From the NCBI RefSeq assembly GCF_005234135.1, contig NZ_CP039964.1:124001-188000 (forward strand): a DNA stretch of 64,000 nt, in the 5' to 3' direction. Positions 1 through 64,000 of the stretch are shown piece after piece. The position numbers and the translations under genes are program-made. The notes below the pieces were generated by a model. It saw only the letters and a program-made list of their open reading frames with translations. It was not told the DNA's origin and did not search any database. How positions within the stretch are numbered: the first letter of the stretch is position 1; each line of letters opens with the position of its first letter. This stretch comes from Pseudorhodobacter turbinis. GTDB taxonomy: Bacteria > Pseudomonadota > Alphaproteobacteria > Rhodobacterales > Rhodobacteraceae.

Positions 1-199
1 CAAGGAGCGGCGGCATCGTCAGATGCTCAACCGGGGCTTGTTCTTGCGCAATTGCGCGAGAAGGTCAGTGCGATAAGGCACCCGCCGTCGCAAGCGCGGC
101 TGTAGAGGACGTTAAGAACTGGTGGCCTTACTGACCAAAAAGCTTAGCGCTTATGGCGCGTCACTCCTCACGGCGTTGATGTGCTTGCTTATCTAAGAT

Positions 200-434
200 C
201 TAGTTAAGCAGCGCTTTCTTGCGCGCAGTGAATTCTTCAATGTCGATCTCACCCTTTGCAAACCGCTCTTTCAAAAAGCGACAATGCACGGTCGTTTGCG
301 TATGGGCCAATGCCGCCACCGAAGTGGCGTAGGAGGTAGATAGTGCCCGCCACGATCCCAATAACTAACAGAATCATGAATATCGGTCCAAGAAACATGC
401 CAAAGCCTCCCCACTGGCTGTCGCCCCACATCAT
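200..434 (-). pseudogene. SHOCT-domain membrane protein gene, frameshifted
   Basis: The reading frame opens at 434 and encodes a short glycine-rich N-terminus, one hydrophobic membrane segment (about residues 12-35) and a linker, then stops early at 249. In the next frame, directly after a run of five T residues (about 278-282 on the minus strand), the sequence continues as LKERFAKGEIDIEEF and on to a stop at 200-202. That is a normal C-terminal SHOCT motif, so one extra T appears to have broken a small membrane SHOCT gene of about 77 residues. Such proteins are common in metal-stress regions; their function is not known. The start overlaps the stop of the small upstream gene, suggesting a two-gene operon. 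A sequencing error in the T run is the alternative explanation. Confidence 0.6.
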
Positions 435-550
435 GTCATGTCCGTGGTAAGATGACCCGTATCGCCCGGAATTTCACCAACTTGTGCTGCGGCCGACGTG
501 GCCGTCACAGTGACAAAACCCGCTATCTGCGAAATATTTTTCATTGGCAT
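431..550 (-). CDS. small exported protein, 39 residues, unknown function
   Basis: An ATG at 550 is preceded by AAGGAGACGTTAG, a strong ribosome binding site at good spacing. The product begins MPMKNISQIAGFVTVTATSA, a lysine followed by a hydrophobic stretch and an AAA-type end that resembles a signal peptide, and finishes about 20 residues later. Its stop overlaps the start of the SHOCT gene (ATGATG region), so the two are probably translated together. No family is recognised. The short length makes it a likely small periplasmic peptide or a remnant of a longer exported protein. Confidence 0.45.
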   Translation of the reverse strand: MPMKNISQIAGFVTVTATSAAAQVGEIPGDTGHLTTDMT

Positions 551-872
551 CTAACGTCTCCTTGTTGCGGTATCCACTACCGTCATTGACAACGCTACCA
601 GCAGGCCGCGTGACGTGCGGTGATCTAAATCAATGAAACGGCGACAATATGTCTTGGCTTAACAGTCAAGACATAGCTTCCAACGCTACCTTTGCATTGA
701 CCTCAGGCGAGTGGCTCTTTCGTTTTGCCATTCAGGATCGCCCCTCTCGTTATGCGATCCACCCGAAACACTGGTCCAAATTTTCGCGACCACTGCTGTT
801 GCAAACGTTCCGCACGGATCTAAATTCAAACTTATATGTAGACTTTTGAAATAGCAGGCAGGAAGGACTGAT
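551..872. other. intergenic stretch, no supported gene
   Basis: This stretch lies between two divergent transcription units and must hold the promoters for both. A 66-codon open frame (649-849, plus strand) is present but has no ribosome binding site and no recognisable domain. No terminator or operator stood out. Confidence 0.5.
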
Positions 873-1388
873 ATGTCAGCTTCGATTTTGACCCGCAGAA
901 TTTTAATTTCGACCGGTGGTGCAGCACTCTTGGTCGGTGGGGCTGGCCTAGCCTAACCGGCAAATGCGCAATCTTTCGCCCCGACAGCGACCATGCGCGG
1001 TGGGGCGAACAACTATCGTCCGGGCGCTCCAATCGTCGAAAGAATCGGTGGTGGTGGCTTCTGGACCACGGGCACAGTTCGGAGTGCGAGGGACGGTGCG
1101 CCACTCGCAGGTCGGCGCATTCAGGTCTGGGCACATACGACAGAAGGCAACGAACGGGACGAACGTTCGCACGGTGCGACGCTTACAGATGAAAATGGCA
1201 TGTTTCGTCTAGAAATGCCCCAGATTGTGCCTGCTTTCGGGCAACCGCATGGGCATTTGACCTATGATTCCGACTATGATTCCGACTATGATGACGGCGG
1301 CTTTGAAACAGTTTTTTTGTGGCCAGTCATGGCGGCTGCGTCTGACACCAGCCTCAATGTAGAGTTCGTTTTGCGTCCTGTCGGATGA
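873..1388 (+). pseudogene. Tat-exported intradiol-dioxygenase-fold protein with a stop codon in the signal peptide
   Basis: An ATG at 873 follows GGAAGGACTGAT and begins MSASILTRRILISTGGAALL, a twin-arginine-type signal peptide. Codon 28 (954-956) is TAA, just before the expected cleavage region PANAQS. The same frame then stays open to the TGA at 1386-1388. The mature part holds GTVRSARDGAPLAGRRIQVW and TLTDENGMFRLEMP, the beta-sandwich pattern shared by intradiol ring-cleavage dioxygenases and carboxypeptidase-regulatory-like domains; the metal-binding Tyr/His set of true dioxygenases is not evident. The stop overlaps the ATG of the next gene (ATGA). One base change (CAA to TAA) would explain the stop. 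Translation could restart at 993 but would give an unexported product. Confidence 0.6.
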
Positions 1389-1966
1389 CTTTGCGCGGGG
1401 CGCTGATTTGGGGCGCACTTGCCCTCGCAGTTGCGATACCGTTGATTTCTGCTGCACAAAGCCCGCTTTTGCAATGGCGGGACCCTGTCTACATTGTTGC
1501 CGGGTTTTCAGGGATTATCGGGTTAGCGCTATTGCTTGTTCAGGCAGCATTGATCGCTGGTTTGCTTCCGGGTGTTCCGGGTCGGCGCCTGCATATCTGG
1601 GCCGGCGTAGGGTTGATTGTTGCGGTCGTTGTTCACGTCGCTGGTCTATGGATCACGAGCCCGCCTAACGTGATAGACGTGGTGCTGTTTCGCTCACCGA
1701 CACCGTTTTCCATTTGGGGTGCGGTGGCAATGTGGGCCGTTTTTACCGGGGGTTTACTTGCTGGCATCAGAAAGCGAATTGGCCCCCGAAGCTGGCGTTT
1801 AGGGCATAGCCTTGCTGCGATCGTTATGATTACCGGCACTGTCATTCATACATGGCGTATCCAAGGCGCGATGGAGGACCTCACGAAGGCGGGGCTATGC
1901 GTGATAGTTCTGGCCGCTGGCGCATGGGCGCTGCAACAACGAAGGGTCTGGCGGTTGTTACGCTGA
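1385..1966 (+). CDS. ferric-reductase-like transmembrane protein (haem b)
   Basis: This 193-residue membrane protein has about five hydrophobic segments. Two pairs of histidines, H70/H84 and H141/H155, are each 14 residues apart on predicted membrane helices, which is the haem b ligand pattern of ferric-reductase-like/YedZ-type domains. It would pass electrons across the inner membrane. It starts by ATGA overlap with the exported dioxygenase-fold gene, so the two probably act together on a periplasmic redox step. There is no FAD or NAD-binding domain, so an electron donor elsewhere is needed. The exact subfamily is uncertain. Confidence 0.6.
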   Translation: MTLRGALIWGALALAVAIPLISAAQSPLLQWRDPVYIVAGFSGIIGLALLLVQAALIAGLLPGVPGRRLHIWAGVGLIVAVVVHVAGLWITSPPNVIDVVLFRSPTPFSIWGAVAMWAVFTGGLLAGIRKRIGPRSWRLGHSLAAIVMITGTVIHTWRIQGAMEDLTKAGLCVIVLAAGAWALQQRRVWRLLR

Positions 1967-2100
1967 CGGCCCGTTGTGCCGCGCGGACTTTTGGGCAAGG
2001 CACCAAAGCGCACGGATATGGGGTGTCGGCGTTCCGGGCCTATCGGCTTGTCTGAACCGGGCTGCGCCCTATGTCTTTGCGAACAGACACGGAGTATATC

Positions 2101-3171
2101 ATGATCAGGAAATGCATCACGGCGGTTGCTGCCCTGCTTTACTTGAATGCCATTGCCGCAGCCCAAACCCCGTTTGGGTTGGAGCCGATTGCGACCTTGG
2201 AACAACCGTGGGCCATGGCGGTCTTGCCGCAAGGTGGATTTCTTGTGACGGAAAAGGCGGGCCGTCTGACCTATGTTGCAACCTCAGGCGAGGTGCAGAC
2301 GATTGCAGGCGCGCCAAGTGTGACAGATGACGGGCAGGTGGGCTTGCACGATGTGGCCCTGGCGCCAGATTTCGAGACATCGGGTCTGGTTTATCTGACA
2401 TGGGTCGATGGCTCGGGCGGGGGTGCGTTGCACCTTGGGCGGGGGCGGCTGGATCTGGCGGTGCTTCAACTGGCCGATCTGGATGTGATTTGGCGCGCCA
2501 CGCCCATGGGCGGCAAGGGCCATCCGGGCGCGATGATCGCATTTGGCCCCGACGGGCACCTGTTCTTGACCAGCGGTGATCGTCAGTTGGGCGACCCGGC
2601 ACAGGTTTTGGGCGACAGCAGAGGCAAGATCTTGCGCCTGACAGTTGACGGCACGCCCGTCAGCGACAACCCCTTTCCCGATGCCCCCGAGGTTTGGACT
2701 TTTGGCCACCGAAACCCTTACGGGCTCACGTTTGATGGCACAGGCAGGCTTTGGTCGCACGAGATGGGGCCGCGCGGCGGCGATGAGTTGAACCTCATAG
2801 CAGCGGGCCAGAATTATGGCTGGCCGCAGGTCTCTGAGGGGCGGCACTACAGCGGTCGGGCGATCCCCGCCCATGCGACGCGGCCCGAGTTTGCGCCGCC
2901 GCTGATGGAATGGACACCGGTCATCGCCCCAGCGGGAATGATCTATTACGATGGCAGGGTCTTTCCTGAATGGGGCGGCTCATTATTGTTGGGAGGACTG
3001 GCATCGCAAGCGCTGATCCGTGTCGAGATCAGCAGAGAAACCGCGCAAGAGGTTGACCGTTGGGACATCGGCAACCGCATTCGCGATGTGGATGCCGATG
3101 CCGATGGTCAGGTCTACGTGCTTGAAGACGGCGCCGAGGCTCGCCTCCTGCGGCTGATCCGCACCCCCTAA
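2101..3171 (+). CDS. PQQ-dependent sugar dehydrogenase (glucose/sorbosone dehydrogenase family)
   Basis: The start chosen is the ATG at 2101, preceded by GGAG seven bases upstream; it gives a signal peptide (IRKCITAVAALLYLNAIAAA) and a mature six-bladed beta-propeller of about 335 residues. Family landmarks are the PWAMAVLP opening, GQVGLHDVALAPDF, the GGKGHPGAMIAFGPDG segment, FGHRNPYGL, and EMGPRGGDELN, which matches the soluble aldose sugar dehydrogenase (YliI-like) family that uses calcium and PQQ. It would oxidise sugars in the periplasm. An upstream ATG in frame at 2071 has no ribosome site and spoils the signal peptide. It stands alone on its strand, 134 bases after the ferric-reductase-like gene. 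Confidence 0.8.
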   Translation: MIRKCITAVAALLYLNAIAAAQTPFGLEPIATLEQPWAMAVLPQGGFLVTEKAGRLTYVATSGEVQTIAGAPSVTDDGQVGLHDVALAPDFETSGLVYLTWVDGSGGGALHLGRGRLDLAVLQLADLDVIWRATPMGGKGHPGAMIAFGPDGHLFLTSGDRQLGDPAQVLGDSRGKILRLTVDGTPVSDNPFPDAPEVWTFGHRNPYGLTFDGTGRLWSHEMGPRGGDELNLIAAGQNYGWPQVSEGRHYSGRAIPAHATRPEFAPPLMEWTPVIAPAGMIYYDGRVFPEWGGSLLLGGLASQALIRVEISRETAQEVDRWDIGNRIRDVDADADGQVYVLEDGAEARLLRLIRTP

Positions 3172-3545
3172 AACAAGTCCAACTTTTTATCCGCCCCTCC
3201 AACAGCCAAATGCTTGAATGACGTGTCGCCCCGAACTGACGTTCGTCCCCGGTATCCCTTCCTACAAGAAATGAGAGTAGGTCGCGACCGAGCTGGGTCA
3301 TGCGTGCCTATTCGTTACACCGAGCGTTTGGCAAAAATCAGGCTAAGGCTGTTCAGCTCCTGCTCCTCCTCCCCGGTGCGAAGACTGCCAGCAGTCTACG
3401 CGGCAAGAATGCAAGATGTGGTCCGTGATTGGTCGAACGGACAAGAAAATGCGTTCAACATCATTATGCTGACAAAAATTTGCGCAGGTCGTGCGAACAA
3501 TATCGCAGGTCGGAGCTACATTGAGGAGAGCAAACACGTGATCTT
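3172..3545. other. intergenic stretch between convergent genes, no supported gene
   Basis: This lies between the 3' ends of the sugar dehydrogenase and the DUF411 gene. The open frames here (3214-3561 plus, 3343-3537 minus) have no ribosome sites or recognisable domains. No convincing terminator hairpin with a T run was seen. Confidence 0.45.
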
Positions 3546-4013
3546 TTACGCAGCCTCGTAGCGCGAAAAAACTTCGGTCGTGCCGTCGCGCCGGATCAGG
3601 AACACATCATACGCCTCGCGCTCGCTTTCCGGCCCCATCCCCGGAGAACCGTAAGGCATACCAGGCACTGCCAAGCCGATGGCATCGGGGCGCTCGACCA
3701 GAAGGCGGCGGATATCGGACGGAGGTACATGGCCTTCCAGCATATATTGATCAATCCGACCTGTATGGCATGAAATCATGTCCTGCGGGATACCATTGTC
3801 GGATTTATACTGCATCAGTAAGGTTCCAAGACTGTCCTCCGTGGTAACCGCAAAACCTTCGGTCTGCAGAACATCGACCCAAGCCGAACAGCATCCACAG
3901 TTTCGATCCTTGACGACATGAATGGCAGGATCTGCTGCAAGGGCCGGCCGGGCGATGGCTGAAGCTCCGGCGATCAACATCAGGTGGCGGCGTGTTAAGG
4001 TGGCAAAAGACAT
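3546..4013 (-). CDS. DUF411 metal-binding protein, exported
   Basis: The start at 4013 is supported by GAGGAGAAGCTCACC before ATG. The N-terminus contains RRHLMLIAGASAIARPALAA, a Tat-like export signal. The mature part has NCGCC at residues 38-42 followed by the conserved pattern through SCHTG, GHVPP and PGMPYGSPGM that defines the DUF411 family, found in copper and heavy-metal resistance clusters. At 155 residues it has normal length. It probably binds a soft metal in the periplasm through the cysteine cluster and methionines. It follows a dsbB remnant and the cadA block on the same strand. Confidence 0.8.
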   Translation of the reverse strand: MSFATLTRRHLMLIAGASAIARPALAADPAIHVVKDRNCGCCSAWVDVLQTEGFAVTTEDSLGTLLMQYKSDNGIPQDMISCHTGRIDQYMLEGHVPPSDIRRLLVERPDAIGLAVPGMPYGSPGMGPESEREAYDVFLIRRDGTTEVFSRYEAA

Positions 4014-4081
4014 GGTGAGCTTCTCCTCAGGCCAGAATGCGGCGTAATTTTGGAACAGCGAAACGCCGATCCTCGTGGAAG

Positions 4082-4327
4082 TCAATGATGCTGGCAAATC
4101 ACCCGTTGGCATATCCGCACGCCGGTATCACCACGCAAAACGGCAAGCCCCAAAAGTGGCACCAAAGGAAATATGGCGATGCGCTGATACCAACACAGAG
4201 TGCAGGGCATCTGGCCCAACACCTCACCGATAAACAGCGCGGCCAGGGTGGCGACAAGGGCAATCACGAAAGCCACTGCCAACGCCCCTTCCGAACGGTA
4301 GGTTGCGATGAAACCGTTTTCACGCAT
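4082..4327 (-). pseudogene. DsbB-like disulfide oxidoreductase, 3' truncated
   Basis: A good ribosome site (AGGAGAACGCCG) precedes the ATG at 4327. The product starts with a membrane segment and carries MPCTLCWYQRIAIFPLVPLL, the quinone-reducing CxxC (C42, C45) and the motif that follows it in the BdbC/DsbB family. The family needs four membrane helices and a second cysteine pair; here the match ends after LRGDTGV, about residue 69, and the frame stops at 81. The rest is missing, so it cannot reoxidise a DsbA partner. It probably belonged to the metal-resistance operon before the sequence now at 3.5-4.1 kb was joined to it. Confidence 0.65.
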
Positions 4328-4369
4328 CGGCGTTCTCCTGCTTTGGCTCTTTGCGCAGCATTCACGAAA

Positions 4370-5359
4370 TCAGTGCCACCGCCCCAAGGCTGATCGCCAC
4401 ATCGGCCATGTTGAATGTCGCCAATGCCACGTCCGCCAAGAGACGTCGAGAAAATCTGTCACCATGCCTTGCCGCGCCCATCGATTGTTCGTCCGCAATG
4501 CCATGATCCCTATGATCAATGTCAATCCACCCGTCAGGGCAACCATTGCCCAAGGCCTGCCTGCCATAACGCCAGATAACATGTCCAAACTGGCACCTTC
4601 ATTGAAGCCAAGAGCGAGATTAAAGTCGGGCGAAACAGGATAGAGACTTCCTTGCGTCAACCAGACAAGCGCCGTGAGTTTTGTGATCTGATCAAAAGCG
4701 ACCACGCAAATCAAAACAAAACCCATTGCAAGCCGCATTTCTGCAAACTCTGTCCGCAAGCCAATCCAGCGTGGAACATCCTTGCAATATGTCACGTAGG
4801 CTTGCCCAAGAGTGCGGGCCAACGCGGCCTCTTCCGAGCGGATTTGCAGGCTGGCCGAGGTCAGGAATATCACGACTGCCGCCGCTGTCGGCAGCGCTGG
4901 GATCGCCAGTGCCACACCGGCCAACAACAAAGCCTGCCCCAGAAAAGTAGGATTGCGACTGATACGAAACAACCCAGTTTGAACCAGCGCCCCGGTATCG
5001 GCCTGAGGAACACCGACTCGCCAAGATGCCCCCATCAACCTTTGGGCCAGAACGGCGACCATCGCGCCAACCGTGGAGACGCATATCCCAATGATGCCAA
5101 GGGCGGGAAACGCGCCTTCGGTCCAAAGCGGGTCAGCCTTGTGCAAGGCCGGAACTGCCAGCCAAAGCATTGGTACAAGGCCCGCCAACACAAAGGATGC
5201 GCGAAACCCAAGGGCCGCGATACGGTCTCGGCCTTTGGCCTTGCCAAACAGCCAGACCGATCGTCCGATCGCGCGCGCGGCCTTTGCATTGCCCCAGACG
5301 AACAGGGCCAGATATCCCACCAACACGGCAAGGACGGCCCAACCAAACAGCGATATCAC
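4370..5359 (-). pseudogene. isoprenylcysteine methyltransferase-like domain joined to a frameshifted signal peptidase II (lspA/pbrC-like)
   Basis: The frame starts at a GTG (5359) with GGGAGGG just upstream and sits two bases after the cadA stop. Residues 1-207 form a membrane methyltransferase of the ICMT/phospholipid methyltransferase family (QTGLFRISRNPTFLGQ, then the C-terminal TYCKDVPRW). From about residue 209 the protein turns into signal peptidase II: FDQITKL, FNLALGFNEGAS and the first catalytic aspartate region MVTDFLD. After WRTWHW the frame is wrong. The expected FNMADVAISLG with the second catalytic aspartate is read in the next frame (down to 4362), so a base has been lost near 4437, and the GN-x-x-DR motif is also damaged. 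In lead and cadmium clusters lspA (pbrC) accompanies the ATPase. Confidence 0.65.
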
Positions 5360-5360
5360 G

Positions 5361-7628
5361 TCAACCCTCCCGCTCAGGGTTAAAGCGCAACAGGCGCAAC
5401 GCGTTCAGGGTCACCAGCACTGTGGCCCCAGTATCGGCCAGAATGGCGATCCACAGCCCAGTAATTCCCAACACGGAAGTCACGAGAAAGACCGCCTTCA
5501 GCCCCAGCGCCAGTGTCACGTTCTGTCGGATGTTGGCCATAGCCGCCCGCGCCAGCCGAATTTGCGCTGGCACATCCGTCACCCGGTCGCGCAGAATGGC
5601 GGCATCTGCGGTTTCCAGCGCCACATCGGTGCCCGACCCCATCGCCACGCCAACAGACGCCTGTTTCAGCGCGGGCGCGTCATTGATGCCGTCACCAATC
5701 ATCATCACATGGCCACTTGTGCCCATCTGCTTGATCGCCGCCAGCTTGTCCTCGGGCATCATTTCCGCCTGAAACTCGATGCCGAGGCCGCCCGCAATGG
5801 CCGCTGCGGTGCGTGGGTTGTCGCCTGTCAGAACCACTGGGGTGATCCCCATGGCGCGCAACTGGCGCACAGCATCGGCGGCGTCCTGGCGCGGCTCATC
5901 GCGCAACGCAAACAAGGCCAGCGGTTCGCGGGCGCGATAAAGCACAGCAACCGTTTTTCCCTCTTCCTCCAGCGCTGTCGCACGCCGCAACCCAATACCG
6001 TCCAATCCACCTTGTTCCATCGCATATTTGGGGTTGGTGACCCATACAGATGCGCCATCAATCACCGCCTCGACCCCTTTACCGGGGATCGCGCGGGCGT
6101 TTTGTGCCGCCACTACAGGGGCATTAACATCTTTGGCTTTGCCAGAGATCGCCAAGGCGAGCGGATGACTTGACCCTGCCTCAACTGCTGCGGCAAGCGA
6201 TAGCACGACGCTCTCATCCAGCGGCCCCAGCGTCACCACATCCGTCACAACCGGGCGGCCATGCGTCAGGGTGCCTGTCTTGTCAAAAGCGACATGGGTG
6301 GTCTTGGCTGCCGCCTCGATCACAGCGCCACCCTTCATCAACAGCCCCTTGCGCGCGCCCGCAGACATGGCCGACGCAATCGCCGCAGGCACCGATATCA
6401 CCAGCGCACAGGGGCACCCGATCAGCAGAAGTGCCAATCCACGATAAAACCACGTGTCCCACGGTTGATCAAACATAAGGGGGGGCACGAGGATAACCAG
6501 CGCGGCCACACCAACGATTGCAGGCATATACCAACGGCTGAACCGGTCGATGAAGCGTTCGGTCGGCGCGCGGGCCTCCTCGGCCTCTTCCACAAGTTGG
6601 ATGATGCGCGAAATAGTGTTGTCTTGCGCGGCCTTGGTCACCGTGACGCGCAATGCGGCTTCGGTATTGATCGAGCCTGCAAAGACAGCATCACCCTGAC
6701 CTTTGGTGCGCGGCACGCTTTCGCCCGTCACCGGGCTTTCATCGATGCCACTGGTTCCAGATGCAATATCGCCATCTGCTGGGATACGATCGCCGGGCCG
6801 CACCAGAACGATCTGACCTATGGTCAGCGTTTCAGCGGGCACCTCACGGGTAACGCCGTTTTCCTCCAGCAGCGCTGTCTTGGGCACAAGGTTTGCCAAT
6901 GCGCGAATGCCGTCACGCGCTTTGTTGGCCGCAACCCCTTCCAGCACTTCGCCGACCGCAAACAGGAACACCACCAGCGCCGCCTCTTGTGCTGCGTTGA
7001 TGAACAGCGCGCCAATGGCGGCGATGGTCATAAGGCTTTCGATGGTAAAAGGCTGGCCGACGCGCAGCGCGGCAAAGGCCCGTTTGGCCACGGGTGCTAC
7101 ACCGATGAGGCAGGCGATGAAAAACGCCCAATAGCCTATCTCAGACGAAGTCAAAAGTTCGATGCCCCAGGCGACCACCAAAAGAATACCGGTCACGATG
7201 ACCAGTTGACCCTTGGAAGTCTGATACCACCGCTTGCCGCTGTCGGCGGGGTCATCATGCACATGGCCTGCACCACCGTGACCCGCATCAGGGCTGGGTT
7301 TAGGGTCATGGTCATCGCCGTCGTGATCGGAATGATTCTGCGCACCCGCCTGCTCGGGCATTACAAACCCCTTGCGCGCGGCGGCCTCACCCTTTGGTGC
7401 AATGCCGTAGCCAAGCGATTTGACCGTCGCCTCAACCCGCGCGCGTGGCGTTTGCGCCTCATCCAGTGTCAAGCGCAGGCGTTCGGTCATCAGCGCCACG
7501 CTGATACCAGACACCCCCGGCAGCCGCCCCACGGCATCCTTGATCTTGTTGGCACAAGATCCGCAATCCATGCCGGAAACGGTCCATTCACAACTGCTAT
7601 CAGTTTGTTCAGGGGGTGATTTGGTCAT
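5361..7628 (-). CDS. cadA: Zn/Cd/Pb-exporting P1B-type ATPase
   Basis: The start at 7628 has CCGGAGATAGAT upstream; a longer frame to 7691 would run into the promoter dyad. The product of 755 residues has an N-terminal metal-binding domain with GMDCGSC (19-25), a histidine/aspartate-rich linker (about 98-126), eight predicted membrane helices, the CPC motif (405-407), the phosphorylation site DKTGT (D449), and the hinge GDGINDAP. A lysine in LGLKAVFL and an aspartate in LADTGATVLVTLNALRLL near the C-terminus are the P1B-2 signature, so Zn(II), Cd(II) or Pb(II) is exported to the periplasm. It is divergent from the MerR gene and is first in the operon with the methyltransferase/lspA remnant. 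Confidence 0.9.
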   Translation of the reverse strand: MTKSPPEQTDSSCEWTVSGMDCGSCANKIKDAVGRLPGVSGISVALMTERLRLTLDEAQTPRARVEATVKSLGYGIAPKGEAAARKGFVMPEQAGAQNHSDHDGDDHDPKPSPDAGHGGAGHVHDDPADSGKRWYQTSKGQLVIVTGILLVVAWGIELLTSSEIGYWAFFIACLIGVAPVAKRAFAALRVGQPFTIESLMTIAAIGALFINAAQEAALVVFLFAVGEVLEGVAANKARDGIRALANLVPKTALLEENGVTREVPAETLTIGQIVLVRPGDRIPADGDIASGTSGIDESPVTGESVPRTKGQGDAVFAGSINTEAALRVTVTKAAQDNTISRIIQLVEEAEEARAPTERFIDRFSRWYMPAIVGVAALVILVPPLMFDQPWDTWFYRGLALLLIGCPCALVISVPAAIASAMSAGARKGLLMKGGAVIEAAAKTTHVAFDKTGTLTHGRPVVTDVVTLGPLDESVVLSLAAAVEAGSSHPLALAISGKAKDVNAPVVAAQNARAIPGKGVEAVIDGASVWVTNPKYAMEQGGLDGIGLRRATALEEEGKTVAVLYRAREPLALFALRDEPRQDAADAVRQLRAMGITPVVLTGDNPRTAAAIAGGLGIEFQAEMMPEDKLAAIKQMGTSGHVMMIGDGINDAPALKQASVGVAMGSGTDVALETADAAILRDRVTDVPAQIRLARAAMANIRQNVTLALGLKAVFLVTSVLGITGLWIAILADTGATVLVTLNALRLLRFNPEREG

Positions 7629-7675
7629 ATCTATCTCCGGCTTGGTCAAGGCATTGCCCTTATTGATTCCCATGT

Positions 7676-7704
7676 TTAATGTCTCTAGCAACTAGAGGTT
7701 CAAG
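7676..7704 (-). promoter_or_regulatory. MerR-type promoter/operator for cadA
   Basis: On the minus strand TTGAAC (7698-7703) is followed by the dyad CTCTAG-TTG-CTAGAG (7683-7697) and then a CATTAAAC -10 region, giving the long 19-base spacer typical of MerR-activated metal promoters. The dyad resembles ZntR/CadR/PbrR operators. It lies between the divergent cadA and merR genes. Confidence 0.7.
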
Positions 7705-7713
7705 AGGTTTTTC

Positions 7714-8151
7714 ATGCTGACCATCGGAAAGTTGAGCAAGACTGCCGGCGTCAAGGTGCCGACGATCCGTTATTACGAAGAGATCGGTCTATTGCCAGAA
7801 GCGGAGCGAAGTGCCGGAAACCAGCGGCTTTATGGCACCGCCACAATGGACCGACTGTCCTTTATCCGTCACGCCCGTGATCTGGGCTTTACGCTGGAGG
7901 CCATCCGCGATCTGCTCAGCCTGTCCGACACCCCCGATCAATCCTGTGCGGCGGCTGACCAGATCGCAAAGGCACAACTTGTCGCTGTGCGGGATCGCCT
8001 TGTCCGCTTGCGGGCGCTGGAAGTAGAACTGGAACGTATGATCGCTCAATGCGCCCACGGCACCATCGCCGATTGCCGCGTGATTGAGGTGCTGGGGAAC
8101 CATGATCTATGTGGCCATGCGCATGACGCGCCGGGTCACGCATTCCTGTAA
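7714..8151 (+). CDS. MerR-family Zn/Cd/Pb-responsive regulator
   Basis: This 145-residue protein has the MerR N-terminal winged helix (IGKLSKTAGVKVPTIRYYEE, then GNQRLY), the dimerisation helix, and metal-ligand candidates: the cysteine in DQSCAAADQIA (CadR/ZntR/PbrR position about 79) and the C-terminal C-AHGTIAD-C pair with a later CGHAH tail. This ligand arrangement fits the divalent Zn/Cd/Pb class rather than copper or mercury sensors. It is divergent from cadA with the operator between them. When metal binds, it would untwist the long spacer and switch on cadA. Length and domains are complete. Confidence 0.85.
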   Translation: MLTIGKLSKTAGVKVPTIRYYEEIGLLPEAERSAGNQRLYGTATMDRLSFIRHARDLGFTLEAIRDLLSLSDTPDQSCAAADQIAKAQLVAVRDRLVRLRALEVELERMIAQCAHGTIADCRVIEVLGNHDLCGHAHDAPGHAFL

Positions 8152-8153
8152 CG

Positions 8154-8344
8154 TCAGTCGACCGTCTGCGAGAGCCGCCGCCATCCCAAGAAGCCAAGGC
8201 CGAGAAAGACCAAAAGCAGCACGATGCTGAAGTCGCCCCATCCGTCCACCACAGCCCGCTCAATCGCGGCACCAAAGCAATATCCAGCCCCCACCATAGC
8301 AAAGCCGAGGAGGCATTCAACACCGTAAACACTGGCCACTTCAT
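8154..8344 (-). pseudogene. C-terminal fragment of a membrane protein (DedA-like?)
   Basis: This fragment holds two hydrophobic segments (GVECLLGFAMVGAGYCFG and DFSIVLLLVFLGLGFLGW) and ends after WRRL, resembling the last two helices of DedA/VTT-type membrane proteins. A neighbouring frame contains SSALLWWGL, as if one frameshift separates them. The 5' part is cut off at about 8345, where IS256-type sequence begins. The family call is tentative. Confidence 0.3.
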
Positions 8345-9560
8345 GTGCGCCAGAGTGCCGCGCGTGCGGGACCGAGGCGATGGCGAAGAGAATGTCCGGT
8401 TCGCGTCAACAATCCTGCCGCCCTATTTGCGCAAAACCAAATCCATCGAGGACCTACTGCCCTGGCTTTACCTCAAGGGTATTTCCACGGGCGACTTCCA
8501 AGAAGCGCTCGCCGCTCTGCTTGGCCCAAACGCGGCGGGGCTGTCTTCGACGACGATCTCAAGGCTCAAATCTGATTGGTGGGATGAGTATGACCGTTGG
8601 CAACGGCGCGATCTGAGCGCACGTCGTTTCGTCTACATCTGGGCGCCCTCTCGGCAGCATGCTTTGCATGCGCCTGCCGGGTAACAGACGGCGTCTACTT
8701 TCGCCCCCGAATGGCTGAGGAAAAACAATGTGTTCTGGTGCTGATCGGGGCGCCTCTCGTGGTTTGCAGGCAAACCACTGCCGGTGACAGACGAGTGAGG
8801 CCGCAAGGAGATCATCGGCTTGGCCGACGGCTATCGTGAAAGCACCCAAAGCTGGCGCGAATTGCTCCTTGATTTGCAACGACGCGGGCTCACCGACGCG
8901 CCTGACCTTGCCATTGGCCCCTCTCATCGTTTTGCTTCACAAAGCGACTGCCGGGCAATGGATGGTGTCTTGGGCTTCTGGAATGCCCTGCGCGAGGTCT
9001 TTGGTTCCACGAAAGAGCAGCGATGTTGGTTCCACAAAACGGGGCAATGCACTGAATGCGATGCCCACGTCGGTTCAGGCCAAAGCAAAGGGCCATCTGC
9101 ACGATATCCACTGGCCGACAGGGCGTTGCGCAGCAATGGCCCGAGAGGCTGGCAGGCTGAAAGCCGTGTCGACGCTGAGGCTGCATTCGACTACTTCGTC
9201 GCGACATATGGTGTGAAATACGACAAGGCCGTCGCCAAATTGACCAAAGACCGCGACGTGCTACTGGCGTTCTATGATTTTCCTGCTGAGCATTGGAAAC
9301 ACATCAGAACTACCAACCCAATCGAAAGCACCTTCGCCACGGTTCGGCATCGCACCGGCAAAACCAAAGGATGCCTCAGCCGCAAAACGGGCCTTGCCAT
9401 GGCGTTCAAGCTGATGCTGTCAGCCCAGACCAAATGGCGCAAACTCGACGGCGCAAACCGTATGCCTGAGATCATCCAGGGGATTGAATTCAAGGACGGT
9501 ATCAAGCAACTTAAAAAGGCCGCCTAATCACGCTGTCACCAACTTTCGGGCATAGCTCAC
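8345..9560 (+). mobile_element. IS256-family insertion sequence, degenerate and 5' truncated
   Basis: Pieces of one transposase are spread over different frames. An N-terminal part (8403-8600) has TILPPYLRKTKSIEDLLPWLYLKG-type sequence and the helix STTISRLK. A middle part (8690-9060) corresponds to the DDE region with GADRGA, then ALREVFG and QRCWFHKTG. A long C-terminal part ends at 9527 with TTNPIESTFATVRHRT, which holds the catalytic glutamate, and GLAMAFKLMLSAQ. Stops and frameshifts separate them, so no working transposase is made. After the stop, CACCAACTTTCGGGCATAGC (about 9537-9556) resembles the terminal repeat of this family; no matching left repeat was seen. Confidence 0.75.
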
Positions 9561-9773
9561 CGCGTGGTGCCATCGTCTTCAGAAAACAGTGACTCTCAAG
9601 ATAGTTCAAGGGCGATCCTGGGCCTAAGATTCTCTTGAGTTGAGTTAAGTAAAATACAACCAATACACATTATTGATTTTTGTAACCCTATTCTTTCAAT
9701 ACGGAATAGAATGGGTGGAACTATATGAAATCTTTGGGTGCTGACTGGTGTGCCCGGATTTACAGGGGCGCAA

Positions 9774-12700
9774 ATGAATACCATACTCGAACCGACGACA
9801 TCCGACACCTTCGCCTTAATGGAGCCAAAACGATCCCCCAAAGCCTGCCTTCTGGCGACAACGGCTTTGGTCGCGGGGATAAGCCTTGCCAGCCATACTG
9901 CACACGCGCAGCAAGCATGGGACCCCGACGCGGCAGCCGGGGTTCAAGGTGGCGCGGGCACATGGGAAGGCACAACCAATTGGACAACCGATGGTGGTGC
10001 AAGCAACACCCCATATAATGACATCACCCCCGTCCCTGATGCGATTTTTGGCGGCAACGGCAGTGCGGTGGCAATTGTGACCTCGCAAAACATTAAGAAT
10101 CTCAGTTTCGGTTCTGATGGGTACATTGTCTCGGGGGGGACGCTGGTCATTGACGGCACGTCATCAGAGATCAGCGTCACGGCGGGCAACACGGCGACGA
10201 TTGCGTCCACAATTGACGAAGTTGGAGGCTCAGCTGCCTCTTTGACCAAGTCCGGCAGTGGCACTTTGGTTTTATCCGGCTTTGGAAACGGTTATCAAGG
10301 CAACACCAATGTGACAGAGGGAACTTTGCGCCTCAGTGGGGGACACGCCATCGCGAACACGGGCGGAACCGTGACAGTGGATAGCGGCGCAACGCTGGAT
10401 GTGGCGACCTCTGAACAAATCGATGGCTTTACGGGGGGCGGGTCAACCACAATTTCCGCCGGTCAAACGCTTTCTACTGGTTATAACGGCGGCGGTGGCA
10501 CCTATTCCGGGGTGATTTCTGGCGATGGTAATTTGGACAGTTTTGGTAACACCACCCTTTCGGGAGCGAACACCTACGCGGGCACAACATGGGCAGCGGG
10601 GCACAACAAAACGCTGCATGTGACAGGAAGTTTGGCGTCTACCAGCATCAATGTCCAAGACAGCTTGGGGAGTGCCGGAATCGCCACGCTTCGGACGAAT
10701 GGCGATGCATTGGCGGATACGGCTGCCGTAACGGTCGCGGCGCGCGGGTCTTATCGTCTTGACGGCGACGACACGATTGGATCGGTGTCGGGTGCCGGCG
10801 GGATCATTCTGTCATCGGGTGCGACGCTAACTTTGGCGGATGGTTCAACAGAAACCTTTGACGGCATTATCTCAGGCGCGGGCGGGCTGACCATTGACAA
10901 GAGCGGCGGCACATTCGGGCTGACGGGCGCCAATACCTACACCGGCACAACAACGCTGATGGCCGGCAGCTTGACGCTTTCGGGTGGGAGTGCGATTGCC
11001 AATTCGGGCGCGTTGGTTGTGAATGGCGGAACGTTGACGATTGCGAACAATGAAACCATCGGCTCGCTATCGTCGACGGATGCGGCCTCCACCGTTGTCC
11101 TGAATGCAGGCCTGACGGTTGGCGATGCGACGGATCAGACGATTGCGGGCACGATTTCCGGCAGCGGCGCCTTTTCCAAATCCGGCAGTGGCACATTGAC
11201 GTTGACCGGAACGAATACCTACACCGGCAATACGACGATCTCTGCGGGCACCGTCTCGATCGATAACGGCAATGCATTGGGTGCGGCGTCGGGTGCGGTT
11301 ATCCTCAACGGTGGCACGCTATTGGCGTCCGAAACGATGAGCCTTGATAAAACACATATCAATCTGATCGCAGACAGCACAATCGCGGTGGACGCAAACA
11401 AAACCCTTACAGCAGCAGCCTTTTTTGCCACTGAGCCCGGCACGATCCTAACCATTGGGGAGACCGGAAAAACCGGTACTTACGTCCTTGGCGCGACAAG
11501 TGGTGCCATAAGCGGGACATCCAAGATTGAGGTTGCCGCAGGCACGTTGCGATTTGGCAGCTCCATAATTGCCTCGGATTTGGCCCCGGTCCTGGCTGGA
11601 ATAAGTGTGGCCAGCGGTGCTTTCATAGACATGGGCGGATTTGACACCAGATTTGAGGACCTTACCGGCAGTGGCACCATTTCCAACAGTGGCGCCGACG
11701 CGATATTGCGGACACAAGGGACCAACAACTTTGCCGGCGATATTTCGGGCGCTGGCGGGCTTATCAATGTGAATGTGACCGGTGGCGCAACGGGCCTGAC
11801 GGGCGCAAACACCTACACGGGCACAACCGTTTTGAGCGGGGGCGACCTGACGCTCTCTGGCGCGGGGTCACTCGTTTCGACCGATGTGACGATCAACGGC
11901 GGCCGCACGCTGACGACCCAGGGTGGATTGGCCGCGGGCACGGTTCTGGCCAATGATGGCGCGCTGGTTCTGACCGGGGACGAAGAAATCGCCAGCCTTG
12001 CAGGAAGCGGCACGGTCAATTTGGGCGCGCAGGCCCTTACAACCGGCGGGTTGAACACCGATACCACCCTCTATGGCATCGTGAGCGGGACAGGCAGCCT
12101 GATCAAGGTTGGCACCGGCACGCAAACGCTTTCCGGGGCCAATACCGCCGGCAATTTGACTGTGCAGGGCGGCACGCTGCTTTTGTCGGGCGACAATGCG
12201 GGCGTGGCCTCTGTAACTGTCGGGGGCGGCACGGGGGATGCGCGCCTGCGGGTTGAAGGTGGCGCAAGTTTTGTGGGCGGTCAAAAGATCACGACCCTCG
12301 GCTCGGACATCTCTTATGCCGATGGTCAGAATATGGCCACGCTGATCGAGCTGAACAGCAACGACACACGGCTGGAGGTTCTGGGCACCGATACCGCAGA
12401 ACAGGCCGGTGTTATTTCGCAATTCGATGCGACGGCCCGTCCGCTTGAGAAAATCGGGACCGGGACGCTGACGCTTTCGGCGGCAAATACCTATGCGGGC
12501 GCAACAACCGTAACAGCAGGAACCCTGAACCTGACAGGCTCAATCGCTTCAAACGAGGTTACGGTGAACGCGGGCGGTACACTGGTGACTGATGGTGCTG
12601 GCCTGGCGGCCAACACTGTGATCGCCAACTCCGGTGCGCTGGTCCTGAACGCAGGTGGAGATGAGAGCATCGCATCCATCAATGGCACGGGTACGATTGC

Positions 12701-14378
12701 ACTGGATAACAATTCAGTGCTGACACTGAATAGCGGGACGTCCACCGTCAGCGGCGTGATTTCCGGGAACGGGGGGCTGGTAATTTCCGGCACTTCGATG
12801 ACCACATTCACTGAGGCCAATACCTATACAGGGGACACCACCCTGTCAGGCGGCCATCTTATCCTAAGTGGAAATGGCGCGATTGCATCGACGCTTCTTA
12901 CCCTCGGCTCAGGCAGCACCTTCACGGCGCAAGGTGGCTTGAGCGCGGCGACAAGGGTCGCAAACAGCGGCACGCTTGTGGTGGCCGGGGCCGAGACTAT
13001 TGGCGCCTTGTCTGGCGCAAATGGCAAGGTTGACATGAACAACAGCTCAGCGGCTGACAGTCTTACCGTGAACGGTGACTTTGCGGGTGGCGCGATCCAG
13101 ATGAACACTAACCTGAGGGCTGCAGATGCTGGTAACCCGACGGGCGGCACTGCCGATCTCATCACGGTTACAGGGTCCACAACAGGACCCTTGGCCTTTA
13201 CTTTCACCGATATTGGACCGGGTTCAGGCGCACCTTATATTGGCGCGCCGATAACAGTATTCGACGGCACCGACTTGACCTATGATTTCACGTCGACAGG
13301 CCTGCCAACAGGTGGTGCGGTACTCTATTCACTCGCCACAGAGGACACTGATATTCGGATTGTTGCGACGGTTAGCGGCGGCGTCAACTATTTGATTTCA
13401 AGCACTTCTGCAATAACGGCCGCTGCCATTCCTGCGGCGCAGATGCGCTTTGGCAGGGACATGTTCAACCCAAATTCTGCCGCTGCCTGTCGTCAAAGCG
13501 GATCAATCCGTGGCATGAGTGGCAGTGCTTCGGACGCCGGCCAAGGAACACATATTGATACCTCCTTTGATGGTGTCGAAGGACGCTGGATATATGCCTG
13601 CCAGAACACCGACTTTCTGAATGGGTCCGACATCGCGCTGAGCATTTTTGGTGGCAGGATCAACGGTGTTTCCCAATCCGACGTATCCGGCCTGTTGGCT
13701 GGCGGCAGCGCAGCGGTGCTTAGCCGAACCAACATTGATTACGACCAATCCTTTGGCGGCCTCGCATTGAATCTGAGCAACGGAGCAGTTGTTGCCGGGC
13801 TACAAGTACGCTTGGACAATACTGATCTAACGTTTAACGAGACGGCAATTCTTCCGGGGGCGGGGCTGGGACTGACAAATACAAAAATGGACCTGTCTTC
13901 GACAAATGTAGAAGGACGCATCGGCTATACCCTGGAAATGCCTGCCGGTCGCGGCAGCTTTACGCCCAATCTCGGCCTGATGCTGACGCGCACGGACAAA
14001 GCCAATTTGACCTTTACAGGCGGGGAAAGCCTGGAGTTCGATGCGCATACTACACTCATAGGTTCTGTCGGAGGGCGGTATGAAAATACACTCAAGCGTT
14101 CAGGGAACAAATCTAAGACAGCAATAGCATCTAATTTCAACTACTTCGCTGATTTCTCGGGCGGAAGGGACGCCACATTTACGGATTCTGGTGGTGCAAC
14201 GCAGCGCCTGACAGCCGCCGAGTTTGGCAACTTTGGTGAGGTTTCGGTGGAGATAAGCAATCGGAGTGCGCTGGCAGGCGGCACCGACCTAAGTGCGAGC
14301 CTAGGTGCTTACATGCAGTTTAAGGACAACAATCAGCGCAAAAGCGGCATAGTCGCGAGGATCGGGATTTTCTTTTAG
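9774..14378 (+). CDS. large autotransporter with repeat-type beta-helix passenger
   Basis: The start chosen is the ATG at 9774 with AGGGGCG upstream; an in-frame GTG lies at 9738 and another ATG at 9819. The N-terminus carries a signal peptide ending ASHTAHAQQ. The passenger (about residues 40-1220) is rich in Gly/Thr/Ser and contains at least six units of the type GANTYTGTTTLSAGTLTLSG, the autotransporter-associated beta-strand repeat that folds as a right-handed beta-helix. From about residue 1250 (RFGRDMFNP onward) the sequence becomes an outer-membrane beta-barrel and ends in a terminal phenylalanine (ARIGIFF), the barrel-assembly signal. At about 1534 residues it is full length. The passenger would be displayed or released at the cell surface, perhaps for adhesion. 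It lies between insertion-sequence remnants. Confidence 0.85.
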   Translation: MNTILEPTTSDTFALMEPKRSPKACLLATTALVAGISLASHTAHAQQAWDPDAAAGVQGGAGTWEGTTNWTTDGGASNTPYNDITPVPDAIFGGNGSAVAIVTSQNIKNLSFGSDGYIVSGGTLVIDGTSSEISVTAGNTATIASTIDEVGGSAASLTKSGSGTLVLSGFGNGYQGNTNVTEGTLRLSGGHAIANTGGTVTVDSGATLDVATSEQIDGFTGGGSTTISAGQTLSTGYNGGGGTYSGVISGDGNLDSFGNTTLSGANTYAGTTWAAGHNKTLHVTGSLASTSINVQDSLGSAGIATLRTNGDALADTAAVTVAARGSYRLDGDDTIGSVSGAGGIILSSGATLTLADGSTETFDGIISGAGGLTIDKSGGTFGLTGANTYTGTTTLMAGSLTLSGGSAIANSGALVVNGGTLTIANNETIGSLSSTDAASTVVLNAGLTVGDATDQTIAGTISGSGAFSKSGSGTLTLTGTNTYTGNTTISAGTVSIDNGNALGAASGAVILNGGTLLASETMSLDKTHINLIADSTIAVDANKTLTAAAFFATEPGTILTIGETGKTGTYVLGATSGAISGTSKIEVAAGTLRFGSSIIASDLAPVLAGISVASGAFIDMGGFDTRFEDLTGSGTISNSGADAILRTQGTNNFAGDISGAGGLINVNVTGGATGLTGANTYTGTTVLSGGDLTLSGAGSLVSTDVTINGGRTLTTQGGLAAGTVLANDGALVLTGDEEIASLAGSGTVNLGAQALTTGGLNTDTTLYGIVSGTGSLIKVGTGTQTLSGANTAGNLTVQGGTLLLSGDNAGVASVTVGGGTGDARLRVEGGASFVGGQKITTLGSDISYADGQNMATLIELNSNDTRLEVLGTDTAEQAGVISQFDATARPLEKIGTGTLTLSAANTYAGATTVTAGTLNLTGSIASNEVTVNAGGTLVTDGAGLAANTVIANSGALVLNAGGDESIASINGTGTIALDNNSVLTLNSGTSTVSGVISGNGGLVISGTSMTTFTEANTYTGDTTLSGGHLILSGNGAIASTLLTLGSGSTFTAQGGLSAATRVANSGTLVVAGAETIGALSGANGKVDMNNSSAADSLTVNGDFAGGAIQMNTNLRAADAGNPTGGTADLITVTGSTTGPLAFTFTDIGPGSGAPYIGAPITVFDGTDLTYDFTSTGLPTGGAVLYSLATEDTDIRIVATVSGGVNYLISSTSAITAAAIPAAQMRFGRDMFNPNSAAACRQSGSIRGMSGSASDAGQGTHIDTSFDGVEGRWIYACQNTDFLNGSDIALSIFGGRINGVSQSDVSGLLAGGSAAVLSRTNIDYDQSFGGLALNLSNGAVVAGLQVRLDNTDLTFNETAILPGAGLGLTNTKMDLSSTNVEGRIGYTLEMPAGRGSFTPNLGLMLTRTDKANLTFTGGESLEFDAHTTLIGSVGGRYENTLKRSGNKSKTAIASNFNYFADFSGGRDATFTDSGGATQRLTAAEFGNFGEVSVEISNRSALAGGTDLSASLGAYMQFKDNNQRKSGIVARIGIFF

Positions 14379-14403
14379 GTAGCCCGCTGGTCCGCACAAG
14401 GTC

Positions 14404-14556
14404 TGGCCGATGGATTTCGGCCAAAACCAGCCGACCACCGGTAAGAAACTGCAGGTTTTGACGTTTGTGGATACCAGCTTTGATGTGGTGAGCGGAGATG
14501 CCAACGCCGCTGATGCTTTGAAGGCGCCTATTTTAACCGCTGCCCAGTACAACTGA
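14404..14556 (+). pseudogene. scrap of an IS3-family transposase (OrfB)
   Basis: A 50-codon stretch reads WPMDFGQNQPTTGKKLQVLT then FVDTSFDVVSG and ends at a TGA. It resembles the WxMDF...GRKLRVLTxVDxFSR segment around the first catalytic aspartate of IS3-family integrases. No other part of the transposase is present. The similarity is judged by eye only. Confidence 0.4.
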
Positions 14557-14719
14557 GAACGGCAGTACAAAAGTTTGCCACGGAAGTGGTGGGATAGTCC
14601 TGCTGCGGGCAAAGTAGAACTTTGCCACTTTGGTCCTTTCTAGTGACAGGGAGGGCGGGGGTATTTTTGGCGTGGAACTTTATAGGAAGGTACGCCTTTG
14701 CGGGTCGCGAGGGTACCTT

Positions 14720-16875
14720 CGCTGGAAATGACAGCGAAGGGCTGCGCTACGCCCCGATCCTGACACCACAGCCCTATTGGCTGGCTTGGAAGGAAGAGAG
14801 CGAGATCACCGGTCCGCTGAACCGTGATGTCACGCAGATGATGACGCCTGCGCGGTTCCTTGAGATCACCCACGACTTCACCCTGTTTGACGCAGGCATC
14901 AAGAAGATCACGCGGCCCAACCAATATTTCGCGGTGAAGGCGGCGCAAGGCCGTGTGCGGGAAAAGCAAGGCGGTATCATCTGGCAGACGCAAGGGTCCG
15001 GAAAAGCCTGATCATGGTGATGCTGGTGCGCTGGATCCGGGAGGCGTATCCGGATGGCCGCATCCTGATCGTCACCGACCGCAAAGAGCTGGACAGCCAG
15101 ATTGAAGACGTGTTCGGCAACACCGGCGACAAAGTGTGCCGCGCCCGTAGCGGCAACGACCTGATGGCCGCGCTGGCCGATCCGACTGATCGCGTTATCT
15201 GCTCCCTCGTCCACAAATTGGGCAAGCGCGAAGAGGGCGAAATGGAAGGGCTGATCTCTGACATCCAGAACGCCAATATCGGCGCACCTGTCGGCGAATC
15301 CTTTGTCTTCATCGATGAAGCGCACCGCACCCAGTCTGGTAAGCTCGCGAATGCAATGCGCAAAGTGCTGCCAGAGGCGATGTTCGTCGGTTTCACTGGC
15401 ACACCGCTGTTGAAGTGAGACAAGGGCACGTCGCTGGAGCCATTTGGCCCTATATCGGTAAGCCCTATCGATTCGACGAGGCTGTTGAAGATGGCGTGGT
15501 ATTGGACCTGCGCTATGAGGCACGAGACATTGACCAGAGGATCAGCGCACCAGGCAAAATCGATGCATGGTTCGAGGTGAAGACCAAAGGGTTGACCCCG
15601 AACGCCAAGGCGATCTTGACGCAACGCTGGGGCACTTTGCAACGGGTGCTGCCAAGCCGTGACCGGCTGGAGCAAATCGCCAACGACATCATTATGGATA
15701 TGGAGATGAAGCCGCGCCTGCAATCAGGCATGGGCAACGCTATGTTGGTGGCAGGTTCAATCCCCGAGGCTTGCAAGTTTTTCGAGACTTTCAGGAAATC
15801 CGGTTCGGTCTTGGCAGAGAAATGCGCGATCGTGGCATCTTACAAACGCGCGGCCCCTGAAATCACCGGCGAAGAGTCCGGCATGGGCGAAACAGAGAAG
15901 CAATATGTCCATCGGGTCTACACCGACCTTCGCGGCGAGACTTCCGAAGAAGACTACGAGGAGGAGGCACTGCGCCTTTTCAAGAAAGAACCGGGTCGGA
16001 TGAAGTTGTTGATTGTCGTCAGCCGCCTCCTGACAGGCTTCGACGCACCCACGGCCACCTACATCTACATCGACAAACAAATGCGCGACCATGGCCTGTT
16101 TCAGGCGATCTGCCGCGTCAACCGCCTTGACGGGGACGACAAGGATTTCGGCTATATCGTCGACTATAAAGACCTGTTTCGGAATATCGAAAGTGCCGTT
16201 GAAGATTACACCTCCGAGGCATTCGATGCCTTCGACAAAGAGGACGTTGAAGGCTTGATCACTGATCGTGCCGATCAGGATCTACGTGTTGCCCGCGACG
16301 CTTGGTTGGGCCTTGTGGATGGCGTAGAACAACCAAAGTCGGATGCAGAGATTTTCACATATTTTTCCAGTCCACAGGGCATCGACAACGATCCGGATGC
16401 AGAAGAGAAATCGCGGCGCCGTCAGGCACTCTACAGGATTTCCGGACGCTATGCCCGAGCATACGCCAACGTAGCCGCAGAACCCGAAGGAACCGGTTTT
16501 AAAGATCTTGAGTTGGGTGAATGTCGGCGCGAGGTGGAGCGTGCTATCGGGATCAGGGATGCGGTAAGACTGCACAGCGGCGACGCTGTGGACATGAAGC
16601 TTTTCGAACCTGCTATGCGGCATCTGATCGACAATTACATCCGGGCTGAGGACTCAGAAATCATATCCCACCTCGACGACATTAGTCTGATTGACCTGGT
16701 TGAAAGTAAAGGGGCCGCTGCAGAAGACGATCTACCTTCGGCATCAAAACGCAAACGCGAGAATGTCGCTGATGCGATTGAAAACAACGTCAGAAAACTA
16801 ATCATCGAAGAAAGTCCGGTTAATCCCCGGTTTCGCCTTCACCGTGCAAAATTGGTAGGCGAATGGCGGCGTTAA
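14720..16875 (+). pseudogene. type I restriction subunit R (hsdR), truncated and frameshifted
   Basis: The coding similarity begins around 14720 inside the protein, so the N-terminal nuclease domain is gone. The Walker A motif QGGIIWQTQGSGK is followed by a shift at the A run near 15007; adding one A restores GSGKSLIMVMLVRW. The motor motif FVFIDEAHRTQSG and the FTGTP motif follow. A TGA interrupts at 15416-15418 and a further shift occurs near 15450, after which translation is continuous to 16875 with VSRLLTGFDAP and ICRVNRLDGD. The C-terminus stops after IENNVRKLIIEE plus about 20 unrelated residues, shorter than the EcoR124-type family. No hsdM or hsdS is nearby. It sits about 110 bases inside an isolated transposon end, so it may be cargo of an older element. 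Confidence 0.8.
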
Positions 16876-16986
16876 CGTCAACTGCGCGCTGCGGTCCCGC
16901 TGCGGTGGGCCTGATGGCAATCCGTTAAATCAGTATATTTTGTAAGGGGTTGATATTATTGTAGAAAATATTATTTTTGTTCGCGG

Positions 16987-17053
16987 TGGCCAATAACCAT
17001 GTGGTTTAATGGACAAAAACCCCCTTTAATGGATATTTATTCGTGGGTCGGCA
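16987..17053 (+). mobile_element. isolated right end of an older Tn7-like element
   Basis: These 67 bases match the right end of the intact transposon (37051-37118). The first 47 positions differ at only four places, including the block TTTAATGGACAAAAACCCCC, and then comes an AT-rich TATTTATTCGTGGGTCGGCA that parallels TTATTTCATGTGTCCGACA. The tip is degenerate: one base is lost and one changed compared with the working terminus. It is in the same orientation as the right end at 37118 but lies outside the element, directly against its left target duplication. No partner left end was found in the window. Confidence 0.75.
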
Positions 17054-17056
17054 ACT
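17052..17056. repeat. target-site duplication CAACT, left copy
   Basis: The five bases CAACT precede the TGTCGG terminus at 17057. The same five bases follow the other terminus at 37118. Five-base duplications are the rule for Tn7-like and Tn5053-like transposition. Confidence 0.85.
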
Positions 17057-17190
17057 TGTCGGACCCACGAAATAATGGCCACTCCTGATAAAAGATATGA
17101 TGCAAGTAACTGTAATATAATACTAAATTTTACATGATTGCTCGTCGTGGCGGCTAACTTGTCCACTAAACACATGGTTGTTGTCCATCG
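17057..17190 (+). repeat. transposon left end with TnsB-site-like repeats
   Basis: After the terminal inverted repeat (17057-17080) comes about 75 bases of AT-rich sequence, then TTGTCCACTAAACACATGG (from 17159) followed by TTGTCCAT. The same unit, TTGTCCATTAAACCACGTGG, occurs inside the right end (37049-37080, inverted), where it lies much closer to the tip. Repeated units of about 20 bases with different spacing at the two ends are how Tn7-like ends are told apart by TnsB. Confidence 0.65.
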
Positions 17191-17275
17191 TAAGTCCAAA
17201 AAAATACCGCCCGAAGGCGGCATTCTGAATTTTTGGCAGCTGGTAGAGGGGGAATGAAACTCGTGCAATGAGCAG

Positions 17276-18286
17276 TCATGTCTGTCTGGTCGGTATTTGT
17301 TTCTGAGGCTTTATGCCATTGCGGTTCACTTTAACGCCAAGAATTTTTAGGTTGGTTGTGATTGGCTCTGTTTCAATTATGTGTTGGCGAAGCACATCCC
17401 TGGTTGGCCCACGATCATTATGATCGGTCTCTGGTGCCAACCAATGATAGAGTTCGCCGAATGCATGTCCGGGATGTCGATCGCGCGCTGTCATTTCTCT
17501 GGGAGTTGCAGCTTGAAGTATCTGAAACGCCGCCCGCAAGCCTTCTTCGCCACGACTTGTCCATTCCCATCCGGCACTACCCGCATGTTGAGCTTGCGCA
17601 ATGGTCATTTCGTCCGTGTTCACACGATAGCCGAACTCCATGACTGCTCCGAGCATCTCAGTTGAACGGATCGCTTGTTCCAGTGTCTGGCCATCCAACC
17701 AATCGGGGCCACGCGCACCGGACATGCGACCGATGAGATAGGACTCAAGGGGTGAGGGCTGGACCGTTTCTGAATTATTCGAGAGTAATTCCAGATTGCT
17801 GGTAGAAAGCGGAACCCGGACTGACAAATCGGATTTCCAGTCGCCCGGTTGGCCATCTGACATTAAGTATATCTGATGGATCGGGCAGACGAAAACCGAT
17901 CGAAACCGCCATAGCAGGCGATCGCGCCGCTGTGCATCTGATCGCTCGCCATTTCCGTCATCTTCAAGCAGGCATTTCGGGCAGAATTTAGTCATCTGGC
18001 CCATCAGAAAGTCACTGCTGAACACCTCGTCGTTCAGCGAAAACCGGTATGAACTTGAGCGGAGAATTGTATTTCGCAGCAAGGGTTCTGGATCCTGATC
18101 CGCCAGATAGCAAAGCCGCTGAACGAATTCAGCATGACCACCAAAAAACGCAAAAGTCGGGATGTGCATGTCACGCAAGAATGCCTCAACACCACCCTTT
18201 GTATGAAACGCCGCAAGCCGGCCGGCCCAGGACAGGTGGCTTTCGTCTGGCGAGAACGCCAGACGAGGAAAGAGGCCGCCCTTCAT
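17276..18286 (-). CDS. tniQ: TniQ-family target-selection protein
   Basis: This 336-residue protein opens with FPRLAFSPDESHLSWAGRLA, the TniQ N-terminal pattern, and has a zinc finger with CPKC (C102, C105) and CPIH (C134, H137). TniQ/TnsD proteins recognise the target and recruit TnsC. The length fits Tn5053-like and some Tn7-like TniQ proteins and is shorter than Tn7 TnsD, so a long site-specific DNA-binding C-terminus is probably lacking. The start overlaps the tnsC stop (ATGA), as the last gene of the transposition operon. Its stop is about 220 bases from the left end, so transcription runs toward the transposon tip. Confidence 0.85.
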   Translation of the reverse strand: MKGGLFPRLAFSPDESHLSWAGRLAAFHTKGGVEAFLRDMHIPTFAFFGGHAEFVQRLCYLADQDPEPLLRNTILRSSSYRFSLNDEVFSSDFLMGQMTKFCPKCLLEDDGNGERSDAQRRDRLLWRFRSVFVCPIHQIYLMSDGQPGDWKSDLSVRVPLSTSNLELLSNNSETVQPSPLESYLIGRMSGARGPDWLDGQTLEQAIRSTEMLGAVMEFGYRVNTDEMTIAQAQHAGSAGWEWTSRGEEGLRAAFQILQAATPREMTARDRHPGHAFGELYHWLAPETDHNDRGPTRDVLRQHIIETEPITTNLKILGVKVNRNGIKPQKQIPTRQT

Positions 18287-19254
18287 ACTTTCGCCCTCCG
18301 ACGGCGCGAGCGGCCTTCAACCATTGCCGCATCCTTTTTGCGATCAGGGTCGATTTGCCACCAATCCGTTGCGAGAAAGACGTTGCGATCGATCTGATCG
18401 CCTTCTTGGAGAGCCCAGGCGGCGGCGAAGTGATGCATATGCAAGTGATCGGCACCTTCCAGCAAAGCCTGCTCGATGGCCAGGATGTTGTATTCGATGC
18501 AGCGACCGAAGCGCCGCCTTGCAGCGTGGACCAGGCGATCAACCAGATCAGCCTCGATAGGGGCGCTGAGGCCAGCGATCTCGCAATGCGCTTCGACAAT
18601 CGCCATGATATCATAGCGGTCTGCATCGGGGTCTACCGGAGGCAAGTAAAGTGTCGAAAACCGACGTTGAACCTGCGGATCCGACCGGACGAAGTCCGCC
18701 AGCTGCTCGGTCCCTGACAGAATGACGATCACCGCGCTGTCACCCTGCATGAGTGATTTGATGGCGCGCAAGATCTGGTTTTTGTCAGCGCAAAAAAGGT
18801 CTTGTGCCTCGTCGATCCAAAGCGCCGTGGTTTCAAGCAGGATGAGCCGTTCCTTGAGGATTTCCCATTTGGACCAGACCTCGCGACGCGAACTGGTTGT
18901 GGGATAGCCGGTCAGTTCAAGCAGGTGTCCTGCCATGCTCTTGAGAGTGGCAGGGCTTGGAACGGTGGCGCCGATAAAGGGACGTTTACCCTCGGAATTA
19001 TGCGCGAAGGCAGGATGTCGGGTCAGGCCGCGTTTCACCATGGTCGATTTACCGCCGCCGGGTGCGTCAATTACCATAATGCCGCGCGTTTCATGGGTGT
19101 TGGTGAACCGCAACGCTTCCGGGATGAGGTCGCCTTCCGGCGACCTCTTGAGAAGGCGGTCAAGATGCATAGCGAACGCATCGTCGCGCATGTTTTTCAC
19201 ATGCAATCCGCGCAAACGGTTCAGGGTCAGTTCGATTTTTGTGTAGTCAGTCAT
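18283..19254 (-). CDS. tnsC: TnsC/TniB AAA+ ATPase, transposition regulator
   Basis: The 323-residue product has Walker A APGGGKST (residues 64-71) and Walker B LWIDEAQ (145-151), followed by SLMQGDSAVIVILSGTEQLAD (a sensor-1-like strand) and an arginine-finger region. These match TniB/TnsC, which forms ATP-dependent filaments on target DNA and links TniQ to TnsB. It starts three bases after the tnsB stop and overlaps tniQ by four bases, so the genes are translationally coupled. Confidence 0.88.
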   Translation of the reverse strand: MTDYTKIELTLNRLRGLHVKNMRDDAFAMHLDRLLKRSPEGDLIPEALRFTNTHETRGIMVIDAPGGGKSTMVKRGLTRHPAFAHNSEGKRPFIGATVPSPATLKSMAGHLLELTGYPTTSSRREVWSKWEILKERLILLETTALWIDEAQDLFCADKNQILRAIKSLMQGDSAVIVILSGTEQLADFVRSDPQVQRRFSTLYLPPVDPDADRYDIMAIVEAHCEIAGLSAPIEADLVDRLVHAARRRFGRCIEYNILAIEQALLEGADHLHMHHFAAAWALQEGDQIDRNVFLATDWWQIDPDRKKDAAMVEGRSRRRRAKV

Positions 19255-19257
19255 GGC

Positions 19258-21405
19258 TTATTCCTCGAAGCTTACGCCGCTTTGGCGCTTTTGGATTTGG
19301 ACTTGTTTTGCAGTTGAAGTTGAAAGGGGGTTTGCAGTGTCTTCAGGGCCGGGGATCGACTGACCGAAGCCACCATCCACCGGAGCAGGTTGTGCAGGAG
19401 CGTTGCAGAATGAGCCCTGAAACATGGTCGTTTCGATTTTCTTGATCCGCGTCTCGCTCCATTCGTCGACCAACAATCCAGCTGCCGCCATTGCTGTGGC
19501 ATTGCGGTCTTGGATGGCTTCCATCGCCGCGAGAACAACTTCGCGGTCGAAACTCTTGCGTTTAGGGTGCGCTGCTCGAAGGTTGTTCGTTGCAGTCATC
19601 CAAGTTTTTGCGGCCTTGCCCTCCATCATAGGGTCCAGTGCAGGGATTTCGAACCACTCGGTTCCAAGGCGCACCTCGACGGCTCCAATGTCGCGGGGAT
19701 GCCAACGCACGTCGATATGGGCCTCGCCGTTGCGGTTCATCCAGAGTGCCAGCCGTTCCGAGTGGTAGCGCACCCCGAGAACCGTCAGTCCTTCTTTTGT
19801 TACCTTGCGAACGAGGGGTTCACCGAATACCAACCGCCAGCGGCGAAGGTCTGGCGGAGGTGTCACACCATATTGCGCAGAGAGGCGACGCCAGCATTGT
19901 GCAGGTGTTTCGCCGTCAAGACCGCGATGGGGCGTGTTGTGGTAACCATCGACGATCCACCGCACCAGGGCGAAAGCTAGATCGTCAAATGTCAAAACAG
20001 CACGGGCTCTGGGATCGGCATCGCCTTTGGTAAGGATGTCGGAGAACGTGCGTCCTGGTGAAACGGGTGGCACCGCGTTAGTCAGCGTCGCAAAAAAGCG
20101 CTCATTGCGGCCACGCTGTTGCGGCATGCCCGCTACTGTGCTTTCAACGGATATCCCGAGGTCAGCACAGGCCATGCGGAATGCTTCTGATTTGAAAGCC
20201 GTGCCGTTGTCCGTCACAATGAGTTCAGGGGTAAGATGCATGTCCCACGGGCCACGTGCGCGCACGCCATCGGACCATTGGCCCTTGTCCGAAATGATCA
20301 TTTGCAGACACTGAACCGCCGCGGTAGCTTTTGCGCCCCGAGAGATGACCATTCCAAGGATGCAGCGTGACGTCGTGCAGATTGCGACGGTTAGAACCCA
20401 GCGAGCCTTGGTGTTATCCAGCCCGACGGCAAGCCGCTCTTCCTCGGTCATCAGATTCCAAAGAGCACTGGAATGCATCAAGCTCAAAAGGTCGATGGTG
20501 TGTTCGTCGATCTCGATGCGCTGCCCCAGGCGGGTGAGGTTCAGACCCATGCCTGCCGGCATGAATTTCTTACGCGCAGCCTCAAGGCCTTCTCGCGCCA
20601 CCATCACTGTGAATGGATCCAGCGCATTGATGGCGCGGCGCACCGTCTCGCGACTTGGCGTATCCAACGGTGGTAACCCGGCTTCGGCGCGTTCTTGGTT
20701 TGCTTTCCCGAAGGCGATTTCCACGTTATCGAAGATAACGCGTTTTGTCGGTCGTTCCTGTGCCTGATATTTAAGCACTTCCTGCATCATAATACCTGTG
20801 GCCTCTGGGGCCATCCGGCGGTTCCGATTGCCCCGCATGCACATGTTGTCGATAAGGCCGGCTTCACCCAGAAGGGCTGCTTCCCGCATCCAGCGGCGAA
20901 GGGTGCGAGGCGAAGGTGCGGCAGCGAAATCCCATGACAGACCAGGATTGTCGTAACCCATAGGGTTTAAGTTCTGCGCGAACTTTGTTGCGCGCTGCAA
21001 AAGCTCTGCTTCATTTGCTTTGAGGGCATCGTCTGTTGCATTCAACTTGCCTTCACGGCGCATTTCGTTTGCGGCAGCCACCCATGCGCTGCGTTTAGAG
21101 TGCTGGGCACGGCGCTTTTTGCTCAAGCTTGAAACCAAGGTCGAGGTGGTTGTGAGGCGGCGTCCAGCCTGCGCCGGGTTATAAAAGCCTCGGTCGTGGC
21201 GCACACGGCCCATCGAGCCAAGGCGGCGAAGCTGTTCGTGGGAAAACTCCCTGCACATGCCGCTGCCATCTGAAAGCTCCATCACCCACCCTAATTCGTT
21301 GAAGCTGTGGGGACGCCATGCTGTGCCTTCGATGACAACTTGGTCAGATGTGCTAAATGCGTAGCGTGCAGTGGCAACGCTTATATTGTTGAAATTCAGT
21401 TCCAT
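19258..21405 (-). CDS. tnsB: TnsB/TniA DDE transposase
   Basis: The ATG at 21405 follows GGAGAAACAAACC. The 715-residue protein has N-terminal helix-turn-helix segments that bind the transposon ends, an RNase H-like integrase core and a Mu-transposase-type C-terminal barrel. The catalytic triad is visible: D300 (RIEIDEHTID), D399 (LIVTDNGTAF) and E435 (GRNERFFATL). The conserved NTPHRGLDGETPAQCW follows the core, as in retroviral-type integrases. It would nick and join 3' ends while TnsA cuts 5' ends. No frameshift or premature stop is seen. Confidence 0.9.
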   Translation of the reverse strand: MELNFNNISVATARYAFSTSDQVVIEGTAWRPHSFNELGWVMELSDGSGMCREFSHEQLRRLGSMGRVRHDRGFYNPAQAGRRLTTTSTLVSSLSKKRRAQHSKRSAWVAAANEMRREGKLNATDDALKANEAELLQRATKFAQNLNPMGYDNPGLSWDFAAAPSPRTLRRWMREAALLGEAGLIDNMCMRGNRNRRMAPEATGIMMQEVLKYQAQERPTKRVIFDNVEIAFGKANQERAEAGLPPLDTPSRETVRRAINALDPFTVMVAREGLEAARKKFMPAGMGLNLTRLGQRIEIDEHTIDLLSLMHSSALWNLMTEEERLAVGLDNTKARWVLTVAICTTSRCILGMVISRGAKATAAVQCLQMIISDKGQWSDGVRARGPWDMHLTPELIVTDNGTAFKSEAFRMACADLGISVESTVAGMPQQRGRNERFFATLTNAVPPVSPGRTFSDILTKGDADPRARAVLTFDDLAFALVRWIVDGYHNTPHRGLDGETPAQCWRRLSAQYGVTPPPDLRRWRLVFGEPLVRKVTKEGLTVLGVRYHSERLALWMNRNGEAHIDVRWHPRDIGAVEVRLGTEWFEIPALDPMMEGKAAKTWMTATNNLRAAHPKRKSFDREVVLAAMEAIQDRNATAMAAAGLLVDEWSETRIKKIETTMFQGSFCNAPAQPAPVDGGFGQSIPGPEDTANPLSTSTAKQVQIQKRQSGVSFEE

Positions 21406-21592
21406 GGTTTGTTTCTCCAGTTTGATTTTGGCGCAGGTGAAATGCGTTCGATTGAGGGCGGTGAGGGCAGGGCGGGCCTAGAAATGGTTGTCGAAGGCCA
21501 GGCCGCAGCCGAGAGGCTGCCGCTCATTGATGTTGGTATTGGTCGGGTGACCTCAGAAACCTGGGTGCTGGACAGGTTTCGCGTGCTCCGGT

Positions 21593-22270
21593 TTAAGGCT
21601 GCTTTGCCTTGTAGATCGCAGCCTCATAGGAAATATGCTCATGATCCCGGAGCTTAAGGTGTCCGCTACGAAGCAGGCGCACCATTGCCCGGAAGCCGTT
21701 GCCTTGAAGGCCTGTCTCCGCAACAAGCGCGCCAAGCGTAGTGACGCCGGTCATGTTCTGCACAACACGTAAAGCAGCCAAATCATGTTCAGGTTGCGCA
21801 GCACGGCACGCGTGCAGCAGCTTTGCGTTGAACAGCGAAACCTGATCTAGATCTGCATCCGTCAAAAGGCGAACATCGCTGAAATGCCCTGATTCACGCG
21901 CTTGCTGCGCGATATGTGGCATGGTTTCGGCGAACGTCCCTTTCAAACCGACTACTGGCTTGACGGTATATGCGACGCGTTTTCCGCCAACGCAGCTTAC
22001 CACGAAGTCGAAGTAATGCTTATGCGCTTTGCCTTCCAAATCACGCCACTCGAACGGCACCTGCTCATGCAAGTCGGCCGTATCTGGGTGTGCGGCCAAG
22101 CACAGGGCGAAGTTGAACTCGAGGTGGCTTTCGGAGCCGACGACGCGACCATCACCGTCACCGAACACGAAGAGGCCGGTAAGATGGTTTCTCGAAGCAC
22201 CGGAAAGGTTGCGCTTGGAATGGCTTGGCTGAACGGGCCGTTGGCCATAGTTTTCCTGAGGATGGGTCAT
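21593..22270 (-). CDS. tnsA: TnsA-like endonuclease
   Basis: The 225-residue product carries the TnsA restriction-endonuclease fold: SESHLEFNFALCL (E51 or E48), YFDFVV (D88) and TVKP (K104) match the acidic, aspartate and lysine positions of the Tn7 TnsA active site, with Thr at the position before VK where Tn7 has Gln. The C-terminal half (MTGVTTLGALVAETGLQG and onward) is helical and suits the TnsC-binding winged-helix domain. TnsA cleaves the 5' ends so that the element moves by cut-and-paste. It is separated from tnsB by 187 bases and its start overlaps the stop of a small upstream open frame. Confidence 0.82.
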   Translation of the reverse strand: MTHPQENYGQRPVQPSHSKRNLSGASRNHLTGLFVFGDGDGRVVGSESHLEFNFALCLAAHPDTADLHEQVPFEWRDLEGKAHKHYFDFVVSCVGGKRVAYTVKPVVGLKGTFAETMPHIAQQARESGHFSDVRLLTDADLDQVSLFNAKLLHACRAAQPEHDLAALRVVQNMTGVTTLGALVAETGLQGNGFRAMVRLLRSGHLKLRDHEHISYEAAIYKAKQP

Positions 22271-22362
22271 TGATGTTTCTCACAGATGCACATTGGACAC
22301 CGCCCGGAAAATGGGCGAGGCATTTCTCTTGTTCGATCCAGCGGGTCGATCGGGTTCTGCAT
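22267..22362 (-). CDS. possible 31-residue peptide coupled to tnsA
   Basis: A short frame (MQNPIDPLDRTREMPRPFSG, then RCPMCICEKHQ) ends in TGA overlapping the tnsA ATG as ATGA. The frame stays open upstream to a GTG at 22491. The C-x2-C-x-C...H tail looks like a small metal knuckle. There is no strong ribosome binding site. It could be a leader for translational coupling of tnsA, or chance. Confidence 0.3.
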   Translation of the reverse strand: MQNPIDPLDRTREMPRPFSGRCPMCICEKHQ

Positions 22363-22751
22363 ATGATGCAGCGTCCTGCGGTCCTTGGTCCGGAAAGGTC
22401 CCTTGGCGATCAAAAATGCTCGGTCGATCCCCTGCGCGACTGGGCGAGGGTGGGGAGCGTTGGAACGAAATCTAGTCGGCGTTAAGGGCACTCGATGGTG
22501 GTGAGAACAGCCTGTGTCCTTGCATTTCGCTGCTGAAACTGCTAAGGATCCTATATCACGTAGGGGGCACAGATCTGTGTCTCAACAATCGCACTGGGAT
22601 GTTGACGCATTCCAGTGTTTTTGTTTTCGGCGATTGATGTCTACTTCATTTCAGTCCTCTCGTTGTTATTTGGCGTGAACAGATTTTTCGCTTTTTAGGG
22701 GCGGCGACGGGAACCTTTTATCAACGTCAGATCCTCGCATCGAGTCTTTTA
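22363..22751. other. region upstream of the tnsA operon, no supported gene
   Basis: This stretch should hold the promoter of the leftward transposition operon. A perfect dyad CACAGATCTGTG lies at about 22568-22579 and could be an operator, but nothing else supports that. No gene is recognised. Confidence 0.35.
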
Positions 22752-22776
22752 TGCAATAAAATCAACGTGTTGATTT
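22752..22776 (-). terminator. hairpin and T tract after a minus-strand frame
   Basis: On the minus strand AAATCAAC-AC-GTTGATTT (22759-22776) forms an eight-base stem with a two-base loop and is followed by TTATT. It begins right at the stop codon (22776-22778) of the lysine-rich frame described next. Confidence 0.5.
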
Positions 22777-23060
22777 CATTTCTTTTTGGTCGCTTTCTTC
22801 TTGCGCACCGCATTTGTCTCACCGTTTTCTTTAATCGCAATCCTCGATTTTGTTGGCAAGGGTGACCTAGCTACAAGACGTTGTCGGTCGGCGCTGGTCA
22901 CGTTTGCCGCAACCATGATTGTAAAAAAGAACCGGTCCACAAATTCCGAAGGCTGCTGTTCAAAAAAGTTTTATCCGTCTTCGAGAGATCAGCCGATCGG
23001 GTTCAAATACGAAGTCTTTGGCTCTGTTCTTTCAAACCTGATTCGACGTTCATAAAACGT
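22776..23060 (-). pseudogene. probable small gene with lysine-rich tail, frameshifted
   Basis: Downstream of the putative regulator, the minus strand reads EFVDRFFFTIMVAANVTSAD, then PLPTKSRIAIKENGE and a tail ending KKKATKKK before TGA at 22776-22778, immediately followed by a terminator-like hairpin. Upstream of a run of six T residues (about 22944) the coding pattern continues in another frame as FEPDRLISRRRIKLF, as if one T had been inserted; a further shift lies near 23010. A basic tail suggests nucleic-acid binding. No family is recognised. The frames could be chance in AT-rich DNA, but the adjoining terminator argues that a gene ended here. Confidence 0.3.
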
Positions 23061-23131
23061 TTCTTCTGCGCGCCCCGTTCGCTGGCCCACGATTCAGTCC
23101 CACTATGGATCGCTTCCGTTTTGGACGGTTG

Positions 23132-23767
23132 TTAAGTCCCTCGAATAATGTCTGCCAGTTGCTCAAATAGATCCGTTGTCAAGGTCAACGCCATCTGAAA
23201 AGCAGGGGCTGGTAGATTGGCATCCGGCAACCCGTATCTCACTTCCAGCTCCATACGATTTGCCTCATAGTGTAGTCTTGCAAAGGGATCGTTATTTGTA
23301 ATTTTCACCGTTATTTTGTGGTGATCTTCATTATTTAAAGCACCTGCCGCCAACCCATCAACGAGAACTCCCATCGCAGAGCCAAGCGTTGCGGCTCTCA
23401 TCAACTCTTGCCCCAGTGGGAGCTGGGAAAAATCGTCATGCCATTGCGGAAACGCCCAGTCTGTCCCTTCAGCAAGCCGATCCAGGATGGAATCCGAAGC
23501 AGGCTGTCTTCGTAACCTGGACAGATGGCGTGGCAACCCAGAAACCTTCGCAACTAGAGCCGGAGCCTCTTTCATTCCGACGCCATGCACAGCAGCCAGC
23601 GCAAGGTTGCAAATATCCAAACCGACCATTTGCGCGGCAGAACGACCACGGCCGCCTTTGTTCCTCAGGCCAGCATTCAACAAAGCTCGGTCAATGCTTT
23701 CGAGCGTGACAGGGTTCACGCCGAAAACCTGTGCCGTCTTCATCACCATTTCGCCTGCCGTTGTCAT
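23132..23767 (-). CDS. unknown 211-residue protein, putative DNA-binding regulator
   Basis: The start at 23767 has GGGAGGGGGTCGCA directly upstream, so the in-frame start at 23833 inside the inverted repeats is rejected. The N-terminal 60 residues (AGEMVMKTAQVFGVNPVTLE, then SIDRALLNAGLRNKGGRGRS) resemble a helix-turn-helix region of the kind found in phage proteins. The middle and C-terminal parts have conserved-looking segments (GTDWAFPQWHDD, ITVKITNNDPFARLHYEANR) but no recognised domain. The promoter lies within a pair of nested inverted repeats (23779-23860), which suggests that the protein, or another DNA-binding protein, controls the gene. It is the first cargo gene next to the transposition operon. 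Function unknown. Confidence 0.6.
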   Translation of the reverse strand: MTTAGEMVMKTAQVFGVNPVTLESIDRALLNAGLRNKGGRGRSAAQMVGLDICNLALAAVHGVGMKEAPALVAKVSGLPRHLSRLRRQPASDSILDRLAEGTDWAFPQWHDDFSQLPLGQELMRAATLGSAMGVLVDGLAAGALNNEDHHKITVKITNNDPFARLHYEANRMELEVRYGLPDANLPAPAFQMALTLTTDLFEQLADIIRGT

Positions 23768-23778
23768 TGCGACCCCCT

Positions 23779-23860
23779 CCCATTCGAATTTTTTTCGTAT
23801 GGTATAAATGACAGAGACTCGAAAACGAGTCAAATGAATTCCGAAAAAATTTCGAATGGG
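23779..23860. promoter_or_regulatory. nested inverted repeats in the promoter of the 23132-23767 gene
   Basis: CCCATTCGAATTTTTTTCG (23779-23797) is repeated in inverted orientation at 23842-23860 with one mismatch over 19 bases. Between them, GACTCGAAAACGAGTC (23816-23831) is a perfect six-base-arm dyad. The inner dyad covers the region where transcription of the leftward gene should begin. This looks like a two-site operator. Confidence 0.6.
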
Positions 23861-23987
23861 GCGCGTGGCACCTGGCTTAGGTTAGTTTCAGCCTCTCAGA
23901 GAACGCTATCTACTCTGCTTGATGCCAGCATCAACCTGAAGCATGAGTAAGCATCACGTCATTGCCTTGAGAGTAAGACGGCAATGA

Positions 23988-24719
23988 TTAGGCGGTCAGG
24001 TTCGCACCACCCAGTTCCTGCCAATAAAACTCTAAGCGATCGCTAAACGGTCCCCTGAGGCCGCGCGCTGTTGGATGAACGACGCGGACGACTGGAACTT
24101 TTATCCCTGCATTTTGTAACGCATCATGGGCATCGTTTCCGATCGCCAGCACCTTGTCCGGTTGGAAAGCTTCCACTTCCCGGCGGATCACGGAAAAACA
24201 CAGAGTGCGAAGATCTTGATCAAGGCGTATGACGTTACGGCCAGCATACAACTTTATCGCGTCTGTTACCCAGACATCATACCCAGCAAGGACACATCGG
24301 CGGATGAGTTGCCACATCATACCCCAGTGTCGCCGTGTGCGGTGATAGTCGCTGTCGATCCCGAAGAAAGTCCCCACGGTCAACTTGGCTTCGTTTCCAT
24401 CGCGTTTAGGGTCTTGAGCACAAAGCATGATCCGTCCCCGCGTGGGGCGGTCGGCAGACAGCAGGCACGGTAGATCGTAACCGATGGTCTTGTTGGCGTA
24501 TGGCTCAAGTAAGTCTGTCTGCCATGCAACGCGGGGAATTTCTGGCATCATGCGGCCGGGTGCGTGACCATTGTAAAACTCATCTCGAAGCCGGTCAGAG
24601 ATTTGCACGAGGACATCAGGGGCGAAGAGATCGCTCTGAGTTTCCACTAAGCTTGACCATGATGGCGGATTGAACAGAATGTCTGCGTCAAATTTCTTCA
24701 ACTTGTCGGATGATGTCAT
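23988..24719 (-). CDS. uracil-DNA-glycosylase-fold protein
   Basis: The 243-residue protein has the layout of the UDG superfamily: GRIMLCAQDPKRDG (AQDP at 101-104, the position of the water-activating motif), VTDAIKLYAG (151-160), the strand-helix FQPDKVLAIGNDAHDAL (185-201) and VVHPTARG (213-220), matching the C-terminal HPS/HPT loop. It would bind DNA and remove a damaged or modified base. It does not match family 1 UDG or the iron-sulfur family 4/5 enzymes (no cysteine set), so the substrate is unknown. In a transposon with restriction genes, a role against phage DNA containing unusual bases is plausible but is inference. It is a single gene with no close partner on its strand. Confidence 0.6.
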   Translation of the reverse strand: MTSSDKLKKFDADILFNPPSWSSLVETQSDLFAPDVLVQISDRLRDEFYNGHAPGRMMPEIPRVAWQTDLLEPYANKTIGYDLPCLLSADRPTRGRIMLCAQDPKRDGNEAKLTVGTFFGIDSDYHRTRRHWGMMWQLIRRCVLAGYDVWVTDAIKLYAGRNVIRLDQDLRTLCFSVIRREVEAFQPDKVLAIGNDAHDALQNAGIKVPVVRVVHPTARGLRGPFSDRLEFYWQELGGANLTA

Positions 24720-25171
24720 GTTAATGGTAATGCCTTATAGCTAGTAAATGATATTCTAACCGCGTAATTTTCTGACCATAGTGCAGAAAGAACTTTGCGG
24801 TCAAACGGACCCGTATTTGATGCAAATACTGTTGTAATCAGAGCAGGTCAGCTTCGCATATCTGACGGCAACGCGAGGCAGAACACCAAGGGCTTTTTCG
24901 AATAGGTGTGTAAGTTTCTGCTGGTGAACTTCCTGAGCCGATTTTCTACAAAATGATGCAACAGCCATTTTAGTTGTTGAGAAAATTTCTCCCGAAAACT
25001 TCACGGGAATGGCTTAGTGTGGTCTGCGCGATGTGCTGCTGGGTCATCATAATGGAAATTAATCTCCACTTGCGTCCTATATTTCTATCTTATGAACAGG
25101 TTTAGCCACTGTTCCGCCTTGCATAGCTCAAGTTGTGAAGGCAATTTCGAGGAAATTCGGAGGTGATTGCC
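24720..25171. other. divergent intergenic region, no supported gene
   Basis: This holds the promoters of the glycosylase-fold gene (leftward) and the membrane module (rightward). A 67-codon minus frame at 24801-25004 has no ribosome site or recognisable sequence. The stretch is AT-rich compared with its neighbours. No operator was recognised. Confidence 0.4.
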
Positions 25172-25843
25172 ATGCAATTTGACTTGGCCAGTATTGAAAC
25201 GCAGCTTGGCTTGCTGGAATGGCGAGATGGTCAGTTAGAGGCCATTACAAATCAATTGGAAACGGCATATCCCGCGTTGGCTGCGGAATCAGTTGCACGC
25301 ATAAGCGCGATGACCTCTTTTGAGGTTGGAAGGGCACATATCAACCCACGTCCGTTGGCCGAGAGCCTCATTGCGCCATGGGCAGCGGAGCAAAGTCAAA
25401 TTGCTGTTAGACGGGCCGAGGCGAGCTTGTCTGACCTGATCTCGACACTCCATCTTGATAGCGGCATCGGTGCCCACCTTGGCGCTGCCCTACCTGCGCT
25501 GGCTGGGGTCGGGATGCTCGCAGCTTCAGTCCTCGGGCTCCCCGCTCTTGTTTCATACGCCACGATAACCACGACGTCCTTATTCGTTTTTTCCACACCG
25601 ACAATCAGTCTTCCCATTTTACTGGTAGGTGGGACGGTTCTTGCTGGGGTGTCGTTCGCTGGGGTCAAGGCATTTGATCAGGCCAAGGACAAGATGCGCG
25701 CTCATCTCGCCGGGCGAGTTCAAGGCCTCGCGCTATCTGCGATCTTTGGACATGGCCTCGCACCTGATGCGCGCTGCCTCCTCAATGATTTACAAGCGGC
25801 TGTCCTAAAGGCGGGCCAAACACGGCTGGAGGACATCGCCTGA
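25172..25843 (+). CDS. unknown membrane protein, first gene of a two-gene module
   Basis: The ATG at 25172 is chosen because GGAGG ends eight bases upstream; a GTG at 25163 overlaps that site. The 223-residue product has an N-terminal helical part (residues 1-95, acidic and probably coiled), a long hydrophobic region (about 101-165) able to form two or three membrane segments, and a C-terminal helical tail with KAFDQAKDKMRAHLAGR. There is no signal peptide. The stop overlaps the next start by one base (TGATG), so the two genes are translated together. No family is recognised. It lies directly upstream of the type I restriction genes on the same strand. Confidence 0.65.
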   Translation: MQFDLASIETQLGLLEWRDGQLEAITNQLETAYPALAAESVARISAMTSFEVGRAHINPRPLAESLIAPWAAEQSQIAVRRAEASLSDLISTLHLDSGIGAHLGAALPALAGVGMLAASVLGLPALVSYATITTTSLFVFSTPTISLPILLVGGTVLAGVSFAGVKAFDQAKDKMRAHLAGRVQGLALSAIFGHGLAPDARCLLNDLQAAVLKAGQTRLEDIA

Positions 25844-26856
25844 TGCCACTACTTTATGAAATCCCGTTGCATCTGCAGACAATGATCGGGTCTCAGCAAG
25901 CTTCGCTGGTGGGGGCTATGATAAAGGACAATGCCTCGGGATTGATCCTTGGCCATGTGCAGCAAGCCTCCGGCCTTGCTCCAATGCTGGGACAGGCACT
26001 AGGAGCAGTGGGGTCGTCTGGTTTTTCACCGCTTGGAATACTTTCGGTGGCGCAGAACGAAGGCATTAGGCGCGGTGTCGCCGAATTGCAAAACGGCATG
26101 ATCCTGATGCAGAATTTGCAATACGGCACACTGGCATTGTCTGGCCTCGGACTTGGTGTCTCTATAGCCGGCTTCGCAGCAACCCTCGCGCGGTTGAAGG
26201 CCATTGAAGCTCGTTTAGAGGCGATTTCCGCAGCCGTAGATCAGGTGACGACAGATCGCCGTGAGGATGACCTTAAGTCAGTGTTTGCCGAAATTTCTGG
26301 TGATGTTCAAAATGTTGAAACTCTATCTCACCGCCGTGATCCGCAGCGCGTGGCCGAGCAGCTGCAGTTGTCTCTTGCGCGTTCGACCCGAAAAATCGAG
26401 CATTACTTCCTGCGTGAAGCTGAGCTGAGTCGGCGGACATCGCTTCCAATTGAGCAACTTGATCGGCTTTGGACACTAGCTGCCGCCATCCGACTTTGTC
26501 AGGAGTCGTCTATTCAAGCGCTGTTTGCGGCCGATGAGCTTGAGGTTGCGCAGCGCATGGGGCAATTCGAACTGGAGCGGCAGATAGCTCTCCTCCAGGT
26601 GCTCAGCCCCGATATTCTTAGCCGCCTAGTCAGCCGCGGTGAGCCAGATCCGGAAACCGCCCGTAGTCTTCGTCAAACTGCCCTTGGCCAAGCGCGGGCC
26701 TTGACCGATGGCATCAAAGGCGGTGTTCTTGCTATAGCTGGGCAAATTAGCATCGCCAGCACGTTGCGCGAAGAGGGGATGACGGGGATCGATTATGTCC
26801 GCCGGATCGGATCTGAAACCAACGTGCCCCTAGTTTGCCTCGTGCCACGCACCTAA
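25843..26856 (+). CDS. unknown membrane-anchored coiled-coil protein, second gene of the module
   Basis: The 337-residue protein starts by one-base overlap with its partner. Residues 1-90 are moderately hydrophobic with conserved-looking IPLHLQTMIGSQQASLVGAM; residues 95-115 form a strong hydrophobic segment (GTLALSGLGLGVSIAGFAAT); 116-137 are a heptad-like coiled coil (LARLKAIEARLEAISAAVDQ); the rest is helical, ending in a short beta-like tail (NVPLVCLVPRT). No enzymatic motif was found. A membrane pair with one coiled-coil partner could act as a sensor or membrane-damaging effector; that is speculation. It is followed after 170 bases by hsdR, which suggests a separate transcription unit. 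Confidence 0.62.
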   Translation: MPLLYEIPLHLQTMIGSQQASLVGAMIKDNASGLILGHVQQASGLAPMLGQALGAVGSSGFSPLGILSVAQNEGIRRGVAELQNGMILMQNLQYGTLALSGLGLGVSIAGFAATLARLKAIEARLEAISAAVDQVTTDRREDDLKSVFAEISGDVQNVETLSHRRDPQRVAEQLQLSLARSTRKIEHYFLREAELSRRTSLPIEQLDRLWTLAAAIRLCQESSIQALFAADELEVAQRMGQFELERQIALLQVLSPDILSRLVSRGEPDPETARSLRQTALGQARALTDGIKGGVLAIAGQISIASTLREEGMTGIDYVRRIGSETNVPLVCLVPRT

Positions 26857-27025
26857 CCTTACCATAAATTGCTTTCTCTATTTGGAAAGCGGTCTGCCTC
26901 AAATCGGCCCGCTGTGATTGATAAGCGTTGCCCCTTACGTTGAAAGCCGTCTATTCTTCGACAACAAAGAATATTCAACCGTCTGCTTTTAAGGGGATGG
27001 AAGTGTTTATTACGGGTAAGATTTC

Positions 27026-29479
27026 ATGGAAAAACGATCGCTCAGTGAGCGCGATATTTGCACAAAATTCATAACTCCTGCACTCCGCCTCAAAGGCTGG
27101 GACGAAATTACCCAGATACGTGAAGAAGTTAGTTTTACCAAAGGCCGCATAATTGTCCGCGGTAAATTGGTCAGTCGCGGCAAAGGCAAGCGTGCGGACT
27201 ACATTCTTTCTGTAAAGCCTAACATACCGATCGCTCTCATCGAGGCCAAAGACAACAGTCAGGCGGTCGGGGCAGGGCTTCAGCAGGGGCTAGACTACGC
27301 TGAAACGCTGGATATCCCCTTCGTGTTTGCGTCTAATGGCGATGGTTTCGTGTTTCACGATCGGACCGGTATGTCGACGCCGCCAGAGGTCACTCTGACG
27401 TTAGACCAGTTTCCGTCGCCGGACGAACTCTGGGCGCGGTATCGGGCGTGGAAAGGTCTTTCGGATGAAGGATCAGAGATCGCACTTCAGGACTATTTCG
27501 ATGACGGTAGTGGCAAAACCCCACGGTATTACCAAGTCAACGCCGTCAATTCGACAATTGAAGCCATTGCCAAAGGGCAGGACCGCGTTCTTTTGGTCAT
27601 GGCGACGGGCACGGGTAAAACCTATACGGCATTTCAAATCATTTGGCGGCTTTGGAAAGCTGGGCAAAAGAAGCGTATCCTATTTCTTGCCGACCGGAAT
27701 GTTCTTATTGATCAGACGATGGTGAATGATTTCCGGCCATTTGCGGGAAGTATGGCCAAGCTTTCAACGCAGGCGAAGACAATTGAACGTGCAGACGGAA
27801 CCTCGACTGATGTAACATTGGCTTTGGATAAACACCGCCGGATTGACACTTCCTATGAGATTTATCTTGGCCTTTATCAGGCCATCACCGGCCCTAACGA
27901 AAGTCAGAAGCTCTATAAGGAGTTTTCACCTGATTTCTTTGATCTGATCGTAATCGACGAGTGTCACCGGGGCAGTGCTGCTGATGATTCTGCTTGGCGG
28001 GAAATCCTGGACCATTTCGGCTCGGCAACCCAGATCGGTCTGACCGCAACGCCTAAAGAGACTGAGTATGCCTCCAACATCGACTACTTCGGGGCACCCG
28101 TTTACAGCTATTCGTTGAAACAAGGCATACGGGACGGGTTCTTGGCACCCTATAAGGTGATCAAAGTTCACATCGACCGCGACGTTCAAGGCTATCGACC
28201 TGTGCAAGGGCAACTTGACCGTGCGGGCGAAGAAGTTGAGGATCGGATCTACAACGCCAAGGATTTCGATCGGACTCTGGTTCTGGACGATCGAACCAAA
28301 CTGGTTGCCCATAAGGTTTCGGAGTTTCTGAAGCAGAGCGGCGATCGGATGGCCAAGACGATTGTATTCTGTGTTGATCAGGAGCACGCGGCGCGGATGC
28401 GGCAGGCGCTGATCAATGAAAATGCCGATCTGGTGGCGCAAAACCATCGTTACGTCATGCGTATCACAGGGAATGACAAAGAAGGCCTCGATCAACTTGG
28501 TAACTTTATCGACCCCGAAGCAGCCTATCCGGTAATCGTTACCACTTCGAGGCTTCTCTCGACTGGGGTGGATGCGCAAACCTGTCGCCTGATCGTTTTA
28601 GACCGAGAGGTCGGGTCAATGACCGAGTTCAAGCAAATCGTCGGTCGCGGCACGCGCGTTCATGAGGATACCCAGAAGCTGTTTTTCACTGTCATGGATT
28701 TTCGGGGGTCAACAAGCCATTTTGCTGATCCGGAATTCGATGGTGAACCTGTTCAAATCTACCAGCCTGGCCCAGACGATCCGATCACACCACCGGATGA
28801 TGTTCCCCAGACCGATGATGAAGGCGCGCCCCTGCCAGATAAGCCTAGCGATGATGAAACGGTTCTCACCGATCACGTCGATCCGATTGCTGACAAGCAG
28901 GGCGGCGGACCGATCCGCAAGGTCTATGTCGATGGGGTCGGCGCAGTCATCGTGGCAGAGCGCGTTGAATACCTCGACGAAAATGGCAAGCTCGTTACAG
29001 AGTCTTTACGCGATTACACGCGCAAAGCCCTGAAGCGGCAGTTTGCCAGCCTTGATGATTTTCTCAAACGCTGGAATGGCGAAGGCCGAAAGCAGGCCCT
29101 GTTCGAAGAGCTGGAGGCCGAAGGTCTGCCGCTCGATGTTATCGCTTCGGAGCTGGGCAAGGATCTGGATCCATTCGACCTGATCTGTCACATAGCCTTC
29201 GACGCAAAACCACTGACCCGGCGTGAGCGGGCTGAAAGCGTAAAAAAACGCGATGTATTCACCAAATATGGGCCTCAAGCGAAAGCTGTTTTGGAGGCCT
29301 TGCTGGAAAAATATGCCGATGAGGGCGTTATGGACCTCGACGATCTTGGTGTGTTGAAGATCGCGCCATTCAGTGGCATGGGAAGTGTCGTTGAACTCGT
29401 CCGCGCTTTCGGCGGAAAACCTGGGTTCGAACAGGCCGTTCACGACCTGCAAGCTGCCATTTACAAAGAAAGCGCATAA
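27026..29479 (+). CDS. hsdR: type I restriction enzyme, R subunit
   Basis: The 817-residue protein has an N-terminal PD-(D/E)xK nuclease (D58 in RADYIL, E73 and K75 in LIEAKD), then a superfamily 2 motor with Walker A ATGTGKTY (193-200), DECH (311-314), GLTATP and the helicase C-terminal part with VTTSRLLSTGVDAQTCRLIV and QIVGRGTR. The C-terminal domain (after about 640) resembles the EcoEI R C-terminal domain that docks on the methylase. It would translocate and cut DNA unmethylated at the HsdS site. It is complete and lies three bases before hsdM. It is unrelated in detail to the broken hsdR at 14720-16875, which has the TQGSGKS-type motor. Confidence 0.93.
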   Translation: MEKRSLSERDICTKFITPALRLKGWDEITQIREEVSFTKGRIIVRGKLVSRGKGKRADYILSVKPNIPIALIEAKDNSQAVGAGLQQGLDYAETLDIPFVFASNGDGFVFHDRTGMSTPPEVTLTLDQFPSPDELWARYRAWKGLSDEGSEIALQDYFDDGSGKTPRYYQVNAVNSTIEAIAKGQDRVLLVMATGTGKTYTAFQIIWRLWKAGQKKRILFLADRNVLIDQTMVNDFRPFAGSMAKLSTQAKTIERADGTSTDVTLALDKHRRIDTSYEIYLGLYQAITGPNESQKLYKEFSPDFFDLIVIDECHRGSAADDSAWREILDHFGSATQIGLTATPKETEYASNIDYFGAPVYSYSLKQGIRDGFLAPYKVIKVHIDRDVQGYRPVQGQLDRAGEEVEDRIYNAKDFDRTLVLDDRTKLVAHKVSEFLKQSGDRMAKTIVFCVDQEHAARMRQALINENADLVAQNHRYVMRITGNDKEGLDQLGNFIDPEAAYPVIVTTSRLLSTGVDAQTCRLIVLDREVGSMTEFKQIVGRGTRVHEDTQKLFFTVMDFRGSTSHFADPEFDGEPVQIYQPGPDDPITPPDDVPQTDDEGAPLPDKPSDDETVLTDHVDPIADKQGGGPIRKVYVDGVGAVIVAERVEYLDENGKLVTESLRDYTRKALKRQFASLDDFLKRWNGEGRKQALFEELEAEGLPLDVIASELGKDLDPFDLICHIAFDAKPLTRRERAESVKKRDVFTKYGPQAKAVLEALLEKYADEGVMDLDDLGVLKIAPFSGMGSVVELVRAFGGKPGFEQAVHDLQAAIYKESA

Positions 29480-29482
29480 CTT

Positions 29483-30931
29483 ATGTCCGTCCGAAGCCTT
29501 GTGAAATCTCTTCAGCAGATCATGTGGAAAGACACAGGGGTCGACGGTGATGCTCAGCGTCTTAGCCAGCTTGTTTGGATGTTCTTTCTAAAGATCATCG
29601 ACGATCAGGATAAAGAGCTTGAGCTGACGAAAGAGAACTACAGATCGCCAATCCCTGTTGATTTGCAGTGGCGCACCTGGGCGGCAGATCCTGAAGGGAT
29701 CACCGGCGATACGCTTCTGAATTTCGTGAATGAGACACTATTCCCAGAGCTCAAAGCTTTGCCTATTTTGGCGGGTTCGCGTGCAAAGGTCGTGCGCGAT
29801 GTTTTTGAGGACACTTACAACTACATGAAATCCGGTCAGTTGATGCGCCAAGTGATCAACAAAATCAGCGAAGTCGACTTCAACAACCTGACCGAGCGCC
29901 AGCACTTCGGAGACATTTACGAGCAATTGCTGAACGACCTGCAAAATGCGGGCAACGCGGGCGAATACTATACCCCGCGTGCTGTCACGTCCTTCATGGT
30001 GCAACAGATGGATCCTCACCCCGGCGAGGTCTTGTTTGACCCGGCTTGCGGCACTGGCGGCTTTTTGACCTGCGCCATGCGCCACATGCGCGACAACTAC
30101 GTCAAACGCCCCGAGCATGAGGTGCTGATGCAGGGCGCCCTGCGCGCCGTGGAAAAGAAACCGCTGCCCCACATGCTCTGCGTCACCAACATGCTGCTCA
30201 ATGGGGTTGAGGAACCCGACTTCGTGCGCCACGACAACACGCTGGCCCGCCCGCTGGTCAGTTGGACCCGCGACGAACGCGTCGACATTGTCCTTACCAA
30301 CCCACCCTTTGGCGGCAAGGAAGAGGACGGGATCGAATCCAACTTCCCCACCTTCCGCACCCGGGAAACCGCCGATCTGTTCCTTGCCTTGATCATCCGC
30401 CTGCTCAAACCCGGTGGCCGTGCCGCCGTGGTGCTGCCTGACGGCTCGCTTTTTGGCGAGGGGATCAAGACCCGCCTCAAGGAGCACCTGATGGAAGAAT
30501 GCAACCTGCACACCATAGTGCGGCTGCCGAACTCGGTCTTCAAACCCTATGCCTCCATTGGCACCAACCTGCTGTTCTTTGAGAAGGGCACGCCCACGAA
30601 GGACATTTGGTATTGGGAACACAAGGTGCCCGAGACGCAGAAAGCCTATTCGATGACCAAGCCGATCCGGCTGGATCATCTGGATGATTGTGCCGCATGG
30701 TGGGGTGGCGCCGCGCGCGAAGGGCGCGTTGAGGGCCCGCAGGCGTGGAAGGTCACGGCAGACGAGATCAAGGGGCGCGGCTATAATCTTGACGTCAAGA
30801 ACCCCCATACGGTGGTCGAGGATCACGGCGATCCTGAAACCCTGCTGGCCGATCTGACTGCGGCAGAGGCCGAGACAGCCGCCCTGCGCGACCAGTTGAA
30901 AGCGATCCTGACCGAGGCGCTGGCGAGATGA
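29483..30931 (+). CDS. hsdM: type I DNA adenine methyltransferase, M subunit
   Basis: The 482-residue product has an N-terminal helical HsdM domain (residues 1-140), the AdoMet motif DPACGTGG (186-193) and the catalytic NPPF (273-276). With HsdS it transfers a methyl group to N6 of adenine in the recognition site and protects host DNA. The start follows the hsdR stop by three bases and the stop overlaps the hsdS start (ATGA), so the operon order is R-M-S. No mutation of key residues is seen. Confidence 0.94.
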   Translation: MSVRSLVKSLQQIMWKDTGVDGDAQRLSQLVWMFFLKIIDDQDKELELTKENYRSPIPVDLQWRTWAADPEGITGDTLLNFVNETLFPELKALPILAGSRAKVVRDVFEDTYNYMKSGQLMRQVINKISEVDFNNLTERQHFGDIYEQLLNDLQNAGNAGEYYTPRAVTSFMVQQMDPHPGEVLFDPACGTGGFLTCAMRHMRDNYVKRPEHEVLMQGALRAVEKKPLPHMLCVTNMLLNGVEEPDFVRHDNTLARPLVSWTRDERVDIVLTNPPFGGKEEDGIESNFPTFRTRETADLFLALIIRLLKPGGRAAVVLPDGSLFGEGIKTRLKEHLMEECNLHTIVRLPNSVFKPYASIGTNLLFFEKGTPTKDIWYWEHKVPETQKAYSMTKPIRLDHLDDCAAWWGGAAREGRVEGPQAWKVTADEIKGRGYNLDVKNPHTVVEDHGDPETLLADLTAAEAETAALRDQLKAILTEALAR

Positions 30932-32667
30932 AGGACGCCACGTTTTCCTCTGCCCGCCTGCTAGCGCTTTACGACCGCATCAGCGATGCCGACGACGCCA
31001 TCCCACGCCTGCGCCGCTTCGTGCAGGACCTCGCCGTGCGCGGCAAACTGGTGGAGCAGGACGCTAGCGACGAGCCTGCGGCGGAGTTGTTGGAGCGGAT
31101 CGCGCAGGAGAAGGCGCGGTTGGTGAAAGCGAAAGAGATCAAAAAGTCAGAAGTAGAAAGCGTTACCCACGACGAAGAACCGTATGTTTTGCCAAGAAAC
31201 TGGGCATGGACGCGACTTGGGTCGATTGGTGATTGGGGTGCAGGTTCAACACCGTCGCGCGGCAATTCTGAACTCTACGGCGGCTCGATGACATGGTTGA
31301 AATCGGGCGAGTTAAACGACAACACCGCCCTCGCGGGATCAGAGGAAACAGTTACCGAAATCGCCGTTAAAAAAGGTTCGTTCCGGGTCAACAAGCCCGG
31401 CGACGTTCTAATCGCAATGTATGGTGCGACGATTGGAAAACTTGCGATTCTTGCGGAAACGGCAGTTACAAATCAGGCCGTTTGCGGATGCACCCCGTTT
31501 GATGGCGTGGCCAACCGTTTTCTATTCTTGTTTCTGCTTGCCTACCGCGCAAAATTTCACGCAGCCAGCGAGGGGGGCGCGCAACCAAATATTTCTAAGG
31601 TGAAAATCGTTGGGACGCCATTCTCCCTCCCACCCCTCGCCGAGCAGCACCGGATTGTGGCCAAGGTCGATGAACTCATGGCGCTGTGTGATCAGTTGGA
31701 ACAGGCCCGCGTGGGGCGCGAGGCGGTGCGGGACCGGCTGACCACCGCCAGCCTCGCTCGTCTGACCGCCCCAGACACCGACGCGGAGGCCTTCCAATCC
31801 CACGCCCGCTTTGCCCTGCAATCCCTCCCCACCCTCACCACCCGCCCCGACCAAATCAAAACCCTCCGCCAAACCATCCTGAACCTCGCTGTGCGTGGAA
31901 AACTGGTGGCGCAGAATACAGCGGACGAACCGGCGGAGGAGCTGTTAGGAAGAATTGCGCAGGAGAAGGCGCGGCTTTTGAAGAGTGGGGAACTCAAAAA
32001 GCAGAAACCGCTGCCGCCAATCGATGAAGATGAAATAAGATTTATTCTGCCCACTGGCTGGAAGTGGGCGCGGCTTGGAGACCTCAGCCAATTCGTAACA
32101 AGTGGCTCGCGAGACTGGGCCAAGCACTACGCAAATGAGGGTGCAATCTTTGTCCGAATGGGAAACCTGTCCAAAAACCATTATCAGCTTCGGCTCGATC
32201 ATATACAGCGAGTGAATGCACCAGCTGGCGGCGAAGGTACGCGCACAAGCTTGGAGGGCGGCGATGTCCTCATATCGATCACGGGCGATGTCGGTATGCT
32301 TGGACTGATACCGGATGATTTTGGCGAGGCATACATCAACCAGCACACCGCGATGGTTCGGCCGATGCCTGACATGAAAGGACGTTATCTACCTGAACTT
32401 TTTCGCTCCCCTTTTGCTCAGGATCAATTCAACGCCCCGCAAAGAGGCATCAAGAACAGTTTCCGGCTGACCGATGTGACGCAGTTCGTCGTTCCCCTCC
32501 CACCCCTCGCCGAACAACACCGCATCGTGGCAAAGGTCGATGCCCTGATGGCGCTGTGCGATCAGCTGGAGGCAAGCATCACCACCACCGCCACCACCCG
32601 CAGCAAACTTCTCAACGCCCTCCTGCACGAGGCGCTGGAACCCGCCACCGAACTGGAAAGCGCATGA
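30928..32667 (+). CDS. hsdS: type I specificity subunit with two target recognition domains
   Basis: The 579-residue protein has two half-repeats. Each has a helical spacer (LAVRGKLV...EPAAELLERIAQEKARL, near residues 35-65 and again near 315-350), a target recognition domain beginning LPRNWAWTRLGS or LPTGWKWARLGD, and the closing PPLAEQHRIVAKVDELMALC (second copy VDALMALC). The two recognition domains differ, so a bipartite asymmetric DNA site is expected. At DNA level the closing repeats (31625-31700 and 32495-32570) share 66 of 76 bases. The stop overlaps the HNH gene start. Confidence 0.92.
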   Translation: MKDATFSSARLLALYDRISDADDAIPRLRRFVQDLAVRGKLVEQDASDEPAAELLERIAQEKARLVKAKEIKKSEVESVTHDEEPYVLPRNWAWTRLGSIGDWGAGSTPSRGNSELYGGSMTWLKSGELNDNTALAGSEETVTEIAVKKGSFRVNKPGDVLIAMYGATIGKLAILAETAVTNQAVCGCTPFDGVANRFLFLFLLAYRAKFHAASEGGAQPNISKVKIVGTPFSLPPLAEQHRIVAKVDELMALCDQLEQARVGREAVRDRLTTASLARLTAPDTDAEAFQSHARFALQSLPTLTTRPDQIKTLRQTILNLAVRGKLVAQNTADEPAEELLGRIAQEKARLLKSGELKKQKPLPPIDEDEIRFILPTGWKWARLGDLSQFVTSGSRDWAKHYANEGAIFVRMGNLSKNHYQLRLDHIQRVNAPAGGEGTRTSLEGGDVLISITGDVGMLGLIPDDFGEAYINQHTAMVRPMPDMKGRYLPELFRSPFAQDQFNAPQRGIKNSFRLTDVTQFVVPLPPLAEQHRIVAKVDALMALCDQLEASITTTATTRSKLLNALLHEALEPATELESA

Positions 32668-34157
32668 CATTGAAACCCGTCGAGGCAGAGCGCCTTTTGT
32701 CCAACCGTTTTGGTGATCCGGCCAAAGCCCCGACCGATTATGTGATAGGTTTCCGCACCCGAACCGGGAAAGTTTTGGCGATGCATCGGCAGGCCAGCGA
32801 AACGAGGATCTGGTTTCAACCGCCGACGCCGCCCGAGATGGATGGGGTGGTCTTGTTGGCTGTGCCGAATAACGGGAATTCCAATATTAACGGCCCGCTG
32901 AGCCCATTGGCGCGTCCGGATACACTTCGAGTTGAAATTGACACTGCGGCAGCGTTGCAGAGATTCATCGACTGGTATGGCGGTGGCTCTGCGGTTGAGA
33001 TCGAAGATACTCTGCCTGTGCCGCGTATCGCAGATTTCAAAGCAATCTTTGAGCGATTTCAAAGCCTGGTCACTGCCCGCTCGGGGCATCCGTTTGAAAC
33101 CTTTGAGGATGGCCTCGCCGCGAGCTGGGAAAGCTATAAGCCGCTCCTGCGTAAACATGCCCTTGCGTTATTGGCGCCGGACAGCTGGGACGAGGCGAAT
33201 ATCGGTTCAGGCAGCATCCTCAGACATGTGATCGATGCGATAGAAATCCAGAAGGATAGTCGCACCAACCTGACAAACAACCTTTTGTTCTGGCAAAACC
33301 GGTATGGCCATGCCAACCGCGAGCACCGGATACTGTTGGAAGCGCTGCAAACACCAAATCAAACACGAGAAATGGAGCGGATACTTTTCGACTTTTATCG
33401 TGGCAACGCGGACGATGGTGCGACGTTCGACCGGTTGGCGGATATGGGTGGCAAGTATACGCTGATCGCCTATCTGTTCTTCCTCAAGGACATGGATCGC
33501 TACATGCCGATCCAGCCCACCGGATTTGACCGTGCATTCCGTGCGATGGATATTGATTTCTCTACCCTGCGACAGTGTTCATGGGACAATTACTCGACCT
33601 ATCTTGCAATCCTAGCTGCGCTTCGTCCGCTTATCGCCAGTGAGGCAAAGCTGGCTTCCGTCCGATTGGTTGATGCGCATTCGCTTGTTTGGATTTTGGC
33701 GTCGCTTATGAAGCTGGAAGCCGCTGGGGAGCTGGCGGTTTCTGGAGGGAAGGCTTCAGATGGTCGCGTGCTGGGCGCGCGCGAAAAATCGATCATAGCG
33801 ATGCGCCTTTCAGTAGAAAACACTGTCAAAGGGTCTAACGGTCAGGTTGTTGAACGGACGGTGAAGAACAAGGAATTGCGGATGTCGCGCGATGAATTGG
33901 AGGCCACTATCGCCCGACTGCTGGAGCTGCAAGGCGACCGTTGCGCGTTAACCGGCATTCGATTGCAATTTCATGGCGGCAATGCTGACAAAAACCTGTT
34001 GCCGTCACTGGATCGAATTGACAGTGACGGCCACTATGAGGACAAAAATCTACAGGTCGTCTGCCAGTTCATCAATTTCTGGAAGGGTGACAGTGACAAT
34101 GAAGCGTTTTCCGATCTCCTCATGCTCGTAAGAAATCAAGTGGATTTGCGCGCCTGA
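32664..34157 (+). CDS. unknown protein with C-terminal HNH-like nuclease motif, fourth gene of the hsd operon
   Basis: The start at 32664 overlaps the hsdS stop as ATGA, which settles it over an upstream in-frame ATG at 32556. The 497-residue product has an N-terminal domain of unknown type (YVIGFRTRTGKVLAMHRQAS, about 1-110), a long helical middle (about 115-400, with SYKPLLRKHALALLAPDSWD and LTNNLLFWQNRYGHANREH), and a C-terminal zinc-knuckle-like segment: GDRCALTG (C427), LPSLDRIDSDGHY (D450, R451, D453) and LQVVCQFINFWKGD (C467, N471, K474). This is the PSLDRID form of the HNH/beta-beta-alpha-metal fold. The tight overlap says it is made with the restriction enzyme. Standard type I systems have three subunits, so its role (extra nuclease, control, or anti-phage effector) is open. 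Confidence 0.7.
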   Translation: MTLKPVEAERLLSNRFGDPAKAPTDYVIGFRTRTGKVLAMHRQASETRIWFQPPTPPEMDGVVLLAVPNNGNSNINGPLSPLARPDTLRVEIDTAAALQRFIDWYGGGSAVEIEDTLPVPRIADFKAIFERFQSLVTARSGHPFETFEDGLAASWESYKPLLRKHALALLAPDSWDEANIGSGSILRHVIDAIEIQKDSRTNLTNNLLFWQNRYGHANREHRILLEALQTPNQTREMERILFDFYRGNADDGATFDRLADMGGKYTLIAYLFFLKDMDRYMPIQPTGFDRAFRAMDIDFSTLRQCSWDNYSTYLAILAALRPLIASEAKLASVRLVDAHSLVWILASLMKLEAAGELAVSGGKASDGRVLGAREKSIIAMRLSVENTVKGSNGQVVERTVKNKELRMSRDELEATIARLLELQGDRCALTGIRLQFHGGNADKNLLPSLDRIDSDGHYEDKNLQVVCQFINFWKGDSDNEAFSDLLMLVRNQVDLRA

Positions 34158-34268
34158 TGCCGTTGATGTAGCGGCTATGCTCTGCAAACTATGCTGAAGC
34201 TCGGTCGTAAAAAGATCGTTAATTGACGCAGACGAATTCGCAGCGTTCTTGATGCTTAGGGATCAATC

Positions 34269-34595
34269 CTAAACGATCTTACCGTTTCGAATGTCGAGCG
34301 CCTTAATAACGTCAACTACATGATAATGCACACGACCATCTACAATCGGTCTGTCATGGCCTGATCCGTTGTTTTCGATAATCTCGATTATTTTGTCAGG
34401 CAGTCGTTCCGGATCGATTGGCAGGCCCGCATCAAGTGCTGTTCGGATAAAATGGACGGTCACAAGAGTTTCGGTATAAATGTCGTCGCTTTCGGTTGGC
34501 CGCCGTTGCATTTTCGGGGGCTGAGGTGGTTGTAGTGGTCCGATAAAACGCGCCCTTTCACGTTGCAAATCATCAAGTGTGGGGCGTTTTTTCAT
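34269..34595 (-). CDS. hypothetical protein, 108 residues
   Basis: The ATG at 34595 has AAGGTAAAAC upstream. The product starts with a basic segment (KKRPTLDDLQRERARF), a proline-rich linker, then a helical part with TETLVTVHFIRTALDAGLP and a C-terminal HVVDVIKALDIR. No family is recognised. It is convergent with the HNH gene, 111 bases away, and lies just before the nested IS3 copy. It is a possible small regulator or antitoxin-like protein, without further support. Confidence 0.5.
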   Translation of the reverse strand: MKKRPTLDDLQRERARFIGPLQPPQPPKMQRRPTESDDIYTETLVTVHFIRTALDAGLPIDPERLPDKIIEIIENNGSGHDRPIVDGRVHYHVVDVIKALDIRNGKIV

Positions 34596-34762
34596 GTTTT
34601 ACCTTTTTGGTTCCATGGATTGGCCCGAAATATTAGCCAGTCAAGAGCGGGCCGCCTGAATTAGAGTTCAGGGTGCTTTCTAAGGTGATGCGGTAATCCC
34701 CCCCGAAAGTAAGGGGCTGCGGAAGTAGAATTTTCTCGGCAAGATGAACGAGGAGATTTTGA

Positions 34763-35026
34763 ATGAAAATGACCAGATATAGCGAACCCCAGATCCTTGC
34801 GATCCTGCGCCAAGCCGAAGGTGGTGTGCCGGTGGCCGAGCTTTGCCGTGAACATGGCATGAGCAATGCGTCGTTTTACAAATGGCGTGCGAAGTATGGT
34901 GGCATGGATGCATCCATGGTCAGCCAGATGAAAGCCATGGAGGAAGAGAACCGCAGGCTGAAGCGGATGTATGCAGATCTGAGCATGCAGGCGGACTTAT
35001 TGAAGGAAGCCCTCGGAAAAAAGTAA
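34763..35026 (+). CDS. IS3-family transposase OrfA
   Basis: This 87-residue protein has the helix-turn-helix of the IS3 OrfA family ([20 protein letters not shown], then [20 protein letters not shown]) and a leucine-zipper region ([20 protein letters not shown]). It binds the element's ends and dimerises. The stop TAA at 35024 lies just past the slippery AAAAAAG (35017-35023), where ribosomes can slip to make the fusion transposase. Confidence 0.85.
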
Positions 35027-35850
35027 CGGGGCCATCTCAGCGCCGCGAGATGGCCGAAACGGCGGTAGAGCGACGGGGCGTCAGCATCGCGCTGGCGTGC
35101 CGGGCCTTCGAGGTCAGCGAGACCTGCTATCGTTACAGCCCGAAGCTGAAAGACGAGAACGAGGTGATCGCCGATCTGCTGACAGGGCTGACGGATGCGC
35201 GCAAGACTTGGGGATTTGGCCTGTGTTTCCTGCATTTGCGCAACGTGAAGGGGCATCCGTGGAACCACAAGCGGGTCTACCGGATCTACTGTGAGCTGGA
35301 ACTGAACCTGCGCATCAAGCCGCGCAAGCGGCTGAAACGGGAGAAGCCTGACGTTCTGGCGGTCCCGAACAGACCGAATGTGACCTGGTCCATGGACTTC
35401 ATGGCGGATCGCCTCGGCGACGGCAGGGCTTTTCGGCTTTTGAATGTGTTGGACGACTTCAACCGCGAAGGGCTGGGGATCGAGGTTGATTTCTCGCTCC
35501 CTGCCGAACGGGTCATCCGCAGCCTTGATCGCATTATCGAATGGCGCGGAAAACCGGGCACGATCAGGGTCGACAATGGGCCGGAATATATCAGCGAAAC
35601 ACTGAGAAAATGGGCTGAGAAACATAGTGTTACGATCCAGCACATCCAACCCGGACAGCCCCAGCAGAACGCCTATGTCGAGCGCTACAACCGGACGGTT
35701 CGGCATGAATGGCTGGATCAATACATCATCGAAAGCATCGAGGAGGCTCAGGATCAGGCCACACAATGGCTCTGGACATATAACAACGACCGCCCGAACA
35801 TGGGCATCGGCGGCATCACACCCGCTATGAAACTGAAAATGGCCGCGTAA
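34763..35850 (+). CDS. IS3-family OrfAB fusion transposase (by -1 frameshift)
   Basis: The OrfB frame is -1 relative to OrfA and is continuous through 35850; AAAAAAG at 35017-35023 is the likely slip site. OrfB has the HTH_21 segment ([20 protein letters not shown]) and the integrase triad: D in [12 protein letters not shown] in IRVDNGPEY and E in [15 protein letters not shown]. It joins the element's ends to new DNA. Translated alone, OrfB may begin at the ATG at 35050. The copy has no premature stop. Confidence 0.82.
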
Positions 35851-35936
35851 GTTCTACAGATGCACCCCGTTAAAAAGGGGGCGATTACCATGCAATGCTC
35901 AAAACCGAACTAGTTTTGCATTGCGCTAAGTTAGTT

Positions 35937-36827
35937 TTAAGAAGACGGGCCGAGTTTCACAACAGCGTGGATCTGCATTTGGCTCTTGCCCTTGGTCGTT
36001 ATGAAGTGTGCCCATGCTAGCTGCTGTCTGTAACCTGCACCGATATCCAGGTCGACGGCCCGATAACCGTCAATGCCATCACAGATTGCCAGTTTTTCCA
36101 CTTCGGTAAGTTGTTCGCGCAGTGACGGTGTATGGCCATGAACGACTACAGTGGGCTTTTGACGGCGGCGCTCCGGATCTTGATCATCACCATTCCAACC
36201 ACCGATCCAGTTGAGAAATGGATACCGCATAGTGGCCCAGTGCATGTCCGATCTGATTTGATACCGGCTTTGTGCCAAAAACGTCGCCCTGTCGGCATGG
36301 GGGTCAATCCCCGCATGGACAAACAGCAAATCCCCGAGATGAAGGTGAGACGGCCCGTGAGCGATTTGTTCGAGGTAACCAGGGTGCAAAGCGGCCCTGA
36401 TTTTTTCTGTGATTGCAGCCCACGTATTGACCTGCTGTGAAAGACCCAGCTCAGACAAAACAGATTTTCCGCCATTGGTGAGCCAGTGTTCGAGACAGCT
36501 TTCATCTTTCATGGCGTCCAGAAGCATCAGATCGTGGTTTCCGGGCAGTATGTGCAGATTGTCTGCGAGGGCCTGCATGTTACCAGCCATCGCCAGTTTG
36601 ACCGCGGCGAAGGATGCTCTGCCTCGGTCAATGAGATCGCCAAGAAAGATTAGGTGCCGTCTGCTCGTGGTGCGCGGAATTGAGGCAATCGAGGAAAGCG
36701 CGGCATTGAGCAGCTCAGCCTCGCCATGGACGTCTCCGATAGCGAAGATCTCTTCGTTTTCAGGAAGTGCCCCCGGCAAGTCCCTCCATGACAGGTTATA
36801 GAAGCTTAGGTTTGCCGAAAAATTCAC
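35937..36827 (-). CDS. calcineurin-like metallophosphoesterase
   Basis: The 296-residue protein has the two-metal phosphoesterase motifs in order: FAIGDVHGE (about 32-40), FLGDLIDRG, ILPGNHDLML, and late VVHGHTP. This is the pattern of bacterial serine/threonine phosphatase-like and diadenosine-tetraphosphatase-like (ApaH-type) enzymes. It is soluble and has no signal peptide. The start is a GTG at 36827 without a clear ribosome site; a later start would cut into the fold. It is the last cargo gene, about 220 bases from the right end, so it is possibly a nucleotide- or protein-phosphatase accessory in defence. The substrate is unknown. Confidence 0.75.
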   Translation of the reverse strand: MNFSANLSFYNLSWRDLPGALPENEEIFAIGDVHGEAELLNAALSSIASIPRTTSRRHLIFLGDLIDRGRASFAAVKLAMAGNMQALADNLHILPGNHDLMLLDAMKDESCLEHWLTNGGKSVLSELGLSQQVNTWAAITEKIRAALHPGYLEQIAHGPSHLHLGDLLFVHAGIDPHADRATFLAQSRYQIRSDMHWATMRYPFLNWIGGWNGDDQDPERRRQKPTVVVHGHTPSLREQLTEVEKLAICDGIDGYRAVDLDIGAGYRQQLAWAHFITTKGKSQMQIHAVVKLGPSS

Positions 36828-37048
36828 AAAACACTCACAGGCTTATTTGGTTTGCCTTACAGCGACCTAAAGGTCTTGATCTGTCAAGCGCGGCACTCAG
36901 CTTTTATATGGGAGACGTTCAGTAAACATGGGGCTAGGCAGGCTTTCATTACTGTAGCGATAGGCGAAGCCGAGGCATTGTGTCTATCACAGGGAGTTGA
37001 CTGTCTAGGGCATTGTTTTCATTGTAAATATTCATTTCTTGATTTTCA

Positions 37049-37118
37049 GATGGCCATTAACCACGTGGTTTAATGGACAAAAACCCCCTCCAATGGACAT
37101 TATTTCATGTGTCCGACA
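37049..37118 (-). repeat. transposon right end
   Basis: The terminus is TGTCGGACACATGAAATAAT read inward from 37118, followed by TTGTCCATTAAACCACGTGG, the same unit as in the left end but only about 40 bases from the tip. A C-run (AAAAACCCCC) separates the two. It closely matches the isolated end at 16987-17053. Confidence 0.8.
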
Positions 37119-37123
37119 CAACT
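37119..37123. repeat. target-site duplication CAACT, right copy
   Basis: The five bases after the right terminus are identical to 17052-17056 before the left terminus. Confidence 0.85.
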
Positions 37124-37144
37124 GACATTTGGCAATGAAGTTTG

Positions 37145-37192
37145 TTTGCAAATTTGCAATTTGCACAAATCAAATATTCAACTATTTGCAAA
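37145..37192 (+). promoter_or_regulatory. TTTGCAAA-type operator cluster upstream of pccB
   Basis: TTTGCAAA occurs at 37145-37152 and 37185-37192, with the related TTTGCAAT (37153-37160) and TTTGCACA (37160-37167) between them. TTTGCAAA-type sites are bound by short-chain acyl-CoA regulators of the ScfR/RamB kind (PccR in Rhodobacter) ahead of propionyl-CoA genes. The cluster starts only 27 bases from the transposon terminus and about 110 bases from pccB. Confidence 0.7.
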
Positions 37193-37263
37193 TTTACCGC
37201 TTTGTTCTTTCCTCAGGCGCTTTGCGCAGTTAGATTAACTAAAATCCGAAGGGGAGTCCTGTG

Positions 37264-38790
37264 ATGAAAGATATCTTGCAAGAGCTGGAAGGCCGCCGTG
37301 AAACCGCTCGTAAGGGAGGAGGGGAGCGCCGTATCGTTGCGCAGCATGCCAAAGGCAAGCTAACGGCGCGTGAGCGGGTGGAGCTATTGCTGGATGAGGG
37401 CTCTTTTGAGGAGTTCGATACTTTTGTTGCCCACCGCTGCACCGATTTCGGGATGGAGAAAGACCGCCCCTACGGCGACGGCGTTGTGACGGGCTGGGGT
37501 ACGGTGAACGGTCGTCTGATCTATGTTTTCTCGCAGGACTTTACGGTGTTCGGGGGCTCTTTGTCCGAGACCCACGCGCAGAAGATTTGCAAGATTATGG
37601 ATATGGCGATGCAAAATGGCGCACCAGTGATCGGGATCAACGATTCTGGCGGTGCGCGCATCCAGGAAGGCGTGGCTAGTCTTGCCGGTTATGCCGAGGT
37701 GTTCCAGCGCAATATCATGGCGTCGGGCGTGGTGCCGCAGATCAGCCTGATCATGGGGCCATGTGCGGGGGGCGCTGTGTATTCGCCTGCGATGACCGAC
37801 TTCATCTTTATGGTCAAAGACAGCAGCTATATGTTCGTGACCGGCCCCGATGTTGTAAAAACCGTTACGAATGAGGTGGTTACCGCCGAAGAGCTTGGCG
37901 GTGCCAGTACGCATACCAAGAAGTCGAGCGTGGCAGATGGTGCTTATGAAAACGACGTGGAGGCCTTGGCCGAAACCCGCCGTTTGATTGACTTCCTGCC
38001 GCTTTCCAACCGTGAGCGCGCGCCTGTCCGGCCCTTCTTTGACGATCCGGCGCGGATTGAAAGCAGCCTCGACACGCTGATCCCCGACAACCCGAATCAG
38101 CCCTATGATATGAAGGAATTGATCCTGAAGCTGGCCGATGAGGGGGATTTCTTTGAAATTCAGGCCGCTTTTGCGGGCAATATCATCACCGGCTTTATCC
38201 GCCTTGAGGGGCAAACCGTGGGGGTGGTTGCCAATCAGCCGATGGTTCTGGCGGGCTGCCTTGATATCGACAGCAGCCGCAAGGCCGCGCGCTTTGTGCG
38301 CTTTTGTGATGCGTTTGAAATTCCGATTTTGACGCTGGTCGATGTGCCCGGTTTCTTGCCCGGTACATCCCAAGAATATGGCGGTGTTATCAAGCACGGC
38401 GCGAAACTGCTGTTCGCTTATGGTGAGGCGACTGTGCCGAAAGTCACCGTGATCACCCGCAAGGCTTATGGCGGTGCCTATGACGTGATGGCCTCCAAGC
38501 ATTTGCGTGGCGATTTCAACTATGCATGGCCGACTGCGGAAATCGCGGTGATGGGGGCGAAAGGCGCGACTGAGATCATCTATCGCGGCAAAACCGCCGA
38601 GGAAATCGCAGAGCGCACCAAGGAATATGAAGACCGTTTCGCCAACCCGTTCGTGGCCGCTGAAAAGGGCTTTATCGATGAGGTGATCATGCCGCAGTCC
38701 ACGCGTCGTCGTATTTCGCGGGCTTTTGCAAGTTTGCGTGGCAAGAAGCTTACAAACCCATGGAAAAAGCACGATAACATCCCGCTATAA
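37264..38790 (+). CDS. pccB: propionyl-CoA carboxylase, carboxyltransferase (beta) subunit
   Basis: The ATG at 37264 follows GGGGAGTCCTGTG; a GTG three bases earlier is also possible. The 508-residue protein has both halves of the acyl-CoA carboxyltransferase fold: N-terminal [20 protein letters not shown] and [13 protein letters not shown] with [13 protein letters not shown] (oxyanion hole), and C-terminal [20 protein letters not shown] with [15 protein letters not shown] and [10 protein letters not shown]. It moves the carboxyl group from biotin on PccA to propionyl-CoA, giving methylmalonyl-CoA. Length is normal. It is the first gene of the propionate locus and probably under the TTTGCAAA operator cluster. 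Confidence 0.95.
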
Positions 38791-38812
38791 CTCATAAAAA
38801 GCGGAGCAACCG

Positions 38813-39571
38813 ATGCAGCAGGGTCTTGATATTGCCAAAGAGGCGGAAAATCCGGTGGTTTCCGGATTGGATTTCGGGTGTCTGGATCGGGGTGACTTGG
38901 TCAACCTGATCCTGCAACGCTCCGAGGTGATGTTTGATCGACCCCGCTCTGGTCAGGTGATCCGGGCGTGGGGGGCGGGCGATATGGCCCCGATGGAGGC
39001 CGAGGTTGACCGTCTGGGCGCGCAAATTGCGCAGCGTGCGGCGGGGGTGATCCATGCCGAATATCGTGCGCTCGCGCCGGTTTTACGTGCGCTTGCGCCC
39101 AAGCGGGTGGCCGATATCGGCTGTGGTTATGCGTTCTTTGATCTGTTTCTGGCAAAGGACCTGAACCCTGATCTGGTGCTGATTGACCTTGAAAGCAATG
39201 AGCATCGTCATTTCGGCTTTCAAGCCGAAGGGGCGGCCTATTCCAGCCTTGCGCGGGCCAAGGAACTGCTTGGTGCCAATGGGGTTGCAACCACGCAGAT
39301 CACAACGCTGAACCCGCGCGAGGTTGCGCCGGAAACCATCGAGCCCGTTGATCTTGCCGTCTCTTTCCTGTCGTGCGGGTTCCACTATCCGGTGGATCTC
39401 TATGTGCCGTTTCTGGACAAGGTCCTGAAGCCCGGCGGCGCTGCGATTTTTGATCTGAGGGCAGAAACGGCAACGGCACAGGCCGCCACCCTGTCACAAT
39501 TCGGCACCTTGAGCGATCTTGATGCGCCACCAAAAACACGGCGGGTTTTGCTGCGTAAGGCTGCGGCATGA
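38813..39571 (+). CDS. SAM-dependent methyltransferase-like protein
   Basis: The 252-residue protein has VADIGCGYAFFDLFLA (glycine-rich AdoMet loop, about residue 99-114), an acidic strand end LVLIDLESN and the later VDLAVSFLSCGFHYP with VLKPGGAAIFDLR, the class I methyltransferase pattern. The substrate is unknown; the N-terminal 85 residues are not conserved in an obvious family. It is the second gene after pccB (22-base gap) and overlaps the next start by four bases. Such a gene is often found between pccB and pccA in this order. Confidence 0.7.
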   Translation: MQQGLDIAKEAENPVVSGLDFGCLDRGDLVNLILQRSEVMFDRPRSGQVIRAWGAGDMAPMEAEVDRLGAQIAQRAAGVIHAEYRALAPVLRALAPKRVADIGCGYAFFDLFLAKDLNPDLVLIDLESNEHRHFGFQAEGAAYSSLARAKELLGANGVATTQITTLNPREVAPETIEPVDLAVSFLSCGFHYPVDLYVPFLDKVLKPGGAAIFDLRAETATAQAATLSQFGTLSDLDAPPKTRRVLLRKAAA

Positions 39572-39948
39572 CCCAGCGTTCGCAGGATCTTTTGTGGCGT
39601 ATAGCGGGGGGGGATGCGCAGTTCACCGTGCCTTCGGGGCAGCATGTCACCCTGCAAGAGATGTTTTGGGAAGAGGGGGATGAGCTGGTTTTGCGTGCCC
39701 GTTTTGTTGCCCCGCAAATCGCACGGGCCGAAGGGGCGCTTGACCATGACGCTGCGGCGGTCGATATGGCTTATCTGTGCGATCGTTTCGTTCTGCCGCA
39801 GCTACAGGCAGAAACGGCGCGGCCCGCGCAAATCATCCTGTCGCTTTCTGATGTCGAGCTGCCTTTTGGCCAGTCGGACCCTGATGCGACCCAGTTTTTT
39901 GAGGCTTACCGCTTGGACGGTGATGCCTGCATATCGGAGGTTTTCTGA
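39568..39948 (+). CDS. hypothetical protein between pccB and pccA (DUF6497-like?)
   Basis: This 126-residue acidic protein has FTVPSGQHVTLQEMFWEEGD, ELVLRARFVAPQI, AAAVDMAYLCDRFVLPQL and the aromatic end FFEAYRLDGDACISEVF. The pattern fits a small conserved Rhodobacterales protein sometimes mislabelled acetolactate synthase and now grouped under DUF6497; I am not certain of that number. There is no signal peptide. It is coupled to the methyltransferase gene by a four-base ATGA overlap. Function unknown. Confidence 0.6.
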   Translation: MTQRSQDLLWRIAGGDAQFTVPSGQHVTLQEMFWEEGDELVLRARFVAPQIARAEGALDHDAAAVDMAYLCDRFVLPQLQAETARPAQIILSLSDVELPFGQSDPDATQFFEAYRLDGDACISEVF

Positions 39949-40162
39949 TGACGCCCCTAAATCTAGGGTTTTTGGCCCTTTCATCACCGCGCCGTGATGT
40001 AGCCAAGCCACAAACTGCCATGATAAATAATAGCCAGTGTCTTTTGCATTTCGGGCCGGCTATGGTTTGCAAAGGCCGAACCCAAGCGGTCTATACCTCA
40101 CATTTGGGCAGCGTCGCGGGCCAATCTGCGGCGACTTTCCCACAAAAAACTAGGAGTAGAGG

Positions 40163-40303
40163 ATGTCGACGAGCACAAAAACAATTCTGGCACTCTGCAC
40201 TGTTGCTTTCCTGGCAGCTTGCGGCGCTAAAACGGAACCAGAAGTCGTCTATATTGAAGACGTGGTTTCCGAAGAGCCGGTCTATACCGGCAAATACAAG
40301 TAA
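40163..40303 (+). CDS. small lipoprotein, 46 residues
   Basis: The ATG at 40163 follows TAGGAGTAGAGG. The product MSTSTKTILALCTVAFLAAC (lipobox LAAC, cysteine at 20) continues as GAKTEPEVVYIEDVVSEEPV and ends YTGKYK. It would be lipid-modified and anchored in the membrane, leaving a 26-residue acidic peptide. A strong hairpin terminator follows eight bases after the stop, so it is a defined transcription unit despite its size. Confidence 0.75.
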   Translation: MSTSTKTILALCTVAFLAACGAKTEPEVVYIEDVVSEEPVYTGKYK

Positions 40304-40310
40304 TATCTGG

Positions 40311-40352
40311 GGGCGGGCAGCAGGCGCGCTTGGTGCCGTGCCCGCCCTTTTT
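40311..40352 (+). terminator. rho-independent terminator after the small lipoprotein
   Basis: GGGCGGGCA (40311-40319) pairs with TGCCCGCCC (40339-40347) and is followed by TTTTT. Confidence 0.85.
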
Positions 40353-40384
40353 CTATCTGCACCGATCCAGACGGGGGGTGCAGC

Positions 40385-40786
40385 ATGATCAAGCATCGTG
40401 GATTTCCGGGGCGGCTTCCGTCCACAGATTTTCAGTTCGTGATCCGTCGGGCCAATAAGGCCGGGGCGACAAAAATTATCCGCCGCGAACGCTACCGCGA
40501 CCGTGCTTCTAATGATCGCACTGCGGATGAAGGTTTTCTCAAGGCACTATGGATCCATTTCGGCGAAGAGCCGTTCGAGCGTGGCAATCTGGATGCCGGC
40601 CGCCTGTCATGGCTGTTCGGGCGTGAGGTGATTGCCGCCGAGGATCCGTTTGATCCGGCCTCTTATGAGGCGCTTTTGAAGGTGAATGTCAAAATCGCCG
40701 AAGCGTCCTTTCCCAAGGTTTTTGCCCCCGATGCCCCACCGTTGGATGACGACTGGGACGATTGGGGCGATGAGGACGACGAATAA
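40385..40786 (+). CDS. hypothetical protein with acidic tail
   Basis: The 133-residue protein is basic at the N-terminus (FVIRRANKAGATKIIRRERY) and ends in a strongly acidic run (PPLDDDWDDWGDEDDE). The middle holds GFLKALWIHFGEEPFERGNL and LSWLFGREVIAAEDPFDP. No family is recognised and no signal peptide is present. It follows a terminator and so should have its own promoter. The charge layout resembles small proteins that bind nucleic acid or a basic partner, but that is only a guess. Confidence 0.55.
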   Translation: MIKHRGFPGRLPSTDFQFVIRRANKAGATKIIRRERYRDRASNDRTADEGFLKALWIHFGEEPFERGNLDAGRLSWLFGREVIAAEDPFDPASYEALLKVNVKIAEASFPKVFAPDAPPLDDDWDDWGDEDDE

Positions 40787-41108
40787 GCATGAACCCGCGC
40801 ATCTCTCTCATAAATTGGCAAAAACCTGCGCAGCGCGCGGATCTTGCGGAATATGGCTTTGCCATTGCGGCACAGGATGCGGCAAATGCCCCGGCCGTCG
40901 CAAGCGACGGCATTGACTATGATGATGCGTTTTTATGCTCACGGTCCTTAGGTTTTCGGCTTGCTTTCCCCCGCAGCAAGTCGGCCTTTGGGGCGCGGCG
41001 AACGGCCATCGGCAAGAGCCGGCCTACGCCTTTGCGATTTCTCTTTAATTCTTGCAAAAATGCGCTAGAATCGCGGTCAATAATAACACGATCGAGAGGC
41101 TTAGCAGA
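40787..41108. other. intergenic stretch with one perfect hairpin, no supported gene
   Basis: A long plus-strand frame starts at 40789 but runs through the next lipoprotein and its terminator in the wrong frame, so it is not accepted. GCCGTCGC-AA-GCGACGGC (40894-40911) is a perfect eight-base dyad without a following T run. Confidence 0.4.
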
Positions 41109-41342
41109 ATGCGTATCACCACCCTCCTTATGGCGGCTCCCGTCATCTTGGCTCTTGCGGGTTGCGTCAACAACAACCCCAATTCACCCACAAATAACGC
41201 CGCTGTGCGCACCATCGGCGGTGCCGGCGCAGGCGCACTTATTGCCAGCGCAACCGGCGGCAGCAAAACCAAAGGCGCGCTTGTTGGCGCGTTGGTCGGC
41301 GGCGTTTCTTGCGGCGTTCCCGGCTTGCCAGCCTGCTACTGA
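41109..41342 (+). CDS. small lipoprotein with glycine-zipper segment
   Basis: The 77-residue product starts MRITTLLMAAPVILALAGC (lipobox LAGC, cysteine at 19), has a short Asn-rich linker and then a Gly/Ala-rich segment (RTIGGAGAGALIASATGGSK, then GALVGALVGGVSCG) typical of glycine-zipper or Rick_17kDa-type outer-membrane lipoproteins. A terminator hairpin follows 55 bases after the stop. Its role is probably structural in the envelope. Confidence 0.72.
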   Translation: MRITTLLMAAPVILALAGCVNNNPNSPTNNAAVRTIGGAGAGALIASATGGSKTKGALVGALVGGVSCGVPGLPACY

Positions 41343-41396
41343 GCACCGCGCGACCGTTAATCTGACACCATCCCCCAAGTGGGGACAATCTGACTG

Positions 41397-41430
41397 GACC
41401 ATCCGTGCTGTACGCGCGGGTGGTCTTTTT
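41397..41430 (+). terminator. rho-independent terminator before pccA
   Basis: GACCATCC (41397-41404) pairs with GGGTGGTC (41418-41425) allowing one bulge/wobble, followed by TTTTT. Confidence 0.7.
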
Positions 41431-41470
41431 GCATTTCACGCTACGTGCGTTACCAAAAGAAGGGGCTGCC

Positions 41471-43474
41471 ATGTTTAAAAAGATCCTGATCGCAAACCGG
41501 GGCGAGATTGCCTGCCGTGTTATCAAATCTGCCCGCGCGATGGGCATCAAGACTGTGGCGGTCTATTCGGACGCCGACCGTAATGCGCTGCATGTGCGCA
41601 TGGCGGATGAGGCGGTGCATATTGGTCCGGCCCCGGCCAACCAATCCTATATCGTGATCGAAAAGATCATGGAGGCCGTGCGCAAAACCGGAGCCGAGGC
41701 CGTTCACCCCGGCTATGGTTTCCTAAGCGAAAACATGAACTTCGCGGCAGCTTTGGAAAAAGAGGGCGTAGTCTTTATCGGACCACCTTCGCCTGCGATT
41801 GAATCGATGGGGGATAAGATCACCTCAAAGAAGCTGGCGATGGAGGCGGGCGTTTCCACCGTTCCCGGCTATATGGGCCTGATTGCGGATGCTGATGAGG
41901 CGGTGAAAATCTCGGGTGAAGTTGGCTATCCGGTGATGATCAAAGCCTCGGCTGGCGGCGGCGGCAAGGGGATGCGGATCGCTTGGTCGGAATCTGAAGT
42001 GAAGGAAGGCTTTGAGTCCTCCAAAAGCGAGGCGGCGAACAGCTTTGGCGATGACCGGATTTTCATCGAGAAATTCGTCACCCAGCCGCGCCATATCGAA
42101 ATTCAGGTTTTGGCTGACAAGCACGGCAATTGCGTCTATCTGCATGAGCGCGAATGCTCTATCCAGCGTCGCAACCAAAAGGTCATCGAAGAGGCGCCAA
42201 GCCCGTTTCTGGATGAGGCCACCCGCAAAGCTATGGGCGAGCAGGCCTGCGCCTTGGCCCAAGCGGTCGGCTATACCTCGGCCGGTACGGTGGAATTCAT
42301 CGTCGATGGTGACCGCAACTTCTATTTCCTTGAAATGAACACGCGTTTGCAGGTGGAACACCCTGTTACCGAGCTGATTACCGGCGTTGATCTGGTCGAA
42401 CAGATGATCCGCATTGCCGATGGTGAGGCGCTGCCGTTCAAGCAAGAGGATCTGAAGATCAACGGTTGGGCGATGGAAAGCCGCCTTTACGCCGAGGACC
42501 CTTACCGCGGGTTTTTGCCCTCGATTGGCCGCTTGACCCGCTACCGCCCCCCTGTTGAAGGGGCGACGGCAAACGGAGGCATTGTGCGCAATGATACCGG
42601 CGTGTTTGAAGGTGGCGAGATCAGCATGTTCTACGATCCGATGATCGCCAAACTGTGTACATGGGCCCCGACCCGTGCCGAAGCGATTGAAGAAATGCGT
42701 CTGGCACTTGATACCTTTGAGGTTGAGGGCATCGGCCACAACCTGCCATTTTGTTCCGCTGTGATGGAGCATCCGCGCTTTGTTTCGGGCAATATCACCA
42801 CCGCCTTTATTGAGGAGGAATACCCCGACGGCTTCCAAGGCGTTGATCTGGATGGTGAATTGGCAGCCCGTGTTGCGGCCGCCGCTGCCGCGATGAACCG
42901 CGTGGCCGAAATTCGCCGCACGCGGATTTCCGGCACAATGGACAACCACGAGCGCAAGGTTGGCAGCGCGTGGAATGTGTCGCTGCAAGGGCAATCCTTT
43001 GAGGTGACGATTGAGGCGGACCGCGCCGGCTCTACCATTCGCTTTGCCGATGGCAAAACCATGCGGGTCGAAAGCGACTGGACACCGGGGCAGCCTTTGG
43101 CGCGGCTGACGGTGGATGGCAAACCTTTGGTGATGAAGGTGGGCAAGGTGCCGTCGGGCTTCCGTCTGCGGTTGCGCGGCGCGGATTTCACCTGCCATGT
43201 ACGCACCCCGCGTCAGGCAGAGCTGGCCGGCTTGATGCTGGAAAAAGTGGCCCCCGATACGTCGAAATTCCTACTTTGCCCGATGCCGGGGTTGATCGTG
43301 AAGATCAACGTGGCCGTGGGTGACGAGGTGCAGGAAGGTCAGGCGCTTGCCACGGTTGAGGCGATGAAGATGGAAAACATCCTGCGCGCCGAACGAAAAG
43401 GCGTGGTGAAATCCGTCAATGCCGAGCCAGGCGCAAGCCTGAAGGTTGACGAGATTATCATGGAGTTTGAATGA
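41471..43474 (+). CDS. pccA: propionyl-CoA carboxylase, biotin carboxylase/carrier (alpha) subunit
   Basis: The ATG at 41471 has GAAGGGG upstream. The 667-residue protein has the biotin carboxylase domain (ILIANRGEIACRVI, the ATP loop KASAGGGGKGMRI, HERECSIQRRNQKVIEEAPS, EMNTRLQVEHPVTE), the linking BT domain, and a C-terminal biotinyl domain with VEAMKMEN (biotin on Lys) about 40 residues from the end. It carboxylates its own biotin with ATP and bicarbonate and passes the carboxyl group to PccB. It is full length. It is separated from pccB by about 2.7 kb of small genes and two terminators, so it may be transcribed from its own promoter. Confidence 0.95.
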   Translation: MFKKILIANRGEIACRVIKSARAMGIKTVAVYSDADRNALHVRMADEAVHIGPAPANQSYIVIEKIMEAVRKTGAEAVHPGYGFLSENMNFAAALEKEGVVFIGPPSPAIESMGDKITSKKLAMEAGVSTVPGYMGLIADADEAVKISGEVGYPVMIKASAGGGGKGMRIAWSESEVKEGFESSKSEAANSFGDDRIFIEKFVTQPRHIEIQVLADKHGNCVYLHERECSIQRRNQKVIEEAPSPFLDEATRKAMGEQACALAQAVGYTSAGTVEFIVDGDRNFYFLEMNTRLQVEHPVTELITGVDLVEQMIRIADGEALPFKQEDLKINGWAMESRLYAEDPYRGFLPSIGRLTRYRPPVEGATANGGIVRNDTGVFEGGEISMFYDPMIAKLCTWAPTRAEAIEEMRLALDTFEVEGIGHNLPFCSAVMEHPRFVSGNITTAFIEEEYPDGFQGVDLDGELAARVAAAAAAMNRVAEIRRTRISGTMDNHERKVGSAWNVSLQGQSFEVTIEADRAGSTIRFADGKTMRVESDWTPGQPLARLTVDGKPLVMKVGKVPSGFRLRLRGADFTCHVRTPRQAELAGLMLEKVAPDTSKFLLCPMPGLIVKINVAVGDEVQEGQALATVEAMKMENILRAERKGVVKSVNAEPGASLKVDEIIMEFE

Positions 43475-43525
43475 CGTGACCCGACTGCGTCATCATCAAT
43501 CCCGCGCGGGGGCAATATGCCCCCG

Positions 43526-43963
43526 TTACCGCCCCGAGGGAAAGCGTTCGAGCTGTTCTTGTCGGGCCAGCGGGAATTTGTCGATGGCGCGCGTAATCTC
43601 TCGCACGTCCCAAGGGCGGGGCTTGCGGACCTCGACACTGCCGTCTTTGTCCATGATCACCAGTGAAAAACCGCGCGGGCGCAGCTTTTGGCGAAAGAAT
43701 GAGGCGGCGGCGGGATCTGTGTCGACGATCACAACCACGTCCCGTTCGGCCAGTTGCGCGGGGCGCTCGGCCAGATATTCCAGCTGTGTGGTGACGGATG
43801 GGTCATTCGGGCTGTTGGCAAAAACGACAACCGGTCGCTTGAGCCATAGGAAATCATCCATGGTCACGCCTTCCGCGTCGAATATTTCCAAAGGCTCTGC
43901 CGGTTGGGCGATGGCCATAAAGGGCAGAAATGCCGTGAGAACAAGAATTTGAAGTCGTTTCAT
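43526..43963 (-). CDS. DUF4174 exported protein
   Basis: The start at 43963 follows GAAGGAGACCGC. The 145-residue product has a signal peptide (KRLQILVLTAFLPFMAIAQ) and a thioredoxin-like DUF4174 domain: WLKRPVVVFANSPNDPSVTT, ERDVVVIVDTDP, GFSLVIMDKDGSVEVRKPRP and the C-terminal IDKFPLARQE. It lacks a CxxC, so it is not a disulfide oxidoreductase. It sits in opposite orientation between pccA and the mutase gene. Function unknown. Confidence 0.75.
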   Translation of the reverse strand: MKRLQILVLTAFLPFMAIAQPAEPLEIFDAEGVTMDDFLWLKRPVVVFANSPNDPSVTTQLEYLAERPAQLAERDVVVIVDTDPAAASFFRQKLRPRGFSLVIMDKDGSVEVRKPRPWDVREITRAIDKFPLARQEQLERFPSGR

Positions 43964-44058
43964 GCGGTCTCCTTCACCTTCATATAGGGTGTCTTGGCCG
44001 CAAACCAAAGTAAGATCGTCAAGGGGACGCCCCTTTGACCACAGTAAGGGGAAAAGCC

Positions 44059-46188
44059 ATGACAGATGCACTTAAATCCTGGGCAGCAGTGGCGGAAAAA
44101 GAGCTTAAGGGCCGCGATCCGGCAACCCTGACATGGGACACGCTGGAAGGGATCAAGGTTAAGCCCTTGTATACAGCTGCTGATGTCGAAGGGCTGCCGC
44201 ATATGGGCGGCGTGCCGGGCGTGGGTCCGTTCACGCGCGGCGTGCGGGCCACGATGTATGCGGGCCGCCCTTGGACCATCCGTCAATATGCGGGCTTTTC
44301 CACCGCCGAGGCATCGAACGCCTTTTACCGCAAGGCGCTTGCGGCAGGGCAACAGGGCGTTTCCGTGGCCTTCGATCTGGCCACCCACCGCGGCTATGAC
44401 AGCGACCACCCCCGTGTTGAGGGCGATGTCGGCAAGGCCGGTGTGGCGATTGACAGCGTTGAAGATATGAAGATCCTTTTCGATGGCATCCCCTTGGAAA
44501 AGATCAGTGTTTCCATGACGATGAACGGTGCAGTGATCCCTATTCTTGCCAGTTTTATCGTGACAGGCGAGGAACAAGGCGTGGACCGCAGCCTGCTGTC
44601 GGGCACCATTCAGAATGATATTCTGAAGGAATTCATGGTCCGCAACACCTATGTTTATCCGCCCGAACCTTCGATGCGGATCATCGCGGATATCATCGAA
44701 TATACCGCCGCTGAAATGCCAAAATTCAACTCCATCTCTATCTCTGGCTATCACATGCAAGAGGCCGGCGCGAATTTGGTGCAAGAACTGGCCTATACGC
44801 TGGCCGACGGGCGCGAATACGTGCGCACCGCGATTGCGCGTGGCATGGATGTGGATGCTTTTGCTGGGCGGCTCAGCTTCTTCTTTGCCATCGGGATGAA
44901 TTTCTTCATGGAGACGGCGAAGCTGCGTGCGGCGCGCCTGCTTTGGCACCGCATCATGACGGAATTTGGCGCGAAAAAGACCGGCTCTTTGATGTTGCGG
45001 ACGCATTGCCAAACTTCGGGCGTAAGCTTGCAAGAGGCCGACCCCTATAACAACGTGGTGCGCACCGCCTATGAGGCGATGGCGGCGGTATTGGGCGGCA
45101 CGCAAAGCCTTCACACCAACGCGCTGGATGAGGCAATCGCATTGCCGACAGAATTTTCTGCCCGCATCGCCCGTAATACCCAGTTGATTTTGCAAGAAGA
45201 AACCGGTGTGACCAAGGTCGTCGATCCGCTGGCGGGGTCGTATTATGTCGAAAGCTTGACGGCGGAACTGGCCGAAGAGGCCTGGAAGCTGATCGAGGAA
45301 GTCGAGGCCATGGGCGGCATGACCAAAGCGGTCGCAACCGGCATGCCCAAGCTGCGGATTGAGGAAAGTGCGGCACGTCGCCAAGCCATGATCGACCGCG
45401 GCGAAGATGTGATCGTCGGCGTTAATAAATACCGGCTGGCGAATGAGGACCCGATTGATATTCTTGATATCGACAATGTGGCCGTGCGCGAAAGCCAGAT
45501 TGCGCGGCTTGAGAAAATCCGCGCCACCCGTGACCAAGCCGCCTGTGATGCTGCATTGCTAGAGCTGGGCCGCCGTACCGTTGAGGGTGGAAACTTGCTT
45601 GAGGCGGCGGTGGAATGCGCCCGCGCCCGGGCCACAGTAGGGGAGATTTCCTTGGCTATGGAAGCAACGTTCGGCCGCCACCGCGCGGAAGTGAAAACCT
45701 TGGCAGGCGTTTATGGCGCGGCCTATGAGGGCGACGAAGGCTTTGCCGCGATCCAAAAAGATGTGGATGCCTTTGCCGAGGAAGAGGGCCGCCGCCCACG
45801 GATGCTGGTGGTCAAGATGGGCCAGGACGGTCATGACCGCGGTGCGAAAGTGATCGCGACTGCCTTTGCGGATATCGGCTTTGACGTGGATGTCGGCCCC
45901 TTGTTCCAGACCCCTGCCGAGGCGGCGCAGGATGCGGTGGACAATGACGTGCATGTCATCGGCATTTCATCACAGGCCGCAGGGCACAAGACGCTTGCGC
46001 CAAAGCTGGTTCAGGCACTCAAAGATGCGGGCGCGGGGGATATTCTGGTGATCTGTGGCGGTGTTATTCCGCAGCAGGACTATAAGTTCCTTTATGATGC
46101 GGGTGTGAAGGCGATCTTTGGCCCGGGCACCAATATCCCGGCTGCGGCCAAGGATATCTTGCGTCTGATCCGTGAGGCCCGCACATAA
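44059..46188 (+). CDS. scpA: methylmalonyl-CoA mutase
   Basis: The ATG at 44059 has AAGGGGAAAAGCC upstream. The 709-residue protein combines the substrate barrel ([73 protein letters not shown]) with a C-terminal cobalamin-binding domain carrying the DGHDRGAK motif (H592 as lower cobalt ligand) and GGVIPQQDY. It converts methylmalonyl-CoA to succinyl-CoA using adenosylcobalamin. A single full-length chain is typical of this group. No epimerase or MeaB chaperone gene is in the window. Confidence 0.95.
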
Positions 46189-46205
46189 ATCCGCATAAGG
46201 GGGCA

Positions 46206-46221
46206 GGGCAATTCCTTGCCC
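46206..46221. terminator. hairpin between convergent genes
   Basis: GGGCAA-TTCC-TTGCCC (46206-46221) is a perfect six-base stem with a four-base loop, directly between the mutase stop and the stop of the leftward operon. There is no long T run. Confidence 0.45.
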
Positions 46222-46572
46222 CTAAAGGTCGATCTGCCCTTGCGGGGGCTGGTCCGTCTGCGTTTCGGGCAAGGGCGGCGGTGGCGGGGCATCGGCTTTG
46301 CGCCGGATAATGATATCGCCGTTTTCCAATCGCTCTGGCGCCTCATAGTGGCGCACATCACCGATCAGCTCGGCAAGCTGCCGCGCCATCGGTTCCAGCT
46401 CTCGCATGGATTGGGTCAGATCATTGAGGGTCGGCTCCAGATCCTGAATAAACCCGTCAAACAACTGCCGTAGGCCGCGTTCCACAAGGCCTAACCCCTC
46501 CTCGGGCTCTTGGGCATGGGCGGGTGCTGCAAGGGCAAGACAAAGGGCGAGAGGGAAAAATGCATGTTTCAT
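46222..46572 (-). CDS. small exported protein, last gene of the leftward operon
   Basis: The 116-residue product has a signal peptide (KHAFFPLALCLALAAPAHA-Q), an amphipathic helical body (LRQLFDGFIQDLEPTLNDLT, MRELEPMARQLAELIGDV), then YEAPERLENGDIIIRRK and a proline-rich tail (PPPPPLPETQ). In this bacterial group such proteins are sometimes mislabelled AAA+ ATPase; no nucleotide motif exists here. It begins 24 bases after the EEP nuclease stop. Function unknown, periplasmic. Confidence 0.65.
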   Translation of the reverse strand: MKHAFFPLALCLALAAPAHAQEPEEGLGLVERGLRQLFDGFIQDLEPTLNDLTQSMRELEPMARQLAELIGDVRHYEAPERLENGDIIIRRKADAPPPPPLPETQTDQPPQGQIDL

Positions 46573-46596
46573 CCCCCAGATATGGGGATGATTTGG

Positions 46597-47673
46597 CTAT
46601 CTGTCCAGTGTCCAGACAGCGGGCAGATCAAGCGTGACGGGGAAATGGTCCGAGGCTGCAAGCAAGGCATCGCACAGCTCGGGCGTGCGCCAGCAGTCGG
46701 GGTCATCCATCGGGTGCCAGATGCGCCAGCGCGGCGCGCGCAGCGCCAGATCGGGGGAGACGAGGATAAAGTCCAAGAGCGCCCCGAAATAGCGTTTCTG
46801 CACAGGGTCATAAAAGCGGGCAGAGGTGGGCATGATCCCGACCTTGCGGTTCAGCACCATCTGGGCGTTGGGTTCCACCATCCGCATCTCGGGCGGGGCA
46901 TCGGTGCCCATCACAATCTCGATCCCCGATTTGCCAAACAGTTTTTCATATTCATCAAGCCCCGGACCATCGTTGAAATCCCCCATCACCACCAATGGAT
47001 CACCGGCCGCCAGATGGGTTTCCACCCGATTGCGCAGCCACAGACATTGCGCCAGTTGCTTGCGGCGGTTCTCGATCGCGACGCGCGTTACCTCATCGGG
47101 GGTGCGCGCACCGTGGGGGGCCTTGGATTTGGCGTGAACGCCGATCAGGCGCAGGTTTTGGTCAGTGGCAAGGTCGGTCATCGCCACCTCCAAGGGTGGC
47201 TTGGAAAAGTGGATACGTTCCGGGCGGGCATCCGTATTCAGATCATGCCAGAACACCCCGTCAAAGCGCGGACCCTTTGCGGGATCGCCCTCGGCAGGGG
47301 GGGCGCCGATGGGTTGATGGCTGGCCTCAATCCGGTCGGGATCATAGAGAAAGGCGATTTCTTGTTCGGTAGAGCTGGTGAACCCATGCAGCGCGCGGGT
47401 GGTGCGCAGGCCAAAAAACCGTGCGAAATTTTCCAAGGCGCGTGACGTGAGGCGGCGCGATCCGGTATCGGGGGCCTCGATAATCATCACGCCATCCGCA
47501 TCCATCGCGGTGAACACAATGCCAAGCGCTGCTAGCTGTTCCGCGCGCGTAATACCATAGCGGGCAGAGCGTTCGTCATCGGCCAAAAGCCCGCCGTCAT
47601 CATCAAAAAGTCCGTTGAACCATTCAACGTTATACGTCGCAAGGCGCAGGGGCTTATGCGGCGCGGCTGCCAT
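46597..47673 (-). CDS. endonuclease/exonuclease/phosphatase-family protein
   Basis: The 358-residue protein has the metal-dependent hydrolase signature in order: ATYNVEWF near residue 12 (Asn), VMIIEAPD (catalytic Glu), LIGVHAKS, MGDFNDGPG (Asp/Asn) and the C-terminal ASDHFPV (His/Asp). It hydrolyses phosphodiester or phosphomonoester bonds; the substrate cannot be told. There is no signal peptide. The start overlaps the end of the TerB/DnaJ gene by 20 bases. Confidence 0.8.
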   Translation of the reverse strand: MAAAPHKPLRLATYNVEWFNGLFDDDGGLLADDERSARYGITRAEQLAALGIVFTAMDADGVMIIEAPDTGSRRLTSRALENFARFFGLRTTRALHGFTSSTEQEIAFLYDPDRIEASHQPIGAPPAEGDPAKGPRFDGVFWHDLNTDARPERIHFSKPPLEVAMTDLATDQNLRLIGVHAKSKAPHGARTPDEVTRVAIENRRKQLAQCLWLRNRVETHLAAGDPLVVMGDFNDGPGLDEYEKLFGKSGIEIVMGTDAPPEMRMVEPNAQMVLNRKVGIMPTSARFYDPVQKRYFGALLDFILVSPDLALRAPRWRIWHPMDDPDCWRTPELCDALLAASDHFPVTLDLPAVWTLDR

Positions 47674-48358
47674 TGATCTCTTTCCATGCGGCGTTGATGT
47701 CGATCATCCGGCGGCTGGCAAGCTCTACCGCCTCGGGGGGGACACCGCGCGCGATCAGGCGGTCGGGGTGGCTGTCGCGCACGGCTTGTTTCCATGCGGT
47801 GCGGATTTCGGCCATGCTGGCATCTGGCGTAATTCCCAGTACGTCATAGGGGTCACGCGGCGCACCTTCGACAAAGCGGGCGCGCAGGCTGCGGAAACAG
47901 GCGTCGCCAAGGCCAAAGATCCTTGCCACCTCGGCCAGAAAGGCATCCTCATTCGGGTGGTATTCGCCGTCGGCCATCGCAATGGTGAACAGCCCTTCCA
48001 GCAGATCAATCAGGGTTTCGCGCCCCTCATCGGGGAAAATCGCGGCGATCTTGCGGGCATAGGCGTCAAAGCCCGCCACATCCTGACGTGCGAGGTTAAA
48101 GACGCGGGCGGCGTTGGCCTCTTCCTCGGGGGCGATGGTGAACAGGCTGCGAAAGGCGGCGACCTCATTGCGGGTAACCTGCCCGTCGGCCTTGGCCATT
48201 TTGGCCCCCAGCGCGATCACGGAAATGGTAAACCCGACAGAGCGTTCCGGCGATGCCACCCGCGCCCCGCGCAGCCGGTCCAGCACAACCGAAAGCCCCT
48301 CACCCGCGGTAAGGGCGGCCAGCGCGTCATTGATGCGGGTCCAGATAGAGCGTTCCAT
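47654..48358 (-). CDS. TerB-like and DnaJ-domain protein (DjlA-like)
   Basis: The ATG at 48358 gives a 234-residue protein; an in-frame ATG at 48367 is equally possible. Residues about 40-150 form the helical TerB/DjlA domain (ALGAKMAKADGQVTRNEVAA and IAMADGEYHPNEDAFLAEV, each with the acidic metal-site pattern), and residues 165-230 a J domain (DPYDVLGITPDASMAEIRTA with HPD in DSHPDRL). The J domain would stimulate an Hsp70. E. coli DjlA has an N-terminal membrane helix that is not seen here. It follows the VOC gene closely. Confidence 0.8.
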   Translation of the reverse strand: MERSIWTRINDALAALTAGEGLSVVLDRLRGARVASPERSVGFTISVIALGAKMAKADGQVTRNEVAAFRSLFTIAPEEEANAARVFNLARQDVAGFDAYARKIAAIFPDEGRETLIDLLEGLFTIAMADGEYHPNEDAFLAEVARIFGLGDACFRSLRARFVEGAPRDPYDVLGITPDASMAEIRTAWKQAVRDSHPDRLIARGVPPEAVELASRRMIDINAAWKEINGSRAA

Positions 48359-48390
48359 AGGCAGCATGTTAGCGTGATCAGGCGGCACTG

Positions 48391-48993
48391 TCATTCCAGA
48401 ATGCGGGGGCCGTGAGGCGTGGAGAATGTGGCGCGCATGGCCAATGTGGCCCCTTGGATGATGGTCACACGCGGATCATTCTGCAAGCCCTGAAGGGCGG
48501 CGGCATCGGGGGTGATCACCTCAAACTGCGTCAGCCGTATGCCGCTGTCGGGCAGACGCTGGGCGGGGTGCGGGCCTTGCCATTCGATCACCGCAGGATG
48601 CGCGCCGGCAAATGGCAAGCGGCCATCCGGTGGGATCGCCATGCGCCAGCGCAGATCACCACGTGCCAAATCGGTGGGCGCGCCGACCCCTTGGGGTAGA
48701 TGTGCAAGCGCCGTGTCCAGATCATCGCAGGCCAGCACCCAATTGGTCAGGCGCGGACGGCCCGAGAAATGGTCAAGATCAAACCAGCGGGGATGGGGCG
48801 GGCGCGGGGCATCAGGGTTGATCGCGATCACCTCTAGATAGACATCGCCCAACCCTAGCAGGCGGTTATGGGTGGACATCAACGGATGTTCCCCGCCCGT
48901 CGCCAGCGATACCCCCAGCGCGGTTTCGACGGCCTCAACCCCTTCGGCAAGGGTGGTGGCCGATAGGGCCAGATGATCAAGGATCAACATCAT
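48391..48993 (-). CDS. VOC/glyoxalase-like domain protein
   Basis: The 200-residue product begins LILDHLALSATTLAEGVEAV and GVSLATGGEHPLMSTHNRLL, followed by YLEVIAINPDAP, the first half of a VOC (glyoxalase_3-type) fold, with a second module after RLTQFEVITPDA. His and Glu ligands for a metal (H7, H36, E54) are present in part. Its start overlaps the ppx stop by 17 bases. Reaction unknown. Confidence 0.7.
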   Translation of the reverse strand: MMLILDHLALSATTLAEGVEAVETALGVSLATGGEHPLMSTHNRLLGLGDVYLEVIAINPDAPRPPHPRWFDLDHFSGRPRLTNWVLACDDLDTALAHLPQGVGAPTDLARGDLRWRMAIPPDGRLPFAGAHPAVIEWQGPHPAQRLPDSGIRLTQFEVITPDAAALQGLQNDPRVTIIQGATLAMRATFSTPHGPRILE

Positions 48994-50563
48994 CCTCCCC
49001 TTCGATCACATTGGGCGTGGCGTTCAAGGCGTTGGCAAGTGATTTGAAGCGGGCTTGCGTCACCTCTCCGAACAGATCCTTGCCCATTGGGTTTAGCGTC
49101 AGCGTCAGCGTTTGCGCATCGGCGTCCCATTGCAGGCTGCCCGCGCTTTCCGGTCCGGTGGCGGACAGCATCGCGCCAAAGCGCATGGCCTTGCCCAAAA
49201 CCTCGGCCTGTTGGATCTGTTCGCGGCTGAGCAGGGCAAACAGCGGCTCCAGCCGCGATCCGGCGCGGCTGTTTTTATAGCGGTGCAAAAGCGCCAGCCC
49301 CAAAAAGACCCGCCCCTGATGGTCCAACCCGCCAAGATTGGCGCGGGTGGCATTGTCGAAGCACACCTCGGCGCGGTAATCAGGATGGGCGCGCCATGTG
49401 GTGTCATGCAGCAGGCAGGCGGCTTTGATCAGGCGGGTGTCTTCCTCGGTCGCCTCCCTGAATATCGGCAACAGGAAACTATAAAGCTTCTTGCCAAAGC
49501 CGGGCAGGCGGGCCGAGGTTATTTCCGCCGCGCGGGCCGCCTCAATCAACGGGTCGCGGCTGCGCAGCTTTTCGTTCATCTGCTCATAAAGCAAACCTTC
49601 GCGGATACCGTAAGACGACACATCGATTTCGCTGGGTTTAAAGATGCGGATAATCTCGCGTAGCACCTCAGAGGCCAGCGGCACCAAGGCCATGCGTTCC
49701 GCGCCGGTGCCCGTGCGGGCGCGCAAATCCGCAGGATCATTCTCGGCAATCCAGTCAAGCGTGTCGAGCGCCGATTGCGGCGTCATCCGGTATTCATGCA
49801 GTACAGTCAGCGGATAGTTCCGGCGTTCCATATCCAGCCTTGCGATCACACGCCATGATCCGCCAACCAGATAAATCCGCTCGCCCTCAATCTCCAGCTT
49901 GGCTTTCAGTTTTCTGAGGACGCGCTCAATGACGGCGCGGCGCTGTTTTACGCCGCCTTCGATTTGCTGCAACCGAAAGGGGCCAAGCTGCGATGAGGCG
50001 CGTTTGCCCACCTTTCCGCCTGCGATGCGCGCCAATTCCATCGAGTTGCCACCGATATCGCACATGATGCCCTTGGCACCCGGCCAGCCCAGCAAAACCC
50101 CTTGGGCTGAAAGCCGCGCCTCTTCGTCGCCATCAACCACCCACAGCTTCAGGCCGGTTTCCGCCTCGACCTGCGCGGCAAAGGCGGGGCCGTCGCTGGC
50201 ATCGCGTACGGCCGCCGTGGCCACGCAGGTCAGCGGCGAAATTCCCATGCCCCGCGCCAGAATAGCAAAGCGTTTAAGGGCAATCAGCGCGCGCTCTTTG
50301 CCCTTGGGGTTCAGCATGCCGGTTTCGGCCAGGCCCTTGCCCAGCCCCGCCATCAGCTTTTCGTTGTAAAAATACGCAGGAGAGCGCGCCGCCCCGTCAA
50401 AAACAACCATCCGGATCGAGTTGGACCCGACATCCACCACCCCGAACCTGCTAAGGGCGCGGGCCGAAGGGTCATCGAAAAGCGACCGGCCAAAGGGATT
50501 GCCATCCTGTGCTGGTTCAAGCGGAGGGGGGGGCGTGGCGGCGACGAGTTTGGATTTGGCCAT
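48977..50563 (-). CDS. ppx: exopolyphosphatase (Ppx/GppA family)
   Basis: The start at 50563 (MAKSKLVAATPP) follows GAGAGACG. The 528-residue protein has the actin-like phosphate motifs FGVVDVGSNSIRMVVFDG and MCDIGGNSMELARI, the catalytic glutamate region (CVATAAVRDASDG), and a C-terminal HD-type helical domain (LLHDTTWRAHPDYR). It trims polyphosphate from the end or hydrolyses pppGpp. It lies 66 bases after ppk1, so synthesis and breakdown enzymes share an operon. Confidence 0.92.
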   Translation of the reverse strand: MAKSKLVAATPPPPLEPAQDGNPFGRSLFDDPSARALSRFGVVDVGSNSIRMVVFDGAARSPAYFYNEKLMAGLGKGLAETGMLNPKGKERALIALKRFAILARGMGISPLTCVATAAVRDASDGPAFAAQVEAETGLKLWVVDGDEEARLSAQGVLLGWPGAKGIMCDIGGNSMELARIAGGKVGKRASSQLGPFRLQQIEGGVKQRRAVIERVLRKLKAKLEIEGERIYLVGGSWRVIARLDMERRNYPLTVLHEYRMTPQSALDTLDWIAENDPADLRARTGTGAERMALVPLASEVLREIIRIFKPSEIDVSSYGIREGLLYEQMNEKLRSRDPLIEAARAAEITSARLPGFGKKLYSFLLPIFREATEEDTRLIKAACLLHDTTWRAHPDYRAEVCFDNATRANLGGLDHQGRVFLGLALLHRYKNSRAGSRLEPLFALLSREQIQQAEVLGKAMRFGAMLSATGPESAGSLQWDADAQTLTLTLNPMGKDLFGEVTQARFKSLANALNATPNVIEGEDDVDP

Positions 50564-50629
50564 TGGCGTCTCTCTGCGGTGCTGCATGTGCTTGATGCCG
50601 CGTTGCAGCAAAAAGGTCAACGTGTTTGA

Positions 50630-52816
50630 TTAGCTCGCGGGCTCATCCCGACTGTGGGTCAGTTTGGGAACGTCCTTTGCCCCGGCACTTCCCCGGCCTG
50701 AAAGCGAGGGGTTTTCCATGAAGAAACGGTGACAGCTGAAAAGCTGCCCGTCCTTGGCATCCAGCGTGCGGGCATAGTGGCCATGCGCATCAAGCACCCA
50801 GCTTTGCGCCTCATCCGCCATATTGGCAGCCATGATCTGGCTGACGATCTGTGCTTTGACTGTCGGGTTTTTGGCCTCGAACAGGGTTTCGACACGGCGC
50901 GACAGGTTTCGTTCCATCCAATCGGCCGAGGACATGAACACCCGCGCCTTTTTGGAGGGCAGGCCGTGCCCGTTGCCGAAACAGACAATGCGGGAATGTT
51001 CCAGAAACCGCCCCACGATTGATTTTACGCGGATATTTTCCGAAAGCCCCTTGATGCCCGGACGCAGCGCACAGATGCCGCGCACCACAAGGCTGATCTT
51101 TACGCCGGCATTTGATGCCGCATAGAGGGCATCAATGATGTCCGGCTCGACCAGCGCATTCAGCTTGACCCAGATCTCGGCGGGGCGGCCCGCGGCAGCG
51201 TGATCGGCCTCGGCGGCAATCAGCTCCAAAAGGCGGGGTTTGAGGGTGCTGGGCGCGATGGCAAGGTTTTCCAAGCCCTCGGGCTGCACATAGCCGGACA
51301 GATAGTTGAACACTTTGGTCGCATCACGACCCAGCGGGCCATCACAGGTGAAAAACGACAGGTCGGTATAGATGCGCGCGGTGATCGGGTGGTAGTTGCC
51401 GGTGCCGTAATGGGTATAGGTGACAAGGTTTTCACCCTCACGCCGCACGACGGTGCTGATTTTCGCATGAGTTTTCAGGGTCATGAACCCGTAAACCACA
51501 TGGGCACCTGCCCGTTCCAACCGGCGCGACTGGCGGATATTTGCGGCCTCGTCAAAGCGGGCCTTGAGTTCCACCAAGGCGGTTACGGATTTGCCTGCCT
51601 CGGCCGCTTCACAGAGCGCGCTGACGATCGGGCTGTCCTGACTGGTGCGGTAGAGGGTCTGTTTGATCGCCAGAACATTGGGGTCGCGCGCCGCCTGTTC
51701 CAGAAAACGGATGACCATGTCAAAGGTCTCATAGGGGTGATGCAGCAGCATATCCTTTTTGCGGATGGCCGCGAACATATCTCCCTCATGGTCCTGCACA
51801 CGCTCGGGGATGCGGGGGGTGAATTTGGGCCATTGCAGGTCTTTGCGGCTGTCGAGAACCAGTTCCTTGAGGTCGGCAACCCCCAAAAGCCCATGCAGTT
51901 CCACCACGTCATCATCCGTGACCTGTAGCTCTTGCATGATGATGGCGCGCAGATCATTGGGCGCGCCGGCACTGATCTTCAGGCGGATCACCTCCCCACG
52001 GCGGCGACGTTTGAGGGCGGTCTCAAATTCGCGTACAAGATCTTCGGCCTCGTCCTCTACCTCCAGATCACTGTCGCGCAGCACGCGGAATGTGCAGTGG
52101 CCACGGTCGGTATAGCCTGGAAAAAGCATGCCCAGATGCAGCAAAAGCAGCTCTTCCAGCGGCAGGAAGCGGGCCTCACCGTCTTTGGCGGGCAGGGGCA
52201 CAAAGCGGTCGATTTGCTGGGGGATGGGCAGCAAGGCCTGCAAGGCGCGCTTGTCCTTGGCGCGCTCCAGCTCCAGCGCGAGGCAGAAACCGGCGTTGGG
52301 GATGAAGGGAAAGGGATGCGCCGGATCAATCGCCAATGGCGACAGCACCGGAAATACCTTGTTGAAAAAGTGATCCTCTAGGTGTTTGAGGTCATCTTCG
52401 GTCAGATCGGCGCGGGTCTCGATCGCGATGCCCTGCGCGTCCATTTCGGAGGTCAGCGTGTCGAACACGCTTTGCTGGGTTTGCAACAAGCGCCGGGCAT
52501 TTTCATTGATCAAAACCAATTGTTCCGCCGGTGTGCGACCATCATCGGATAGGGCATTCTTGCCACTGCGCATCAAGGCCCGGTAGCCTGCAACGCGCAC
52601 GGTATAGAATTCATCCAGATTGGTGGCGGATATGGACAAAAAGCGTAGGCGTTCCAGCAAAGGCACGCCGGGATTGCTTGCCTCATCCAGCACCCGCCAG
52701 TTGAAGGCCAGCCAGCTTAGTTCCCGATTGAAGAACCGGCGCGGGCCGTTGCGTTCATCATCAGGCAGGTCAATGGCATCGGGGAAGGGTGCTGCGAGAA
52801 AATCTGCTTGTGTCAT
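50630..52816 (-). CDS. ppk1: polyphosphate kinase 1
   Basis: The start at 52816 (MTQADFLAAPFPDA) is chosen because the longer frame reads into hdaA in the wrong frame. The 728-residue protein has the PPK1 layout: FFNRELSWLAFNWRVL (N-terminal), the ATP-binding YRTSQDSPIV, the phosphorylated histidine in GFMTLKTHAKIS, and FGNGHGLPSKKARVFMSSAD with WMERNLSRRVE. It makes long-chain polyphosphate from ATP reversibly. Length is normal. It lies between hdaA and ppx in the leftward operon. Confidence 0.95.
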   Translation of the reverse strand: MTQADFLAAPFPDAIDLPDDERNGPRRFFNRELSWLAFNWRVLDEASNPGVPLLERLRFLSISATNLDEFYTVRVAGYRALMRSGKNALSDDGRTPAEQLVLINENARRLLQTQQSVFDTLTSEMDAQGIAIETRADLTEDDLKHLEDHFFNKVFPVLSPLAIDPAHPFPFIPNAGFCLALELERAKDKRALQALLPIPQQIDRFVPLPAKDGEARFLPLEELLLLHLGMLFPGYTDRGHCTFRVLRDSDLEVEDEAEDLVREFETALKRRRRGEVIRLKISAGAPNDLRAIIMQELQVTDDDVVELHGLLGVADLKELVLDSRKDLQWPKFTPRIPERVQDHEGDMFAAIRKKDMLLHHPYETFDMVIRFLEQAARDPNVLAIKQTLYRTSQDSPIVSALCEAAEAGKSVTALVELKARFDEAANIRQSRRLERAGAHVVYGFMTLKTHAKISTVVRREGENLVTYTHYGTGNYHPITARIYTDLSFFTCDGPLGRDATKVFNYLSGYVQPEGLENLAIAPSTLKPRLLELIAAEADHAAAGRPAEIWVKLNALVEPDIIDALYAASNAGVKISLVVRGICALRPGIKGLSENIRVKSIVGRFLEHSRIVCFGNGHGLPSKKARVFMSSADWMERNLSRRVETLFEAKNPTVKAQIVSQIMAANMADEAQSWVLDAHGHYARTLDAKDGQLFSCHRFFMENPSLSGRGSAGAKDVPKLTHSRDEPAS

Positions 52817-52868
52817 TGGAGCGGGTTCTCTTCTGGCAAGTGATTCCGGCGCGATCTTGGCGGGGTGA

Positions 52869-53540
52869 TCAGCGATTGTCCAGAACAGTTGCAGCCAAAG
52901 CGCGCGAAACCGGCCTGCCGCGGGCAAGGGCTGCGGCGTCCAGCTTGGCCACCAACGCGCGGGCGGCGTCAAAGCTGCGTTCCATCCGAGGCAACAGATA
53001 GACGACAAGGGCGGGGTTCACGCTGATTTGCCGGTCCGAAAACAGCTTGACCAAGACCGCCGCCAACAGCGCATCATCGGGCGTGTCCAACCGCGTAAGC
53101 GAGGCCGCCTGCACCCGGCTTGCCAAATCGGGCAGCGTCAGCCCCCAATCGCGCGGCGCACTTGCGGCCGTCATCAGCAGCGGTGCCCGTTTCGCCGCTA
53201 GCATGTTGTGCAGGTGGAACATCGCGTCTTGCGCGCCCGGGTGACGGGGCAGGGCCTCACAATCCTCGACCACCACGGCGCGGGCTTGGGCGATGGCGGG
53301 TAGATCCGCCTGCGCAAGGCTTGCCGAGGCCACCAGCACCGCGCCGGACATATCCGCCCAGACATGGGCCAGATGGGTTTTGCCCGAGGCAGGCGGCCCC
53401 GTCAGCACCATCTTGCCATTGGGCCAGTCGCGCCATGCATCAAGGGCCGCCAAAGCCTGCGAATTGGTTGCAGAGACAAAGAAATCCCCACGCCCCAAGC
53501 CCGTCCGGAACGGCAGATCGAATGCCAGTTGATCGGTCAC
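52869..53540 (-). CDS. hdaA: DnaA-homologue regulatory inactivator (HdaA)
   Basis: The start is a GTG (53540) overlapping the perM stop as GTGA. The 223-residue protein starts DQLAFDLPFRTG with FFVSATNSQALAALDAWRDW, the Hda/DnaA-homologue opening, then Walker A TGPPASGKTHLAHVW and acidic VVVEDCEAL, and arginine-containing SRVQAASL. In Caulobacter and relatives HdaA promotes ATP hydrolysis by DnaA on the sliding clamp; the N-terminal QLAFDLPF holds the clamp-binding motif. There is no DNA-binding C-terminal domain, as expected. Confidence 0.88.
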   Translation of the reverse strand: MTDQLAFDLPFRTGLGRGDFFVSATNSQALAALDAWRDWPNGKMVLTGPPASGKTHLAHVWADMSGAVLVASASLAQADLPAIAQARAVVVEDCEALPRHPGAQDAMFHLHNMLAAKRAPLLMTAASAPRDWGLTLPDLASRVQAASLTRLDTPDDALLAAVLVKLFSDRQISVNPALVVYLLPRMERSFDAARALVAKLDAAALARGRPVSRALAATVLDNR

Positions 53541-54619
53541 AGCACGTCCTTGGGAATAATGACATCCCGTTCTATGCCACGGTAGAGCAGGCTTTGCTTG
53601 TATTTCTCGATCACCCAGCGGGCCAGCACACCAATCGCCGCCGTTACGGGGACCGCGACCAGCATGCCCACAAATCCGAAGGCCGATCCGAAAGCCGACA
53701 GCGCAAACAGCAGCCAGACCGGGTGCAGCCCGACCGAGTTGCCCACAAGGCGCGGCGTGATGATATTGCCTTCCAGAAACTGGCCAAAGGCGAAAATCCC
53801 CGCGATGATGCCAATAGACACCCAATCGCCCCAGAACTGAAACAGCGCAAGCCCGATGGCCAAAGCCCCGCCGACCAAGGCCCCCACATAAGGGATAAAG
53901 GTGATCGCGCCCGCAATCGCACCGACAAGCAGCCCGAAATCAAGCCCCGCCAGCATTAGGGTGGCGGAATAAAACACACCCAAAACGATGCAAACACTCA
54001 GCTGCCCACGTACAAAGGCTGCCAGAACGCGGTCGATCCGATGTGCCAAAAGCCGCACCGTTGGTGCATGGTCACGCGGCAAAAGCCCGTCGATGCGCGC
54101 GATCATATTGTCCCAGTCCAGCAGCAGGTAAAAGGCCACCACCGGCACCACGACCATGAACAATATCACATTCAAAACGCCCAAAGCGCTGGTGAACAAG
54201 GTCTTTGCGGCTTCGGTTCCCCAGCCTTTCAATGTCTCGCCAACGGTCAGAAGGGTTTGGCGTATCACACTGCCTTCGTTCAGAAGATCGGGAAATTTTG
54301 CGGTCAGATAGGCTTGCAACTTTCTGAAAATCTCGGGGAATGCTTCGACCAAGCCGGTTAGCTGCGCGGCAAGCGAGGGGATGACGGCCAGCACCAAAAG
54401 CACCGTGATTAGCAAGGCAGTCAATGAGATGAGCGTGGTCGCCAGCGCGCGATTAAGGCCCATCCGTTCCAGCCGGTCCGCCACCGGATCGAGGAAATAG
54501 GCGATCGCCCCGCCGACCAGAAACGGCGCCAGAACCTGTCCCAATGACCAGAGAACCGCCAGAAAAACGACAGCTGCAATGCCCCAGTAGGTCAGTTGTT
54601 TATTTACCGGCAATGCCAT
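53537..54619 (-). CDS. AI-2E family transporter / PerM-type permease
   Basis: The ATG at 54619 (MALPVNKQLTYWGIAAVVFL) follows GGGGGCGCA. The 360-residue membrane protein has seven or eight segments and the family patterns VGGAIAYFLDPVADRLER, VALFIPYVGALVGGALAIG-like FIPYVGALVGG, and FLEGNIITPRLVGNSVGLHP. The function of most members is unclear (autoinducer-2 export or ion transport). It is the first gene of a leftward operon and is followed directly by hdaA, an arrangement common in alphaproteobacteria. Confidence 0.85.
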   Translation of the reverse strand: MALPVNKQLTYWGIAAVVFLAVLWSLGQVLAPFLVGGAIAYFLDPVADRLERMGLNRALATTLISLTALLITVLLVLAVIPSLAAQLTGLVEAFPEIFRKLQAYLTAKFPDLLNEGSVIRQTLLTVGETLKGWGTEAAKTLFTSALGVLNVILFMVVVPVVAFYLLLDWDNMIARIDGLLPRDHAPTVRLLAHRIDRVLAAFVRGQLSVCIVLGVFYSATLMLAGLDFGLLVGAIAGAITFIPYVGALVGGALAIGLALFQFWGDWVSIGIIAGIFAFGQFLEGNIITPRLVGNSVGLHPVWLLFALSAFGSAFGFVGMLVAVPVTAAIGVLARWVIEKYKQSLLYRGIERDVIIPKDVL

Positions 54620-54765
54620 TGCGCCCCCAATTGCTGTTCCGTGACACATTGCCTATTGGCCCGTGATTTTCAAGGGCTAGGCGAAATGAGGGGCCGCACC
54701 CTTGCGAGGCGGCGCGCTTTTGCCTAAAGCTGCCAACCAAATCCCCTTGCCAAAAAGGTGTCCCC

Positions 54766-56103
54766 ATGCGGCTGACGCGCTATTTCCTTCCCGTTCTGAA
54801 AGAAAACCCTGCCGATGCGCAGATCGTCAGCCACCGCTATATGCTGCGTGCCGGTATGATCAAGCAGCAGGCTGCGGGCATCTATTCGTGGTTGCCGCTG
54901 GGGTATAAGGTCCTGAAACGGATCGAACAGATCGTGCATGAGGAACAGGTCCGCGCGGGCCATATCCCCTTGTTGATGCCCACCTTGCAGCCCGCCGACC
55001 TGTGGCGCGAATCCGGTCGTTATGATGATTACGGTCAGGAAATGCTGCGGATCAAGGACCGTCAGGGGCGTGAGATGCTTTACGGTCCCACGAATGAGGA
55101 GATGATCACCGACATCTTCCGGTCGCATGTCGGCAGCTACAAAGACCTGCCGCTGACGCTTTATCATATCCAGTGGAAGTTCCGCGATGAGGTGCGCCCG
55201 CGGTTTGGTGTGATGCGGGGGCGTGAGTTCCTGATGAAGGACGGCTATAACTTCGATCTGACCAAAGAAGACGCGCTGCACGCCTATAACCGCCATCTGG
55301 TCAGCTATTTGCGGACTTATGAGCGTATGGGCCTGCAAGCCATCCCGATGCGCGCCGACAGCGGCCCGATCGGCGGCGATGACACGCATGAATTTCTGGT
55401 TCTGGCCGAAACCGGCGAATCCGAAGTGTTCTATGACGGCAATGTGACCGACATCAAACTTGGCGCGCGTGAGATTGATTACGACAATAAGGCCGAATGC
55501 GCCGCGGTGATGGAAGAGTTTACCTCGCTTTATGCCCGCACCGATGAGACCCATGACGCCGCCCTGTTCGAGGCAGTTCCCGAGGAGCGCCGCCGGTCGG
55601 CTCGTGGGATCGAGGTTGGGCAGATCTTCTATTTCGGCACCAAATATTCCGAGGCCATGGGCGCGACCGTTGTCACCCCCGATGGTGGCCGCGTGCCGGT
55701 CCATATGGGCAGCCACGGTATTGGCGTGTCGCGCCTCTTGGGTGCGATCATTGAGGCGAGCCATGACGACAAGGGCATTATCTGGCCCGAAGGCGTGACC
55801 CCGTTCCATTGCGGAATCGTGAACCTGAAACAAGGTGACGAGGGCACGAATGCGGCCTGCGAGAGTATCTATAAGGCGCTGCAAAAGGCCGGTCTTGACC
55901 CGCTTTATGATGACCGCGACGAACGTGCCGGTGCCAAATTCGCGACGATGGACCTGATCGGCCTGCCATGGCGGATCACCGTCGGGCCGCGCGGCTTGAA
56001 AAATGGTGTGGTTGAGCTGACCAGCCGCCGCACCGGCGAAAGCGAGGAAATGACCGCCGAGGCCGCCGTGGAACGGGTCAAGCAGGTCTATGCCGGCATC
56101 TAA
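54766..56103 (+). CDS. proS: prolyl-tRNA synthetase
   Basis: The 445-residue class II synthetase starts [20 protein letters not shown] and has motif 1 ([20 protein letters not shown]), motif 2 ([20 protein letters not shown]), motif 3 ([16 protein letters not shown]) and a C-terminal anticodon-binding domain. It lacks the editing insert of the long bacterial form, which is the normal alphaproteobacterial form. It charges tRNA-Pro. It stands divergent from perM. Confidence 0.95.
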
Positions 56104-56121
56104 GGTCTTGGGGCGCGGGCA

Positions 56122-56613
56122 ATGATTGTCCGCGCCCTTGCCCTTGCAGGCGGTATTTCAGGGGCGGCGGCTTTGTCGCAATACCCTGAGTTCTCGCAGC
56201 AATATATCCAACGGCTTGGCGGGCAGGTGGATGCACTTACCCTGATGGTTGACGAATTTGACCGCTCTGCCAGTGCTAACGGGCTGACACGACGCGCAGC
56301 ACTTGACCAGATGCAAGGCACCCCGTTTCTGACCGCCCGCAAGGCCGATATGGAACGTGCCTTTGACCGGCAGGCGCGTTTGTCGCAAAACCTCACATTC
56401 CTGCGCCTCGCCACACCGTTAGAGCGAATTACCATGCCGCACCGTATGGCCGACCGCGATACAATACGCGCGACTTGGGCCGACTTTCGCCCTGCGCTGC
56501 CGCTAACGGTGGCGGGGGCTGTTGCTGCGGCCTTGGGGTTTTTGGGCGGTTGGGGGGCTGTTCGCTTGCTGCTTTGGCCATTGCGCAAAAAGCGGCGCGC
56601 CGCTTTGACGTGA
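56122..56613 (+). CDS. DUF2937 membrane protein
   Basis: The 163-residue protein begins with a short hydrophobic segment (RALALAGGISGAAALSQYPE), then FSQQYIQRLGGQVDALTLMV, and ends with a membrane helix (PLTVAGAVAAALGFLGGWGA) plus a basic tail KKRRAALT. This matches DUF2937, a small alphaproteobacterial envelope family of unknown role. It lies 18 bases after proS and 83 bases before the lolC start chosen here, in the same direction. Confidence 0.75.
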   Translation: MIVRALALAGGISGAAALSQYPEFSQQYIQRLGGQVDALTLMVDEFDRSASANGLTRRAALDQMQGTPFLTARKADMERAFDRQARLSQNLTFLRLATPLERITMPHRMADRDTIRATWADFRPALPLTVAGAVAAALGFLGGWGAVRLLLWPLRKKRRAALT

Positions 56614-56696
56614 ACTCGCTTAGGCTTGACCCTGCACCGCAATTCCCGCAGGTTCGCGCCAACTTACCGCCCGCCCCACTAAATGGAGACGCCGCC

Positions 56697-57992
56697 GTGC
56701 CCACCCCAACGTCCACCCCGCCTTTTGCGGCTTTTGAATGGATGATCGCATGGCGATACCTGCGTGCCAAACGGGCCGAAGGGGGTGTTTCCGTGATGAC
56801 ATGGATCAGCCTGATCGGCATTACCCTGGCCGTATTCGCGCTGATCGCCACGCTCTCGGTTCGGGCAGGGTTCCGGGCGGAGTTCGTTGATACGATCCTT
56901 GGGGCCAATGCCCATGTGACGATCTATGCCGCCCGACATGAAACCGCCGACGGGCGCACCATCAGCAGTTTTGAGGATTATGACGCGGCCGCGCGCGATG
57001 TTGCCGCGCTGGAGTTCGTGACCCGCGCCGCCCCAATGGTGCGCGGGCAGGTGATGATCACCGCAAACAGCCGCAATGCGGGCGCCGAGGTCTACGGTAT
57101 GCGTGCCGATGATGTGCGCAGCATTCCGCGTGTGGGCGACGGTGCAGATGCCGACGGCGACCTTGCCCGCTACGGTGAAGGGATCGCCATCGGGTCGGGC
57201 ATCGCACGAGAGTTGGGCGTTGGTTTGGGCGACCGCATCCGGCTTATTTCCCCCGATGGCGTGAAAACTGCCTTTGGCACCAGCCCGCGGGTTTCGGCCT
57301 ATGAGGTCGTCTATATCTTCACCGCTGGGCGCTATGATATTGACCGTACACGCATCTATATGCCGCTTGATGCCGCCCAGACCTATTTCAACCGTGAAGG
57401 GCTGGCGGATGAGCTGGAGGTGATGGTCAAACATCCCGAAGCGATCGGCACCGATGCGCAGATCGCCTTGATGCAGGCGGCGGGGCCTTATGGCAATGTC
57501 TGGACATGGAAGGACAGCTCGGGCGGGTTTTTGCGGGCGCTGGATATCGAGGATAACGTGATGTTTGTTATCCTTTCGGTTCTGGTTCTGATTGCGGCGA
57601 TGAATATCGTGTCGGGGTTGATCATGCTGGTGAAAAACAAGGGCCGTGATATTGGCATCTTGCGCACGATGGGGCTGACCGAGGGCTCAGTCTTGCGGAT
57701 TTTCTTTATCTGCGGGGCGTTTACCGGGATTATTGGTACGGGGTTGGGCGTTTTGCTTGGCTGCCTTTTCGCGATCTATATCGACCCGATCTTCTCATTG
57801 GTGAACTATGTATCGGGGGGCGGGGTCTGGGATCCGGCTATCCGTGGCATCTATGCGCTGCCCGCCAAGCTTCAACTGGGCGATGTGATGTCTGCGGTGG
57901 GGTTGTCGCTGGGGCTTTCGTTTGTTGTGACCATCTTTCCGGCCCGCCGTGCCGCGCGGATGAACCCTGTTGAGGCGCTGCGCTATGAATGA
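56697..57992 (+). CDS. lolC: LolC/LolE-type lipoprotein-releasing permease
   Basis: A GTG at 56697 with GGAG nearby gives 431 residues, the family's usual length; an in-frame extension back to 56475 overlaps the DUF2937 gene. It begins [20 protein letters not shown], has an N-terminal membrane helix, a periplasmic MacB-like domain (about 50-270), and three C-terminal helices with [20 protein letters not shown] and [19 protein letters not shown]. With LolD it extracts lipoproteins from the inner membrane for transfer to LolA. One LolC/E-type permease alone is normal in this group. Confidence 0.92.
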
Positions 57993-58665
57993 TGTGATGC
58001 TGTCGCTGGAAAATGTGACCAAGGCCTATAACAAGGGTAAACCCGCCGAGGTGGTGGTCCTGCGCGGGGCCACGCTTTCGGTGGCGCGCGGTGAGGTGGT
58101 CGCGCTGGTCGCGCCCTCGGGGGCTGGGAAATCGACGCTTTTGCACATCGCGGGGCTGCTCGATACGGCCGATAGCGGGGAAATGCGGCTGGACGGCACC
58201 GATCTTGCAGGCCTGTCGGATCGCGCCAGAACACAGGCGCGGCGGCGGGATGTGGGGTTCATCTATCAGTTCCACCACTTGCTGCCCGAATTTACCGCGC
58301 TGGAAAATATCATCCTGCCGCAGCTTGCCAATGGTATCCCGCGCAAAGATGCCGAGGCCCGCGCGCGGCTTTTGCTGGACCAAGTGGGCGTCGGTCCCCG
58401 TGCGGATCATCGCCCCGCTGCTTTGTCTGGTGGCGAACAACAGCGCATCGCCTTTTGCCGCGCCTTGGCGAACGGCCCGCGCCTGCTTCTGGCGGATGAG
58501 CCGACGGGCAACCTTGATCCGGGGACCTCTGACCAAGTGTTCGGCGCGCTGATGACGCTGGTGCGTGAGACCGGCCTGTCCGCCTTGATCGCCACCCATA
58601 ATATGGAGCTGGCGGCGCGGATGGACCGTCTGGTGCGGCTGGAGGCGGGGCGGGTGATCCTCTGA
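57985..58665 (+). CDS. lolD: lipoprotein-releasing ABC ATPase
   Basis: The 226-residue ATPase has Walker [10 protein letters not shown], the Q loop ([18 protein letters not shown]), the signature LSGGEQQR, Walker [13 protein letters not shown] and the H-loop ATHNMELA. It powers LolC. The start overlaps the lolC end by eight bases. The serine in APSG replaces the usual GPSG glycine position, which is common in LolD proteins. Confidence 0.92.
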
Positions 58666-58747
58666 CCTGTTCACGCGATGTTCAAGCAGTTGTGTGTCGC
58701 GTGTCGCGCGATCAATGCTAGGACAGGTGGCATTTACAGGAGTCCTT

Positions 58748-59395
58748 ATGTTTCGCATCCTTTCCGCCGCGCTCATAGCCGCGTCACTTGCACCCGCCGC
58801 AATGGCAGAGGGCGTGGCGTTTGATAAGTCATGGTCCACGCAGCGGTTTTCGCTGTTTTCGTCGAATAAATACGGGTTCAAGGGGCGGGAACTTTCCATC
58901 GCGTCCAATGGGTCTGTATCGCTGGCCTATACCCGTGTGGCAGAACCCCAGTGGGGGGCGAAATCGGCGAAATGGTCATGGGCCGTCAGCCAATCGGTGC
59001 CTGCAACGGATCTGGCGAAAAAGGGCGGCGATGATCGCAATGCATCGCTCTATTTCGTGTTCCTGCCCGAGGCAGAGGCAAAAGCATTGGGCGCCAAGGC
59101 CGATGTGCGCAAACTGTTGACCAGCTCGTCTGCGCGGGTTCTGGTTTATTCATGGGGTGATGATCGAGGGCGCGGCACGGTTCTGTCCAGCCCTTACCTT
59201 GGCAGTCGCGGCAAGACCATTTTGCTGCGTGCGGCTGGTACAGGGAACCACGCCGAACAGGTCAATTTGACGGCCGACTACAAGCGTGCCTTTGGCGGGC
59301 GGGCAGGGGCATTGGTGGGGTTGGCGGTCTCGGCGGATTCGGATGATACCAAAAGCCGCATCCGCGCCAGCATCACGGGGCTTTCGCTGAACTAA
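58748..59395 (+). CDS. DUF3047 exported protein
   Basis: The ATG at 58748 follows CAGGAGTCCTT. The 215-residue product has a signal peptide (FRILSAALIAASLAPAAMAE) and a beta-rich domain with AKWSWAVSQSVPATDLAKKG and ARVLVYSWGDDRGRGTVLSS, the DUF3047 pattern. It is predicted periplasmic, with unknown role. Its 3' end overlaps the end of the convergent DMT-type gene by 23 bases. Confidence 0.75.
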   Translation: MFRILSAALIAASLAPAAMAEGVAFDKSWSTQRFSLFSSNKYGFKGRELSIASNGSVSLAYTRVAEPQWGAKSAKWSWAVSQSVPATDLAKKGGDDRNASLYFVFLPEAEAKALGAKADVRKLLTSSSARVLVYSWGDDRGRGTVLSSPYLGSRGKTILLRAAGTGNHAEQVNLTADYKRAFGGRAGALVGLAVSADSDDTKSRIRASITGLSLN

Positions 59396-59837
59396 GCTGG
59401 ATCAGGGCGACGCCTGCGATCATCAGGATGATGCCTGCGCCGCGCGCAAGGGTCATCGGTTTCATCAGCGCGCCGAACAGGCCGAAATGGTCGATCAATG
59501 CGGCCATAACCATCTGACCGATCAGCACAAAAAACACTGCATTGCCGACCCCGAACTTCGGGGCGATTGTGGTGATGGAAATTAAGTAGAACGCCACAAG
59601 AAGCCCCGCCAGAAACAGGTGCTTTGGCTGTGTCGGTGCCAAGCCGAGCGGACCAAGGCCACCTGACAGCAAGGTGGTGGCCAAGGCGGCCGAGAATGCA
59701 ATGACGAACAGAATCATCGCTGCCGCCGAAGGGCTGCCGATCCGCGCGCCCAATTGCGCATTCAGCGCCGCAAGAACGGGAATGCCGATGCCTGCGGCAA
59801 GCATAATCGCGCCATAGCGCAGGGTCTCGGGGGTCAT
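59373..59837 (-). CDS. DMT-type small membrane transporter (YdcZ/DUF606)
   Basis: The 154-residue protein has five hydrophobic helices and the pattern GIGIPVLAALNAQLGARIGS with LAGLLVAFYLISITTIAPKF and VLIGQMVMAALIDHFGLFGA, which marks the YdcZ (DUF606) branch of the drug/metabolite transporter superfamily. Such half-size proteins work as dimers. The substrate is unknown. It converges on the DUF3047 gene. Confidence 0.8.
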   Translation of the reverse strand: MTPETLRYGAIMLAAGIGIPVLAALNAQLGARIGSPSAAAMILFVIAFSAALATTLLSGGLGPLGLAPTQPKHLFLAGLLVAFYLISITTIAPKFGVGNAVFFVLIGQMVMAALIDHFGLFGALMKPMTLARGAGIILMIAGVALIQLSSAKAP

Positions 59838-59961
59838 GGCTGGGCCTTTGGCTGTTACTTTGGCGCAGCTTAACGTGGTTCGTCAGATGTGCGAGCGCTT
59901 TTTGCAAGTCAGCCGCAATGTTTGGCCGCGCCGGTGTACGACTGGCACGGCCACATGGCGA

Positions 59962-60093
59962 TTACTTGATCTTTTTGCCCGCGATGGTAGTGCCATCCTT
60001 GCCTGCGTTGGAATTGGCGGTGGCCAAGACCTTGGGCGTTTCCTTTTTAGGCTTCTTGGTTTCTTTATTGCCGCGATTTTTATCTTTGGACAT
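59962..60093 (-). CDS. small basic protein, 43 residues
   Basis: The ATG at 60093 follows TTAAGGGGGACCCC, a strong ribosome site. The product MSKDKNRGNKETKKPKKETP continues to GKDGTTIAGKKIK. It is very lysine-rich and soluble, with no cysteine. Similar short basic proteins occur in other alphaproteobacteria next to unrelated genes. It may bind nucleic acid or ribosomes. Function unknown. Confidence 0.6.
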   Translation of the reverse strand: MSKDKNRGNKETKKPKKETPKVLATANSNAGKDGTTIAGKKIK

Positions 60094-60330
60094 GGGGTCC
60101 CCCTTAAAGACAGAGTTCCGCTTTGGCCTGTGCCGCGCGGATCGCTGCCACCGGGCCGTGGCTTGACCGAAAAGGTCATGGCGCTGGCCGTCGGCGGACA
60201 TCAGGGGCGGGCCGTGCGTGCGGACCCGGAGCCTGTGGAATGAAGATGGGCCTCAGTTTACACAAGCGCAAGGGGAAGATGCATGCAAGTGCCTCTTTCG
60301 CCGCCCTTCGCGGGCTGATATGGCTGGCGT

Positions 60331-61098
60331 ATGCTTAGTTATCAACACCATTACCATGCCGGAAACCCGGCCGATGTCCACAAACACGCGCTTTTGGCGT
60401 GGATGCTGGATTACCTTGTCCAAAAAGACAAGCCCATCACCTATCTGGAAACCCACGCCGGACGCGGGCTTTATGATCTGGGCGATGAGGCTGCCTTGAA
60501 AACCGGAGAGGCGGAAAAGGGCGTTCTGGCGCTGGAACAACATCTGCCCAAGGATCATCCCTATCGGCAGCGCCTGAATGAGGTGCGGTTCAAATACGGC
60601 GAGGCGGCCTATCCCGGATCGCCCTTGATTGCCGCGATGACCCTGCGCGAGCAAGATACGATCCATCTGGCAGAGCTTCACCCCGGCGAAAATGCGATTT
60701 TGGCCGAGCATCTGACCCAATGGGATGCGCATATCCGCCAGCAAGACGGGTTCAAACTGGCGCAGGCCGTTTGTCCGCCCACCCCGCGCCGCGGAATGAT
60801 GCTGGTGGACCCGTCCTATGAGGTGAAGGCCGAATATGACAGCATCCCCAAGGAGATGGCGCAGATCGCGCGCAAGTGGAATGTCGGCATTCTGGCGCTG
60901 TGGTATCCGTTGCTGACCTCGGGCACGCATGGCCCCATGCTGGCGCAACTGACGCAAAGCTTCCCTGATGCGCTGCGCCATGAGGTCCGCTTTGGCCCCG
61001 TACGCGACGGTCACCGGATGATCGGATCAGGCATGTTTATCATCAACCCGCCTTACGGGTTGGCCGAACACGCCAAGACCGTGTCCAAGATATTTTAG
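60331..61098 (+). CDS. rlmJ: 23S rRNA (adenine-2030-N6)-methyltransferase
   Basis: The 255-residue enzyme begins MLSYQHHYHAGNPADVHKHA, the RlmJ signature, with the AdoMet region YLETHAGRGLYDL and the catalytic DPSYEVKAEYD. It methylates adenine 2030 of 23S rRNA. The late FIINPPYGL is also characteristic. Length and motifs are complete. The start lies just after a short intergenic region containing no terminator that I can see. Confidence 0.93.
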   Translation: MLSYQHHYHAGNPADVHKHALLAWMLDYLVQKDKPITYLETHAGRGLYDLGDEAALKTGEAEKGVLALEQHLPKDHPYRQRLNEVRFKYGEAAYPGSPLIAAMTLREQDTIHLAELHPGENAILAEHLTQWDAHIRQQDGFKLAQAVCPPTPRRGMMLVDPSYEVKAEYDSIPKEMAQIARKWNVGILALWYPLLTSGTHGPMLAQLTQSFPDALRHEVRFGPVRDGHRMIGSGMFIINPPYGLAEHAKTVSKIF

Positions 61099-61115
61099 CA
61101 AGAGGGGTAAAGGGA

Positions 61116-61409
61116 ATGGCCAAAGGATATTGGGTGGCCCATGTCGACGTGCATGACCCGCAGGCCTATGAGGCGTATCGCGCCGCCAATGCCGTGGCGT
61201 TCGCAAAATATGGCGCACGGTTTCTGGTGCGCGGCGCGCCGCAAACGCAGGTCGAAGGGGCCTGCCGTGCGCGCACTGTAGTCATCGAATTTCCTAGCCT
61301 GCAAGCGGCGCATGATTGTTACAACAGCCCTGAATACCAAGCGGCCAAAGCGCTGCGCGATCCGGTCTCAACCGGTGATTGCTTGATTGTCGAAGGCTAT
61401 GAGGGCTGA
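61116..61409 (+). CDS. DUF1330 domain protein
   Basis: The 97-residue protein begins AKGYWVAHVDVHDPQAYEAY and has GARFLVRGAPQTQVEG, VVIEFPSLQAAHDCYNSPEY and DCLIVEGYEG, the complete ferredoxin-like dimeric barrel of DUF1330. Role unknown. It starts 17 bases after rlmJ with AAAGGG upstream and is probably co-transcribed. Confidence 0.85.
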   Translation: MAKGYWVAHVDVHDPQAYEAYRAANAVAFAKYGARFLVRGAPQTQVEGACRARTVVIEFPSLQAAHDCYNSPEYQAAKALRDPVSTGDCLIVEGYEG

Positions 61410-61415
61410 GGGGAT

Positions 61416-62777
61416 CTAGCCGGGCTTGGGCGCCGTGGTCCAGAACCGCCAAAGCAACAAGCCAGCCGCCACGCTAAGCCCCACTGTCAGCCCCAGCCAC
61501 AATCCCGGCCCGCCAAGCCCCATCGGGAAGGCCAGCACATAGCTTGCCGGAATACCGATCACCCAATAGCTCAGGGCGGCCAGCCACATCGGCACCTTGG
61601 TATCCTGCATCCCGCGCAGGAACCCCAGCGCCATGACCTGTGTGGCATCGACCATCTGAAACAGGGCGGAAAGCGCCAGCAGGGTGGTACCAAAAGCCAC
61701 GATAGAGGCGCTTTGCGGGTTGGCGTTGTCCAGAAACAGCGCGATGATTTGCGCGGGCAGCGTCAGGAACAGCACCACCATCGTCACCCCGAAACCGAGG
61801 GACATCATCAAGGCCACCTTGGCCCCGTCGCGCAGGCTTTGCGCATTGTTTTGCCCCATCGCGCGGCCGACACGCACGGTGGCAGCATTCGAAAGCCCCA
61901 GATGCACCATAAAGGCCAGTGCCGTTACTTCCAATGCGATGCCATGGGCGGCCAGCTCCATCGTGCCGATCCAGCCCATCATGATCGCGGATGCCTGAAA
62001 CAAACCGCCCTCGGCCAGCCCCGTCAATCCAATCGGCCAGCCGATCCGGTAAACCTGCTGCATCGCTTGCCAATCGGGCCGCCAGAACCGTTGAAACAGG
62101 TTGAAGCGTTTCAATTCCGGCACCCAATGCGCATAGAGGGCCAAGGCGACAAAGGTCACCGCCTGTGTAAAGACCGAGGCGATCGCCGCCCCTTTGACGC
62201 CAAGTTCCGGCGCGCCCCAATTGCCGAAAATCAGCGCATAGTTCACGCCCGCATTCATCACCACAGCCGCCACCGTGACCCAAAGCACGACTTGGGTTTT
62301 TTCAAGTGCTGCAAGATAGCTTTTCAGGCTCATCACCAGCAGGGTGGGGATCATGCCAAGGCCGGCAATGCGCAAGTATACCTGTGCAGTGGCCGCGACA
62401 TCGGGTTCTTGCCCTAAGGCCAGCAAGAGCGACCCTGACCACCAGAAAACCGGATAGCAAAGCACCCCAAAGCCGATGGAAAGCCACAGCCCCATGCGGG
62501 TATCGCGGCGGACCTGAACCTCATCGCCGCGCCCGAGGGCTTGGGCGACCATCGGCATGACCGCCTGACCAAAGCCTGCACCAAGAATAAAGATGATAAA
62601 GAAAAGCGACGCGCCCAGCACGACAGAGGCCAGCTCTAGCACCCCGTACCATCCGAGCATGACAGTGTCGGTCACATGCAGCATCATCTGCGCCAGATGG
62701 CTGCCGACAAGTGGTAGGCCCAGCGTTAGCAGGGCGCGGGCATGTTGTGGTTTGCTTATAATGGGTGCGCTGTTCAT
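61416..62777 (-). CDS. MATE-family multidrug efflux protein
   Basis: The 453-residue membrane protein has 12 predicted helices and the MATE duplications: LGLPLVGSHLAQMMLHVTDT with MLGWYG near the N-terminus and IGWPIGLTGLAEGGLFQASA at the start of the second half. It would exchange cationic drugs or metabolites for Na+ or H+. It ends seven bases from the convergent DUF1330 stop. The NorM branch is likely. Confidence 0.88.
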   Translation of the reverse strand: MNSAPIISKPQHARALLTLGLPLVGSHLAQMMLHVTDTVMLGWYGVLELASVVLGASLFFIIFILGAGFGQAVMPMVAQALGRGDEVQVRRDTRMGLWLSIGFGVLCYPVFWWSGSLLLALGQEPDVAATAQVYLRIAGLGMIPTLLVMSLKSYLAALEKTQVVLWVTVAAVVMNAGVNYALIFGNWGAPELGVKGAAIASVFTQAVTFVALALYAHWVPELKRFNLFQRFWRPDWQAMQQVYRIGWPIGLTGLAEGGLFQASAIMMGWIGTMELAAHGIALEVTALAFMVHLGLSNAATVRVGRAMGQNNAQSLRDGAKVALMMSLGFGVTMVVLFLTLPAQIIALFLDNANPQSASIVAFGTTLLALSALFQMVDATQVMALGFLRGMQDTKVPMWLAALSYWVIGIPASYVLAFPMGLGGPGLWLGLTVGLSVAAGLLLWRFWTTAPKPG

Positions 62778-62802
62778 CCATCAGCATTAGCCGCACAAAT
62801 GC

Positions 62803-62834
62803 AGCCGGGCAAGAGCGCTTGCTCTCGCCCGGCT
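62803..62834 (-). terminator. strong hairpin downstream of ppk2
   Basis: AGCCGGGC (62803-62810) pairs with GCCCGGCT (62827-62834), extended by AGAGC/GCTCT around a short loop. It lies 30 bases after the ppk2 stop. A clear T run on the minus strand is missing, so termination may be partial. Confidence 0.5.
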
Positions 62835-62864
62835 TAAAAGTGGAATCAATCCACCCGCATGTGG

Positions 62865-63833
62865 TCAGGCGTGCGCGTCTGCCCGACCATTGAGCTTTGC
62901 GTTTGTGGGCCGGGAAATATCCAGCGGCACCGCGGAGGCCTCTTCCATATTGATAACCTGATCGGCCTTGCCGACGATCAACGGATCGGGCTGGCCGACC
63001 ACAGCGACATCCTTGCCGGGGTAATCGAGGCTTGCCAGAAAGTGCCGCATACAGTTTAGCCGCGCGCGCTTTTTCTGGTTGGACTTCACGACAGTCCAAG
63101 GCGCATCGGCGGTGTCGGTATAAAAGAACATCGCCTCCTTGGCTTCGGTATAATCATCCCAACGCCCCAAGGAGGCCTTGTCGATGGGCGACAGCTTCCA
63201 GCGTTTAAGCGGGTCTGTTTCGCGACTTTTGAAGCGGGCGCGCTGTTCCTCTTGGGTGACCGAGAACCAGTATTTATAAAGCCGGATACCGGAGCGGACG
63301 AGCATCTGTTCGACCTGTGGGGCCTGACGCATGAATTCCAGATATTCCGCAGGGTTACAAAAGCCCATCACCCGTTCCACACCGGCGCGGTTGTACCATG
63401 AACGGTCAAAGAAAACGATCTCGCCCTTGGTGGGCAGATGTTCCAGATAGCGTTGGAAAAACCACTGGCCCGTTTCACGCTCACCGGGTTTGGAAAGGGC
63501 CACCACGCGGGCATAGCGCGGGTTGAGATGCTCCATAAACCGTTTGATGGTTCCGCCCTTGCCGGCGGCATCGCGGCCCTCCATCAAGACCACGAACTTC
63601 TGTCCGGTTTCTTGCGCCCAAAGCTGCACCTTCAACAGTTCGGCCTGAAGCTGCGCTTTCTCGGCCTCATATGTTTTACGCTTCATCTTGCGTTTGTAGG
63701 GGTATTTGCCTTGCTCGAATGTCATGCGCAACGTCTCGGTGGTGACGGGAATTTGTTGCTCCACACCTACGGATTTACGTGCTTTTTTGACCTTTTGGGC
63801 CTTACCGGATTTCTTCGCCGTCTTCGCAGCCAT
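62865..63833 (-). CDS. ppk2: polyphosphate kinase 2
   Basis: The ATG at 63833 follows ATGGAGGCATC. The 322-residue protein has a lysine-rich N-terminus (about 1-30), then the PPK2 core with Walker A MEGRDAAGKGGTIKRF, the lid GERETGQWFFQRYLEHLP and Walker B FFDRSWYNRAGVE. PPK2 enzymes use polyphosphate to phosphorylate nucleoside di- or monophosphates; the sequence suits a one-domain class I type (NDP). It is unlinked to ppk1/ppx but only 11 kb away. Confidence 0.9.
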   Translation of the reverse strand: MAAKTAKKSGKAQKVKKARKSVGVEQQIPVTTETLRMTFEQGKYPYKRKMKRKTYEAEKAQLQAELLKVQLWAQETGQKFVVLMEGRDAAGKGGTIKRFMEHLNPRYARVVALSKPGERETGQWFFQRYLEHLPTKGEIVFFDRSWYNRAGVERVMGFCNPAEYLEFMRQAPQVEQMLVRSGIRLYKYWFSVTQEEQRARFKSRETDPLKRWKLSPIDKASLGRWDDYTEAKEAMFFYTDTADAPWTVVKSNQKKRARLNCMRHFLASLDYPGKDVAVVGQPDPLIVGKADQVINMEEASAVPLDISRPTNAKLNGRADAHA

Positions 63834-63948
63834 GATGCCTCCATTCCAAAGATGTGATGCCCTGCAACTTTGCCCCAACTTGATGAACGCAAGGTAACAA
63901 GAATGAGGCATCTTAGCACATAGACAAAAAGCCGCGCCTTGATCGGGG

Positions 63949-64000
63949 TCAATCTTTGCTGGCTTTGTTGGTGGTTTCTTCGGGAACCGTAAAATCCCCC
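63949..64000 (-). CDS. 3' end of a gene running off the window
   Basis: The last 16 codons on the minus strand read GDFTVPEETTNKASKD and end in TGA at 63949-63951. The composition is coding-like and the stop lies 115 bases upstream of ppk2 in the same direction. The product cannot be told from this short piece. Confidence 0.35.
   Translation of the reverse strand, partial: GDFTVPEETTNKASKD

Follow-up and report, generated by a model that had tools for sequence, protein, structure and literature searches.

A Tn7-like transposon with a core-only TniQ, stacked on an older element upstream of a pccB-type gene in Pseudorhodobacter turbinis

Genes and cargo of the element

The window, a 64,000-nucleotide stretch of the Pseudorhodobacter turbinis genome (contig NZ_CP039964.1), holds a Tn7-like element of 20,062 bp (17057-37118) in front of a carboxyltransferase gene. 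The features are given below; G369 is the genome of an uncultured Sulfitobacter with a sister element, G002 that of a relative in the same genus as the window, and G287 that of another carrier of a related element.

16979..17053, plus: right end of a neighbouring, older Tn7-like element (A); aligns with the right ends of the window element, G002 and G369
17052..17056, no strand: target duplication CAACT, left copy; the presumed terminus of A extends over its CA
17057..17256, plus: left end, with terminal inverted repeat TGTCGGACCCACGAAATAATGG and a terminator-like hairpin near 17200
17276..18286, minus: tniQ, 336 aa, core only, without C-terminal extension (Pfam TniQ, 4e-19; relatives' lengths; fold)
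18283..19254, minus: tnsC, TniB-type AAA ATPase (Pfam TniB, 8.9e-17)
19258..21405, minus: tnsB, DDE transposase, 715 aa (Pfam rve and Mu-transpos_C)
21593..22270, minus: tnsA, endonuclease, 225 aa (NCBIfam TnsA-like, 8.1e-6, weak and under the cut-off)
23132..23833, minus: orf233, uncharacterised, upstream of tnsA; homologues in other family elements
23988..24719, minus: cargo, uracil-DNA-glycosylase (UDG)-like protein (Pfam UDG, 1.3e-4, slightly under the cut-off)
25163..26856, plus: cargo, JukAB-like two-gene pair (second gene, 25843-26856, PADLOC JukB, 3e-12)
27026..32667, plus: cargo, type I restriction-modification genes hsdR, hsdM and hsdS (PADLOC)
32556..34157, plus: cargo, orf533, 533 aa, uncharacterised; 57% identity to a homologue within the G287 element
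34269..34595, minus: 108-aa protein; 81% identity to a counterpart close to the right end in G369
34763..35850, plus: IS3 insertion sequence within the element (NCBIfam IS3, 9.7e-64, for 34882-35850)
35937..36827, minus: cargo, metallophosphatase (Pfam, 7.7e-13); 76% identity in G369, near its right end
37044..37118, plus: right end (aligned right ends; right-end model match)
37119..37123, no strand: target duplication CAACT, right copy
37145..37165 and 37185..37195, plus: attachment region, two conserved boxes, putative PccR operator (conservation in empty relatives)
37264..38790, plus: pccB-type carboxyltransferase gene, the target neighbour (carboxyltransferase models, best mmdA, under the cut-off)

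The transposition genes lie in the order tnsA, tnsB, tnsC and tniQ, all on the minus strand, and all four open reading frames are intact. By sequence, the solved structure closest to TnsB is that of Tn6677 TnsB (2.8e-27), and a tnsA homologue was found upstream of tnsB in 20 of 20 related loci. An earlier sequence-only reading had described the key residues of all four proteins as intact. TnsB carries its DDE triad (D300, D399, E435), TniQ keeps the zinc-type motifs C102xxC105 and C134xxH137, TnsC has a Walker B motif (LWIDE), and E47, E51 and D88 of TnsA are near-invariant across 16 aligned family rows. K104 of TnsA, present in the window element, is not near-invariant in those rows. TnsC does not match the canonical Walker A pattern, as its atypical P-loop reads DAPGGGKST. 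The pairing of TnsA (225 aa) with a short TniQ (336 aa) was borne out. TnsA and TnsB together imply cut-and-paste transposition, as established for Tn7; with four open tns genes and key residues present, the suggestion that the element may still move stands as a possibility, and the transposon is possibly functional.

From its annotation, the cargo is largely defensive (anti-phage), with the type I restriction-modification genes and the JukB-like pair, the first gene of which has no PADLOC match. The 533-aa protein has no match in Pfam, PADLOC or NCBIfam, orf233 has homologues at approximately 30% identity in 5 of the 15 sequences compared, and the IS3 stretch is absent from the G369 sister element.

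Element ends and an older neighbour

The termini are defined by inverted repeats (TGTCGGACCCACGAAATAATGGCC and TGTCGGACACATGAAATAATGTCC, matching at 21 of 24 positions) and by the target duplication, whose copies at 17052-17056 and 37119-37123 are identical at 5/5 positions. When window positions 9001-40000 were scanned for TG-starting 24-mers more than 2 kb apart, this was the sole pair with at least 19/24 matches and a 5/5 duplication; five shuffled controls (two-base blocks) gave 0 pairs with at least 19/24 matches and a perfect duplication. The exact boundaries claimed in the sequence-only reading were thus upheld, being unique in 31 kb and against five shuffles. A similar end-pair scan gave a score of 31 for the window element; in 20 related loci, with second ends beyond range or unknown, the top score was 25. 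With matching terminal repeats, a 5-bp duplication, a DDE-type TnsB, a TnsC ATPase and a TniQ-family protein, the element is a genuine, complete Tn7-like transposon.

The sequence on its left, GTCGG-CAACT, had been read as native flank; instead, positions 16979-17053 form the right end of another transposon. Here, 37 of 39 bases are identical to the element's own right end, and because the 75 bp up to 17053 align with that end, A appears to have ended there and the present element to have inserted at its terminus. GTCGG-CAACT is therefore not native chromosome. A matches the right-end model at 77.8 bits, although it is itself one of the model's four training rows. A left end for A was not found in the 57 kb upstream, where the best profile score (8.5) fell below the mean of 20 shuffle maxima (9.8). 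Right ends abutting another left end also occur in G118, G317 and G558 and, less clearly, in G381; tandem stacking recurs among relatives of the window element.

The insertion site upstream of pccB

We take the gene at 37264..38790 to be pccB, the name used in the sequence-only reading, and the conserved boxes upstream of it to be the binding site (operator) of PccR. Across 46 empty relatives, the principal block of conservation around the site reads TT.GC..aTTTGCAaTTtGCa-N10-TG.a.A-N3-TTTGCAAATTTgC, followed by a short CTTTg. This set was obtained from 54 collected upstream regions by removing three with an element and five without the anchor box, so that the conservation of box 2 (TTTGCAAATTT) is partly by construction. 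PccR is described as the regulator of pccB in Rhodobacter/Cereibacter sphaeroides (PMC12632250, PMC10370305). The window genome, G002 and G369 encode its N-terminal domain within open frames (477-484 aa). In the first two of these genomes, the usual neighbours of pccB, a transporter gene and pccR, lie on another contig.

The distance from the right terminus to box 2 is 66 bp in the window, 65 bp in G369 and 64 bp in G002, and also 64 bp for A when the flanks of the window element are joined; the corresponding distances to the pccB ATG are 145, 150 and 143 bp. Orientation and spacing are thus fixed, within 64-66 bp, in three genomes, as at a preferred site. Judged from these sequences, insertion is probably site-specific upstream of pccB, in a single orientation and with the right terminus approximately 65 bp from the box.

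Among named genomes, a TnsB scan returned one close relative, that of the uncultured Sulfitobacter (G369, L115), and one distant partial match. The sister element shares 85% (TnsB), 75% (TnsA), 82% (TnsC) and 62% (TniQ) identity with that of the window. Its left end is preceded by ACAGT, and its right end, on a separate contig, is followed by ACAGT and then by pccB; because ACAGT stands at both, these were taken as the two ends of one element despite the separate contigs.

The sequence-only reading had predicted an empty site in a related strain. G002 comes close to this, running from ...TATTCGTGGGTCCGACACAGACTGACAT into pccB without the window element, but the joined sequence is an A-type right end rather than native DNA. 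Upstream of pccB, the right-end score is 26/27 in the window and 24/27 in G002, while nothing resembling a right end was found there in 7 of 8 same-genus relatives (best 13-16/27, with up to ~1.6 kb scanned). In a first survey of 30 pccB upstream regions, scores of at least 18/27 were confined to the window and G002. In Sulfitobacter, 30 loci were checked from 57 matching genomes: G369 scored 27/27 and the other 29 scored 13-15. A query made from the joined G369 flanks was matched by its pccB side alone in the 56 other matching Sulfitobacter genomes, so what lies left of the G369 element is not native either. Neither pccB element (window, G369) thus has a native left flank, and the empty-site comparisons cover pccB-side sequence. 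The pccB site is represented by only three genomes, and a single old insertion may account for both A in the window and the G002 end.

Relatives at nrdJ and elsewhere

Of 345 family genomes, 62, the window's own among them, contain TnsB relatives (E <=1e-30). Four pccB-site ends served to train the right-end model, which was run on partly overlapping samples of 345 and 390 genomes. It returned 35 non-own rows, 34 of which had their locus taken (G558:7995 was left out); G540/G387 and G546/G390 share coordinates, and each pair is probably one genome listed twice. Twenty of these 34 right ends lie 18-27 bp past the stop codon of nrdJ, which encodes a class II ribonucleotide reductase, one lies 153 bp from the nrdJ stop, 13 are at neither nrdJ nor pccB, and none from either sample is at pccB. 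The gene at one locus (L152) matches NrdJ TIGR02504 (3e-92), under the full-length cut-off because it is only a piece. In 62 Sulfitobacter genomes, the model detected five ends (E <=0.001): that of G369 at pccB, two at nrdJ and two at neither.

Equal 5-bp duplications flank both ends in G174 (CGTGT) and G287 (CCCGA). The G174 element, with a 311-aa TniQ of the same clade as the window protein, occupies another site, without the operator box and upstream of a presumably flagellar gene. The Tn7-like sites named in passages of one review are glmS, parE, tRNA genes, guaC, yciA, ffs, rsmJ, yhiN and comM, with neither pccB nor nrdJ among them (PMC11406308). Searches of the open-licence literature found no work linking Tn7-like elements to nrdJ or ribonucleotide reductase, and nothing on topic for TniQ with propionyl-CoA carboxylase or for Tn7-like tandems in Rhodobacter.

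A core-only TniQ among known systems

Most TniQ relatives are long (~500-660 aa), whereas those of the window clade consist of the core only (331-338 aa); the interrupted TniQ of G147 was excluded from this comparison. The window protein ends where the extension of the long TniQs starts. In its structural model, residues 3-324 can be aligned with the TniQ of I-F CASTs and only 1-244 with TnsD, the fold match being modest (Foldseek TM 0.44); a first model, built from 16 short proteins, had a pLDDT of 58 and was not used. A TniQ profile matched no PDB sequence, and no TniQ relatives were found in viral contigs. On the strength of the model, the window TniQ looks like a CAST adaptor TniQ that would lack a DNA reader of its own. 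No Cas protein, TnsE or TnsF was recognised in the window element. RNA-guided homing was considered and rejected: there is no repeat array, no att-like run above control and no guide matching the site, and an Rfam scan of positions 1-40000 at gathering thresholds gave no match.

Tn7 itself (TnsABC with TnsD, at attTn7 by glmS) shares with the window element TnsA and TnsB, TnsC, a TniQ-family selector, a 5-bp duplication, a single orientation and near-constant spacing to host sequence. Unlike Tn7, with its long TnsD and its site at the 3' end of glmS, the window element has a TniQ without the TnsD-type C-terminal extension and sits in an upstream regulatory region. Type I-F3 CASTs (Tn6677, Tn7016) provide the closest TnsB among solved structures and a TniQ with which the model aligns over nearly its full length, but the window element has no recognised Cas genes, its larger ORFs include no Cas effector, and its HsdR overlaps Cas models weakly (8e-5 and weaker). 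Tn6022 (at comM) also has a short TniQ (369 aa), together with TnsF; the window element has another target and no recognised TnsF. Faure et al. 2023 (PMC10293859) suggest that a short TniQ is characteristic of elements that use additional target selectors. Tn5053/Tn402 elements lack TnsA and carry a resolvase, whereas TnsA is present here and no resolvase was found among the scanned ORFs. The Rhodobacterales elements at nrdJ share the tnsA-B-C-tniQ order, related ends and, in G287 and G112, orf233; they differ in their long TniQs (605 and 512 aa, or frames of 606-642 aa, in five genomes with both known) and in their right-end position past the nrdJ stop codon.

Candidate readers of the pccB operator

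In the proposed mechanism, TniQ would have lost the C-terminal region present in its long relatives, several of which sit at the nrdJ 3' end, and would act as an adaptor linking TnsC to an operator-reading factor. Host PccR, bound to its own operator, would recruit TniQ and then TnsC-TnsAB, and TnsA and TnsB with TnsC and TniQ would carry out cut-and-paste insertion upstream of pccB. The window clade has probably switched target. We consider it likely that site-specific insertion at pccB and a TniQ adaptor to an operator reader hold jointly; the small number of genomes with the site, the different location of the G174 element and the modest fold match weigh against this. As to the reader itself, PccR is the leading candidate, though a tentative one, ahead of an element-encoded selector and then of TniQ itself; two observations favour it: the conserved sequence lying at the measured distance is the presumed PccR operator, and the protein is found in all three hosts. 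That this transcription factor is the target selector compensating for the loss of TniQ's DNA-reading part is, taken whole, somewhat unlikely. Because an insertion at this point, immediately before the operator, separates neither box from pccB, a low cost to the host would be expected.

An unrecognised selector encoded by the element (orf233, the UDG-like protein, orf533 or the 108-aa protein), reading the site as TnsF does in Tn6022, is doubtful. Consistent with such a role, orf233 lies upstream of tnsA in several family members, and the 108-aa and phosphatase genes have been retained close to the G369 right end; however, orf233 also accompanies long TniQs (G287, G118, G112, G317) and is thus not tied to the short form, and no same-strand ORF of at least 80 aa follows tniQ within the element, where 219 bp separate its end from the left end. 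TniQ might also read the operator itself, its second helical domain or tail having gained DNA specificity so that no partner is necessary. It is the sole recognised targeting protein in the element, and its short clade is well conserved (71% mean column identity, 16 rows), but its truncation at the start of the long TniQs' extension, and the closer alignment with CAST TniQ than with TnsD, make this unlikely.

Shared descent from a single ancient pccB insertion, inherited in both lineages without active targeting, would account for the equal divergence of TnsB (85%) and the pccB products (84-86%) between the window and G369, which is also expected from common descent, and for the ACTGACAT common to A and G002 directly after the right end. 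It is nonetheless improbable: the element is missing from 7 of 8 same-genus relatives and from 29 of 30 Sulfitobacter loci, which would call for many losses, the target duplications differ between the lineages (CAACT versus ACAGT), and the two stacked right ends in the window genome indicate that this spot was hit at least twice. A random insertion into AT-rich intergenic DNA, to which the 13 other right ends at neither gene might point, is highly improbable: in three genomes the spacing to the box differs by no more than 2 bp, against a 7-bp spread in the distance to the ATG.

Implications

Tn7-like elements are a source of programmable insertion tools, and target choice is their most useful property. 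The sequence-only reading had recognised the complete element, its ends and the combination of TnsA with a short TniQ; the tandem, the operator spacing, the nrdJ site and what the short TniQ means for targeting had escaped it. An adaptor-type TniQ with no Cas or recognised selector, at a near-constant operator-proximal site, suggests an undescribed targeting route. The pccB operator provides a defined target sequence and PccR a specific host candidate, and the nrdJ 3' end, where sister elements commonly sit, offers a comparison for studying target switching. The gene pccB belongs to propionate metabolism, and the element sits by the regulatory site in front of it. If PccR is the selector, insertion could depend on the metabolic state that PccR senses.

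Genes within the main element and remnants around it

Upstream of tnsA in the main element lies orf233 (window 23132-23833), which returned no family match. Homologues sharing approximately 30% identity with orf233 were found in five other elements, and it is possible, judging from these sequences, that orf233 is a core gene of this Tn7-like family. The element also carries a two-gene JukAB-like pair (window 25163-26856), of which only the second gene gave a model match.

To the left of the main element, the following features were identified:

14622-15011, 15014-15418 and 15415-16875 (span 14622-16875): hsdR of the older, adjacent element A, in three ORFs
8820-9527: remnant of a Mutator-type (IS256-like) transposase (Pfam Transposase_mut)

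Because its reading frame is divided among three ORFs, the hsdR of element A looks broken. Elsewhere in the window genome, two partial TnsB homologues (G000:C1:237920-238675 and 443822-444790; 40-43%) are perhaps remnants of other elements. A third right-end-like sequence (G000:C1:929618-929683, E 2.3e-4) is followed by a gene resembling a lipoprotein hydrolase.

Insertion sites

The transporter gene that often adjoins pccB lies, with pccR beside it, on a different contig from pccB in both the window genome and the related genome G002:

G000:C2:57014-58483: transporter gene, pccR beside it

In G007, the transporter is likewise apart from pccB; thus, the pccB neighbourhood has been rearranged.

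Among relatives with a 311-aa TniQ, the G174 element (L098) is flanked on the right by two copies of CCCGCTTAC, approximately 68 bp apart, which precede a gene of flagellar appearance; this pair may perhaps represent another operator-like site. A related element on Paracoccus aminovorans plasmid IV (L202), also with a 311-aa TniQ, adjoins arsenic-resistance genes, and a search for its right end found none.

Related Rhodobacterales Tn7-like elements commonly use the 3′ end of the class II ribonucleotide reductase gene (nrdJ) as their attachment site: of 34 right ends examined, 20 fall 18-27 bp from its stop codon (loci L149, L151-L160, L209, L210, L212-L214, L218, L219, L221 and L224). A search of the open-licence literature found no published account of this site.
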